A stretch of 38,911 nt of DNA, taken from assembly GCA_944323675.1 (NCBI GenBank), contig CALUTK010000014.1, forward strand, positions 1 to 38,911, read 5' to 3'. The stretch is from Candidatus Gastranaerophilales bacterium (GTDB lineage Bacteria; Cyanobacteriota; Vampirovibrionia; Gastranaerophilales; Gastranaerophilaceae). The notes beneath the pieces were generated by a model that searched no databases, was not told the origin of the DNA, and saw only the letters and a list, made by a program, of their open reading frames with translations. Position numbers and translations under genes: made by a program. Positions 1 through 38,911 of this stretch are shown here, one piece after another; positions within the stretch are counted from its first letter, which is position 1; every line of letters starts with the position of its first letter.

Positions 1-13
1 TTTTTCTTTTTCG

Positions 14-58
14 GTTCACTTTTTCTTTTTTCATCGCAAAAAAAAAGAAAAAGTGAAC
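14..58. repeat. 18-bp perfect inverted repeat
   Basis: The arms at 14-31 and 41-58 are exact reverse complements (GTTCACTTTTTCTTTTTT and its complement) around a 9-base centre. The stem is almost all A/T and would form a hairpin in either transcript. It lies downstream of the lysS terminator and may belong to a gene or repeat to the left of the window, so its role cannot be judged here. Confidence 0.6.
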
Positions 59-140
59 ATACCTGAAAGAATATAAATTTACCCCACTTGTAAAGGGGGG
101 CAGGGGGGATTTTTTCTTCCATAACATTCATTATGTAAAA

Positions 141-173
141 AAGACCTGACTCTAATTGTTATAGTCAGGTCTT
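141..173 (-). terminator. Rho-independent terminator of lysS
   Basis: A perfect 10-bp stem (AAGACCTGAC at 141-150 with GTCAGGTCTT at 164-173) is followed on the minus strand by a run of U. It sits 18 bases beyond the lysS stop codon. Confidence 0.9.
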
Positions 174-190
174 TCTTATATTAGCTTCCA

Positions 191-1690
191 CTAATTTTTC
201 TTTTTTAAAGTAGGAAATGCGATGACATCACGGATTGACGGAGAATTCGTTAAAAGCATTACCAGACGGTCAATACCGACGCCAAGGCCGCCCATCGGCG
301 GCGCACCGTGTTCCAGTGCACAAATGTAATCTTCATCAATTGGCATTGCTTCTTCATCTCCGTTGGCCTTTGCCTGCATCTGGGCTTCAAACCTCATTCT
401 CTGATCAATCGGGTCTGTTAATTCAGAAAATGCATTTGCTATTTCCCAGCCGTTAACACGGGTTTCAAAACGTTCGGTCAATCGTTCATTATCTCTGTGA
501 ACTTTTGCTAACGGTGATATGTCTCGCGGATAATCTATAATGTGAACAGGCTGGATTAAGTGTGGTTCAACTTTTTCTTCAAAAATTAAATCAATTACCT
601 GTCCCCAGTTGTCGCATTCTTCAGGATTTATACCCATTGCTTTTGCTTTTGATTTAGCATCATCAAGAGTATAGCAGCTTGAAAAATCAACGTCAGTGTA
701 TTCTTTAATCGCGCCGAGCATTGTTTTTCTGTCCCAAGGCGGAGTTAAATCGATTTCATTTTCTCCATAGGTAATTTTCATTGTGCCGAGAACTTCCTGG
801 GCAACGGTTGATACGAGATTTTCGGTAAGCACCATCATTTCGTTGTAGTCAACATAGGCCTGATATAATTCCATCATAGTGAATTCAGGGTTGTGGCGGA
901 TATCAATACCTTCGTTTCTGAAACTTCTGTTGATTTCAAAAATCTTTTCGCTTAGGCCGCCTACCATAAGTCTTTTCAGGTAAAGTTCCGGGGCAATTCT
1001 CAAGAACATATCCATATCAAGAGTATTATGGTGAGTGATAAAAGGTCTTGCATTAGCACCGCCTGCCTGAGGATGAAGCATCGGCGTTTCAACTTCCAAA
1101 AAGCCCTGTTTGGTTAAATATTCTCTGATTTTCTGGATAATCAAACTTCTTGTTCTGAAAGTTTTTCTGACATCTTCATTCACAATCATATCGACATAGC
1201 GCTGACGGTAGCGTGTTTCCACATCAGTAAGCCCGTGGAATTTTTCCGGCAGCGGGAGAAGTGATTTTGATAAAAGTTTCAATGATGTTGATTTTATTGA
1301 AAGTTCTCCTCTCGGAGTTCTCCTGATTGTGCCGGTGAAACCAACAATATCACCAATATCGATAAGTTTTAAAATTTTCATTTGATCTTCTGACAAATTT
1401 TCTTTATGAGAGAAAATCTGGATTTTACCCGAAGCATCCATCAAATCTATAAACATACCGGTGTTTCTGATAGCCATAACACGACCGGCAACAGAATAGA
1501 CATCTTCGGTTTCTTCACCTGCAGGAAGATCTTTATATTTTGCCTGTAAATCAGCAGCGTCTGCATTTTTATCAAACACATACGGATATGGATTTACGCC
1601 TTTATCAGCCAAATCCGCAAGTTTTTGGATTCTTGTCTGCCTTATCTGGTCAATTGCCGAATTCGGCTCATGAACTGTTTGTTGTGTCAT
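191..1690 (-). CDS. lysS: Lysyl-tRNA synthetase, class II
   Basis: Charges tRNA-Lys with lysine in the cytoplasm. The 499-residue product has the normal length and layout of class II LysRS. An N-terminal OB-fold anticodon-binding domain contains VYSVAGRVMAIRNTG. The catalytic core has motif 1 (around FLEVETPMLHPQAGGANARP), motif 2 (FRNEGIDIRHNPEFTMMELY) and motif 3 (GLGVGIDRLVMLL) near the end. The start is placed at the ATG at 1690 (MTQQTVHE) because AAGGAA lies just upstream. The frame stays open for 32 more codons, but that extension is hydrophobic, unlike the family, and has no ribosome site. The gene is a single transcription unit ending in a strong hairpin. Confidence 0.97.
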   Translation of the reverse strand: MTQQTVHEPNSAIDQIRQTRIQKLADLADKGVNPYPYVFDKNADAADLQAKYKDLPAGEETEDVYSVAGRVMAIRNTGMFIDLMDASGKIQIFSHKENLSEDQMKILKLIDIGDIVGFTGTIRRTPRGELSIKSTSLKLLSKSLLPLPEKFHGLTDVETRYRQRYVDMIVNEDVRKTFRTRSLIIQKIREYLTKQGFLEVETPMLHPQAGGANARPFITHHNTLDMDMFLRIAPELYLKRLMVGGLSEKIFEINRSFRNEGIDIRHNPEFTMMELYQAYVDYNEMMVLTENLVSTVAQEVLGTMKITYGENEIDLTPPWDRKTMLGAIKEYTDVDFSSCYTLDDAKSKAKAMGINPEECDNWGQVIDLIFEEKVEPHLIQPVHIIDYPRDISPLAKVHRDNERLTERFETRVNGWEIANAFSELTDPIDQRMRFEAQMQAKANGDEEAMPIDEDYICALEHGAPPMGGLGVGIDRLVMLLTNSPSIRDVIAFPTLKKKN

Positions 1691-2075
1691 ATTTAATAAT
1701 TCCTTATTTTTAGTGTAACTCTCTATTAAATGATAACACAAAAATAAATTTATGTTTATGCATAAAAAAAGGGACTTATATAGCAAATTCCACTAATAAT
1801 GGCTAGAAATGTCACCCTGAAATAAATTCAGGACAGGCTCTGAACTGGCTGCAAAATCAGTTGAGCCGAATGGCGAAACGTGATTTTATGCCCCTGCTTG
1901 GCGTTTCAGGGTCTCGTTGTTTTGAGACGCTGCACTTCGTAAGGACAGGCTCACTCAAAATTTTTAAGATCCTGAAATAAATTCAGGATGACAAAATTTT
2001 TGGTTCGCTTTGTCAAACAAGTTCAGCATGACTGTATTACGCATATTTAGTGGAAACTTGTATATTATTCCCTAA
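1691..2075. repeat. Intergenic region with palindromic repeat mosaic
   Basis: No gene is seen. The stretch carries two copies of the palindrome CCTGAAATAAATTCAGG (1816-1832 and 1971-1987), followed by GAC or GATGAC. Between them is a GC-richer segment with a GTCTC/GAGAC hairpin near 1910-1930 and the phrase GACAGGCTC twice. This resembles the interspersed repeats found in other gaps of this window. The lysS promoter must lie in the first 100 bases; a TGTTATCAT extended -10-like motif occurs on the minus strand near 1720. Confidence 0.55.
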
Positions 2076-2078
2076 AAA

Positions 2079-2102
2079 AAGAGCCTTTGAAAAGGCTCTT
2101 TA
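2079..2102 (-). terminator. Rho-independent terminator of pilT
   Basis: The stem AAAGAGCC(TTT) with (AAA)GGCTCTTT is followed by U residues on the minus strand (plus-strand A run at about 2073-2080), about 20 bases after the pilT stop. The A run on one side and T run on the other could let it work in both directions. Confidence 0.85.
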
Positions 2103-2122
2103 AATATATTTTATGACTATTT

Positions 2123-3196
2123 TTATACGTTAATCATACGTTTCAGTTCATCCGGTCTTGAGGTTTTTGACATAGCATCTTCAAGCGTAATAAGGTTTTG
2201 CTTATAGAGGCTTGCAAGTGCCATTTCAAGAGTCTGCATGCCGAGTCCCTGATTCATTTGCAGCATAGAATAAATCTGAGCGGCTTTTGCTTCACGGATA
2301 AGGTTTGCAATAGCCGGAGTTACAATCATGATTTCTTGAGCCATTACACGGCCTTTTTTCGTTCCGTCAGGCTGAACCTTCGGAAGAAGGGTTTGAGAAA
2401 ATACTGCAACAAGAGAGTTCGCAAGCTGAACCCTGATTTGCTGCTGCTGGCCTTCCGGAAATACGTCGATGATACGGTCAATTGTCTGGGAAGCTGATGA
2501 AGTGTGCAGGGTTCCGAAAACCAAGTGCCCTGTTTCTGCTGCGGTCAGAGCAAGAGCGATTGTTTCGTGGTCACGCATCTCACCTACCAGAATAATATCA
2601 GGGTCTTCACGGAGGGCTGATTTCAAGGCGTTTGCAAATGACCTTGTATCCATTCCGAGTTCACGCTGGTGAATTATACTTGATTTTGAGGTGTGCACAA
2701 ATTCAATCGGGTCCTCAATTGTCAAAATATGTTCTGCTTTTGTTGTATTAATATAGTCAATCATTGCGGCAAGCGTCGTTGATTTACCTGAACCTGTAGG
2801 CCCTGTTACAAGAATAAGACCTCTTGGTTTTTCTGCAGTTGTTCTGACAATTTCAGGAAGTCCGAGTTTTTCGAACGACGGCACCTGAGAGGTAATCGTA
2901 CGGAAAGCTGCGGCATAATTACCTTTATCTTTATAAAAGTTAACCCTGAAACGGCTTAAGCCTTCAATACCGTATGAAAAGTCCAGTTCCCATTCCTGTT
3001 CAAGACGTCTTCTCTGTTCATTGGAAAGCATAGGGAAAAGAAGTTTTTCAACATCTTCAGGAGTTAACGGAGCATAATCCAAACGTTTTAATTTACCGTC
3101 AACACGTATTGCCGGCGGCAGATTGCTTGAAATGTGAAGGTCACTGCCCCCCTGAGATACTAGTTTCTCTAAAAGTTCTGAAATTTCAACTACCAT
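2123..3196 (-). CDS. pilT: Twitching motility / type IV pilus retraction ATPase PilT
   Basis: A hexameric ATPase at the inner-membrane base of type IV pili that powers pilus depolymerisation and retraction. The 357-residue product is full length. It has the N-terminal PilT domain (GGSDLHIS, about residues 16-23), Walker A GPTGSGKST (132-140), the Asp/Glu boxes, Walker B (ILVGEMRD), the His-box segment (TGHLVFGTLHT) and a C-terminal AIRNLIRE-like segment (IANLIREAKAAQI). A purine-rich ribosome site (AAAGAGAGAA) precedes the ATG. A small gene of unknown function lies 17 bases upstream on the same strand and is probably co-transcribed. No other pilus gene is in this window, so PilT rather than PilB or PilU rests on sequence character alone. 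Confidence 0.93.
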   Translation of the reverse strand: MVVEISELLEKLVSQGGSDLHISSNLPPAIRVDGKLKRLDYAPLTPEDVEKLLFPMLSNEQRRRLEQEWELDFSYGIEGLSRFRVNFYKDKGNYAAAFRTITSQVPSFEKLGLPEIVRTTAEKPRGLILVTGPTGSGKSTTLAAMIDYINTTKAEHILTIEDPIEFVHTSKSSIIHQRELGMDTRSFANALKSALREDPDIILVGEMRDHETIALALTAAETGHLVFGTLHTSSASQTIDRIIDVFPEGQQQQIRVQLANSLVAVFSQTLLPKVQPDGTKKGRVMAQEIMIVTPAIANLIREAKAAQIYSMLQMNQGLGMQTLEMALASLYKQNLITLEDAMSKTSRPDELKRMINV

Positions 3197-3213
3197 TTAT
3201 ATTCTCTCTTTCT

Positions 3214-3465
3214 TTATTCCGAAAAATTCATTAAAGCATTATCTTCTTTCATTGCCGTTTCCAGCAGATTATACGTCATATAAGCGCCAAGTGCAACGGC
3301 TTTCGGGTCAAGGTCTGTATTATTGGCAGCTTCTATAATAGCCGTATTTATCTCCGGATTTTCTTCTTTTAAATAGTGGATCATTTTTTTACGCCACGCC
3401 GGCATATCCTTAAATATTTCCGAAAATGCGGCTGCTGCTATCTCTTCTGTTATTATCGGTAACAT
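3214..3465 (-). CDS. Small conserved hypothetical protein upstream of pilT
   Basis: An 83-residue soluble, mostly helical, slightly acidic protein with no motif I can name. A longer reading from an ATG at 3477 exists. The internal ATG at 3465 (MLPIITEE) is preferred because GAGGTCAAAT places a good Shine-Dalgarno six bases before it. It lies 17 bases from pilT on the same strand, so the two are likely one transcript and this could be a pilus-related accessory protein; that is inference from position only. It has no signal peptide, membrane span or cysteines. Confidence 0.7.
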   Translation of the reverse strand: MLPIITEEIAAAAFSEIFKDMPAWRKKMIHYLKEENPEINTAIIEAANNTDLDPKAVALGAYMTYNLLETAMKEDNALMNFSE

Positions 3466-3552
3466 ATTTGACCTCATTTTAAGTATATTAAAATTATAGC
3501 GTACATATTACTGATTTCGCAAGAGGCGTAATAAATAATCATTTGTTTGAAG

Positions 3553-3565
3553 TATAATAATTGTT
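3553..3565 (+). promoter_or_regulatory. recF -10 box, probable leaderless start
   Basis: A consensus TATAAT at 3553-3558 ends only seven bases before the recF ATG at 3566. With usual -10 to start-site spacing, transcription would begin at or next to the A of the ATG. No Shine-Dalgarno sequence is present, and no convincing -35 box was found. Confidence 0.55.
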
Positions 3566-4669
3566 ATGAAACTGCTCAATCTGAAACTTATAAATTACCG
3601 AAACTGCAAAAATATAGAGCTGGATTTGCACTCCGATAAAATTTTAATTATCGGAAAAAATGCGCAGGGGAAAACCAATATTCTTGAAAGCATCTATTTC
3701 CTCTCTACGCTCAAAAGTCCGAGAACTTCCAATAATATTGAACTTATAAATTTTGATGCGGAAAAAACTGAAATTGATGCAGATATAATAAAAGCCGACA
3801 CTGAAATTGAACTCGGATACATTTATACTAAGGAAAAGACACGCGAGATTAAAATTAACCGTGTCAAAACACGGCCTAAGGATTTTAAATCCGTATTAAA
3901 AACAGTACTTTTTTCGACGACAGATTTACTGCTTCTCCGCGGCAATCCGTCAGACAGAAGAGACTGGCTTGATAGAGCAATCTCCCAGATTTATCCTGCT
4001 TATGATGACAGACTCTCTAAATACGACAAAATCCGTATTCAAAAAAATAATTTCCTGAAAGATTTAGCAAAAGGAAATACGTTTGATGAAACACTTCTGG
4101 AAGTTTATAATGAACAGCTTGTGATTACGGGCAGCAACATTATCTTTTTGCGCAAAAAATTTCTTAAAGAAATAGAAAGAATTGCAAAAGAAAAACACAG
4201 GATTATAAGCGAAACAGAAGAATTAAAAATAGATTACGACTGTTCATTCCTGAATGGCGAAACAGAACTTGACCAGATTGTCGGGAGGTTTAAGCAAACC
4301 CTTGAGGAGCGCAGGATTGAAGAAATCCGCCGCTGTCAGGCGTGTGTCGGCCCGCACAGGGATGATATTATATTCTACATAAATGAAAATGAAGCGACAA
4401 AATTCGCATCTCAAGGACAGCAGAGAACAGTAGTCCTTGCTCTGAAACTTTCGGAACTTGATATTATAACAGATAAAACAGGTGATGAACCCGTACTTTT
4501 GCTGGACGATGTTCTTGCCGAACTTGACGATATCAGACAGAATTATCTTTTAAAATCAATAAATGACAGGACGCAGACCATAATAACTTCTGTTGATACC
4601 GTCCTTTTTGAAGAAGAATTTTTAAAGGATGTAAAAATATATAAAATCGAAAACGGCTCTATTAAATAG
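3566..4669 (+). CDS. recF: DNA replication and repair protein RecF
   Basis: An SMC/ABC-type ATPase that helps load RecA onto gapped DNA with RecO and RecR. The 367-residue product is of family length. It has Walker A GKNAQGKTN at residues 30-38, the arm domain rich in K/E in the middle, the ABC signature-like region (KFASQGQQRTVVLALKLSE) and a Walker B/D-loop (LLLDDVLAELD) near the C-terminus. The gene stands alone rather than beside dnaN or gyrB as in many bacteria. Its ATG lies directly downstream of a -10 box, so the message is probably leaderless. Confidence 0.95.
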   Translation: MKLLNLKLINYRNCKNIELDLHSDKILIIGKNAQGKTNILESIYFLSTLKSPRTSNNIELINFDAEKTEIDADIIKADTEIELGYIYTKEKTREIKINRVKTRPKDFKSVLKTVLFSTTDLLLLRGNPSDRRDWLDRAISQIYPAYDDRLSKYDKIRIQKNNFLKDLAKGNTFDETLLEVYNEQLVITGSNIIFLRKKFLKEIERIAKEKHRIISETEELKIDYDCSFLNGETELDQIVGRFKQTLEERRIEEIRRCQACVGPHRDDIIFYINENEATKFASQGQQRTVVLALKLSELDIITDKTGDEPVLLLDDVLAELDDIRQNYLLKSINDRTQTIITSVDTVLFEEEFLKDVKIYKIENGSIK

Positions 4670-4954
4670 TTTCAGTGTAATAAAAGTTGCATAATAATAA
4701 ATTCTATTTTTTACAAAGTGACCGGATTTTTTATCGCGTATTTCAATAACAGGGAGCAGGTCAGTTTTTGAAGTTGTCGGATTCAACAGCGGAAATTTCA
4801 TTTTTTGTAAGCAATAAGTTTATTCTTATAAAAAATGAACAATTCTTAATTCAAATCGTTATATACATGTAAAACCACTCTCTTAAAGTAACCAGAATCT
4901 TCATATCTTCCATTAAGAAAAATATCATTTACCCCGCGGTATCGCTGATTTTGT
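4670..4954. other. Intergenic region between convergent recF and yraN
   Basis: A 285-base AT-rich gap with no gene, no tRNA and no clear U-tract terminator for recF. The one notable structure is a 10-bp stem-loop at its right edge (annotated separately). Confidence 0.5.
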
Positions 4955-4969
4955 CTACATCAGCGATAC
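4939..4969 (-). other. Stem-loop enclosing the yraN stop codon
   Basis: GTATCGCTGA (4939-4948) and TCAGCGATAC (4960-4969) form a perfect 10-bp stem whose 11-base loop contains the UAG stop of yraN. The minus-strand RNA beyond it reads CGCGGGG, not U-rich, so it is not a standard intrinsic terminator. It could protect the 3' end of the mRNA or act as a weak terminator. Confidence 0.55.
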
Positions 4970-5305
4970 ATTCTTTAAATGCTCTATTTTTAATTCCGGC
5001 TTGAGCGTAATCCCGATTACATCTATACGAAAATCTTTAACCTTATTTTCTGCAAGATAATACTGCACACCTTTTTTGATATTTTCAAATTTTGTCCGCG
5101 TAATAGCCTCCATCGGGGTTCCGTAAGAATTTGTATTCCGCGTCTTTACTTCAACAAACACAATCGTGTTTTTCTGTTTTGCTATAATATCAATTTCGCA
5201 AAAACGCGAGTAGTGCTTGTTGCGTTCCAAAATTTCATATCCGTTCCTTTTCAGGTAACGGCAGGCTAAATCTTCTCCGGCATTTCCTTTAGTTTTGTTT
5301 GTCAT
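4955..5305 (-). CDS. yraN: YraN/UPF0102 family nuclease-like protein
   Basis: A 116-residue protein of the UPF0102 family, which has a restriction-endonuclease-like fold; its biological role is unsettled. The family pattern is clear: GNAGEDLACRYLKRNGYEIL at the N-terminus, then EIDIIAKQKNTIVFVEVKTR carrying the E-x-D...E-V-K nuclease-like acidic and lysine residues, and a C-terminal FRIDVIGI. The start codon overlaps the end of queF by four bases (ATGA), so the two are translationally coupled. The family is often found near rnhB or the ribosome-maturation genes; pairing with queF is less usual. Confidence 0.92.
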   Translation of the reverse strand: MTNKTKGNAGEDLACRYLKRNGYEILERNKHYSRFCEIDIIAKQKNTIVFVEVKTRNTNSYGTPMEAITRTKFENIKKGVQYYLAENKVKDFRIDVIGITLKPELKIEHLKNVSLM

Positions 5306-6201
5306 TGTTTTATTCCGAACCTTGCAAATTTCGTTAAATCCCCTAATTCTGCAGCAAAATCTTTTGTACAGTTCAAACTCCGGCGGACAGGCGAAATGTC
5401 AATTCCGCCCCTTCTTGTATAGAGTGCACAGACAAATAGTTCATCTTCAGGATTGAGTAAGTCGTAAAGCCGTTTGAAAATCATCTCGCAGCATTCTTCG
5501 TGAAAATGATATTCCGAACGAAAAGAACAAAGATATTTTACAAGACTTTCTTCTTTTATATGTTTTTTTGATTTGTAATAAATAAAGGCATCCCCGAAAT
5601 CCGGCTGGTGCGTAACCCTGCAGTTTGAACGCAGAGAATCAAATGTCAAATAATATTCATTTTCAGTTTCACTATTTTCAATTTCGATTAATTCAGGCGC
5701 CTCCTTGAATGTTTCAATTATTAAACCTTTTTCGTCTGCATAATCCATAATATTTTTAAATTTACAGAAAATCTCAACACGCTGTGTGTTGTTATCAAGA
5801 AAATTCACCTGAACCGGTGTTTTTAATTTTTCGCTCAAATCTTTTTCTATAAGTTCTTTGCAAATTTGCAGACATTCAGCGGTTGTTTCACCAAATTGAG
5901 ACATATTAAAAGAGTTCAAATAGAGTTTCAATGACTTTGACTCAACAAGAAAATCGTTATCACAATTATATTTGAGCTTCATCACTCTTGTGACGGGAAG
6001 CCCCTTTTCTGTCATCGCAGAAAATTCATAAGCCTGCCATACATCAAATCCATCAAACGGAAGATTCCTCTTGATTATTCCGTAGAGTTCGCGGTTTTCG
6101 GCTCTCGGAACTGCGACTAGCAAATCAGGATTATACACGTCACTTCCTGAGATTTTTTTACCGAGAAATTTTCCTGCTATTTTATCCGTTTGATTATGCA
6201 T
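5302..6201 (-). CDS. queF: NADPH-dependent 7-cyano-7-deazaguanine reductase QueF (two-domain type)
   Basis: Reduces preQ0 to preQ1, the last free-base step of queuosine biosynthesis. At 299 residues this is the long, tandem T-fold type known from E. coli rather than the short Bacillus type. The QueF signature ESKSLKLY is at residues 87-94. The catalytic cysteine is in NCRVTHQPDFGD (Cys194) with the paired Asp at 201, the same seven-residue separation as Cys190/Asp197 of the E. coli enzyme. A His/Glu-rich EYHFHEECCE follows. No other queuosine gene is within the window. The gene is divergent from the DUF475 gene and overlaps yraN by four bases. Confidence 0.94.
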   Translation of the reverse strand: MHNQTDKIAGKFLGKKISGSDVYNPDLLVAVPRAENRELYGIIKRNLPFDGFDVWQAYEFSAMTEKGLPVTRVMKLKYNCDNDFLVESKSLKLYLNSFNMSQFGETTAECLQICKELIEKDLSEKLKTPVQVNFLDNNTQRVEIFCKFKNIMDYADEKGLIIETFKEAPELIEIENSETENEYYLTFDSLRSNCRVTHQPDFGDAFIYYKSKKHIKEESLVKYLCSFRSEYHFHEECCEMIFKRLYDLLNPEDELFVCALYTRRGGIDISPVRRSLNCTKDFAAELGDLTKFARFGIKQ

Positions 6202-6279
6202 ATTTTAATATTAGCATGAAAAATTTTGAATAATGCCGTTTTAGCGTTACTTTTGAATAACTGTTTTCCTGTAATCTGC

Positions 6280-6308
6280 TTGCATTAATCCTGATTTTAA
6301 GCTAATAT
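6280..6308 (+). promoter_or_regulatory. Promoter of the DUF475 - glycosyltransferase unit
   Basis: TTGCAT at 6280-6285 and TAATAT at 6303-6308 are separated by 17 bases. The predicted start is near 6315, leaving a leader of about 25 bases with an AAGGAGAGAG ribosome site. The leader is too short for a metal riboswitch of the yybP-ykoY kind. Confidence 0.55.
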
Positions 6309-6339
6309 TAACCCTGTAAAAGAAAAAGGAGAGAGATTT

Positions 6340-7419
6340 ATGTTGGAATACTTCCTCGGGTCATATATCATTACAATTGCAGGCTTAGCTGGCGCATACT
6401 TCTGGGGAGAACACGTTCATAACGGTTCGGGGTTAACCTGTATTTTTATTGCACTTGTTCTGGGAGTTCTGGAAGTCAGTCTTTCCTTTGATAACGCTGT
6501 CGTTAATGCGATGAAGCTTGAAAAAATGTCTCATAAATGGCGCCACAGATTCTTAACCTGGGGTATTGCAATCGCTGTTTTCGGGATGAGATTTTTATTC
6601 CCGATTTTAGTTGTTGCAATCTTCGCAAAATTAAGTATGCTTGAAGTAGCTAAAATCGCAACTTCAAATTCGGCACTATATGCGCATTACCTGCACGAAA
6701 CCCACGCACCAATCGTCACTTTCGGCGGAATGTTCCTCATTATGCTCTTTTTGAATTACTTCTTTAACCACGAAAAAGATGTCCACTGGATAAGGCAGAT
6801 TGAAGCTCCGCTTTCTCATCTTGACCATATAAAAGGAATTGAGGTTATTATATCTCTCGGACTCCTCCTCGTGACCCAGAATTTTGTCGGGGAAGAATTT
6901 AAATTACACGTACTTATCGCTGGTGTATGCGGGGTTCTGACATATCTTTTGATAGACGGAATTACACACTACCTTGAAAAACACGAAGAAATGCGTGCCG
7001 CAAAATGTGCTGTTCAGGGCGCCGGCTGCACAGGTTTGATAAGTTTTATTTATCTTGAATTAATAGATGCATCATTCTCTCTTGACGGTGTTCTCGGGGC
7101 ATTCGCATTAAGTAAAGATATTATTATTATAACAATCGGGCTCTCTATAGGTGCGATGTTTGTACGTTCTCTCACAATTATGCTCGTTGAAAAGAAAACG
7201 CTTGCAAAATTCCGCTACCTTGAACACGGCGCACACTGGGCTATCGGGGCTCTTGCGCTCATTATGCTTATATCTACCGTAAAAGAAGTTCCTGAAGTCA
7301 TCACGGGGCTTATCGGCCTTGCATTTATCGTTGCTGCATTAATTTCATCCATCAAATACAACAAAAAGCTTGAAAGATATATTGCGGATGACAACATTGA
7401 AAAGGGGGAAAATGCTTAA
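6340..7419 (+). CDS. DUF475 family (TerC-like) integral membrane protein
   Basis: A 359-residue polytopic inner-membrane protein of the DUF475 family, related to TerC/Alx. Several members of that wider superfamily are linked to metal (manganese or tellurite) handling; the substrate here is unknown. The hallmark acidic membrane motifs are visible in both halves: LEVSLSFDNAVVNA (about residues 45-58) and ELIDASFSLDGVLGAFALS (about 240-258). About eight to nine hydrophobic spans are seen. A strong AAGGAGAGAG ribosome site precedes the ATG. The last eight bases overlap the start of the glycosyltransferase gene, so the two are co-transcribed. Confidence 0.9.
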   Translation: MLEYFLGSYIITIAGLAGAYFWGEHVHNGSGLTCIFIALVLGVLEVSLSFDNAVVNAMKLEKMSHKWRHRFLTWGIAIAVFGMRFLFPILVVAIFAKLSMLEVAKIATSNSALYAHYLHETHAPIVTFGGMFLIMLFLNYFFNHEKDVHWIRQIEAPLSHLDHIKGIEVIISLGLLLVTQNFVGEEFKLHVLIAGVCGVLTYLLIDGITHYLEKHEEMRAAKCAVQGAGCTGLISFIYLELIDASFSLDGVLGAFALSKDIIIITIGLSIGAMFVRSLTIMLVEKKTLAKFRYLEHGAHWAIGALALIMLISTVKEVPEVITGLIGLAFIVAALISSIKYNKKLERYIADDNIEKGENA

Positions 7420-8359
7420 ACTCCCGCTTGTCAGTTTTGTTGTAACTTCTTTTAATTATCAAAATTTTATACAAAAAACTCTTGAAAGCATTATTAATCA
7501 AACTTATGAGAATTTTGAAATTATAATCGTGGATGACTGTTCACGGGATAAATCCGTCGAAATCTGCGAAAATTTTATCGCCTGTAATCAGGATAAAAGA
7601 ATTACGCTCATTCAACACGAAGAAAATAAAGGTCAGCTTGCCGCAATGTTAACCGGCCTGAAAGCCTCAAACGGTCAATTTGTATGTTTTATAGATTCAG
7701 ACGATATCCTTCTGCCGGATTACGCAAAAGCTCATATAAAAGTCCATATGGTCACAAGCGTTGCCTTCACATCCTCTTTAATTGCAGAAATTGATGAGAA
7801 TGATAATATCCACACAATCTATTCTGTTGCATCACCGCAAAAACAAAAACACTTTCGTATAAAAAATCTTGATGAACTTTTTAAATTCGATGTGGAACAT
7901 CCGGATTTTAAACTCGTTAAGGCTCCGTTCGGCGGCTGGTTCTGGTCGCCAAATAGTTCTGCCGTGTTTAGAAAAGCTTCAATTGAAATACTTTTAAATT
8001 ACAAAAATACCGAAAAATGGAAAACCTGTCCTGATAAATTTATGTTTAATTTTGCCCACCTGATAGGAGGCTCCGCAGTTATATATGAACCTCTAACCGC
8101 ACACAGGCGCCACCGGGATAACGCAGGGAATTCCTCCTACATATGCGGGGATACTAAATACAACAATGACAGTGTAACTTTTACTAACATAATTAATAAC
8201 CTGAATGTCCGGCCGGAAACGTTGAAATTTATTTTTGAAAACAGAAAAGATTTTGAAAAAATTTACGGTAAAAAAAACACTGCTAAACTATTTTTAACAG
8301 TGCTTTTTTCGTATATATATTTAATAAAACAATTTATTAGCCGCTCTGGAACAGTGTGA
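7412..8359 (+). CDS. Family 2 glycosyltransferase
   Basis: A GT-A fold glycosyltransferase of 315 residues that would transfer a sugar from a nucleotide-sugar donor; the acceptor is unknown. The start at 7412 (MLKLPLVSFVVTSFN) is chosen because AAGGGGGAA lies just before it; a longer frame starting 14 codons earlier has no ribosome site. The N-terminus shows the family pattern: SFVVTSFNYQNFIQKTLESI, then IIIVDDCSRDKS and the metal-binding CFIDSDDILLPDY. There is no membrane anchor. The 3' end is odd: a strong hairpin plus T-run lies inside the coding sequence about 50 bases before the stop, and the stop overlaps the convergent 587-residue gene by 23 bases. The last 17-20 residues may therefore be a recent extension. 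Confidence 0.88.
   Translation: MLKLPLVSFVVTSFNYQNFIQKTLESIINQTYENFEIIIVDDCSRDKSVEICENFIACNQDKRITLIQHEENKGQLAAMLTGLKASNGQFVCFIDSDDILLPDYAKAHIKVHMVTSVAFTSSLIAEIDENDNIHTIYSVASPQKQKHFRIKNLDELFKFDVEHPDFKLVKAPFGGWFWSPNSSAVFRKASIEILLNYKNTEKWKTCPDKFMFNFAHLIGGSAVIYEPLTAHRRHRDNAGNSSYICGDTKYNNDSVTFTNIINNLNVRPETLKFIFENRKDFEKIYGKKNTAKLFLTVLFSYIYLIKQFISRSGTV
8278..8309. terminator. Bidirectional intrinsic terminator inside the glycosyltransferase 3' end
   Basis: CACTG (8278-8282) with CAGTG (8298-8302), continued by TAAA/TTTA, forms the stem. T6 follows on the plus strand (8304-8309), and an eight-base A run precedes it (U8 on the minus strand). It would serve both the plus-strand glycosyltransferase and the minus-strand 587-residue gene, which ends at 8337. 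Confidence 0.8.
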
Positions 8360-10100
8360 ATGTCTTTTCAACATTCTTTGTAAGCATTTGTTTGACGCTG
8401 TCATATTCAGTTGTGAGGGAAGAAATTTCAAGGTCAAGATTTTTCATATCAAGATCAATTTGTTCTTCTTTATAATTAATCTTATTCTTTTTCTGAGTGA
8501 AGGCAAGTTCGGCCTGAGTAACCGCATCCTCATCAGTTGCTTCCATAATATAAGCGCCTGCGTTATATCTATCCTGATAATAGTATCCGTCCTGGTTAAT
8601 TCCGGTTATGAATAACTGTCCGTTTTTCAGTGCATTATCAAGGTATTCTTTGTCGTCAATATAGATATTTTCATACCATCCGTTCTGACACAAGTTGTTG
8701 AACAATACGCTGTAAAATTCGGATTCATAAATCTGCTGCGTAGACCAGCCGTTGCCGTTGGTATTCTTAATATCATAGTAGAAACCATAATCATCTGTAA
8801 CATAAGAAGATTTATCTGCTTCTTGCCTGATAAAGTAAGTATCATCAAATCCCTGTTGAGCCTGTGCATAGTATGTCAAGAAACATTCAGCAAGACCTGA
8901 CAAGCTTATTGCAGATGTACCATAGTTCTTTCTCTTGGTAGCATCTTTAGTTACCCATCCGTTATAATTATTGGATTCTGTAATACAATCGTTATATGCA
9001 TCGTTAGAATAGTTTCTGCTGCCTAAATCTTTAAAATCGCCGAGTAATCCTACAGTTTCACGAATTGCATAGTTAAATGCCTGAATATTTGTATCATCAT
9101 CTCCGACGTTAATGATTTCCATAAAGCCGCGAATCATCTGGTCTACTAAATCAATAACAAATTTTTCGGATTCAGAAGCATCTTCGTAAAAACCTTCACC
9201 AAGCAGATCTTTAATTCCGTCCTTGCCTCCGCATACGGTATTACCAGCACCTAACAATGATTCAAGAGATTCTGCAAAACTTCTGAAGAACGCCTTGCTA
9301 GGAGCTTCGTCTCCTGTAAAGGCTAATGTATAGTTGCCGTTTAACAGATCTGCAAGATTAAATGAGACCTCACCGTTGTCATTTGTCAACCTGTTGCCGC
9401 CTTTTGTTATATACCAGGAATTTTTATCTAATCCGTTCTTTAAATAAGGTTGTTCACTGGTACAAACATTACTATCTTCAACTTTTGGCATTGAAAAAGT
9501 CAGAACCTCTGCGATTCTTCTTTCTTCGTCGGTTCCTGTTTTAATCTTGTCTGCGGCAAGATCAATATAGTTAATCATATTAGTAATAGTCATTTCATAA
9601 GAATCTGCCTTATCAATCAGTGCACCGCCAATACCTGCAGTTTCCTGAAGTCCGATTTCACGACAGCTTCTTGCAGAAGTTTCGGACATGCCGCCGCAGC
9701 CAACCATTGCAGTTAAGAATGCGTCATACAACTCTCTTTTAGCTTCACCGGAAATATTTGTTCCGCCTTCCGGAATACCTGCCAGCTGAGCCGCACGAGC
9801 CATATCAGGATTCAATGCAATTTTGCCGTCACGACGTGATACCATCCACGGTACGTAATCGTTTATTTCTGAAGGATACATTAATAACTTGTAATCCAGG
9901 TCATATATATAATTGCCTGAACCGTCAGCATCCCATATCAATTTTGTGGTATTTAAAGCCGCTTGATACTCTTCAGTTGCTGATTCCAGTTCACGCGTCA
10001 AAGAAAGCTTCTGCTGAGCCAGCTGCATTGATTGAAATTCACAACTGTTCTTTCTGGAAGTTATGGCTAAAAATCTTGCTTGTGATGCTGCCAATCCCAT
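8337..10100 (-). CDS. Large protein with helical, coiled-coil-like ends (MGLAASQARFL N-terminus), function unknown
   Basis: 587 residues with no domain I can name. The N-terminus (MGLAASQARFLAITSRKNSC) leads into a long heptad-like helix (about 20-50), and the last 60 residues (KKNKINYKEEQIDLDMKNLD and on) are again strongly helical. The middle is rich in Asn, Asp, Tyr and Gly. This helical-ends/globular-middle plan recalls flagellin or hook-associated proteins, where the two ends pair. I recall proteins with this N-terminal signature as multi-copy hypotheticals in Gastranaerophilales, but cannot check that. No classical signal peptide is seen. A ribosome site AAAGGAAAGCGG precedes the ATG. 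It is last in the minus-strand particle block, 112 bases after the small membrane-protein gene, so it may be a host gene rather than a virion gene. Confidence 0.75.
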   Translation of the reverse strand: MGLAASQARFLAITSRKNSCEFQSMQLAQQKLSLTRELESATEEYQAALNTTKLIWDADGSGNYIYDLDYKLLMYPSEINDYVPWMVSRRDGKIALNPDMARAAQLAGIPEGGTNISGEAKRELYDAFLTAMVGCGGMSETSARSCREIGLQETAGIGGALIDKADSYEMTITNMINYIDLAADKIKTGTDEERRIAEVLTFSMPKVEDSNVCTSEQPYLKNGLDKNSWYITKGGNRLTNDNGEVSFNLADLLNGNYTLAFTGDEAPSKAFFRSFAESLESLLGAGNTVCGGKDGIKDLLGEGFYEDASESEKFVIDLVDQMIRGFMEIINVGDDDTNIQAFNYAIRETVGLLGDFKDLGSRNYSNDAYNDCITESNNYNGWVTKDATKRKNYGTSAISLSGLAECFLTYYAQAQQGFDDTYFIRQEADKSSYVTDDYGFYYDIKNTNGNGWSTQQIYESEFYSVLFNNLCQNGWYENIYIDDKEYLDNALKNGQLFITGINQDGYYYQDRYNAGAYIMEATDEDAVTQAELAFTQKKNKINYKEEQIDLDMKNLDLEISSLTTEYDSVKQMLTKNVEKTFTLFQSG

Positions 10101-10212
10101 TTAGTTTCCGCTTTCCTTTCGTTTTTCTTAGTAACATGTACTTCTGGTATTCATGTTTACGGCTCTATATCAGGAAAACTTTAAAAACTTACAGTATTTA
10201 TGTTACAAATGT

Positions 10213-10446
10213 TTACATATTATTTTGGATTACGCAGTCATAAATTTTATCTATTTTATCCTTCATTTCCGCAAAATGTTCTTTTAAATCGTGGAAGCTA
10301 TGAATTGAAACAAAGCGTTCTTCAACATCTTCAATAATTTCGCGGTGTTTTTTCTCCAGCTGCTCCGGAGTAACGACTATTCGCTGCTGGATTAAAAATG
10401 CGACGACTACTATTAATATTGGTGAATATTGTAAAAATTGTTCCAT
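10213..10446 (-). CDS. Small single-span membrane protein, possibly holin- or spanin-like
   Basis: 77 residues. One N-terminal hydrophobic span (YSPILIVVVAFLI, about residues 6-20) is followed by a charged helical tail with coiled-coil character (EQLEKKHREIIEDVEERF and on). The start at 10446 is chosen because AAAGGA lies before it; an upstream extension would run into terL. It lies immediately downstream of terL. A short one-span, coiled-coil-tailed protein beside packaging and lysis genes fits a holin or spanin component, but no family motif confirms it. Confidence 0.65.
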   Translation of the reverse strand: MEQFLQYSPILIVVVAFLIQQRIVVTPEQLEKKHREIIEDVEERFVSIHSFHDLKEHFAEMKDKIDKIYDCVIQNNM

Positions 10447-10499
10447 AAAAAATCCTTTCTTTGATATATGTGGCTGCACAAGCCGCAAATGAATATCTG

Positions 10500-11789
10500 T
10501 CATAACGTAATAGGCCAATAGAAATCCACAAGATATGACGCCGCATCTATCGGATGGGATAGGAATTTCAATTCCTTTGTCTGTTTTATCTGCTGGTAAC
10601 CGGGTATATCTATTTTTGAGGTACCTTCTCTATATCTGAGATTATAAATGTTATACAAAAGCTTTTCGCACTTTTTATCCACATAAAGACAAACTTCTCC
10701 TTCGGCATTTCTGATTTTGGCATTAAATGCGGCAATTCTGTTTTTTATGGGCGGATTATAGGCTTTTATTCTTATATCTGCATCATAGCCATACTGCAAA
10801 AGTTTTTTCTTTATTATTACGTAATTTGTATATTCACTCGTACAGCTTCTGTTATCGCCAGAGGCGTCACCATTTACAATAATTTTACCTTTATGGTTCG
10901 GATATCTTCTGAAAAATTCCTCGCAGGCGCCTGCTGTTGTCGTATTTTCCATTGCAATTTCATCAAAATAAAAAACTTTATCCTCCGTCTTATGCGCAAA
11001 TACCCAGCACATAGGATCAACGTTAAAGTCACACGAAATATGCAAATCCATTTCCGGCTGGTATGCGATATCTTTTACATTTTCATCTGTAAACCCTTTT
11101 ATTACAAGATTATTATTGATTTCTCCATTTTGTGCAAGAACAAAAATCCTGTAATATTCTTCGTCGTAGATTTTTTTAAGTTCGTCGCAAAAGCCTTCCG
11201 GCAGATATATATTCTGGGTTGTCGGGGCTGAAATAAGACGGTAGTTGGGGGGAGGATTATCCAGAAAAGTCTTATATATCCAACCTCTATGAAATTCCGG
11301 ATTTGTATGCCCGAAAATTCTGTAGGTAAAATTTTTCCATGATTTTTTTATCCTCTGACGCATCCTCGAAAGAAGCACCTTAAAAGTTTCATACGGAACT
11401 TCAGACATTTCTTCAATTTCCACAAAACCGAGGTTGAGAGATTTAAGCTTATTCGGTTCGTCAAAATGTCTGAAAAGAATTTCCGAGCCGTTTTGAAAAG
11501 TCATTTTTTGTAAAGATGATGACCATTCGTAATCAACACCTTCAACAAACCCTATATTATCCAAATGTTCAAAATACGATTGGAGAGTGGTATCGCGGAC
11601 CAGAGTGTAAGTTTGCGCACCGACTAAACCTCTCACACCCGGATATTTAAGAGCGAGCAAAATTCCAAGAAGCGACCCTGCAAAGGTTTTTCCGGAACCA
11701 TACCCGCCCTGATATACAGCAACGTCTAGCGTATAACTATGCGGAATCTCCAAAAATTCCCGCTGAGACTTCAATAACTTATATTCCAT
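10500..11789 (-). CDS. Phage terminase large subunit
   Basis: The DNA-packaging motor and nuclease that pumps and cuts DNA at the portal. The 429-residue product has an ATPase with Walker A YGSGKT (residues 30-35), Walker B GFVEIEEMS (about 122-130) and a coupling motif near GHTNPEF (161-167). The RNase H-like nuclease carries acidic residues in SCDFNVDP (Asp255), VNGDASGD (Asp309) and HPIDAASYLVD near the C-terminus. All expected catalytic acids appear present, so the enzyme looks intact. The gene follows the portal gene after a 230-base gap containing hairpins, and precedes a small membrane-protein gene. In most phages TerL precedes portal; here it follows. Confidence 0.93.
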   Translation of the reverse strand: MEYKLLKSQREFLEIPHSYTLDVAVYQGGYGSGKTFAGSLLGILLALKYPGVRGLVGAQTYTLVRDTTLQSYFEHLDNIGFVEGVDYEWSSSLQKMTFQNGSEILFRHFDEPNKLKSLNLGFVEIEEMSEVPYETFKVLLSRMRQRIKKSWKNFTYRIFGHTNPEFHRGWIYKTFLDNPPPNYRLISAPTTQNIYLPEGFCDELKKIYDEEYYRIFVLAQNGEINNNLVIKGFTDENVKDIAYQPEMDLHISCDFNVDPMCWVFAHKTEDKVFYFDEIAMENTTTAGACEEFFRRYPNHKGKIIVNGDASGDNRSCTSEYTNYVIIKKKLLQYGYDADIRIKAYNPPIKNRIAAFNAKIRNAEGEVCLYVDKKCEKLLYNIYNLRYREGTSKIDIPGYQQIKQTKELKFLSHPIDAASYLVDFYWPITL

Positions 11790-11862
11790 ATTTTTAATCT
11801 TTTCCTAATCCTGCCCGATATTCTTGTACTGCACTGCAATACAGACTCGTTTCATAATGAAA

Positions 11863-11884
11863 AAGTCATTCCGAAGAATGACTT
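11863..11884 (-). terminator. Intrinsic terminator between portal and terL
   Basis: AAGTCATT (11863-11870) and AATGACTT (11877-11884) form an 8-bp stem with a CTTCGG-like tetraloop region on the minus strand, followed by U5. It could reduce read-through from the portal gene into terL, in which case terL needs its own promoter in the 70 bases that follow. Confidence 0.75.
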
Positions 11885-11973
11885 ATAGATTGGATTTTCG
11901 CATTTTTTGATTATACAACAAAAGATTCTGATAATTAAATAGCCATAAGGCTATAAATTTTATTCAAGGGAAA

Positions 11974-12012
11974 GTGCCGCAAAATAAGGAGGAAAAAGAG
12001 GGAATGCGGCAC
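11974..12012 (-). other. Hairpin just after the portal stop codon
   Basis: GTGCCGCA (11974-11981) and TGCGGCAC (12005-12012) make a perfect 8-bp GC-rich stem with a 23-base loop, eight bases beyond the portal stop. There is no U-tract on the minus strand, so it may be an mRNA stabiliser. A second small palindrome (AGCC/GGCT at 11941-11952) lies just downstream. Confidence 0.55.
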
Positions 12013-12019
12013 AGAAAAA

Positions 12020-13672
12020 CTAATTACCCGTATCTTTCAGAAAATTATTGGCGTTTTCGATTCCGTACTGTTCAAGTGCAAATTTGAAGCATTCCAGCCA
12101 GTCAACCTGCTCTGCTACACTCTGTACTTCCGCAAAAGATTTGACAACTTCAAAAAGTTCCTTCAGTCTTGTTTTTCTCTCAAAGCTTGCCTTTCTGTCT
12201 CCATAGCGGTATATATAATTTGAATTTCTGACATCATCACTAATTCTGTCAAAAACATATTTGCCGTGATCTTCTATTCTGATAAGTTCATCACCGAATT
12301 TAAAGTTTGCGATAATTTCGGCGGTTTTTTCAACCATAGGGATAATAATTTTGCGGTTAATTGCATCAAGCATCATATTAAGCCGCGCTTCCTGGCCGCT
12401 TACCGAATAATTCAATTCTGTTGCGGTCCGCTGAACATCCTGTAAATTTCCAGCCATATTTTTGAAAATTCCGGTTGCACTTTCAGTTGTCGCTTTAAAA
12501 TAATTAAGAAAATCCCATCCCTGCATAGCTTTATCAAAACTTATCGGGGTTGGTGCTGTCGGCATTAAGGCTGCATCATATTCAATAATCTTGCCCGGCC
12601 TTACATCCTGCTGGCCTTTAAAACAGCCTTTCGGCGCAAGGTACGGCGGATTAATCATCAAGGCAAGCGCATCAATTTGTTTATTCAAAATGGTTGATGA
12701 AACATTATTCAAGACAAGCGCCACTTTTAAAGGAGAAATTCCTCTGCCTGTTACTGGACTTTCAATTATATTTGCGTGAATAAACGGGTTTATAACAAAT
12801 GGATTTGCTTCAAATCTTATAATTTCCCGTCTGCCGGCAACAGTTACAAGGCGATTTCTTAAAATTTTACCGTCCGAAAGTTCTATATCGCCCCAGAATT
12901 CCAGAATCTCAAGTTTATTTTCGTCAATTCCTTTTTCATCGTTCCTGTTCTTTTTCTTTGCCACCACTCCTTTCAGTTTTTCCAGTTTTTCTTTATTCAA
13001 GAGGTTGTTTGATTTATCGCAGAATATTTCGTCAATAGTTGCATAGGTTCTATAGATTTTTGCACAACTGTCCCACTTATCGCGGTTTGATTTATCAAAC
13101 ACAAAATCTTCAGCTTTTATGAATTTAACCCTTGCGTTGTCGTAAACGACTTTATCTTCCAGCACAAAAGTTTTGCCGTCGGGGTTTTTCATATCTTCTT
13201 CAATTGTTTTTGCGCGGCGGGTTTGTTTTATAACGGTTTCCCAGCCGATAAAAAGAGTGCATTCGCCGGTTTCAACAATACTATCAATAACTTTTTCCAA
13301 TTCGTTTTCAATATTCATCTGTTCAAAAGTGTTGACAAGCATGGCTTTTTGTTTATTGGCGTAAGCTTGAGTCTGCGGGGTTGTTCCGGAGACATCGAAC
13401 ATGGCATCCGGATGGGAGTATAAATTTTCGCTTATGTGGGATTTTAAGGTTTGTGCAAGTTCGTAGATATCCGGAAGCTCTATTTTACTCCCCCAGCCGT
13501 TAACGTTCTGGCTTGCGGGGTTATATATTGCATCCCGAACAAGTTTTATATCCGTAAGCTGCTGTATACGGTAATCTTCAAACCTGTCATATTTTTCAGA
13601 AATTTCATTAACCAGAAGAATTTCATCCTCCGGCTTTATCTCGAGTGTTAAATCATCATTAGTTATTTCCAT
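12020..13672 (-). CDS. Phage portal protein (podovirus-like)
   Basis: The dodecameric ring at one capsid vertex through which DNA passes and to which the tail attaches. The 550-residue product has the usual order: an acidic N-terminal region, a wing domain with IVETGECTLFIGWE (around 135-148), a crown/wing segment with VFDKSNRDKW, a stem/clip segment with ESPVTGRGISPLKVALVLNN (around 300-320) and a C-terminal helical region with Gln-rich VQRTATELNYSVSGQEA. This pattern matches portals of short-tailed phages. The gene follows a 380-base repeat-filled gap after the GNAT gene. A ribosome site AAAGG lies about nine bases before the ATG. It appears intact. Confidence 0.88.
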   Translation of the reverse strand: MEITNDDLTLEIKPEDEILLVNEISEKYDRFEDYRIQQLTDIKLVRDAIYNPASQNVNGWGSKIELPDIYELAQTLKSHISENLYSHPDAMFDVSGTTPQTQAYANKQKAMLVNTFEQMNIENELEKVIDSIVETGECTLFIGWETVIKQTRRAKTIEEDMKNPDGKTFVLEDKVVYDNARVKFIKAEDFVFDKSNRDKWDSCAKIYRTYATIDEIFCDKSNNLLNKEKLEKLKGVVAKKKNRNDEKGIDENKLEILEFWGDIELSDGKILRNRLVTVAGRREIIRFEANPFVINPFIHANIIESPVTGRGISPLKVALVLNNVSSTILNKQIDALALMINPPYLAPKGCFKGQQDVRPGKIIEYDAALMPTAPTPISFDKAMQGWDFLNYFKATTESATGIFKNMAGNLQDVQRTATELNYSVSGQEARLNMMLDAINRKIIIPMVEKTAEIIANFKFGDELIRIEDHGKYVFDRISDDVRNSNYIYRYGDRKASFERKTRLKELFEVVKSFAEVQSVAEQVDWLECFKFALEQYGIENANNFLKDTGN

Positions 13673-14053
13673 TTTTTCTAACCTTTCATATTTTTTTCAC
13701 AAAGATAAATAATGTTAATAAAAAATCCAACGCCAATTTAGAAGCCTAGAATTGTAGAATGCCGCGACTTTGCGATTGCGGGTCACAGCCCGCAATGACG
13801 AGTTACCCCTCCACCCTAGCCCTCAGCACAAGGCATACAGAGTCGTAAGACTCGTTACCTCGTCTGCACCCTTTGTATCCCTCAAGGGGGAGAGGGTGAA
13901 TAGTAGACACGGCATTGCGAGCGACAGCGAAGCAATCCAGCCTTTTAACACGTGAAAAGTGAAGTGAATAATTTTTTATTGAACCTTTCACTCCTCACCA
14001 CTCACTATTCACTTAATTGCACTTATTATCCTAAGGGGTTTCCACTTAGTGCC
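13673..14053. repeat. Intergenic repeat mosaic between GNAT and portal genes
   Basis: No credible gene; short frames here encode repeat sequence only. Left to right it holds a palindromic unit GATTGCGGGTCACAGCCCGCAATGACG (about 13775-13799 for its core), a CCCTC-rich unit with a TCGTAAGACTCG palindrome and CCCTCAAGGGGGAGAGGG (about 13805-13897), the unit CATTGCGAGCGACAGCGAAG + CAATCCAG (13913-13940), and a degenerate TTCACTCCTCACC-type run to 14015. The same modules recur near 15720, 21700-22230, 28130-28880 and 35600-35780. It interrupts the particle operon without disrupting any gene. Confidence 0.75.
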
Positions 14054-14575
14054 TTACAGTGCATCGATCAGAGAATAAACAACAATATCCTGAGGTTTTC
14101 CGCCGCGCATTGTCTCTGACTTAAGCCGCGCTTCTTTTATAAATCCGCATCTGTTTAAAAGACTTACAATCCTGAAATTCTCCGGATAAATAAGCGCTTT
14201 AACTTTTTTAAGCCCGAGGTTTTGAAAACAGTAATTAAAAAATACAATCGCAGCATAATAAGTAAAAGAACCCCAAAACTTTTTATCAAAACAGGTCGTA
14301 ACCTCTGCGCAATGAAGTTTTTCAGAATTCCCCGTAAATTTTTCAAGATAAACAAATCCCGCCGCCTCATCGTCAGAAAATATTACCCAGAAATAGGGCG
14401 AAGCTTCTTCCACTAAATCAAGGAAATAATCGTAGAAATTCCGCCCGTCAAGTGCAAAATCGTCCGCTAAAAATTTCTTATACCGGCGGTAGAGAAACAT
14501 CATCTGCGGAATATATTCCGTATTTTTGTAATAATTATTTTTGCGGTCTACAATAAGCTGTCTAAATTTCAACAT
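14054..14575 (-). CDS. GNAT family N-acetyltransferase
   Basis: 173 residues with the GNAT fold: a beta-alpha core where TTCFDKKFWGSFTYYAAIVF precedes the acetyl-CoA pocket region, then the characteristic KKVKALIYPENFRIVSLLNR + CGFIKEARL (beta5-alpha4-beta6) near the C-terminus. Substrate unknown. GNAT genes are found among the head and packaging genes of several podoviruses. The start overlaps the preceding small gene by 14 bases (ATGTTGAAATTTAG), so translation is coupled and the enzyme belongs to the particle operon. Confidence 0.85.
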   Translation of the reverse strand: MLKFRQLIVDRKNNYYKNTEYIPQMMFLYRRYKKFLADDFALDGRNFYDYFLDLVEEASPYFWVIFSDDEAAGFVYLEKFTGNSEKLHCAEVTTCFDKKFWGSFTYYAAIVFFNYCFQNLGLKKVKALIYPENFRIVSLLNRCGFIKEARLKSETMRGGKPQDIVVYSLIDAL

Positions 14576-14924
14576 CTATCTTCTCAAACTTTACATATGC
14601 GTCATCGGTTGTGAATGAGCCGAGTTCACCTTTCAGTATTTTTTCTCTTACAGAATTTTGAATACCTAGCATTGCCTCAGCCTGAACTCCGTTCACAAAT
14701 GTTTCAGACTTATTATTTCTGTTGAATACTCTAAATACCGAATATTTTGAAAAAATTAAATTCTTCGGAACTTTTGAAATATCTGTTATGGTTTTTCGTT
14801 TGTGTTTTTTATTTGCATTGTTAAGTGCAGTTTTAAATTCTTTTTCAATTTTCATCTTTATAAGATCGTCTAAAGACGCGTTGGTTAATAATATTTGTTC
14901 AATATCTTCTTCTTTTTCTTTCAT
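14562..14924 (-). CDS. Small hypothetical protein of the particle operon
   Basis: 120 residues, charged and probably soluble. An acidic helical N-terminus (MKEKEEDIEQILL) leads to a basic centre (NANKKHKRKTITDISKVP) and a C-terminal part with NGVQAEAMLGIQNSVREKIL. No family is recognised. It begins with a good AGAAAGGA ribosome site and overlaps the GNAT gene by 14 bases. Its place between terS and GNAT suggests a virion or packaging accessory; nothing in the sequence shows a specific job. Confidence 0.72.
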   Translation of the reverse strand: MKEKEEDIEQILLTNASLDDLIKMKIEKEFKTALNNANKKHKRKTITDISKVPKNLIFSKYSVFRVFNRNNKSETFVNGVQAEAMLGIQNSVREKILKGELGSFTTDDAYVKFEKIDVEI

Positions 14925-14960
14925 AGTTTTCCTTTCTGTTTAACTATATAATCTGCCTGG

Positions 14961-15039
14961 AAACTTTTGCTTATTTGTTTTCGAAACGATAGCGGGAGCA
15001 GGGCGGAAGCGTGTTGAGAAAATAAATAAGCAAAGGTTT
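14961..15039. repeat. 21-bp imperfect inverted repeat in the terS downstream gap
   Basis: The left arm AAACTTTTGCTTATTTGTTTT (14961-14981) pairs with AAAATAAATAAGCAAAGGTTT (15019-15039), with only two mismatches or wobbles, around a 37-base GC-rich centre. It lies between the terS stop and the next gene on the minus strand, so it would be an extended hairpin in the operon mRNA. It might also be a tiny mobile element. No U-tract follows. Confidence 0.65.
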
Positions 15040-15072
15040 GAACACAATAGTAAGGTAGCCCGTTTATAACGT

Positions 15073-15504
15073 TTAAATTTTACTGTCATCAAGATTTGAT
15101 ATAGTAATAATTTTTGCAGGCTTATAACCTTCTTCAAGCTTTGAATTAAACCCGAGGTATTTGCATAAGCTTTCTAGTGCTTTCAGGGCGGCTGATGTAT
15201 CACGGAGTTTTCTTTTGCCTGTAAAATTTCCCTCCTTATCCGTAATATCTTCTTCTTCCAGCGAAAATTCTGCTATTTTAAGAAGTTTCTGGATAACATA
15301 GCCTTTTTCCACGCGCAGAGATTTTATATGGGCATTAAGACGGATTTTCATTTCTTTGATAATCAACTCATCCGCAAGAAGCCTTTCCGCCGTATCTTTT
15401 AAATTTTTGGATTTATATCCTGCATTACGGGCTGCAGCTTCGCCGTCTACGGTTTTTATATATTCGTCAATAAATGTTTTTTGTTGCTGGGTTAATCGTT
15501 TCAT
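15073..15504 (-). CDS. Phage terminase small subunit
   Basis: The DNA-recognition subunit of the packaging terminase. The 143-residue product matches the Terminase_2 pattern: LTQQQKTFIDEYIKTVDGEA at the N-terminus, an HTH with AARNAGYKSKNLKDTAERLL (about residues 23-42), a central oligomerisation helix and the typical C-terminal RDTSAALKALESLCKYLGFN. No clear Shine-Dalgarno precedes the ATG; a TAATAAT/TATAAA tract lies directly upstream. It is separated from the adaptor gene by 422 bases that contain a candidate divergent small RNA, and it is not adjacent to terL, which is unusual. Confidence 0.9.
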   Translation of the reverse strand: MKRLTQQQKTFIDEYIKTVDGEAAARNAGYKSKNLKDTAERLLADELIIKEMKIRLNAHIKSLRVEKGYVIQKLLKIAEFSLEEEDITDKEGNFTGKRKLRDTSAALKALESLCKYLGFNSKLEEGYKPAKIITISNLDDSKI

Positions 15505-15536
15505 TGTTTATAATTATTAAGATTTCTTACTAAAAT

Positions 15537-15565
15537 TTGTATTTTTGAGGACTATGTGCTATAAT
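15537..15565 (+). promoter_or_regulatory. Strong plus-strand promoter divergent from terS
   Basis: TTGTAT (15537-15542), a 17-base spacer, then an extended -10 TGC-TATAAT (TATAAT at 15560-15565). The predicted start is about 15571-15573. No plus-strand protein gene lies downstream, and an intrinsic terminator follows within 70 bases. Confidence 0.65.
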
Positions 15566-15570
15566 AAACA

Positions 15571-15638
15571 TGCTATTTATATTTCGGCTAGTGTAAATCT
15601 TAACAGGGGGGAATGAAAAATAACTTCCTGTTTTTTTT
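15571..15638 (+). ncRNA. Candidate small RNA (about 68 nt) inside the particle block
   Basis: Downstream of a near-consensus promoter, the predicted transcript contains a 7-bp hairpin (ATTTATA 15575-15581 with TGTAAAT 15592-15598, loop TTTCGGCTAG). It ends in an intrinsic terminator (AACAGG 15602-15607 with CCTGTT 15627-15632, then T8 to 15638 counting from 15631). It runs opposite to all surrounding genes. A 32-codon frame beginning inside the terminator is not taken as coding. Possible roles are a regulatory RNA or a packaged/immunity RNA; nothing here identifies a target. Confidence 0.55.
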
Positions 15639-15926
15639 GCGGATTTGCACTCTGCAGAACAATTGTATTGAAAGAGTGATGGCAGGGAAATACGTATTTC
15701 TGCGAACGTAAAACGTCATTCCGGAAGCGTAGAAAAACTAATTGAGACGAATGTCGAAATCTTGTTTTTCAAGCTATGCGGAATCGCATTATTTTGGACG
15801 CAACGATTATGCGATTGCGGCTCATAGCCCGCAATGACGTTACAAAAGAAATACACAGCACTATTAAGGTCATACTCAACATATCTGTTAAAACCAAATA
15901 ATTCATATTACGGCAAGAGTGGGGGA
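15639..15926. repeat. Intergenic repeat module near terS
   Basis: No protein gene. About 15716-15842 is one copy of a composite repeat. It starts CGTCATTCCGGAAGCGTAGA, continues through AAGCTATGCGGAATCG and ends GCGATTGCGGCTCATAGCCC + GCAATGACG. A close relative lies at about 28230-28360. The two ends (CGTCATT / AATGACG) are inverted, as in palindromic or MITE-like repeats. Confidence 0.65.
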
Positions 15927-16565
15927 TTAGTGTCTGTGCATCCTTATCTCAGGGGTATAATCAGCATTAATACCTGACTTTGACCGCAAATTTGCTAATG
16001 CATCCCGATACATTGACATCCAGTAACTAAACCTTATGTGCTGCGGATTTCCCTTTAATCTCATACACGCGCCGTATACAAGAACCGGCTCCGCAAACGC
16101 CTCAGGGATTACGGACATATCAGTGTCATTTTCAAATAAAGTTTTTTCAGTTCCGTCGGCACTCTTTACAAAATTAGACGTATAATAATATATTTCTGCA
16201 GTCTGCGCTTTCTCAAACTGTGGAAATAAAAATTTATCATTGAATAATGAAAAAGAATTTGACGGATTTGAATTTGTTAAAAACTTTTCGTAATCCTCAA
16301 TAAATCTATACTTTTTCCCGTCAATAAAAATGGAATCTATTTTACCCTCTACGGAATTAGTTATCTCTGTAACATCCGCCGGAATTGTCAATTCGGTTTT
16401 TCTAAGAAGAAAATTCCAGTTTTCGGAATTGCAAATTTCCGTATTTAAAATATTTAAAATATTTTTAATCTTTAAATGCTCATTCTTTGTCAATTCGCTA
16501 AAAGCATGCACCTGCTTGTAATTGAGTTCAACAAGGCATTTATTTATTAAATCAAAATAATTCAT
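15927..16565 (-). CDS. Putative head-tail adaptor (connector) protein
   Basis: 212 residues, mainly helical at both ends. The N-terminal YFDLINKCLVELNYKQVHAF, a middle with the EITNSVEGKIDSIFIDGKKY beta segment, and the C-terminal FAEPVLVYGACMRLKGNPQH are typical of gp4/gp11-type head-completion adaptors of short-tailed phages. The assignment rests on this general pattern plus position beside scaffold, capsid and packaging genes, so the subfamily is uncertain. AAGGAG lies before the ATG. The gene starts 26 bases beyond an extensive palindrome that separates it from scaffold. Confidence 0.65.
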   Translation of the reverse strand: MNYFDLINKCLVELNYKQVHAFSELTKNEHLKIKNILNILNTEICNSENWNFLLRKTELTIPADVTEITNSVEGKIDSIFIDGKKYRFIEDYEKFLTNSNPSNSFSLFNDKFLFPQFEKAQTAEIYYYTSNFVKSADGTEKTLFENDTDMSVIPEAFAEPVLVYGACMRLKGNPQHIRFSYWMSMYRDALANLRSKSGINADYTPEIRMHRH

Positions 16566-16579
16566 ATCATCTCCTTTTG

Positions 16580-16626
16580 CCGTAACCTCAGGCGGTCTTA
16601 TAGAATAAGACCGCCAAAAATTACGG
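16580..16626. other. Two-tiered palindrome between scaffold and adaptor genes
   Basis: CCGTAA (16580-16585) pairs with TTACGG (16621-16626), and inside it GGCGGTCTTA (16591-16600) pairs with TAAGACCGCC (16606-16615). The two stems are separated by a symmetric 5x5 internal loop, and the terminal loop is five bases. Neither strand has a U-tract after the stem. It may be an RNase III-type processing or stability element in the operon mRNA, or a protein-binding site in DNA. Confidence 0.7.
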
Positions 16627-16639
16627 ATAATTTGCGCAA

Positions 16640-17290
16640 TTATTTAATCAAGCCTTTACGGAGCTGTTCCATAATCGCTTTTTCATACTTTGCAAATTCT
16701 GCACCACTCATTTTGCCGATTTGCTCACGGGTGAAAGCCCTTGTTTTCATATCGTCAAAATTAGAGTTTTGCGCATTTGCACGTAATCTCTGTTTTGCGA
16801 TTTCGTTTTCGTCATTTAATGACTTTTCGTGAGCGGTTTGTTTTAAATACCTTCTGATTGCGCCATCCTCAAGCTTTTCAATCATTTGAGATATTAAGGA
16901 AATTTCTTCCTTATCACCGTCAAAGCCTGAGCGTTTCAGGTAATCTAAGACCTCTGCCCTGCCGTCTTTATTAAAAAATCCGGAATGTTCAGCTTCAAAC
17001 TCTGCAAATGCATCTGATTTCGGCTGAATTTGAGCAACGCCTCTATTCTGGTTGTTCACCATGTCATACGCCTTATTTATTACATAGTTCACTAAATATT
17101 GTCCTTGCGTATTGTCTATAACGCCGCTATCTACAAGCTGTTGAATCTTGCGTATATCGTGTAAGACAATACTTTGTACATCATAACTTAGAGGCGGGTT
17201 TTGTAAACTTCCTGTCTGCTGCGGGATTTGACGATTATCGGCAGAAGATAATCCCCCGTTAATAATATTTTGCATATTTTGATTATTCAT
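16640..17290 (-). CDS. Putative capsid scaffolding protein
   Basis: 216 residues, hydrophilic and almost wholly helical. It has a disordered Asn/Gln-rich N-terminus (MNNQNMQNIINGG), central helices (HDIRKIQQLVDSGVI) and a charged C-terminal helix ending KGLIK; a positively charged helical C-terminus is typical of internal scaffolds that bind coat protein. The segment FAEFEAEHSGFFNKDGRAEV also occurs in phage scaffold-like proteins. The start at 17290 is chosen because GGAG precedes it by six bases, and it overlaps the holin-like gene by eight bases. Function is inferred from character and position next to the capsid gene. Confidence 0.65.
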   Translation of the reverse strand: MNNQNMQNIINGGLSSADNRQIPQQTGSLQNPPLSYDVQSIVLHDIRKIQQLVDSGVIDNTQGQYLVNYVINKAYDMVNNQNRGVAQIQPKSDAFAEFEAEHSGFFNKDGRAEVLDYLKRSGFDGDKEEISLISQMIEKLEDGAIRRYLKQTAHEKSLNDENEIAKQRLRANAQNSNFDDMKTRAFTREQIGKMSGAEFAKYEKAIMEQLRKGLIK

Positions 17291-17543
17291 AAGTTTCTCC
17301 ATGTGTTTTTTGATTCAAGGAATTCATGTAATCAACGGCGAATTCAATTGAATCATCAATAAATCCTGACAAAAGGATTGCAATAAAGCTGCGAAAAATT
17401 GCAGGCACCGGAAGTTTTGAGGTAACGTAGTCAATTGCCATTTTCTTCTTCTCCTGACCTCTGGAACTTCCGAGCGCTTTTTCCGCTATTGCAACCGCAC
17501 TTTGCGCTAACTGTTTAATTGCATCTTTTAAGTGTTTGAACAT
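17283..17543 (-). CDS. Small phage protein, possibly holin-like
   Basis: 86 residues. A helical N-terminus (MFKHLKDAIKQLAQSAVAIA) and a basic stretch (SSRGQEKKKMAIDYV) lead to a hydrophobic segment (PVPAIFRSFIAILLSGFID, about 50-68). The GQEKKKMAIDYV pattern faintly recalls the C-terminal part of LLH-type holins, but a clear N-terminal membrane span is missing, so this is tentative. It has a good AAAGGA ribosome site, follows the capsid terminator and overlaps the scaffold start. It could equally be a minor head protein. Confidence 0.55.
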   Translation of the reverse strand: MFKHLKDAIKQLAQSAVAIAEKALGSSRGQEKKKMAIDYVTSKLPVPAIFRSFIAILLSGFIDDSIEFAVDYMNSLNQKTHGETYE

Positions 17544-17557
17544 ATTTTTCCTTTCTT

Positions 17558-17641
17558 AAAAAAGTACCCTTAAACCGCTCGGGCTAAATCTGCAAAACAC
17601 AGAAAAAGAAAGAGTTTTTACAAAGATTTAAAGGTACTTTT
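17558..17641 (-). terminator. Long-stem terminator after the capsid gene
   Basis: The distant segments AAAGTACC..TTTAAA (about 17627-17641 read on the minus strand) and TTTAAGGGTACTTTTTT (17558-17574) pair over about 14 bp with one mismatch, enclosing a loop of about 50 bases and ending in U6. It lies 18 bases after the capsid stop, so it should end much of the capsid transcript while allowing some read-through to the holin-like and scaffold genes. Confidence 0.65.
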
Positions 17642-17658
17642 CGGGGTTACACAAAGGC

Positions 17659-18582
17659 TTAACCTGTAGGTTCTGTTGCGTCGGTAGGTTCCGTAGGTTC
17701 TGTCGGAGATGTCGGCGCAGAGGTTTCATTAGATTTTACAACCATTTTTGCAAGCGCTTTCGGCTGAACTGTTTTTGCTCCGTACAAATATAAGCCTCTG
17801 ATTAAATCAGAAAAACTGTCTTTATCGCGTAAGCTTTCGATTTTTGCTAATTGGGATGCAAACGTAATAGCATCGTTTGTACCAGCAAGAACATAGTATT
17901 TGCCTGATACATCAGTAAGGTTTGTGCTGACAAGAACATCCATGCCCGCAATTCTTCCGATGGCTCCTTCTCTCAAAGTCTCATCGGCAACGTTATGTGC
18001 GCCGATGAATTCCGAACTTTGCAGCAAGTAAGATTCAATAGTCGGGTTAATCACAACCCAAGGTCGTTTAGCGGCAGATACCGCGTTTGAATTTTTCAAA
18101 CATAATGCAAGTTTTACAAACTGAGAGTAAATTGTTGTTTTATCAAGAGTAATCGGAGAAGAATCAGACCCGACAACATTTGCAGAATCAACGTAAGCAT
18201 GCTGGGATAAAAGGTAAGCGTCCTGAACTTCTTCAATAGCTTTTTTAGCGTTTTCAAGGTGTGCTTCCATAATATCGGTATTAGATTGAACCTGCGCCAC
18301 ATCATTGATTTTGAAAGCAAAGAATTTTTTCTGGTCAATAATCAAATCGGTCGCAGTAGGTTCTAATTCATCATAAGTAATATTACCGCTTCCTACTGTT
18401 GCAACGCTTACGGCGGCAGGTGTAATAATTTTTACCGAATCACCCTGATTTTTAATTTCCCCTTCCCAGTTTCTGTTTACGCACTGAAGCATTACGCATT
18501 CTTTCTGAAGCATGGAATTCAATTTCTGGCTCCAGATTTCAGGAATAAAAGCAGAGTAAGAATTTGATGTGTTTGTGCTCAT
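17659..18582 (-). CDS. Major capsid protein
   Basis: 307 residues forming the head shell, with the HK97-like coat pattern: an N-terminal arm (FIPEIWSQKLNSMLQKECVM), E-loop/P-domain strands (GDSVKIITPAAVSVATV and TYDELEPTATDLIIDQKKFF), a helical spine (DIMEAHLENAKKAIEEVQDA) and an A-domain (PWVVINPTIESYLLQ and GRIAGMDVLVSTNL). The sequence is compact for a podovirus coat. The C-terminus is unusual: about 20 residues of Thr/Pro/Glu repeats (PTSPTEPTEPTDATEPTG) form a likely disordered, possibly surface-exposed tail. A good AGAAAGGA ribosome site is present. The gene is followed by its own long-stem terminator. Confidence 0.9.
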   Translation of the reverse strand: MSTNTSNSYSAFIPEIWSQKLNSMLQKECVMLQCVNRNWEGEIKNQGDSVKIITPAAVSVATVGSGNITYDELEPTATDLIIDQKKFFAFKINDVAQVQSNTDIMEAHLENAKKAIEEVQDAYLLSQHAYVDSANVVGSDSSPITLDKTTIYSQFVKLALCLKNSNAVSAAKRPWVVINPTIESYLLQSSEFIGAHNVADETLREGAIGRIAGMDVLVSTNLTDVSGKYYVLAGTNDAITFASQLAKIESLRDKDSFSDLIRGLYLYGAKTVQPKALAKMVVKSNETSAPTSPTEPTEPTDATEPTG

Positions 18583-18633
18583 AAATTTTTGTCCTTTCTG
18601 TTAGATTTATAATAAAAAGATTTGAGTGGTGCC

Positions 18634-20154
18634 TTAGTCATCGTTATAGATTTCGCGGAACTGAAGTCCGATAATCGCACAGGATTCATCAGCGGCAGAA
18701 CCGCTTATACATAATTGAACGGAATAGTTAGATTCGGAAATTTCGGCTTTTTCAAGAGTATCTGCATTTATAGGCCAGATAGGAATATCTTCATCATCCT
18801 TCGCCCAGTGGCAGGGAAGTGAATCCGGCGTATTATCATCCGCCCACATTAAATGGTCATAGTGCATTGAATAAATTTTTTCGGCATCATCGGGATACTC
18901 GCTGTCATAATCTTTGTACACAGTAAAATCAAAATTATTATCATACGATTCATCAAGAATAAAATAAAATTCATCTATAAGTTTTCTGTGATGGATTGAC
19001 CCGAGCGCGAGAAACGGAGATTTCCACATAAATTTTATCGGTTCTCCGGCGAATGTACTGCCGTAATCTTCCCGGTAGATTTTACCGTCAGAATCCGCAG
19101 CAAGAATGTAATCATTAAACATACAAGCACAGGTGATATTCTGCGGAACAACCCTTTTGTACCACGATTTATTTACATAATCGTTTATCCAAATTTTATG
19201 GAAATAATCATCATCATTGTAAGGCAGAAAATACCATACCTGATTTCTGTTTTCATAATGCAGGCTTATAGCCTCTGACATTCTGACTTTATTAAAACTT
19301 TTGAATTCTTCTGTTATATTTTTTGAAATTTCAGACCCCAATTGTATCTGGTTTAATTCGCCGACCTGCTCAAGCGCAAAAATACCGGTATTGAGAAAGT
19401 ACTGTTTATTTTCAACATTAACAATACTTCTCGGGGAATACGCACCCTTATTTGCAAAAGGCACGATAGCAAAATCATCTTCACTCATACCTGTCAGAAG
19501 ATACACTTCTGACTTTTTATAGATTGCGAGATAATCTTTATAAGTTTTGAGTGCCGTAATTTCATCGGTGTTAGTATAGAAATTTCTGATATAACCAGCA
19601 TCCCCGGTTGTTGTGAAATCATCGTAAGTTCCCAGAGCCGAATAATAAATAACAGCACCCGAAGCGACCCAGACTCGTCCGTTATAAACACAGATAACAG
19701 CACTACAGACAGGTTCTCCGCTGTCGTTTTTTAGATTGCACTCTACAACCTCGTTACTGTCATTATTTTTGATATAAAACAATGTGTCCGATTTACTTGA
19801 AACCAGCACTCCGTCCAAAAATGCGGCAAAAACAGGATTAGAGCCGGTTACAGTTTTATCAAGCTTAGTCAAATCCTGACTCTGGTAATTATAAATATAA
19901 ATTTTACCTGAAATTGTAGTAATAACGAGTTTTAAACGTGTACCGCTGCGCATTTCAAACATTCCTGTTACCGCTTCATTTACAGGAAGTTCAAGAAAAA
20001 GAGTGTTACCATTCTGCTTAATTATGCCGCGGTTTTGTAAAATCTCAACGTTTTCCGAATCTGTCCAGTAAAGTTTTTTGGTATCGCTGCCGAGTTCTGT
20101 TTTGGTTAACGCCTGATTAATACCGCCTGACAGGTTATAGTAGGAAACTTCCAT
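18634..20154 (-). CDS. Phage tail hub / stabilisation protein (P22 gp10-like)
   Basis: 506 residues, nearly all beta, with repeated blade-like units: GMFEMRSGTRLKLVITTISG, VFAAFLDGVLVSSKSDTLFY, AVICVYNGRVWVASGAVIYY and ALKTYKDYLAIYKKSEVYLL. Such a propeller-like pattern beginning with YYNLSGGINQ is typical of the P22 gp10-type tail accessory proteins that cap the portal channel of podoviruses. It supports a short-tailed particle with no tape measure protein. The start has AAGGAG just before it, located within the end of the amidase gene (gap of three bases). Confidence 0.78.
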   Translation of the reverse strand: MEVSYYNLSGGINQALTKTELGSDTKKLYWTDSENVEILQNRGIIKQNGNTLFLELPVNEAVTGMFEMRSGTRLKLVITTISGKIYIYNYQSQDLTKLDKTVTGSNPVFAAFLDGVLVSSKSDTLFYIKNNDSNEVVECNLKNDSGEPVCSAVICVYNGRVWVASGAVIYYSALGTYDDFTTTGDAGYIRNFYTNTDEITALKTYKDYLAIYKKSEVYLLTGMSEDDFAIVPFANKGAYSPRSIVNVENKQYFLNTGIFALEQVGELNQIQLGSEISKNITEEFKSFNKVRMSEAISLHYENRNQVWYFLPYNDDDYFHKIWINDYVNKSWYKRVVPQNITCACMFNDYILAADSDGKIYREDYGSTFAGEPIKFMWKSPFLALGSIHHRKLIDEFYFILDESYDNNFDFTVYKDYDSEYPDDAEKIYSMHYDHLMWADDNTPDSLPCHWAKDDEDIPIWPINADTLEKAEISESNYSVQLCISGSAADESCAIIGLQFREIYNDD

Positions 20155-20157
20155 AGA

Positions 20158-20655
20158 TTATTCTCCTTGTATTTTTTCCTTGTACCACTTGATTTTTGCT
20201 CTGATGAATTTTCCGGCATCAAGTCTATCAACCCACGGATAAGGAGGAATAAATATTATGTCAATCTTTCCTGCACTTGATGTGGATGGATGTTTCAGAC
20301 CGAATTCATAATGGGTCATAATTGTGTTAGGATTAACCGGAATATCGTATTTAATTGACAATTTTGCACATAATTCCATACAGGCCTCAAACTGCTTTTT
20401 AGTGATCGGATAATTCCCGAGGCTTTTCCGGCTCTTAAACCCAGCCATTGCGCACATTGCAACTCCTACAGAGCCGGTGTTTCCTCCGCCGGTATGTGCA
20501 GCATAGAAACCGCTTATACACCGCAGATTATTTTCCGGTTTAAAAATTCCTTCATGGATATTACCGTCTTTATCTACCAAAAAGTGATAACATGTCTTTT
20601 CAAGGGCTGTCGGGTAATATCCGCCGGCAGTCCAATGGATAATTATTCTTTTCAT
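20158..20655 (-). CDS. N-acetylmuramoyl-L-alanine amidase (Amidase_2/PGRP type)
   Basis: A 165-residue zinc amidase that cleaves the peptide from peptidoglycan glycan strands; in this setting it is the likely endolysin or particle lysin. The Amidase_2 pattern is clear: IIIHWTAGGYYPTALEKTCY with His7 as the first zinc ligand, then YHFLVDKDGNIHEG, the segment YAAHTGGGNTGSVGVAMCAM and a second ligand in NTIMTHYEFGLKHP. There is no signal peptide, so it would need a holin for export. It starts 15 bases after the LuxR-type gene with GGAG five bases before the ATG, and abuts the tail gene, so all three share a transcript. Confidence 0.92.
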   Translation of the reverse strand: MKRIIIHWTAGGYYPTALEKTCYHFLVDKDGNIHEGIFKPENNLRCISGFYAAHTGGGNTGSVGVAMCAMAGFKSRKSLGNYPITKKQFEACMELCAKLSIKYDIPVNPNTIMTHYEFGLKHPSTSSAGKIDIIFIPPYPWVDRLDAGKFIRAKIKWYKEKIQGE

Positions 20656-20670
20656 AGCACTCCGAATTTT

Positions 20671-20886
20671 TTATACTTCATGAATGGAAATTAACCATTC
20701 AGGATGATATTTTGCGTATAACAATGCTGCATGGGTTCGGTTTCGTGCATGCATTTTTAAAACAATTTTATCAATGTAATCTCTTACTGTACTGTAAGAA
20801 ATTCTAAGTTTAAGTCCTATCTCTTTATCCGAGAAACCCAATGCTGCCAAAGTTATAACATCAGTTTCCTTTGGTGTTAGTTTCAT
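20671..20886 (-). CDS. Solo LuxR/GerE-type HTH regulator
   Basis: 71 residues consisting of only the GerE/LuxR helix-turn-helix domain: LTPKETDVITLAALGFSDKE, IGLKLRISYSTVRDYIDKIV and LKMHARNRTHAALLYAKYHP. There is no receiver, autoinducer or PAS domain. Such stand-alone domains can be activators of the adjacent operon. It is the first gene after a terminator and sits directly before the amidase-tail-capsid genes, so it probably controls them. A 7-bp inverted repeat lies in its own leader (annotated separately). Confidence 0.9.
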   Translation of the reverse strand: MKLTPKETDVITLAALGFSDKEIGLKLRISYSTVRDYIDKIVLKMHARNRTHAALLYAKYHPEWLISIHEV

Positions 20887-20899
20887 ACCCTCTTCCTCA

Positions 20900-20918
20900 C
20901 TGAAATTACTTATTTCAG
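20900..20918 (-). promoter_or_regulatory. Inverted repeat, possible operator in the LuxR-type gene leader
   Basis: CTGAAAT-AAGTA-ATTTCAG on the minus strand (arms 20900-20906 and 20912-20918) is a perfect 7-bp palindrome 14 bases before the ATG at 20886. A TG-TATTAT -10-like element (minus strand, about 20935-20945) is upstream. The palindrome may bind the LuxR-type protein (autoregulation) or fold in the mRNA leader. The assignment is inferred. Confidence 0.45.
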
Positions 20919-21013
20919 CTATTCCGGTTCTTGATAAAATAATACAAAAAGAATAATCGCCACATGGTTATTTTTTTAATAATAATTCCTAATTAAATTT
21001 TTATTAATAAAAA

Positions 21014-21034
21014 GGGATGAAATAATTTCATCCC
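21014..21034 (-). terminator. Terminator of the zinc-ribbon gene
   Basis: GGGATGAAA (21014-21022) and TTTCATCCC (21026-21034) form a perfect 9-bp stem with a 3-base loop followed by U5 on the minus strand, 18 bases after the stop codon. It makes the LuxR-type operon a separate transcription unit. Confidence 0.88.
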
Positions 21035-21051
21035 GCAGAGAGTAAGATAAT

Positions 21052-21438
21052 TTAAAAGGATGGTAGATTATTCAGATTTTTATTTTCATACAAACCGATT
21101 TTTAAGGTACTAAGATTTGAATAGCATCTTTTTTTAACGCCGAATTCATTGTAATTCAGATAAAATCTGCCTTGACCGAACTTAGGCAGTTGAGGCGGAA
21201 CTTCTTCGTACAAAATAAACTTTTGTACGGATTGGAAAAATTTTTTTGCTTTATTATTAACTTTCCTGACTGTAGAAATCTCGTCATTGAAATCAATTCT
21301 GGTAAGCTGAACAACGAAATGACCGCACACCGGACATTTTTTAAGCACATCAAGTTCACACAGCCGAAAGTTCTCCCGCGGGACAAGACAATAAGACCTT
21401 GTCTTACGCAGGGCGCCGCAGCAATGTATATATCCCAT
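21052..21438 (-). CDS. Cys-rich (zinc-ribbon-like) hypothetical protein
   Basis: 128 residues with a cysteine-rich N-terminal half: an HCC near residue 5 (MGYIHCCGALRKTRSYC), then CELDVLKKCPVCGHFVVQL with a CxxC pair, which should bind zinc. The C-terminal part (RKVNNKAKKFFQSVQKFILY and GQGRFYLNYNEFGVKKRCYS) is basic and could contact nucleic acid. No family is recognised. The ATG at 21438 has GAGG ten bases before it; a GTG two codons upstream (21444) is an alternative. It has its own terminator. The gene's leader contains a long structured RNA ending in a U-tract. Confidence 0.68.
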   Translation of the reverse strand: MGYIHCCGALRKTRSYCLVPRENFRLCELDVLKKCPVCGHFVVQLTRIDFNDEISTVRKVNNKAKKFFQSVQKFILYEEVPPQLPKFGQGRFYLNYNEFGVKKRCYSNLSTLKIGLYENKNLNNLPSF

Positions 21439-22260
21439 ACACACAAAACCTCTTCCCTGAGACTTATTTCGGCAAACAGCTTTACCATCAACGGGCTTGA
21501 GCCTTAACCGATTACATATTCAGTATAACGTATTTTGAAAATAAAAAAAGACGCCATTTCAATCGCCATGAAAATACCCCCTTGTTTTCATGGGTAAGCT
21601 TCGTGGCATTGAGTGAAATAGCTGTTAGGATAATAAGACAATAAGTGAAATAAAAATGTGAAGTGTGAAGAGGGGTGAAGGATTTTACCTCTCTCCCTGC
21701 GGGAGAGGGGTAGGGGGGAGGGGGCAGTTAAAAGATATTAAGATACTAAGGTGAAATTTTACGTCATTCTGAGGGCAAAGCCCGAAAGAATCCAGCTTTA
21801 TTATAGTGAAGGGTGATGGGTGATGGGTGAGTGGTTCAATAATAATAAATCCATTCACGCTTCACACCTCACGCTTCACGTTTCCAAAAGCTGGATTGCT
21901 TCTTCCCGCTCGCAATGACACTCCCACCCTCGCCCCTTGAGGGAGAGGGAAGAATTTGTTAATGAGCGTGAGCGAATTTACAAATTCGGGTGAGGGGTGA
22001 ATAAAAGTGAGTGGAGAAAGGGCTTTTGCGAGAAAACTCTCCGGCGCATACGCGCCACCTCCCTTACGAAGGGAGGCTTTAATTTACACCCTCTCACTAC
22101 GGGATAGGGAAAAAGAAAAAAGCCTTTCAACTATTCATCCGTTCAACTTTTCAACTAAACTGCCCCTTCACTCCTCACACTTCACTCCTCACGTTCCAAA
22201 AGCTGGATTGCTTCTTCCCGCTCGCAATGACAAAACGTTAAGGCATCACAGAAACCGCAG
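21439..22260. repeat. Repeat mosaic between the particle block and the radical SAM gene
   Basis: 822 bases without a credible gene; the frames here encode repeat sequence. It holds a structured RNA candidate near 21543-21622. After that come a CCTCTCCCTGCGGGAGAGGG palindrome (about 21696-21717), a variant CGTCATTCTGAGGGCAAAGC unit (from 21763), degenerate TTCACACCTCACG runs, and minus-strand copies of the CATTGCGAGCG...GAAGCAATCCAGC unit at about 21892-21918 and 22204-22230. A 91-base module at 21907-21997 recurs inverted at 28683-28773. A CCTCCCTTCGTAAGGGAGG module is inverted around 22035-22078. Confidence 0.7.
21543..21622 (-). ncRNA. Candidate structured RNA / attenuator upstream of the zinc-ribbon gene
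   Basis: On the minus strand GCTATTT (21622-21616) pairs with AAATGGC (21559-21553), CAATGCC pairs with GGCGATTG (one bulged base), and ATGAAAA pairs with TTTTCAT around a CAAGGGGGTA loop. The three stems stack into one long bulged hairpin that ends in U7 (plus-strand A run 21543-21549). It could be a stand-alone small RNA or a leader attenuator for the gene starting 105 bases downstream. An alternative pairing of the loop GGGUA with upstream UACCC would disrupt the top stem. Confidence 0.5.
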
Positions 22261-23328
22261 CTATTTAAGACACAATTCACAGCACATCTGGCAGGCACCG
22301 AAAACTTTGGCTGCTTTTAAATTTTTACGGAAACATCTGTAATGCGGAAGATTGAAAACTTCTTTTATACTCATATTTTTTACATTTCCGATTTTTTGCG
22401 AAAGGCACGGGTAAACGTCACCCGATGGCGTTATCATCATATTTGAATACGGATAAATACAAGGTTTATAGATTTCAGCAACAGGCTTATCAGCAGGATA
22501 ATTGAAAAATTCTTCAATTTTCTTAAGCGGATCTTTAGAATATTCAAACTTTGGCGAAAATCTTATCTGCACTTTTGATTTCTTGCTTAAACATTCAAGT
22601 TCTTTATAAACCTCTTTAAAATGTTCCATATCAAAATATTTTTGAATTGGATAATTTGCGTTGAATTCCGGCACAAAGCTGTCAAAAAGAACAGAATTTT
22701 GTTTAAGGTTATTGTTGCGCAAAAATGAAATTGAAAGAAAATTAAATTTCATTTCATCACACATTTTATAAAGTTTCACAAGGTCGTCGAGGTTATTTTC
22801 AAGAACAATAGTTTTAATATCTATCATCGGACGTTTTTCACGCGAATTCAGATTATCAAAATTGTTCATAATCTTGTCCCAAATTCCGGCTTTTGCGCGG
22901 TTTTTGTCGTGATTTTCCCCGTAACCGTCTAAAGAAACCGACAAAAGCATCATTTTACTTTTGATAAAAGCGTCGATTATTTCATCGTTAATCAAAATTC
23001 CGTTAGATACGACATTAAGTTTTCCAAAAGTTTTCTTTGCTGTTTTCATTAAAATATCAATAAAATCTTTCCGCACCAATGGTTCTCCGCCAACGAGAGT
23101 TACAAAAGAATAAAAGGGAATTTGGTCAATAATCTTAAACCATTCATCTGTCGTAAGTTCGTCTTTATTTCTCTCGTCACCAACGTAACAATAAGGACAT
23201 TGAAGATTGCAGCGGTAAGTAAGTTCAAAAAAGTATCTTAAAGGTACCAAGGCTTTCCCTGAATTAGAAAGATAAGACGGCATTGCATAAAGATTTCTTC
23301 CGATATCAAATAAGTTTGACAAATTCAT
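22261..23328 (-). CDS. Radical SAM protein with SPASM-like C-terminus
   Basis: 355 residues. The radical SAM cluster motif is CNLQCPYC (Cys40, Cys44, Cys47), with the SAM-binding GGEPL at 80-84 and SVSLDG in the barrel. The C-terminal region has CIYPYSNMMITPSGDVYPCL, then GACQMCCELCLK, the cysteine pattern of a SPASM/twitch auxiliary iron-sulfur site. Such proteins modify peptides, sugars or other substrates; this one is unassigned. No RiPP-like short precursor gene is beside it. It starts 24 bases after the ZIP transporter gene on the same strand, so the pair probably form one transcript. Confidence 0.88.
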   Translation of the reverse strand: MNLSNLFDIGRNLYAMPSYLSNSGKALVPLRYFFELTYRCNLQCPYCYVGDERNKDELTTDEWFKIIDQIPFYSFVTLVGGEPLVRKDFIDILMKTAKKTFGKLNVVSNGILINDEIIDAFIKSKMMLLSVSLDGYGENHDKNRAKAGIWDKIMNNFDNLNSREKRPMIDIKTIVLENNLDDLVKLYKMCDEMKFNFLSISFLRNNNLKQNSVLFDSFVPEFNANYPIQKYFDMEHFKEVYKELECLSKKSKVQIRFSPKFEYSKDPLKKIEEFFNYPADKPVAEIYKPCIYPYSNMMITPSGDVYPCLSQKIGNVKNMSIKEVFNLPHYRCFRKNLKAAKVFGACQMCCELCLK

Positions 23329-23352
23329 ATCCTGCAGCTCCCTAATAAAATT

Positions 23353-24144
23353 TTACGGCATCAAAAGCAGACTTGTCCAGATAAACAAAATTCCGGAAAC
23401 AATCCCTATCATCGATAAATGCCAGTTGCCGTATTCTTTTGCAAGCGGAAGCAATGTATCAAATGAAATATAAATCATAATCCCTGCAACTGCCGCCATA
23501 GAAGCACCGACCATCATCTGCGGAAGAAAAAGATTTAAAAGAAACATTCCTATAATTGCGCCAATAGGTTCGGAAACACCGGACAAAGCCGCATAAAGCA
23601 TTGCATAGCGTTTTTTCCCCGTAGCCTGATACACAGGCAGTGCAACTGCAATACCTTCCGGAATATTGTGTATTGCTATGGCAAGTCCGACAGAAAGACC
23701 GAGAGTCAAATCCTGAGTAGAGGTCATAAATGTTGCCATCCCTTCAGGAAAGTTGTGCACACAAATTGCAACAGCCGTTAAAAGTCCTGCATGCTTAATC
23801 ATAGAATTATGAGTTGACGGCTTATCAGGGTTAAGGAGTTCATCCTCATCCACGTGATCCGGCAGGAAATAGTCAATAAGTATTGCGATAACAAGCCCTA
23901 TTATAAAACTAATATAAACAATCCAGTTAAATTTATGCGGAAAAACACCTCTTAGCATTTCAGAAGCAGAGGGAATAATATCAACAAACGAAAGAAAAAT
24001 CATAACCCCTGCCGAAAAACCAAGCCCTATAGAAAGCGCCTTCATATTATCACGCTTAACAACAAATGCCACGCCTGCTCCGATTGCTGTTGCAAGACCG
24101 GCTAAAAGTGTAATTAATAGTGCTATTCCGTAATTTTGAGGCAT
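23353..24144 (-). CDS. ZIP family metal transporter (ZupT-like)
   Basis: An inner-membrane importer for zinc or related divalent metals, 263 residues from the ATG at 24144 (MPQNYGIALLITLL), chosen because GGAGG lies about nine bases upstream; the frame could extend 17 codons further. About eight spans are visible. The metal-binding pair of helices carries the family signatures CVHNFPEGMATF and AIAIHNIPEGIAVALP with His, Asn, Pro and Glu ligands. A short loop with DHVDEDELLNPDKPSTHN is the acidic/histidine metal-sensing loop region. The length is typical of ZupT. It is followed by the radical SAM gene and is divergent from prfA. Confidence 0.92.
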   Translation of the reverse strand: MPQNYGIALLITLLAGLATAIGAGVAFVVKRDNMKALSIGLGFSAGVMIFLSFVDIIPSASEMLRGVFPHKFNWIVYISFIIGLVIAILIDYFLPDHVDEDELLNPDKPSTHNSMIKHAGLLTAVAICVHNFPEGMATFMTSTQDLTLGLSVGLAIAIHNIPEGIAVALPVYQATGKKRYAMLYAALSGVSEPIGAIIGMFLLNLFLPQMMVGASMAAVAGIMIYISFDTLLPLAKEYGNWHLSMIGIVSGILFIWTSLLLMP

Positions 24145-24203
24145 AAATCCGCCCTCCGAAATTAATATTACCATAAAGAAAATATGAATGTACATCCCTG
24201 CAT

Positions 24204-24231
24204 TTGAAAAAAAATTTGTTCCTGTTATAAT
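24204..24231 (+). promoter_or_regulatory. prfA promoter, probable leaderless transcript
   Basis: TTGAAA (24204-24209), a 16-base spacer and an extended -10 TGT-TATAAT (TATAAT at 24226-24231). The prfA ATG begins six bases later at 24238, where transcription would be expected to start. Confidence 0.75.
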
Positions 24232-24237
24232 CGGGAT

Positions 24238-25320
24238 ATGAAAGATATGCTAGACAAAATATTACAAATAGAAAAGAAATATAAAGAGCTTGGAGAAACT
24301 CTCTCAGATCCTGCTGTAATTCAGGATTACAAAAAATTCAGAGATTTATCTAAACAGAGAAAATCAATGGAGGAAACGGTTAACCTTTATTATGAATGGA
24401 AAAAGGCAACCGATGCAATAGCTGACGCAAAAGAAATGCTTCATTCAGAACACGATGAAGAAATGAAAGCGTTAATAAAAGCTGAAATTGAAGAAAATGA
24501 AGCAAAAATTCCTCAATTTGAAGAACAGATGAAAATATTATTGCTGCCGCGCGACCCGATGGACGACAAAGATATTATGCTTGAAATCCGCGGCGGTGCA
24601 GGCGGAGATGAGGCAAACATCTTTGCCGGAGATTTAGCAAGAATGTATATGAGATACGCTGATAAACAGGGCTGGCAGACTCAGGTGTTGAGTAAAACCG
24701 AATGCGAAGCAGGCGGCGTATCAGAAATAATTATTTCCATAAAAGGCGACGCTGTATATTCAAGATTAAAATACGAATCAGGCGTCCACAGAGTTCAGAG
24801 GGTTCCGGCAACAGAATCTCAAGGCAGAGTTCACACCTCAACTGCAACCGTTGCTGTTATGCCGGAGGTTGATGACGTTGAAATCGAACTCAACATGAAC
24901 GATATAGAAATCACAACAGCCCGCTCGGGCGGCGCAGGCGGTCAGAACGTAAACAAGGTTGAAACAGCCGCCCGTGTATTCCACAAACCGACCGGAATTA
25001 TGATTTTCTGTACAGAAGAACGTTCCCAGCTGCAAAACAAAGAACGCGCACTCCAAATCTTGAAAGCAAAACTTTATGATATGGAAGTGCAAAAACAAAT
25101 GCAGGAAATCACCGACCTTCGCCGTTCACAGGTCGGAACCGGAGACCGAAGCGAACGTATCAGAACATACAACTTCCCGCAGGGAAGATTAACCGACCAC
25201 AGGATTAACCACAACCTTAACGTCTGGACGGTAATCGACGGGGATTTGGATGAACTGATAAAACTCCTTATGGAATACGACCAGAAATTAAAACTGGAAA
25301 AACTGGCAGAAGTAAGTTAG
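24238..25320 (+). CDS. prfA: Peptide chain release factor 1
   Basis: A class I release factor that recognises UAA and UAG stop codons and triggers peptide hydrolysis. The 360-residue product is family length. It contains the PAT-type codon-recognition region (around [12 protein letters not shown]) and the catalytic GGQ loop in [19 protein letters not shown] (about 225-245), with the C-terminal [20 protein letters not shown] typical of RF1. Start at 24238 (MKDMLDKIL); a second ATG three codons later is possible. The -10 box sits directly before the ATG. It is followed after nine bases by ylxR and then infB, so this unit links termination and initiation factors. Confidence 0.96.
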
Positions 25321-25329
25321 GAATAGAAA

Positions 25330-25575
25330 ATGACAGACAGAAAATGCGCAGGGTGCGGAAAAATTCAGGATAGAAATTCAATGATAAAAATCACCAGAGA
25401 ACAAGCGCATAATACCGTCGTCGTGAACGGAGATTCCAAAACATTTGGCAGATCCGCATATCTTTGTTATAATAAATCTTGTATAGAAACCGCATTCAAA
25501 AAAAACAGATTGCAAAAATCGCTGAGAACTTCTCTGCCGGAAGATTTGAAAGGAAAATTAATAAATGAGTTTTGA
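25330..25575 (+). CDS. ylxR: YlxR family (DUF448) RNA-binding protein
   Basis: 81 residues of the YlxR/DUF448 family, small nucleic-acid-binding proteins usually encoded between nusA and infB. The family pattern is seen as RKCAGCGKIQDRNSMIKI at the N-terminus and the conserved GRSAYLCYNKSC + IETAFKKNRL near the middle, including the Cys pairs. Here nusA is absent and prfA takes the upstream place. The stop overlaps infB by 11 bases, so translation is coupled. Confidence 0.93.
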   Translation: MTDRKCAGCGKIQDRNSMIKITREQAHNTVVVNGDSKTFGRSAYLCYNKSCIETAFKKNRLQKSLRTSLPEDLKGKLINEF

Positions 25576-28054
25576 CACAATTAGAATAAATGAATTAGCA
25601 AAAGAATTAAAATTAACAAGCAAGGAAATAATAGAAAAACTTGCTCAGATTTCTATTACCGGAAAAACTCATTCAAGCACATTGACCGTTGATCAGGTGA
25701 GAAGATTAAAAGATTTTATTAATGCAGGTTCTGTAAAAGAAGTCAAAAAACCGAAAGCGTTTATCGTAAAAAAAGCAAAAGTTGCAGAAGCTGAACCTTC
25801 AAAACCGGCAGAAGAAAAGGTATCAGAAGAACCTAAAAAAACTATTATTGAAAGACCGAAAGTCGAAGTGGTAAAACCTCAAAGCCGTTTAGAAATCGTA
25901 AGACGCGCGCCTAAACAGACAGAAAAACCGGAAGGAGAAAAACCTCGCCGTGAGGACGGTAAAAAATTTCCGCCGAAACAGCAGGGCGAAAGACCTAAAA
26001 AACAGTTTCCTCCAAGGGATGGGCAGACAAAAGGAGAAGAAGTTAAACGCCCTGAAAGACCGGCAGGAATAAAAAAACCGATAGAACGTCATATTATTCC
26101 GCAGGATATCTATGAAAATAAAGGCTCCGGTAAAAAACGCTCAGACAGCAAAAAGAAAGATAAAGAATTCAACAAAAAGGAAGAACAGGAAAGAATTTCC
26201 CTAGAAAAAGCGGCAGCACAAAAACATAAAAAGAAAATCCATAAAGAAGAAGAAGTTCAGGAAGTGAAATCAATTGTCGTAAACCACGCAATGACAATAT
26301 CCGAACTTTCCGAAAAAATTCAGAGAACACCTGCCGAAATCGTAAAATTTTTAATGATGAACGGGATAATGGCAACCGTTAACCAGCTTATCGACGTTGA
26401 CGTAATTAAAAAGATTTGTGCGGAATACAATCTTGAAGTACTTGAAGAAGATTTAGACGCATATATAGAAGAAGAACTTGAAAAAGAGCAGGAGAAAAAA
26501 GCATTATCAGAGGTTGATAAAAAATTACTTAAAAAACGCGCACCTGTTGTAAGTATTATGGGTCACGTTGACCACGGTAAAACAACATTACTCGACAGTA
26601 TCCGTGCATCAAAACACAAAATTGTCGCAACCGAAGTCGGCGGAATTACGCAATCCATCGGTGCTTATACGGTCTATCTTGACAACAATAAAGAAAAGAA
26701 AATCGTATTTGTTGATACTCCGGGACACGAAGCTTTCACGGAAATGAGAGCGCGCGGTGCTAAGGCAACAGATATCGCAATCCTTGTTGTTGCAGCAGAC
26801 GACGGCATAATGCCTCAGACAATCGAAGCAATTAACCACGCAAAAGCTGCGGAAGTACCTATCATTGTTGCCGTTAACAAAATAGATAAACCGGGAGCTA
26901 ACCCTGATAAAGTTTTACAGCAGCTCACAGAACACGGACTCGTACCGGAACAGTGGGGCGGAGATACAATTACAGTCAAAGTTTCAGCACTTCAGGGAAC
27001 AGGCATTGACGAATTATTGGAATACATTTTGCTCGTAGCGGAAGTTCAAGACCTCAAAGCTAACCCTAAAGCTGAAGCATCAGGCGTAGTAATTGAAGCA
27101 AACTTAGACAAAGGCAAAGGACCAGTTGCAACACTTCTTGTCCAAAACGGGACATTAAGAATCGGTAACTGCGTGGTCGTTGGAACAGCATGCGGCAGAG
27201 TTCGCGCCCTTCTATCCGACAGCGGAGAAAAAATTCAAAAAGCTGAACCGTCAACACCTGTTGAAATTTTAGGTTTAACAGAAGTACCGCAGGCAGGCGA
27301 CAGGTTTGAAGTAGTTAAAAACGAAAAAGAAATGAAAGCTATCGTTGAAAAACGCCGTGAAAAAGAACGCGACAAACGATTAGAGGCAATGCTTCCGGCA
27401 CACATCAGACGCGAAGCTGTTGCTGGGGATGAAGATATTCCTCAACTTAATTTAATCATAAAAGCAAACACCCATGGTGCAGCAGAAGCTGTTTCACAGG
27501 CAATAGCGCAGCTTGAATCAAAAGAAATTACGACAAAGATTATCCACGTCGGAGTAGGTGATATATCGGAAGCCGATGTAATGCTTGCGTCCGCTTCCAG
27601 TGCGTTGATTTTAGGATTTACGGTAAAAACTGACAACAAAGCTGCAGCTGCCGCAGAACGCGAAGGTGTCACAATAAAAACCTATGATATCATTTACCAG
27701 ATACTTGAAGATATGGAAAAAACAATGTTGTCACTTCTCCAGCCTGAAATTAAAGAGGTTGAACTCGGGAAAGCAGAAGTCCGTCAGGTATTTACAATCG
27801 GCAAGACCACAAAAATTGCGGGCTGCTATGTAACGGAAGGTAAGATTGTGAGAAGCAAAGCGGCAAGACTCCTCCGTAACGGTGAAGAAATCTTTAAAGG
27901 TGCAATTGACCAGCTTAAACGTTTCAAAGATGATGTTAAAGAAGTTGCGCAAGGGTTTGAATGCGGTATATCTTTCAGCAAATGGAACGATATTGAAGTC
28001 GGCGACATTATAGAAGTTTCAACAACCGAAGAGATTGAACGCGACAGCCTGTAA
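25565..28054 (+). CDS. infB: Translation initiation factor IF-2
   Basis: The GTPase that brings initiator tRNA to the 30S subunit, 829 residues. It has an N-terminal IF2_N domain ([20 protein letters not shown]), then a long Lys/Glu/Pro-rich linker and a second IF2_N-like region ([20 protein letters not shown]). The G domain follows with GHVDHGKTT (G1), [20 protein letters not shown] (G3 region), NKIDKPGAN (G4) and VSALQGTG (G5). Domains II, III and IV follow, ending in [21 protein letters not shown] ribosome site AAAGGAAAA lies inside the end of ylxR. It appears intact, with codon use like its neighbours. Confidence 0.97.
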
Positions 28055-29019
28055 GATTAAATTTTTTAAATGGTGAAAATGTAGAAATACAAAGTCTACC
28101 TTTGTAAGAGAGGTGTCGTTAAGCAAAGGATGAGGGGGAGTGAGTACGCCGTCATTCGGGAAGCGTCTAAAAACGAATTATGCGGGATTGTTGTTGGGCA
28201 TGTATGCACAACCGACAGAACCAGTAAAACACGTCATTCCGGAAGCTTAGAAAAACTGATTGAGCCGAAAGGTGAAATCAAATTTTCAAGCTATGCGGAA
28301 TCGTAAAAGCGTTGAAGGCAGCGACAATGCGATTCCGGGTCGGAGCCCGGAATGACGTCAAGGGTGTAAAAGGAGATTTTTAATACGCCATTGCGAGCGA
28401 TAGCGAAGCAATCCATTTTTGAAAGTGAAGGAGTGAAGTGACAGCTTATTTTTTGTTGAACAACTCACAACTCACTTTTCACCATTCACACTTATTACCC
28501 CTCACCCGAATTTCTAAGCTCACCGAGGTTCGCTAAGAAATTCCACCCTCTCCCTCAAGGGGCGAGGGTGGGAGTGTCATTGCAAGCGATAGCGAAGCAA
28601 TCCAGCCTTTGGAACGTGAGGGGTGAAGAGTGAGGAGTGAAGGTAAATTGCAGTTGAACAGCTGAAAGGTTGAACAGTCTTACCCCTCACCCGAATTTGT
28701 AAATTCGCTCACGCTCATTAACAAATTCTTCCCTCTCCCTCAAGGGGCGAGGGTGGGAGTGTCATTGCGAGCGATAGCGAAGCAATCCAGCCTTTCAACT
28801 CGTGAAGTGTGAAAAGTGAAGTGTGAAATGACTAATTTTATATTGAACCCCTCACTCATCACTCCTCACCCTTCACATTCCAAAAAGCTTGATTCTTTCT
28901 GACACTGCCATTAGTCCTCTTAGTATCTTAATAACTTTTCCTCATACATTTTACAATTATTTAACCGGACAATTAAATTTTATTATTTTATGTTATAATC
29001 ACTTTACAAGGAGAATATT
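28055..29019. repeat. 965-base intergenic repeat mosaic between infB and rbfA
   Basis: No gene. It contains, in order, a composite CGTCATTCCGGAAGC...CCCGGAATGACG repeat (about 28230-28360; relative at 15716-15842), and three copies of the CATTGCRAGCGATAGCGAAG + CAATCC unit at about 28389-28414, 28578-28605 and 28762-28790. Two CCCTCACCCGAATTT...CTCCCTCAAGGGGCGAGGGT units (about 28500-28575 and 28683-28760) and degenerate TGAAGTGTGAAAAGTGAAG-type runs complete it. The unit at 28683-28773 is an inverted copy of 21907-21997. A promoter for rbfA lies at the right end. Confidence 0.75.
28994..29013 (+). promoter_or_regulatory. rbfA -10 box and ribosome site
   Basis: An extended -10 TGT-TATAAT with the hexamer at 28994-28999, then AAGGAG at 29008-29013 and the ATG at 29020. 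The -35 region is weak, as is common with extended -10 promoters. This separates rbfA from infB transcription. Confidence 0.6.
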
Positions 29020-29364
29020 ATGACACTCAGAAACGAACGAGTCAGAAAAGAATTAATGCGAGATATCTCAGAAATTTTGAGAAAAGAAATCCGCGGATTA
29101 GCGGGAGTTGTTTCAGTTGTTGATGTTGAGGTATCGCACGACAATTCTTTTGCAAAAGTTATATACAGCGTCCTGGGTTCAGACGAACAGATTGAAAAGA
29201 CAAAGGAAATTATAGAACACAGTACCCCGAAAATTCGTTATGAAGTCGGCAAACGTATCAGATTAAGACTCACGCCGGAATTAAAATTTGTTTATACGGA
29301 TTCTTTAGAAAAAGGTTCCAGAGTAAGCGAAATCATTGATAAAATTTCCAGAGGAGAATTATAA
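29020..29364 (+). CDS. rbfA: Ribosome-binding factor A
   Basis: A KH-like RNA-binding protein that helps 16S rRNA 5' end maturation and 30S assembly. The 114-residue product has the family start RNERVRKELMRDISEILRKE, a beta-strand SVVDVEVSHDNSFAKVIYSV and C-terminal RIRLRLTPELKFVYTDSLEK. It lies downstream of infB as in many genomes, but with a nearly 1-kb repeat insertion between and its own promoter. truB follows after two bases. Confidence 0.95.
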   Translation: MTLRNERVRKELMRDISEILRKEIRGLAGVVSVVDVEVSHDNSFAKVIYSVLGSDEQIEKTKEIIEHSTPKIRYEVGKRIRLRLTPELKFVYTDSLEKGSRVSEIIDKISRGEL

Positions 29365-29366
29365 TA

Positions 29367-30230
29367 TTGCACGACAATAGCGCATCTCTATTTGGATTTG
29401 TCAATATATATAAACCTAAAGGAATGACATCACACGATGTAGTTGCGGTATTAAGACGGCTCACAAAGATTAAACAAATCGGACATACCGGAACTCTCGA
29501 TCCTTTTGCAGAAGGTGTTTTGCCAGTTTGTATCGGAAAAGCCACAAGGTTAATTGAATATCTTGAAGATGATAAGGAATACCTTGCAACAGTTCAATTC
29601 GGTACAGCCACAACGACTTACGATTTAGAAGGGGAAGTTACCTCAACCTCAGATAAAAAAATTACAAAAGAAGAACTTTTAAATGCTTTAGAAGATTTTA
29701 AAGGAGAAATTACCCAGCTTCCGCCTATATATTCTGCAATAAAAGTTAAAGGGAAAAAACTTTACGAATACGCAAGAAAAGGGGAAGCTGTAGAAATTCA
29801 GCCGCGGCAGGTCACAATTGAAAAACTTGAACTAAAAAACTTTAACGAAGAAAAACAAACCGCCGAACTTTTAATCGCATGTTCAAAAGGTACATATATC
29901 CGCTCAATTGCGCATGATTTAGGTCAATCTCTGAATTGCGGCGGGCATCTGATTAAACTCATCCGCACAAAAGCCGGCAGATTTAGTGTTGAAAAAAGCG
30001 TTCCGCTGGATAACATTAACATTGAAACAAATCTCATCAATCCGCTTCAAGTCCTCAATCTTCCGCAAATAGTCATTGACAGCGCAGCGCACGAAAAAGT
30101 TCTCCACGGTCAGCAAATCAATAATCCTTCACAATGTGCCGATTTTGTAATTTTGATTTATAATAATAGCATAAGTGCAGTCGGCGTTGCCGATAAAAAT
30201 AAAATTACGGTGAAAAAGGTATTTTCATAA
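29367..30230 (+). CDS. truB: tRNA pseudouridine(55) synthase TruB
   Basis: Converts uridine 55 in the T-loop of tRNAs to pseudouridine. 287 residues with the TruB pattern FVNIYKPKGMTSHDVVAVLR near the N-terminus and catalytic Asp45 in GHTGTLDPFAEGVLPVC. Y-rich PIYSAIKVKGKKLYEYARKG and CSKGTYIRSIAHDLG follow, all typical. The start codon is TTG at 29367, with GAGGAG about 11 bases before it; the first in-frame ATG falls inside the conserved GMTSHD motif, so the TTG is needed. It follows rbfA by two bases and its stop shares a base with the next gene (TAATG). Confidence 0.95.
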   Translation: MHDNSASLFGFVNIYKPKGMTSHDVVAVLRRLTKIKQIGHTGTLDPFAEGVLPVCIGKATRLIEYLEDDKEYLATVQFGTATTTYDLEGEVTSTSDKKITKEELLNALEDFKGEITQLPPIYSAIKVKGKKLYEYARKGEAVEIQPRQVTIEKLELKNFNEEKQTAELLIACSKGTYIRSIAHDLGQSLNCGGHLIKLIRTKAGRFSVEKSVPLDNINIETNLINPLQVLNLPQIVIDSAAHEKVLHGQQINNPSQCADFVILIYNNSISAVGVADKNKITVKKVFS

Positions 30231-31102
30231 TGAAAAAATTTTTAATAACACTTGGAATTATGGCATTAACAGCGGCATCGGTCTGGGCAAAATGCGATGA
30301 CTTTATGTGTCCTTCAAGTATGGAGCTTTCTAATGCATTTTCCAGAGGGTTGAGCAACATAACAGGGTCGACATTTCTTGCCACCAAGACAGCCCAGTCA
30401 ATTCTGAAAAGCCAGATTAAAAAAGAGGCCGAAGGTGATTTTGATGTAAAATTGAAAGCCTACAGCATGCCTGATTTGAAAGCCGGAAGATTTAAATCAC
30501 TTGAAATCACCGGGAAAAATATTGTTGCAGATGATGTATATTTATCAATGCTGAAACTGAAAACTCTCTGCGATTACAATTACATTGTGTATGACCAGAA
30601 AAATAAAACCGCCACCTTCAAAGAAAATTTCGGCATGGCTTTTGCCACAACGATTACGGAAGATGACCTGAATAACACAATGAATGCAAACGGCTATAAA
30701 GAACTTATTGATGAAATAAATTCAATGGGAAAAGCGTATAATCTTTTCAATATTACTCAGTCAAAAGCAAAATTACGCAACAATAAATTTATGTATGTAT
30801 TTCAGGTTAGAATACCTTTACTTAACACAAAACAGAATATTGTAGTGAGTTCGGATGTAAATATTTTCAACGGGAAATTATATCTTTCGCACACAAAAGT
30901 TTTGAATAATTTATTTTCACTGGATTTGAGTAACCTTTCTTATGTAATAAATTACCTGAATCCGTTAAGCTTTTCACTCGGCATTTTAGAGAATAAAGAT
31001 GCAACTCTCACAGTAAAAGATGCCGCAATAAAAGATAACAGGATTGACATAGACGGTACAATTATAGTATTAAAAGATGTAGTAACCGAATGTAAGGAAT
31101 AA
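30230..31102 (+). CDS. Exported DUF2993/LmeA-like protein
   Basis: 290 residues with a cleavable signal peptide (MKKFLITLGIMALTAASVWA, cleavage after AWA-like VWA). The mature part matches the DUF2993 style: an N-terminal AFSRGLSNITGSTFLATKTA helix, the beta-rich FKSLEITGKNIVADDVYLSM and a C-terminal repeat of that motif with a conserved FSLDL segment. LmeA-type members bind phospholipids in the cell envelope; this function is not shown here. It follows truB with a one-base overlap and precedes the GerMN gene by five bases, so it is in the same operon. Confidence 0.72.
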   Translation: MKKFLITLGIMALTAASVWAKCDDFMCPSSMELSNAFSRGLSNITGSTFLATKTAQSILKSQIKKEAEGDFDVKLKAYSMPDLKAGRFKSLEITGKNIVADDVYLSMLKLKTLCDYNYIVYDQKNKTATFKENFGMAFATTITEDDLNNTMNANGYKELIDEINSMGKAYNLFNITQSKAKLRNNKFMYVFQVRIPLLNTKQNIVVSSDVNIFNGKLYLSHTKVLNNLFSLDLSNLSYVINYLNPLSFSLGILENKDATLTVKDAAIKDNRIDIDGTIIVLKDVVTECKE

Positions 31103-31107
31103 AAAGT

Positions 31108-31719
31108 ATGAGAGCAGATCAAAAAGTGTTTTTAGGAATTTTAGGTGTGGCAATGGTCGCAGCATCTGTATATTTAGGGTTAAAACTTCTTGCGCCTGGC
31201 GAATCTACAGGCGAAATTCCTGGAGCAGTGCAAGAACAGCCGGTGGCACCGCCTCCAGCAGAACAACCTCAGGAAGTTGAACAGCCTAAACCTAAAGAAT
31301 ATGTAGATATCGTATTTATCGGTCAAAACGACAATAACGAAGAAGTTTACAAAATTGTTAAAAGAGAATACGATCCGGAGATAGACGGCTCAAAAATAAA
31401 ATACGCAATAAGCTCTCTTATCTTAGGCCCGAAACAAAACGAAAAAGCAAAAGGCGTTTATTCTGAAATTCCAGGGGGAACCGAAATTTTAGCGGTGCAG
31501 GAACGCCCTGATAAGGTTATTATAAATCTTTCATCACAATTTGAATACGGCGGCGGGACAGACAGCGTTTACAAAAGACTGTTCCAGTTAATAAAAACAG
31601 CGAGAAAAAACACTGAAAAACCGGTATATTTATATATAGAAGGCCATCAGGCAGATGTAATCGGCGGTGACGGTATAATGCTGACACAGCCTCTAAGCGA
31701 CAGTTCATTAGGCGGTTAG
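31108..31719 (+). CDS. Membrane-anchored GerMN-domain protein
   Basis: 203 residues. An uncleaved N-terminal membrane segment (FLGILGVAMVAASVYLGLKL, about residues 8-27) is followed by a Pro/Glu/Gln-rich linker (VAPPPAEQPQEVEQPKPK) and a GerMN domain (VDIVFIGQNDNNEEVYKIVK to IMLTQPLSD) with the typical SSLILGPKQNEKAKGVYSEI segment. GerMN domains are known from spore-germination GerM and from envelope lipoproteins such as LpqB. In a non-sporing Gram-negative-type cell an envelope or cell-wall role is more likely. It belongs to the rbfA-truB-DUF2993 transcript. Confidence 0.8.
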   Translation: MRADQKVFLGILGVAMVAASVYLGLKLLAPGESTGEIPGAVQEQPVAPPPAEQPQEVEQPKPKEYVDIVFIGQNDNNEEVYKIVKREYDPEIDGSKIKYAISSLILGPKQNEKAKGVYSEIPGGTEILAVQERPDKVIINLSSQFEYGGGTDSVYKRLFQLIKTARKNTEKPVYLYIEGHQADVIGGDGIMLTQPLSDSSLGG

Positions 31720-31723
31720 TGAA

Positions 31724-31990
31724 GTGGAAAAAGATTTAGATTACTATATGAACCTCGACTGGACACTCATAGAAGGGGAAGATCTTGATTTTGAGGGTAA
31801 ACCATATCATTACGTAATGATAGAGGAGATTCCGAGTTTTTGCTTCTGCGCAAAAACAGCGGAAAAAGCGCGGGAAAATTATAAAAAACAGTTAAAATTA
31901 TCACTTACCGTAATGCTGGAAAGCGGGGATCACATCCGTGAACCAGGAGAAGATGACGACGAACCGGACTGGGAAAGCTTATGCCCGTAG
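31724..31990 (+). CDS. HicB-like small protein without a HicA partner
   Basis: 88 residues, very acidic, with the HicB-type alpha/beta start (YHYVMIEEIPSFCFCAKTAE) followed by helix KARENYKKQLKLSLTVMLE and the acidic C-terminus GEDDDEPDWESLCP. The start is GTG at 31724 because AGGCGG lies upstream. HicB proteins are antitoxins for HicA mRNA interferases, but no HicA-like short gene precedes it and there is no DNA-binding domain. It may be an orphan family member with another role. It is the last gene of the rbfA operon. Confidence 0.6.
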   Translation: MEKDLDYYMNLDWTLIEGEDLDFEGKPYHYVMIEEIPSFCFCAKTAEKARENYKKQLKLSLTVMLESGDHIREPGEDDDEPDWESLCP

Positions 31991-32282
31991 ACTATTTACT
32001 CTTTAAATTAACCTGAATCAAACGAATAAGAAACAATAGCAAAAAGAGACAAATGCGGCGGGTAAAAGTTTTTCTGAAGATTTTTGCACTTCCCCTGCAA
32101 CATTTATAAAAGTAGTCCAAAACCGGAACAATCCTTACCTGATAACGCTGTCATATATGGAAGTTTTGTTTAAGGGATTCATTTCTTCACTCATATCTAA
32201 GTGGAGAGACAATAATAAAAACTTTTCAAACTTGACAATTTTCTAAAAAAACACGACAATATACGCATAAGGGGGGATATTT
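31991..32282. other. Intergenic region upstream of gcvT
   Basis: 292 bases without a gene. It was examined for a glycine riboswitch; the conserved CCGAAGG-type aptamer features are not visible. The gcvT promoter lies in the last 55 bases. Confidence 0.5.
32232..32276 (+). promoter_or_regulatory. gcvTHPA promoter and strong ribosome site
   Basis: A consensus -35 TTGACA at 32232-32237, a 17-base spacer and a weak -10 GACAAT at 32255-32260 (an alternative CAATAT is at 19-base spacing). A GGGGGG ribosome site at 32271-32276 precedes the ATG by six bases. Confidence 0.6.
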
Positions 32283-33386
32283 ATGACTAAAGAGACTTAT
32301 TTGCACGACAAACACGTTGCACTCGGAGCCAGAATGGTTGATTTTGCAGGCTGGCATATGCCGGTTCAATATACATCTATTATTGAAGAACACAAAACCG
32401 TTAGAGAAAATGTCGGACTCTTTGATGTTTCCCATATGGGAGAAGTGTTTGTCTCCGGAAAAGATTCTTTAGCCTTCTTACAAAAAATCGTTCCTCAGGA
32501 TATTTCAAAACTCGCTTACGAAAAAGCTGTCTACTGCCAGCTTCCGAATAAAAAAGGCGGGCTGATTGACGACTTGATTATCTATAAATTAGGGATTAAT
32601 TATTACCTCATCATCTGCAACGCCGCAAGAATTGACGAAGATTTAAACTGGATGGTAAGGAATAAAAAAGGATTGGATGTAAAAATTGACAACCAGTCCC
32701 ATAACTATTCACTGCTTGCGGTTCAGGGTCCGAAAGCTGATGAGCTTTTAAGAACAATGGGACTTGATACCCATCAGGAATCTTTCACCATAAAGCCCGC
32801 AACAATCTGCGGCAGAAAACTTCTTATATCAAGAACAGGCTACACCGGAGAAGACGGCTATGAGCTTCTTGTGGAAAACGAATTTTCTGAAGAACTCTGG
32901 GACAAAATACTTGAATACGGCGCTGCATACGGGATAAAACCTATCGGTCTCGGAGCGCGTGATACCTTGAGGCTGGAAGCAGCACTTCACCTCTACGGGA
33001 ATGATTTGGATGAAAACACAACTCCGATAGAAGCAGGGTTATCGTGGTCTGTTCCAAAAGATAAAAAAGAGGATTACAACGGCAAAGAAGTTATTATGGA
33101 ACAAATCCAAAACGGCACGGCAAAAAAACTTGTCGGCTTAAAAATGCTGGATAAAGGTATTGCGCGCCATGAATATGAAGTTTATAAAGACGGAGAAAAG
33201 GTCGGAGTTATTACAAGCGGCGGGATTTCGCCTGTCTTAAACGCAAATATTGCGCTTGCGTATGTAAAAAATGATAAAAATATTTGCACAGGTTCAATTG
33301 TTCAAGTTATGATAAGGGAAAAAATGCACAATGCCGAGGTCGTAAAAAGACCTTTTATCGAAAAAAGAAATCGAATTAAAATATAG
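32283..33386 (+). CDS. gcvT: Glycine cleavage system aminomethyltransferase (T-protein)
   Basis: Releases ammonia from the aminomethyl-lipoyl group of GcvH and forms methylene-tetrahydrofolate. The 367-residue product has family length and motifs: ARMVDFAGWHMPVQYTSIIE at the start, LFDVSHMGEVFVSG, then the folate-site TGYTGEDGYELLVENE and GARDTLRLEAALHLYGND. It is the first gene of the gcvTHPA operon, with gcvH ten bases downstream. Confidence 0.97.
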   Translation: MTKETYLHDKHVALGARMVDFAGWHMPVQYTSIIEEHKTVRENVGLFDVSHMGEVFVSGKDSLAFLQKIVPQDISKLAYEKAVYCQLPNKKGGLIDDLIIYKLGINYYLIICNAARIDEDLNWMVRNKKGLDVKIDNQSHNYSLLAVQGPKADELLRTMGLDTHQESFTIKPATICGRKLLISRTGYTGEDGYELLVENEFSEELWDKILEYGAAYGIKPIGLGARDTLRLEAALHLYGNDLDENTTPIEAGLSWSVPKDKKEDYNGKEVIMEQIQNGTAKKLVGLKMLDKGIARHEYEVYKDGEKVGVITSGGISPVLNANIALAYVKNDKNICTGSIVQVMIREKMHNAEVVKRPFIEKRNRIKI

Positions 33387-33395
33387 GAGAATAAA

Positions 33396-33779
33396 ATGAG
33401 TATTACTGAAAAAATTTTATGTTCAAAAACTCACGAGTACATCTTAAAAAATGATGACAATACTTATACCGTGGGTTTGACGGATTACGCCGTGGAGCAG
33501 CTCGGCGATATCGTTTTTCTGGAACTTCCGGAAGCCGGAGATGAATTTAAAAAAGGAGACACCTTTGCAACAGTTGAATCTGTTAAAGCAGCATCTGAAA
33601 TTTATATGCCGATTAGCGGGAAAATTACAGAAGTAAACGACTCACTCGTTGATGCACCGGAAACCTTGAACGAGGACAGTTACGAAAAAGGCTGGCTCGT
33701 TAAGATTGAGGCAACGGGTGATGAATCAGAACAAAACGATTTGATGGAATACGAAGATTATAAAGAAGAATTGGAATAA
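33396..33779 (+). CDS. gcvH: Glycine cleavage system lipoyl carrier (H-protein)
   Basis: The lipoylated shuttle protein of glycine cleavage, 127 residues. The lipoyl-lysine lies in ESVKAASEIYMPISGKI (Lys64), with the family hallmarks VGLTDYAVEQLGDIVFLELP and DSLVDAPETLNEDSYEKGWL. A ribosome site AGGAGA lies seven bases before the ATG. Its stop codon shares a base with the gcvPA start (TAATG), giving coupled translation. Confidence 0.97.
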   Translation: MSITEKILCSKTHEYILKNDDNTYTVGLTDYAVEQLGDIVFLELPEAGDEFKKGDTFATVESVKAASEIYMPISGKITEVNDSLVDAPETLNEDSYEKGWLVKIEATGDESEQNDLMEYEDYKEELE

Positions 33780-35023
33780 TGAAAAACTTTTTGGTACATG
33801 ACGAAAAAACAAGAGCAGAAATGCTTGAGAATATAGGGCTTAAAAATATTGAGGATTTATTTGAGCAAATCCCGACATCAGCGAGAATTCCTGAATTAAA
33901 ACTCGAAAATCCTTTGAGCGAAATGGAAGTTCAAAAAAGGATTAAGGCGCTTGCAAAGAAAAACAAAACCGAATACATCAGTTTTCTTGGCGGAGGAGTT
34001 TACAATAAATTCATTCCTGCTGCAATTTCACAGGTTGCAAACAGGTTTGAATTTTTAACAGCATATACGCCCTATCAGGCAGAAATCGCTCAAGGAACTC
34101 TGCAGATTATGTATGAATTTCAGACTATGATAGCAAGGCTCACCGGAATGGATATTGCAAACGCAACGGTTTATGACGGTGCCACAGCCTGCGCAGAAGC
34201 AATTCTTATGGCTGTCAGAATAAAAAAATCCAATAAAGTTCTTGTATCAAAAAATATTAATCCTGAATATCTGGACGTAATAAAAACTTACACCTGGGCA
34301 GGCGATATTGAAGTTGAAATGTTTGATGAATTGCCTGAAAACACGGCTGACTATGCGTGCGTTCTTATACAAAATCCTGATTTTTACGGAGAAATACGAG
34401 AGATAAAAACAGTTGATACTTTGCTTATCGTCTGTACTGATATCTCAACATTAGCAATACTGAAGCCGCCAGTTGATGCGGATATTGTGGTTGCGGATAT
34501 CCAGACGCTGGGAATGCCTATGAGTTTTGGCGGTCCACATGCCGGAGTTATCGCGTGCAAAGAAAAATATATGCGACAAATGCCGGGGCGTCTTGCGGGA
34601 CGTACAGTGGATAAAGACGGCGAACAAGCCTTCACTCTCACAATCCAAACCCGCGAACAGCATATTAAGCGCGAAAAAGCAACAAGCAACATCTGTTCAA
34701 ATCAGGCGCTTATGGGACTTTGGGCAAACCTTTATTTGAGTCTTTTAGGTGAAAAAGGCTTCCGTCAGGCAGGATATTTATCCGCTAAAAATGCACACAA
34801 ACTTTCGGAAAAACTTGCATCACACGGCGTCAAAACTCTCAATAAAAATTTCTTTAATGAATTTGTTATAGAAGTGCCGGATGCGGATGTTTTCCTTGCA
34901 AAATTAAAAACAAATAATATCATAGGCGGATTAAAGCTTGACGATAAAAAAATTCTCGTCGCTGCGACCGAAATGAATACTGATGAAGAAATTGATTTAT
35001 ACGTAAAAAGCCTCTCCGATTAA
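33779..35023 (+). CDS. gcvPA: Glycine dehydrogenase (decarboxylating) subunit 1
   Basis: One half of the two-subunit P-protein; the PLP-binding subunit is GcvPB. The 414-residue product is slightly shorter than the usual 440-450. It has the N-terminal FLVHDEKTRAEMLENIGLKN, EYISFLGGGVYNKFIPAAIS, FLTAYTPYQAEIAQGTLQIM and GMPMSFGGPHAGVIACKEKY with the RLAGRTVDKDGEQAFTLTIQ + TREQHIKREKATSNICSNQAL region. No gcvPB gene follows: the stop lies inside a terminator and the next gene is on the other strand. Confidence 0.95.
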   Translation: MKNFLVHDEKTRAEMLENIGLKNIEDLFEQIPTSARIPELKLENPLSEMEVQKRIKALAKKNKTEYISFLGGGVYNKFIPAAISQVANRFEFLTAYTPYQAEIAQGTLQIMYEFQTMIARLTGMDIANATVYDGATACAEAILMAVRIKKSNKVLVSKNINPEYLDVIKTYTWAGDIEVEMFDELPENTADYACVLIQNPDFYGEIREIKTVDTLLIVCTDISTLAILKPPVDADIVVADIQTLGMPMSFGGPHAGVIACKEKYMRQMPGRLAGRTVDKDGEQAFTLTIQTREQHIKREKATSNICSNQALMGLWANLYLSLLGEKGFRQAGYLSAKNAHKLSEKLASHGVKTLNKNFFNEFVIEVPDADVFLAKLKTNNIIGGLKLDDKKILVAATEMNTDEEIDLYVKSLSD

Positions 35024-35031
35024 GAGAGGCT
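35009..35031 (+). terminator. Terminator overlapping the gcvPA stop
   Basis: AGCCTCTC (35009-35016) and GAGAGGCT (35024-35031) form an 8-bp stem whose loop contains the gcvPA TAA (35021-35023), followed by TTTGTTTT. It ends the operon without gcvPB. Confidence 0.88.
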
Positions 35032-35054
35032 TTTGTTTTGCCATTTATCTTCTT

Positions 35055-35375
35055 CTAGTTTATAGCCTTATCAAGCGCTTTAATTCCAACGCTATATACT
35101 CCACCCATTCCTAAGAAGCCTAATATCGGATGGTCATCAAGAACTTGTGCCGCATTGCGTACATTATCTTTAAATTGTTGTTTATTTGCATCGTGAACAG
35201 AATTAAAATCTTGTTTCACTTTCTTTCCTGCATCATATATATTTTTCCCGTTAAATAATTCTTTTGTAAAAATTACTACAGCTGACGGCAGCGGTGAAAG
35301 TGTAACCGCAACTCTTTTTGTTGTACTTGGCTGTGCTTGATTAGCACCGTTAACTGATTGAACTCCATTTCCCAT
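35055..35375 (-). CDS. Small hypothetical protein
   Basis: 106 residues without a recognised family. The N-terminus is low-complexity and polar (MGNGVQSVNGANQAQPSTTK), followed by a short hydrophobic stretch (LSPLPSAVVIFTKELF) and a helical part with KKVKQDFNSVHDANKQQFKD. It ends in a glycine-rich LGFLGMGGVYSVGIKALDKA. It has no signal peptide or cysteines. AGGAA precedes the ATG. It is convergent with gcvPA and close to its terminator, so it is an isolated transcription unit; a lineage-specific protein is likely. Confidence 0.65.
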   Translation of the reverse strand: MGNGVQSVNGANQAQPSTTKRVAVTLSPLPSAVVIFTKELFNGKNIYDAGKKVKQDFNSVHDANKQQFKDNVRNAAQVLDDHPILGFLGMGGVYSVGIKALDKAIN

Positions 35376-35833
35376 AATTAATTTCCTACTGTTAATTAGT
35401 AAAATTTAAATATCCCCTATGTTTTTATAAACAAATTTCAGATAAAAAATTTGCTTTATAATAAAAACACTATACCCTCTCTAAGAGCACTATAACTGGG
35501 TTTTGAGCCTTTAAAACTCGTTTTTACATTTTGTTACATTAATATATTATTGATATAAGCTGAACTTGGAATTTTAGTGCCTAAGTAATTTAGTCTTTTC
35601 TCTTACCCCTAACCGTTCTCCGGACACCCTCTCCAAGAGGGATGTAATTTGCCTCCCTTGTAAGGGAGGTGGCGCTTTAGCGCCGGAGGGTTTTCTCTTT
35701 TACCCCTCACCCGGCACTATGTGCCACCCTCTCCCGCAAGGGGAGAGGGGATTAAAGGAACCCTTCACCCTTCACTTAAATGCACTTATCGCCAAACGTT
35801 TTTCCATTAGTGCCGTGGTAACTTAGTATCTTT
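35376..35833. repeat. Intergenic repeat mosaic near the tolC-family gene
   Basis: No gene. After an AT-rich stretch (about 35376-35580) come palindromic units: CCTCCCTTGTAAGGGAGG and GGCGCTTTAGCGCC (about 35652-35686), with GGAGGGTTTTCTC, whose inverted relative is at about 22030-22080. CCCTCACCCGGCACTATGTG and CCCTCTCCCGCAAGGGGAGA follow (35705-35755), and then a short CCCTTCACCCTTCACTT run. Confidence 0.7.
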
Positions 35834-37210
35834 CTATATCGCTTCTTCAAACTGCATGTAATCTACTCCGCCAACAGATTTATAAATATTTATGGCAGAG
35901 ATTACAACATCAATTTTGTTTGAAATATTTGATTTTTCTGAAATCAATAATGCTTCTTTTGCCATTAAAATTTCAAGGTTAGAAGAGGCTCCTATATTGA
36001 ATTTTTTATCTGAAAGTTTATACTGTTCTTTTTGTAAATCATACCTTTCCGAACTGCTGTGGAAATTGTTGCGGGCGGTTTTCGCGCTCACAAGGGCGTC
36101 GTTAACTTCCTGCAGCGATGTCAAAATTGTTTTTTCGTACATCTGCAAAGCTTTTTCGTATTCGTATTTTTTATATCTCAGCATTGCCATTTTTCTTCCG
36201 CCTGTAAATAAATCCAGCGACGGCAGAACCCCGACATTTGAAAGGAATGAATGAGAGCCGAATATGTCAGAAAGCTGATAAGCATTAAACCCTACCTGCC
36301 CGAAAATTATGAATTTCGGCAAAAAGTCACGGCGAGCAACACTTACATCAATACCGAGTTTTTTTATGTAAAATTCACTCTTGATTAAATCCGGACGGTT
36401 CTGTATGGCTTCCGATTTTATATCAAGCGGAAGATCTATAAGTTTTACGGAATCGTATGCACTTCTTTCAATTGAAGTAATATCTCTATCGCCAAGAATG
36501 ACCTTCAACTGGTTTTCCAGAACATCTTGTGTTTCTTTCAAATTATTGAGTTCTTCTTTAAATAAAGTTAACCGTTGTTTTTGATACAAAACCTCATTTA
36601 TTGAACACAGACCGCCGTCGTATTTTTTCTGATAAAGGTTCACAACTTCCTGCTGCAAATCAACGAGTTTTTTCTGATTTTCGATAAGCTTATCCGCCTT
36701 AATAAGGTTAAAATAGTTAGACGCAAGAGAGGTTGTAATCAGAATATAAGAAGCTCTTTCATCCTGCTCAATCATTTTTAATCTCTGTTTAACACTCTTT
36801 GTCCTCATATAATTTTCGCCCCAGATATCAGCTTCATAAGTCATTGTCAAAGGAAGCAAAAACCTACTCTGTTTATAATCCGGAATCAAAACATCTCCAA
36901 AATAAACGTTAGAGGACGTAAATTCTCTCCCTATCTGAGGGTTAAATGTCAATTGCGGAAGCTGGTCGGAAAAGGATAATTTCACAACCTGCTGAGCCTG
37001 CTTTGTGGAAGCGGTTGCGATTTTTAAATCTCTATTATTTTTATAAGCATAGAGCATGTAATTATCCAAATTTTTATCCTCAAACTGTTTCCACCAGTCA
37101 AGGTTCATAAATTCAATTTTATCTGCATCAATGGTAATCTTCTTTGCCTGCACACTCAAACCGGTGCACAGCAATAACATCAGGGTAATCAATATCTTAA
37201 AAATTTTCAT
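35834..37210 (-). CDS. TolC-family outer membrane efflux protein
   Basis: 458 residues with a signal peptide (MKIFKILITLMLLLCTGLSV, cleavage after QA). The mature part is the OEP architecture: two repeats of long helices and short beta strands, with PQLTFNPQIGREFTSSNVYF and the conserved second repeat PDLIKSEFYIKKLGIDVSVA + RRDFLPKFIIFGQ. It forms the outer-membrane channel of tripartite pumps. It is divergent from marR-emrA/hlyD and likely works with them. A lipobox is not convincing, so it is probably not a NodT-type lipoprotein. The length fits. Confidence 0.9.
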   Translation of the reverse strand: MKIFKILITLMLLLCTGLSVQAKKITIDADKIEFMNLDWWKQFEDKNLDNYMLYAYKNNRDLKIATASTKQAQQVVKLSFSDQLPQLTFNPQIGREFTSSNVYFGDVLIPDYKQSRFLLPLTMTYEADIWGENYMRTKSVKQRLKMIEQDERASYILITTSLASNYFNLIKADKLIENQKKLVDLQQEVVNLYQKKYDGGLCSINEVLYQKQRLTLFKEELNNLKETQDVLENQLKVILGDRDITSIERSAYDSVKLIDLPLDIKSEAIQNRPDLIKSEFYIKKLGIDVSVARRDFLPKFIIFGQVGFNAYQLSDIFGSHSFLSNVGVLPSLDLFTGGRKMAMLRYKKYEYEKALQMYEKTILTSLQEVNDALVSAKTARNNFHSSSERYDLQKEQYKLSDKKFNIGASSNLEILMAKEALLISEKSNISNKIDVVISAINIYKSVGGVDYMQFEEAI

Positions 37211-37297
37211 ATTTCATTTTCCTTCTTAACAAAAAATCCATGCCGGAATTTAAAATTTGCCTCAAACAGCCTGTTAACAAAAATTTCGGCTATGCGC

Positions 37298-37337
37298 TTG
37301 CAAAATTAAATCGGCTTGTGTTATCATAATAACACAA
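37298..37337. promoter_or_regulatory. marR promoter with perfect operator-like palindrome
   Basis: TTGTGTTAT (37316-37324) and ATAACACAA (37329-37337) are perfect 9-bp inverted arms around CATA. The palindrome overlaps an extended -10 (TGT-TATCAT, hexamer 37322-37327) with a -35 TTGCAA at 37298-37303, 18 bases upstream. The site is eight bases before the marR ATG and 105 bases from the tolC start, the expected place for MarR autorepression and control of the divergent gene. Confidence 0.75.
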
Positions 37338-37345
37338 AGAAAATC

Positions 37346-37804
37346 ATGGAACAACTGGAATTATTAAAAAGCCGAATAGGAATGAAGTTGGTAAGAATCG
37401 GGAAAATGACCCGTGCAATTGCAACGCAAAAATTCACTGCAAATAACTTTGAAGTAACCCCGGAGCAATTGACGGTTCTTGCCGCTCTCATTGACCATGA
37501 CGGACTTTATCAGAGACAAATCGGTGCACTTACACTGAAAGACCGCCCAAATATTACAAGAATAATTAAAATTCTTGAGAAAATGAAACTTGTTACAAAA
37601 ACGCCTGATGTTAATAAAAGAAAGGTTTACAAAATAGCAATCACAGACGAGGGCAGAAAAGTTTTTGATAAAGTTATACCGACCGCTCTGGAATTGTGGC
37701 AGAGAACAATTGAAGGTGTTCCGGAAGATGAATTGCTAATAACCCTGAATGTTTTACAAAAATTTAAAGAGAATTTGGAAAGTGAATTAAATATACAGTT
37801 ATAG
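37346..37804 (+). CDS. MarR family transcriptional regulator
   Basis: 152 residues from the ATG at 37346 (MEQLELLKSRIG); a TTG ten codons upstream would lie inside the operator and is not used. The winged-helix pattern is typical: EVTPEQLTVLAALIDHDGLY, LTLKDRPNITRIIKILEKMK (recognition helix) and the wing VNKRKVYKIAITDEGRKVF, with a dimerising C-terminal helix. MarR proteins generally repress efflux genes and release DNA on ligand binding. The gene is followed after 19 bases by the emrA/hlyD-type gene, and a palindrome at its promoter is its likely site. Confidence 0.9.
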   Translation: MEQLELLKSRIGMKLVRIGKMTRAIATQKFTANNFEVTPEQLTVLAALIDHDGLYQRQIGALTLKDRPNITRIIKILEKMKLVTKTPDVNKRKVYKIAITDEGRKVFDKVIPTALELWQRTIEGVPEDELLITLNVLQKFKENLESELNIQL

Positions 37805-37823
37805 AAATAATAGAGGAAAATTT

Positions 37824-38911
37824 ATGGACGAAAAGAATAAAAACACCCCGGAGGAGGATGATTTTAAACCTCTAAATCAGGACAAAATCCAACAAAAAGC
37901 AAAAGAAAGAATTAAATCAAGAAAAGAAAAAGCTAAAAAGAATCGTCATGAATACCAGAAAAAAAGAGTTATTGTCCCTACAGCAACGGCAATCGCGCTT
38001 GTGCTTCTCGGAATAGGGGCAGCAATACATTCAACCTATTTTCAATCAACAGACGACGCGTTTGTTGAAGGCAGACTTATCACTGTAGCCCCGCGTGTAT
38101 CTGGGCCTGTTGTGAACCTTCTTGTAGACGATAACGATAATGTAGAGGCAGGACAGCTTCTTGTTGAAATTGACCCGACAGATTACGAAGTAAAACTCCA
38201 CGAGACAGAAGCAAAACTTGCTCAGGCAAAAGCTGAATTAAACGTTACGGAAAAAGAAGTTGAACGCGGGGAGGCAAATGTTAATCAGACATTTGAAGAT
38301 ATTTCATCAACCCAATCCAAACTTAATTTTGCCCAAAAAGACCATAAAAGATACACAGCAATGTATAAATCCGGAATAGTTTCAAAGCAGGATTACGAGA
38401 ACAGCAAGACAAAACTTGAAGTATCCGAGGCAGAAAACAAAGCCGCAGCAGAACGTTCTGAAGCCGCAAAACATGCACTTGCTTCAAATCAGGCAAAAAC
38501 AGAATCAATGGAGGCTAATATAAAACGGCTTGAGGCAGAAGTTGAACAGGCAAAATTAAACCTGAAATATACAAAAATCTACGCACCTCAAAGCGGAAAA
38601 GTCTCAGCCAGAAGCGTTGAAAAAGGTAATTACCTGCAGGTAGGACAGCCACTAATGCAGATTGTTCCGGAAGAAGTGTGGGTGGTTGCAAACTTTAAAG
38701 AAATACAACTTACGAATATGAAAGAACACCAGCCGGTTTCAATAAAAGTTGACACCTATCCTGGGAAACGCTTCAAAGGAGAGGTTCAGAGCATACAGCG
38801 TGCAACCGGTGCTAAATCCAGCCTTTTCCCGCCTGAAAATGCTGTCGGAAGCTATGTCAAAATTGTACAGAGAGTTCCTGTAAAAATTATTTTTAAAGAA
38901 GATATTTCAGA
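37824..38911 (+). CDS. HlyD/EmrA-type membrane fusion protein (3' end beyond window)
   Basis: The frame is open to the window end (362 codons visible). RBS AGAGGAAAA precedes the ATG. A charged N-terminal tail (MDEKNKNTPEEDDFKPLN and a basic KSRKEKAKKNRHEYQKKR) is followed by one inner-membrane span (VIVPTATAIALVLLGIGAAI). The periplasmic part begins with STDDAFVEGRLITVAPRVSG, the EmrA/HlyD biotinyl-lipoyl-like start, then VDDNDNVEAGQLLVEIDPTD and a long coiled-coil hairpin with the sequence KLAQAKAELN. The return lipoyl half YTKIYAPQSGKVSARSVEKG and PLMQIVPEEVWVVANFKEIQ are present. It is the adaptor between an inner-membrane (EmrB-type?) pump, probably beyond the window, and the divergent TolC-type channel. 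Confidence 0.93.
   Translation, partial: MDEKNKNTPEEDDFKPLNQDKIQQKAKERIKSRKEKAKKNRHEYQKKRVIVPTATAIALVLLGIGAAIHSTYFQSTDDAFVEGRLITVAPRVSGPVVNLLVDDNDNVEAGQLLVEIDPTDYEVKLHETEAKLAQAKAELNVTEKEVERGEANVNQTFEDISSTQSKLNFAQKDHKRYTAMYKSGIVSKQDYENSKTKLEVSEAENKAAAERSEAAKHALASNQAKTESMEANIKRLEAEVEQAKLNLKYTKIYAPQSGKVSARSVEKGNYLQVGQPLMQIVPEEVWVVANFKEIQLTNMKEHQPVSIKVDTYPGKRFKGEVQSIQRATGAKSSLFPPENAVGSYVKIVQRVPVKIIFKEDIS

What the first reader, a model, noticed from the sequence alone, without database searches (positions are those of the whole stretch)
8337..21438. Compact short-tailed particle cassette with reversed head/packaging gene order and no integration or replication genes
Direct view: twelve or more co-oriented minus-strand genes encode TerS, TerL, portal, capsid, a scaffold-like and an adaptor-like protein, a P22 gp10-like tail protein, an amidase and small membrane proteins. 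In transcription order they run tail - capsid - scaffold - adaptor - TerS - portal - TerL, the reverse of the usual TerS-TerL-portal-scaffold-capsid-tail order, although all are on one strand. No integrase, repressor, primase, helicase, tailspike or obvious att pair is visible, and key catalytic residues appear intact. Inference: a satellite or decayed prophage, or a domesticated particle producer (GTA-like), controlled by the solo LuxR-type gene at its head.
Basis: partly seen in the sequence, partly recalled or inferred. Interest (0 to 1): 0.75.

Follow-up and report, generated by a model that had tools for sequence, protein, structure and literature searches.

The report
Inherited phage-like particle carrying tagged toxins
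A gut-bacterium lineage has kept, across many genera, an intact set of virus genes that should build a short-tailed DNA-packing particle, and most relatives also make antibacterial-looking enzymes bearing the particle's own assembly tag, which suggests that a tamed virus shell is used to deliver toxins and perhaps DNA to neighbouring bacteria.

Summary
The block is real and is not a decaying prophage. The host belongs to the Candidatus Gastranaerophilales (gut, non-photosynthetic Cyanobacteriota). Minus-strand genes encode a 71-aa LuxR-type HTH, amidase, podovirus tail nozzle, capsid, holin, scaffold, adaptor, TerS, c120, GNAT, SU10-type portal and TerL. The cassette is single-copy and intact in 13/13 species of the genus, 44/46 of another genus, and about 147 of 383 family genomes sampled. 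Gene order never changed in 80 GTDB loci; flanks are often conserved; dN/dS is mostly 0.01-0.2; trees largely follow the host; TerL active-site residues are invariant; no integrase, replication gene or att pair was found. It is a domesticated, vertically inherited, DNA-packaging short-tailed particle (GTA-like).

Unexpected: the scaffold's last ~40 aa act as a tag. Relatives append it, often in tandem, to GH108 muramidases, lipases, DUF6973 proteins and PBECR1 nucleases in cassette slots and at dispersed loci. GH108 cargo sits next to an LprI lysozyme inhibitor (6/6). Tagged cargo occurs in 22/28 cassette-positive versus 4/21 cassette-negative genomes. I infer scaffold-tag loading of antibacterial toxins. 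Delivery, packaged DNA and function are untested; this strain's only cargo gene found is a deletion remnant.

The parts
21052..21444 (-). conserved 130-aa protein at the head of the cassette; distant relatives lie beside TerL in related phage loci
   Evidence: 52-86% identity in cassette loci; 24-29% homologues next to TerL in L056-L058, L164
20671..20886 (-). 71-aa LuxR/GerE-type HTH, candidate operon regulator
   Evidence: PF00196 5e-12; found in 76 of 80 GTDB loci, just upstream of the amidase
20158..20655 (-). N-acetylmuramoyl-L-alanine amidase (lysis)
   Evidence: PF01510 2e-15; phrog_5867 1e-31
18634..20154 (-). podovirus-type tail nozzle (P22 gp10 / SU10 nozzle fold)
   Evidence: AlphaFold2 pLDDT 78; Foldseek Pa223 TM 0.75, P22 gp10 0.65, SU10 0.59
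17659..18582 (-). major capsid protein (N4-gp56-like profile)
   Evidence: phrog_267 4e-54; TIGR04387 below cut-off; PDB 8e16 capsid gp6 4e-30
17283..17543 (-). holin (LLH superfamily)
   Evidence: phrog_6918 2e-8; PF09682 1e-4, just below cut-off
16640..17302 (-). scaffolding protein, 220 aa
   Evidence: no profile hit; homologous C-termini belong to ORFs beside the capsid gene in related phages (between portal and capsid in L164; next to capsid in L058, L263)
16643..16771 (-). scaffold C-terminal motif FTREQIGKMSGAEFAKYEKAIMEQLRKGLIK, reused as a tag on cargo proteins in relatives
15927..16565 (-). head-tail adaptor (SU10 adaptor-like)
   Evidence: PF24175 3e-5, just below cut-off; phrog_6013 1.5e-7
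15073..15504 (-). terminase small subunit
   Evidence: PF03592 4e-15; phrog_51 3e-19
14562..14924 (-). c120, conserved virion-associated gene of unknown role
   Evidence: lies between capsid and adaptor in related phages L163, L164
14054..14575 (-). GNAT acetyltransferase, also next to the nozzle in related phages; missing in some genera
   Evidence: PF13302 1e-10; homologues in L163, L166, L259
12020..13672 (-). SU10-type portal protein
   Evidence: PF23899 4e-22; phrog_332 4e-34
10500..11789 (-). terminase large subunit (PBSX-like), ATPase and nuclease motifs intact
   Evidence: PF04466 5e-21; TIGR01547 1e-24, below cut-off; invariant catalytic residues
10213..10518 (-). small membrane protein (c101), spanin/holin-like by context
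   Evidence: conserved next to TerL in cassettes and present in related phages
8337..10100 (-). 587-aa coiled-coil/globular protein, host paralogue family; an orthologue sits 3' of the cassette in at least 16 species; part of the particle uncertain
   Evidence: about ten paralogues in own genome; model pLDDT 84, no fold match

Best explanation
The locus is a domesticated, vertically inherited short-tailed phage module that the host keeps as its own. Shown: the gene set for a particle (capsid, scaffold, portal, adaptor, nozzle), a terminase with intact catalytic residues, and lysis genes, at a fixed chromosomal site without mobility genes, under purifying selection across genera. Inferred: when induced (perhaps through the 71-aa HTH), a subset of cells assembles heads, fills them with DNA of unknown origin and releases them by holin/amidase lysis. 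Also inferred: proteins bearing the scaffold's C-terminal motif are drawn into the head during assembly, as P22 scaffold fusions are, and are delivered to neighbours, where muramidase, lipase and nuclease domains damage cells that lack the matching immunity gene. The particle would thus be a toxin-injecting and possibly gene-transferring device for competition in the gut. In the window's own strain the particle genes are intact, but the only cargo gene found is a deletion remnant.
For: Single-copy TerL in 13/13 genus genomes (one genome also has a divergent phage copy) and 44/46 of another genus; 147 of 383 family genomes with a portal at least 64% identical, none with internal stops. Same gene order in 80 GTDB loci and often the same flanks. 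dN/dS 0.01-0.05 for TerL, portal and capsid. Cassette trees share 6-10 splits with IF-2 (random mean 0.13-0.27). TerL catalytic residues invariant; core genes intact in 59-80 loci. Nozzle fold. Scaffold tag on GH108, lipase, DUF6973, transglycosylase-like and PBECR1 proteins. GH108 cargo next to an LprI inhibitor 6/6, all above the Pfam cut-off; a similar Cys motif lies beside only 40 of 1849 control ORFs. Lipase 6/6 and DUF6973 8/9 next to small TM/signal proteins; cargo overall 28/44 against control 472/1849, p=2e-7. Tagged cargo in 22/28 cassette-positive against 4/21 cassette-negative genomes, p=5e-5. P22 precedent for a scaffold C-terminus loading enzymes: PMC11626933.
Against: No particle, packaged DNA, induction or toxicity has been observed. 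The window's own genome has no intact tagged cargo, only a lipase-type remnant, and 6 of 28 cassette-positive genomes showed none. Four cassette-negative genomes carry tagged proteins. Cargo-immunity and co-occurrence statistics are not corrected for phylogeny. No tailspike or fibre was found, so host recognition is unexplained. One genus (g17) lacks the nozzle at the locus. PBECR1-type cargo mostly lacks an obvious partner next door (1/8). That the tag binds the coat protein is inferred from position only.
Confidence: 0.55

Rival explanations
1. A classical gene transfer agent: the particle packages random host DNA and delivers it to relatives. Tagged enzymes are accessory cargo, for example helping DNA entry through wall and membrane.
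For: TerS/TerL and portal under strong purifying selection with intact catalysis; vertical inheritance and co-diversification; fixed locus, no mobility genes. PG hydrolases and lipases could aid ejection. Own strain keeps the particle without intact cargo.
Against: Nuclease-type cargo (PBECR1) and the specific pairing of cargo with inhibitors or membrane partners look like toxin-immunity pairs rather than entry factors. Delivery of DNA is untested.
Confidence: 0.25
2. A killer particle like PBSX: DNA is packaged but has no genetic role, and the selected function is killing competitors.
For: TerL is closest to the PBSX family in NCBIfam, below cut-off. Cargo resembles antibacterial effectors with immunity genes.
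Against: Sequence alone hardly separates it from the best explanation; several cassette-positive genomes have no detected cargo.
Confidence: 0.14
3. A satellite (PICI-like) or helper-dependent element that moves with other phages.
For: Small size and no replication genes; related phages exist in the same order.
Against: No integrase or att pair; same site in many species; single copy; trees follow the host. Genomes without it have ordinary host genes beside the conserved flank gene.
Confidence: 0.04
4. A decaying prophage remnant.
For: Short; lacks integration, replication and tailspike genes.
Against: dN/dS mostly 0.01-0.2 and no internal stops in TerL, portal, TerS, adaptor, nozzle or amidase over 63-78 loci.
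Confidence: 0.02

Closest known systems
Gene transfer agents (RcGTA, BaGTA, BhGTA; viriforms, PMC9662315)
   Same: caudoviricete-derived particle genes, endogenised at a host locus, vertical inheritance and co-diversification, terminase with lysis genes, no integrase
   Different: podovirus-type nozzle and SU10-type portal with permuted gene order; host in the cyanobacterial lineage (Gastranaerophilales), where I found no GTA paper; scaffold-tagged enzyme cargo; DNA content and transfer untested
MuF polymorphic toxins of temperate phages (PMC5576092) and Bxa of Bacteroides (PMC11699363)
   Same: phage-borne polymorphic toxins (for MuF, joined to a domain of the head/packaging module) with immunity proteins; gut bacteria
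   Different: the carrier here is a short scaffold-type motif, often in tandem and usually C-terminal, and the vehicle is a domesticated locus rather than a live temperate phage; cargo genes are dispersed in the chromosome
P22 scaffold-fusion encapsulation (engineered; PMC11626933)
   Same: cargo joined to the scaffold's C-terminus is drawn into the capsid
   Different: engineered system; here a natural counterpart is inferred, not shown
PBSX defective prophage of Bacillus subtilis
   Same: PBSX-like terminase; chromosomally fixed particle
   Different: PBSX is a long-tailed particle of another phylum; details recalled, not tested here
SU10 and P22-like podoviruses
   Same: portal, adaptor and nozzle similarity
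   Different: no fibres or tailspike found, no replication or integration genes; capsid at most 43% identical among the best-listed isolated phage records

Membership tests
Gene transfer agent (criteria of PMC9662315) | particle proteins derived from caudoviricetes | tested here: met
Gene transfer agent (criteria of PMC9662315) | genome endogenised in the host genome | tested here: met
   host genes on both sides, conserved flanks, no integrase or att
Gene transfer agent (criteria of PMC9662315) | mostly vertical inheritance and co-diversification with hosts | tested here: met
   some local conflict and low dS in scaffold/adaptor suggest recombination
Gene transfer agent (criteria of PMC9662315) | encapsidates mostly random host DNA | not testable with these tools
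   needs sequencing of nuclease-protected DNA
Gene transfer agent (criteria of PMC9662315) | head too small for the whole GTA genome | not testable with these tools
   head size unknown; locus is about 13 kb
Gene transfer agent (criteria of PMC9662315) | delivers DNA to other cells | not testable with these tools
   needs a transfer assay
Polymorphic toxin system | shared trafficking part joined to varied toxin domains | tested here: met
   in relatives, not in this strain: tag joined to GH108, lipase, DUF6973, PBECR1, transglycosylase-like domains
Polymorphic toxin system | adjacent immunity gene | tested here: inconclusive
   candidate partners for GH108 (LprI 6/6), lipase 6/6, DUF6973 8/9; not for PBECR1-type (1/8)
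Polymorphic toxin system | toxicity and neutralisation | not testable with these tools
   needs expression tests in E. coli
MuF toxin family | MuF domain as carrier | tested here: not met
   no MuF domain in Pfam scans of the tagged cargo; a separate cysteine-motif accessory protein (L149, L221) only resembles it
Satellite / PICI | integrase and att site, mobility | tested here: not met
Intact temperate prophage | integration and replication module | tested here: not met
   only host genes outside the block

The most novel reading that the evidence does not exclude
A core, vertically inherited phage head of gut Gastranaerophilales has become an inter-bacterial weapon: the host loads a changeable set of toxins into it with a tag copied from the scaffold's coat-binding end, keeps matching immunity genes, and releases the particles by lysis. 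This would be a capsid-based injection system distinct from T6SS, contractile particles and live-phage MuF toxins, possibly combined with gene transfer.
Probability: 0.5. Interest if true: 0.92.

Novelty: new variant of a known kind. Interest (0 to 1): 0.84.

Why it matters
It would extend domesticated phage particles to a large, mostly uncultured gut lineage related to cyanobacteria, with a podovirus-type architecture. It would also show in nature the scaffold-fusion trick that engineers use to fill P22 capsids, and offer a sequence signature (the tag) that predicts a whole repertoire of delivered antibacterial proteins with their immunity genes. It makes a direct question testable: what do such particles carry, DNA, toxins or both?

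Tried and rejected
Decayed prophage: rejected by dN/dS and intact frames. Satellite: no integrase, att pair or variable sites. Larger prophage beyond the block: only host genes. The 587-aa protein as tail fibre: host paralogue family, no fold match. Carbon-cost test of GTA proteins against phage homologues: no clear difference. PADLOC defence scan: nothing meaningful; c120 gave only a weak AbiEii hit. Ancestral remnants in cassette-free genomes: none beside the rSAM flank gene in the four loci read. The first pattern script for cargo-partner pairing had a wrong motif and returned zero rows; corrected.
Full report
Observation. The window holds a run of minus-strand genes from 21444 to 8337. In transcription order: a conserved 130-aa protein, a 71-aa LuxR/GerE HTH, an amidase, a tail protein, the major capsid protein, an LLH holin, a 220-aa protein, an SU10-like adaptor, TerS, a 120-aa protein (c120), a GNAT acetyltransferase, an SU10-type portal, TerL, a small membrane protein and a 587-aa protein. 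The AlphaFold2 model of the tail protein matches solved podovirus nozzles, including P22 gp10 and SU10, so the particle should be short-tailed. Flanks are host genes, and no flanking att repeat pair was found.

Distribution and inheritance. The host is a Candidatus Gastranaerophilales species (record titles of its closest relatives). TerL is present and intact in all 13 genomes of the genus at 87-100% identity, and in many other genera. A family-wide search with the portal found 147 genomes at 64% identity or more (my count from the printed list), all without internal stops, among 383 sampled. Another genus has it in 44 of 46 species. In 80 GTDB loci the gene order is always the same where genes are present. 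The radical-SAM/ZIP flank is shared by many genera and the TerC/GT2 flank mainly by the genus. Where the cassette is missing, four loci read beside the radical-SAM gene hold ordinary host genes without remnants.

Selection and trees. dN/dS of cassette genes is mostly 0.01-0.2 (TerL, portal and capsid 0.01-0.05; one short-gene outlier, LuxR 0.42 with dS 0.045). The structural genes compare with flanking host genes, the smaller genes are somewhat higher. Trees of eight cassette genes share far more splits with an IF-2 host tree than shuffled trees do, with distance correlations 0.53-0.84, about as the flanking host gene does, although a few supported conflicts exist. The TerL Walker A lysine, acidic motif and nuclease aspartates are invariant in 17 cassette copies. 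No internal stops were seen in TerL, portal, TerS, adaptor, nozzle or amidase; stops reported in a few capsid, holin, scaffold and GNAT matches are confined to one to four loci each, and for the capsid I take them to be at the variable C-terminal end.

Relation to phages. Divergent TerL, portal and capsid genes (about 40-65% identity) occur at other loci and in viral contigs. Contig L164 has the usual TerL-portal-scaffold-capsid-c120-adaptor order, so the cassette order is a rearrangement. Genera g36 and g61 hold a divergent cassette with a slightly different order. No isolated phage record reaches 60% identity to capsid or TerL. Most viral-collection hits are short contigs that look like pieces of the same host cassette.

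The scaffold tag. Extra genes occur in slots of the cassette in relatives, chiefly portal-TerL and TerL-c101. Many carry a ~40-aa motif homologous to the C-terminus of the 220-aa protein. In related phages the same motif ends an ORF next to the capsid gene, the usual place of a scaffolding protein. Tagged proteins hold GH108, lipase-like, DUF6973, PBECR1 and, weakly, LPD3 and transglycosylase-like domains, often with two tags and a shared tail (YTRxDGTEVRGYYRS or WVTINGNHVLI). They also lie at dispersed loci: one genome of the same genus (G004) has a run of four.

Immunity-like partners and co-occurrence. All six GH108 cargo genes have an upstream LprI lysozyme-inhibitor gene above the Pfam cut-off. 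All six lipase and eight of nine DUF6973 cargo genes have a small membrane or signal-bearing neighbour; nuclease-like pretoxins mostly do not (1/8). Overall 28 of 44 cargo genes have such a neighbour against 472 of 1849 control ORFs. Tagged cargo was found in 22 of 28 cassette-positive and 4 of 21 cassette-negative genomes (Fisher p 5e-5; relatedness not corrected). The cassette-positive genomes were searched partly with model A5 and partly with A6, the cassette-negative ones only with A6, so the comparison is not fully even: with A6 alone it is 11 of 17 against 4 of 21, not counting the remnant in the own strain.

The window's own strain. Only the scaffold itself bears the tag here. A 137-aa lipase-type cargo at contig C7 keeps the start and the tail but has lost the middle, beside the same 121-aa membrane protein that accompanies intact lipase cargo in relatives. 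It could also be an assembly error.

Mechanism and membership. The engineered P22 system shows that fusing enzymes to a scaffold C-terminus loads them into heads (PMC11626933). I infer that these bacteria do the same with antibacterial enzymes and release the particles by lysis. Of the six published GTA criteria (PMC9662315) three are met and three cannot be tested, so this is GTA-like, not a confirmed GTA. MuF toxins (PMC5576092) are the nearest known capsid-carried toxins, but the carrier domain differs. I found no paper on GTAs or such particles in this lineage in the held library; many subscription journals and all preprints are outside it.

Noticed in passing
window 8337-10100; about ten further places in the own genome: A paralogue family with conserved N-terminus MGLAASQARFL and conserved C-terminal helix around a variable middle; flagellin-like layout but no fold match. 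Function unknown.
   Followed up: partly
window 13765-14012, 15804-15839, 21658-22232: Interspersed intergenic repeats (e.g. CAATGACG / GCTGGATTGCTTC elements) sit in gaps of the cassette and its upstream flank.
   Followed up: no
L317:1708-2121 (own genome C7): Lipase-type tagged cargo with an internal deletion that keeps start and tail; next to a 121-aa membrane protein seen beside intact lipase cargo.
   Followed up: partly
L050, L131, L236 (genus g17 type): Cassette without the nozzle gene; amidase directly followed by capsid. How such a particle would work is unexplained.
   Followed up: no
window 15927-18582: dS in scaffold, holin, adaptor and capsid is lower than in neighbours for some species pairs, suggesting recombination between species within the cassette.
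   Followed up: no
L149 adaptor-TerS gap, L221 and L220 tail-capsid gap: Accessory proteins with a CxxCxxLDG...PHPNCxC motif resembling MuF-type head proteins.
   Followed up: no
L258-L260 (genus g9): Related larger phage-like element with several tagged lipase/GH108 cargo genes near portal and scaffold.
   Followed up: no

Follow-up and report, generated by a model that had tools for sequence, protein, structure and literature searches.

The Gastranaerophilales, gut-dwelling relatives of cyanobacteria, carry a small RNA gene that is strongly conserved and belongs to no known family. In the window (the whole 38,911-nt stretch of DNA analysed, contig 14 of a 1.81-Mb draft genome of 82 contigs that is 95.5% complete) it lies inside a phage-derived cassette and runs opposite to the packaging operon, with a promoter and terminator of its own. 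Such a gene, of about 67-69 nt, had been proposed from the letters of the window (hereafter the sequence-only reading), and its conservation in the host family bears the proposal out. We are highly confident that the gene is real, and its signals suggest that it is transcribed. The RNA probably acts in trans. The fullest explanation that we can offer, held at somewhat less than even confidence, is a trans-acting, family-wide small RNA which pairs through its core and has prepilin mRNAs as its best predicted targets. With this finding, a small RNA of strong conservation becomes known from a large group of gut bacteria. The finding also suggests that the host lineage can keep one gene of a phage-derived cassette after the phage genes vanish. 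If the prepilin link is true, the RNA would be aimed at a codon string for a protein motif common to dozens of genes.

Promoter, hairpins and terminator of the small RNA gene

The features of the locus are collected in Table 1. It can be seen that the elements described by the sequence-only reading, namely TTGTAT separated by 17 nt from TGC-TATAAT, a hairpin and a terminator with eight T, are all present as described. The earlier statement that no plus-strand protein gene lies nearby also holds: none that is convincing was found between 8359 and 24238, where the open reading frames are at most 161 aa long and mostly overlap minus-strand genes.

Table 1. Features of the small RNA locus and the surrounding cassette, in positions of the window
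Feature	Position	Strand	Remarks
-35 element TTGTAT	15537-15542	+	TTG part conserved in form A copies, remainder weak
-10 element TATAAT, TGC before it	15560-15565	+	at least 5/6 matches in 164/164 distinct copies
Small RNA gene, ~67-69 nt	15570-15638	+	conserved in host family; start placed at 15570-15572 by inference
5' hairpin	15575-15598	+	loop UCGGCU 15584-15589; inner stem 15579-15583 with 15590-15594
Near-invariant 16-nt core	15582-15597	+	antisense to FTLAE codons of type IV prepilins; candidate pairing region
Intrinsic terminator	15602-15638	+	stem-loop 15602-15632, eight T 15631-15638
Phage-derived cassette enclosing the RNA gene	10500-21444	-	Pfam, PHROGs, synteny
Terminase small subunit (terS)	15073-15504	-	Pfam PF03592, 4e-15
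SU10-like adaptor / tail protein	15927-16565	-	Pfam below its cut-off; phrog_6013

The fold predicted for 15572-15640 consists of two hairpins at -15.6 kcal/mol (z -2.5; 5 of 200 shuffles were equally good). A consensus scan of the window gave 21 promoter-like sites where 14.1 were expected and 4 terminator-like sites where 4.1 were, and it listed neither the TATAAT promoter nor the terminator of the small RNA. The promoter was missed because its -35 element matches TTGACA at only three of six positions, the terminator because its loop is above the limit of the scan. Judged from the single sequence, the promoter and terminator signals are within chance; it is conservation among relatives (identity, -10 box and core 16-mer) that carries them beyond it.

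Copies of the gene from related genomes fall into five forms (A to E). A total of 176 distinct copies was collected, and a terminator ending in a T run was recognized by pattern in 164 of them, which were kept for the counts; most of the 12 dropped copies have a shorter or interrupted T run. The -10 element matches at five or more of six positions in all 134 copies of form A and in all 30 other copies, and the TTG of the -35 element is conserved with it. The best spacer between the two elements is 17 nt in 99 of the 134 form A copies, the distance from the -10 element to the core is nearly fixed, and the median length of the RNA is 68 nt. The first 28 nt fall into eight types; the 5' core is near-invariant while the flanks vary among copies. 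The sequence of the terminator stem is wholly different between lineages (AACAGG/CCTGTT, CGAGGG/CCCTCG, GCAAGTT/AACTTGC or GCTTATC/GATAAGC, and GGGG/CCCC in form E), yet it remains a stem with T behind it.

In the 5' hairpin, the five pairs of the inner stem can form in all 19 distinct cores. One-sided changes occur at four of these five pairs and pairing is kept, including through G-U; when the stem partners were slid by one to three columns as a control, they paired in 16-60% as against 100%. The pair count in the 19 ungapped cores speaks for the inner stem alone; its shuffle control was uninformative (395/500), and RNAalifold returned no base pair on 46 sequences. The outer pairs are complete only in form A. 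The inner stem and the UCGGCU loop are the part common to all five forms, apart from loops UCAGCU (L100), UUGGCU (L048) and UCGGAU (G094, G120). Core and loop together are a near-invariant candidate pairing region, which folding predicts to be accessible.

Some features next to the gene were also observed. A motif like ATTTCTTA at 15516-15533, just 5' of the -35 element, is found again in many copies of form A as well as in form E and is possibly an upstream promoter element or an activator site. Directly 3' of the terminator (15639-15660) begins a short sequence that has several near-identical copies at other sites in relatives, and a 13-nt inverted repeat with its arms 104 nt apart comes after it (15712-15841). 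A dispersed repeat may have been inserted here, ahead of the adaptor gene.

Distribution of the gene inside and outside the cassette

Of 97 genomes of the host family, 83 carry the small RNA, 74 in forms A-D and nine in form E. When 59 genomes were searched at the DNA level, 30 of the 36 family genomes among them, including that of the window, matched with 79-100% identity at E < 1e-5, and scores in the other families did not rise above noise. The core 16-mer TTTCGGCTAGTGTAAA with at most one mismatch matched in 77 of the 97 family genomes and its reversed sequence, used as a control, in none; 74 of the 77 hold the RNA gene, and the matches in G032, G084 and G115 are a prepilin or stray site. 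Form E was found with a sequence-only model of 84 positions with no base pairs, and was read in sequence in G014, G071, G090, G094, G099, G100, G116, G120 and G127. Since several of the 14 negative family genomes are congeners of positive ones, draft gaps are the likely cause of absence in some of them.

When a model search was extended to the order, 167 of 192 genomes matched at E <= 0.01. Of these, 160 belong to the host family, in which at least ten genomes gave no match. The seven outside it matched weakly (best E 4e-5) and may be antisense prepilin matches, as is the match in G060 within the family. In a pattern scan of named genomes, the matches listed were mostly MAGs named Candidatus Gastranaerophilales, Melainabacteria or Cyanobacteria, with many labelled only 'bacterium', one Fusobacterium and one Acinetobacter; the last two (L173 and L183) are RNA-carrying MAGs and probably misnamed or misbinned Gastranaerophilales. 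The small RNA was also present on 39 contigs of IMG/VR. A seeming second copy in the genome of the window, at G000:C7:1501-1532, was rejected, being a promoter-like match before another gene.

The cassette around the RNA comprises terL, portal, GNAT, o14.5, terS, adaptor, o16.6, holin, major head protein, o18.6, amidase, GerE-like HTH and o21. Many genera of the family share its gene order, and it is vertically inherited. Its genes have dN/dS of 0.02-0.20 where dS was computable (six genomes), and the nearest phage relative of its capsid is 43% identical. Neither Pfam nor PHROGs named an integrase or replication gene among the cassette proteins scanned. Single-copy, under purifying selection and with no such genes recognised, the cassette looks, from its genes, domesticated and possibly gene-transfer-agent-like. 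A GerE/LuxR-type HTH protein of 71 aa (20671-20886), conserved with the cassette, is a candidate cassette regulator. Outside the cassette, PHROG 19918 matches the host peptide chain release factor (24238-25320) over nearly its full length (E 3e-134), so that this phage family probably contains host sequence.

Capsid orthologues (at least 43% identity; matches of 20-25% were disregarded) are single-copy and occur in 48 of the 97 family genomes. The core RNA lies within 5 kb of the capsid gene in 42 of them and a form E RNA within 1.5 kb in three more, so that the RNA accompanies the capsid gene in 45 of the 48. Its presence in related cassettes agrees with the sequence-only reading. Of the remainder, G111 and G100 carry capsid and RNA on separate contigs (that with the RNA in G111 bears portal and terS), and in G115 no RNA was found. 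The association extends to the most divergent cassettes (G071, G099, G127). The RNA does not lie only beside terS, the place to which the sequence-only reading had pointed: in rearranged cassettes the RNA adjoins o18.6 (G020, G080) or portal (G111).

The core RNA is also present without a cassette capsid gene in 30 or 31 of the 97 family genomes, the count depending on G016, which has other cassette genes on the contig. At the cassette-free loci read, the neighbouring genes change between genera; those named by eye concern riboflavin, translation, phosphate transport and others. At the G128 locus (L171, about 5042-5073) the RNA is flanked by o8 and o23 and no cassette gene stands with it, and in the congeners G072 and G101 (L344, L345) the cassette, which has the RNA in its middle, is bounded by o23 and by either o8 or the end of the contig. 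The cassette may have been lost from around an RNA that stayed behind in G128, or the RNA locus may be older than the cassette; we favour the loss, because the RNA sits in the cassette interior in the congeners. In the explanation that we prefer, the small RNA works independently of the cassette that carries it. The persistence of the RNA weakens the role in packaging or lysogeny that the sequence-only reading suggested, and packaging is unlikely to be its main role.

Complementarity to prepilin starts and the rival explanations

The reverse complement of the core encodes F-T-L-A-E, the signal motif of type IV prepilins, and for this reason one-mismatch matches of the core fell antisense within prepilin genes. 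The reverse complement of form B reads R-K-V-F-T-L-A-E-T-L-I-T, and form E retains no more of the motif than L-A-E. With 34 prepilin windows as partners, forms A-D gave mean predicted duplexes of -20.0 to -22.8 kcal/mol, as compared with -11.4 to -14.2 kcal/mol for composition-shuffled RNAs (z -11 to -13.5; none of 150 shuffles as low). With form E the difference was smaller (-19.7 kcal/mol versus -15.9 for shuffles, z -4.7). Prepilin windows were also predicted to pair better than other gene starts (-19.5 versus -12.2 kcal/mol, sd 2.8). In G106 (400 kb, 365 genes) the 16 flagged prepilins crowd the top predicted targets (ranks 1, 5, 7, 8, 10, 12, 14, 17, 21, 23, 34, 44, 94, 118, 160 and 168; p = 5.6e-8) and were the sole recurrent gene class noticed there. 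By these predictions, it is unlikely that the complementarity of forms A-D arose by chance.

Other results weaken the prepilin reading, namely the lack of codon-level selection, the retention of the RNA in pilin-poor genomes and the partial match of form E. Thirty prepilins paired no better than their synonymous shuffles (-19.3 versus -19.4 kcal/mol), and the core ranked only 55th of 384 synonymous antisense sequences over 120 sites. A perfect core is present in G068, G125 and G074, with no PF07963 prepilins, and in G103, with two. Absence of PF07963 is not absence of prepilins, since a looser motif search of G074 (about 820 kb) gave one prepilin (MKKAFTLVEV..., -19.5 kcal/mol) and one doubtful match; among 375 genes of that genome (400 kb) none was flagged as a prepilin and no alternative recurrent target class was evident. 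In seven pilin-poor genomes, seven of the ten perfect matches to a 10-nt loop complement were the RNA itself and three were single matches. Conversely, neither core nor form E was found in some prepilin-rich genomes, such as G066 (30), G027 (41) and G076 (61). In favour of the prepilin reading, a prepilin peptidase gene is directly upstream of the RNA on the same strand in the four g50/g56 loci read (L165-L168), confirmed in L166 and L167 by Pfam PF06750 and PF01478; the loci are from two genera, and PF07963 detects 0-2 prepilins in the genomes concerned. The complementarity might be what selection keeps. Prepilin mRNAs are the best-supported targets, but a tentative assignment that we hold to be clearly less likely than not.

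In the preferred explanation, a sigma-70-type promoter would give an RNA of about 68 nt ended by the intrinsic terminator. This RNA would most likely act by base pairing, for which it would use the loop of the 5' hairpin together with the 3' arm (UUUCGGCUAGUGUAAA); its best predicted targets are type IV prepilin mRNAs, whose FTLAE codons are complementary to the core. Since these codons are close behind the start codon, pairing would block translation, and of many prepilin genes together. The complementarity suggests, short of proof, that the small RNA regulates pili. A bolder proposal, which we consider improbable as a whole, is that the cassette RNA has the prepilin signal motif itself as its antisense target and that a single RNA of 68 nt would thereby silence a whole paralogous family, which can reach 75 or more prepilin genes in a genome. 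The ancestral phage would have stripped its host of pili, which would have kept out competing phages that depend on pili, or prevented DNA uptake, and the host lineage would then have retained the RNA, also after loss of the cassette, as a global regulator of pili.

A trans-acting RNA might instead have another partner, either mRNAs recognized by a short seed or a protein on the UCGGCU loop, and the prepilin likeness would then be a relic or a side effect. The sharing of inner stem and loop by all five forms, the pilin-poor genomes and the absence of codon-level selection speak for such an RNA, and we regard it as a possible explanation, at clearly less than even confidence. Against it stands a complementarity in forms A-D that is far outside shuffled controls, and no gene class other than prepilins was seen to recur atop the G106 targets, nor any in G074. 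It seems distinctly unlikely that the RNA instead regulates the cassette (packaging, particle production), whether by targeting the mRNA of terS or of other cassette genes or as an antisense to the operon transcript in the terS-adaptor gap, with the outside copies as leftovers. The constancy of the RNA beside the capsid gene, even in rearranged and divergent cassettes, speaks for this, whereas leftover copies should decay, and the core persists at many different host loci without the capsid gene and alone at the cassette locus of G128.

Two further explanations dispense with a regulatory RNA. A leaderless micro-ORF (MLFIFRLV and variants) or leader peptide was considered because forms A-D mostly read NTG...TAA over eight codons at the expected transcription start. 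It is largely refuted and hardly credible, as form E is without a stop at that position and the first letter varies among A, T, G and C; moreover, substitutions preserve the stem, and no convincing same-strand gene follows for 8 kb in the window. On the same grounds (form E without a stop, no convincing plus-strand gene downstream for 8 kb) the leader peptide/attenuator class was rejected. A conserved DNA element, such as an operator or origin-like site that merely resembles a promoter with a terminator, could in principle account for the conservation. We consider this very improbable: the -10 box, the start distance and the T-run terminator are kept while stem sequences change completely, and stem pairs are kept through G-U, which makes sense only in RNA.

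Relation to known systems

Rfam 15 gave no match at the gathering threshold for the whole window, and a more permissive search of 15450-15720 yielded nothing beyond a PreQ1 match (E 2.5) on the opposite strand, ascribed to chance. Literature searches found no paper describing the RNA by title or abstract start. The packaging RNA of phi29 type resembles it in being encoded near packaging genes. That known phage packaging RNA is much longer and is among the Rfam families, whereas the present RNA has no Rfam match and is kept without packaging genes. For the same reasons, no Rfam match and retention without the cassette capsid gene, a structural RNA of the packaging motor, also raised by the sequence-only reading, finds little support.

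Short regulatory RNAs conserved across a wide bacterial group are known in Yfr1 and Yfr2 of cyanobacteria, and the synteny of Yfr2 is reported not to be conserved (PMC2662882), as for the present RNA, which differs in being without any Rfam match. The svsR RNA of E. coli NC101 is reported to be a prophage-encoded small RNA that alters host surface functions (PMC12803456). It is likewise a small RNA on a phage element, and it differs in being found in lambdoid prophages of Enterobacteriaceae; the present RNA is family-wide and outlives its cassette. The cis-antisense class, to which PilR belongs, was rejected for the present RNA, which lies between terS and the adaptor gene with no prepilin gene overlapping it. 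PilR of Synechocystis is reported to be an antisense RNA to a prepilin mRNA that exerts negative control of pili, and so is a precedent, from a cyanobacterium, for control of this kind; it is encoded opposite pilA11 and acts in cis (PMC5924778). Both RNAs are antisense to prepilin mRNA, PilR by study and the present RNA by prediction; the present RNA is encoded elsewhere and would reach many prepilin genes through a short shared motif only.
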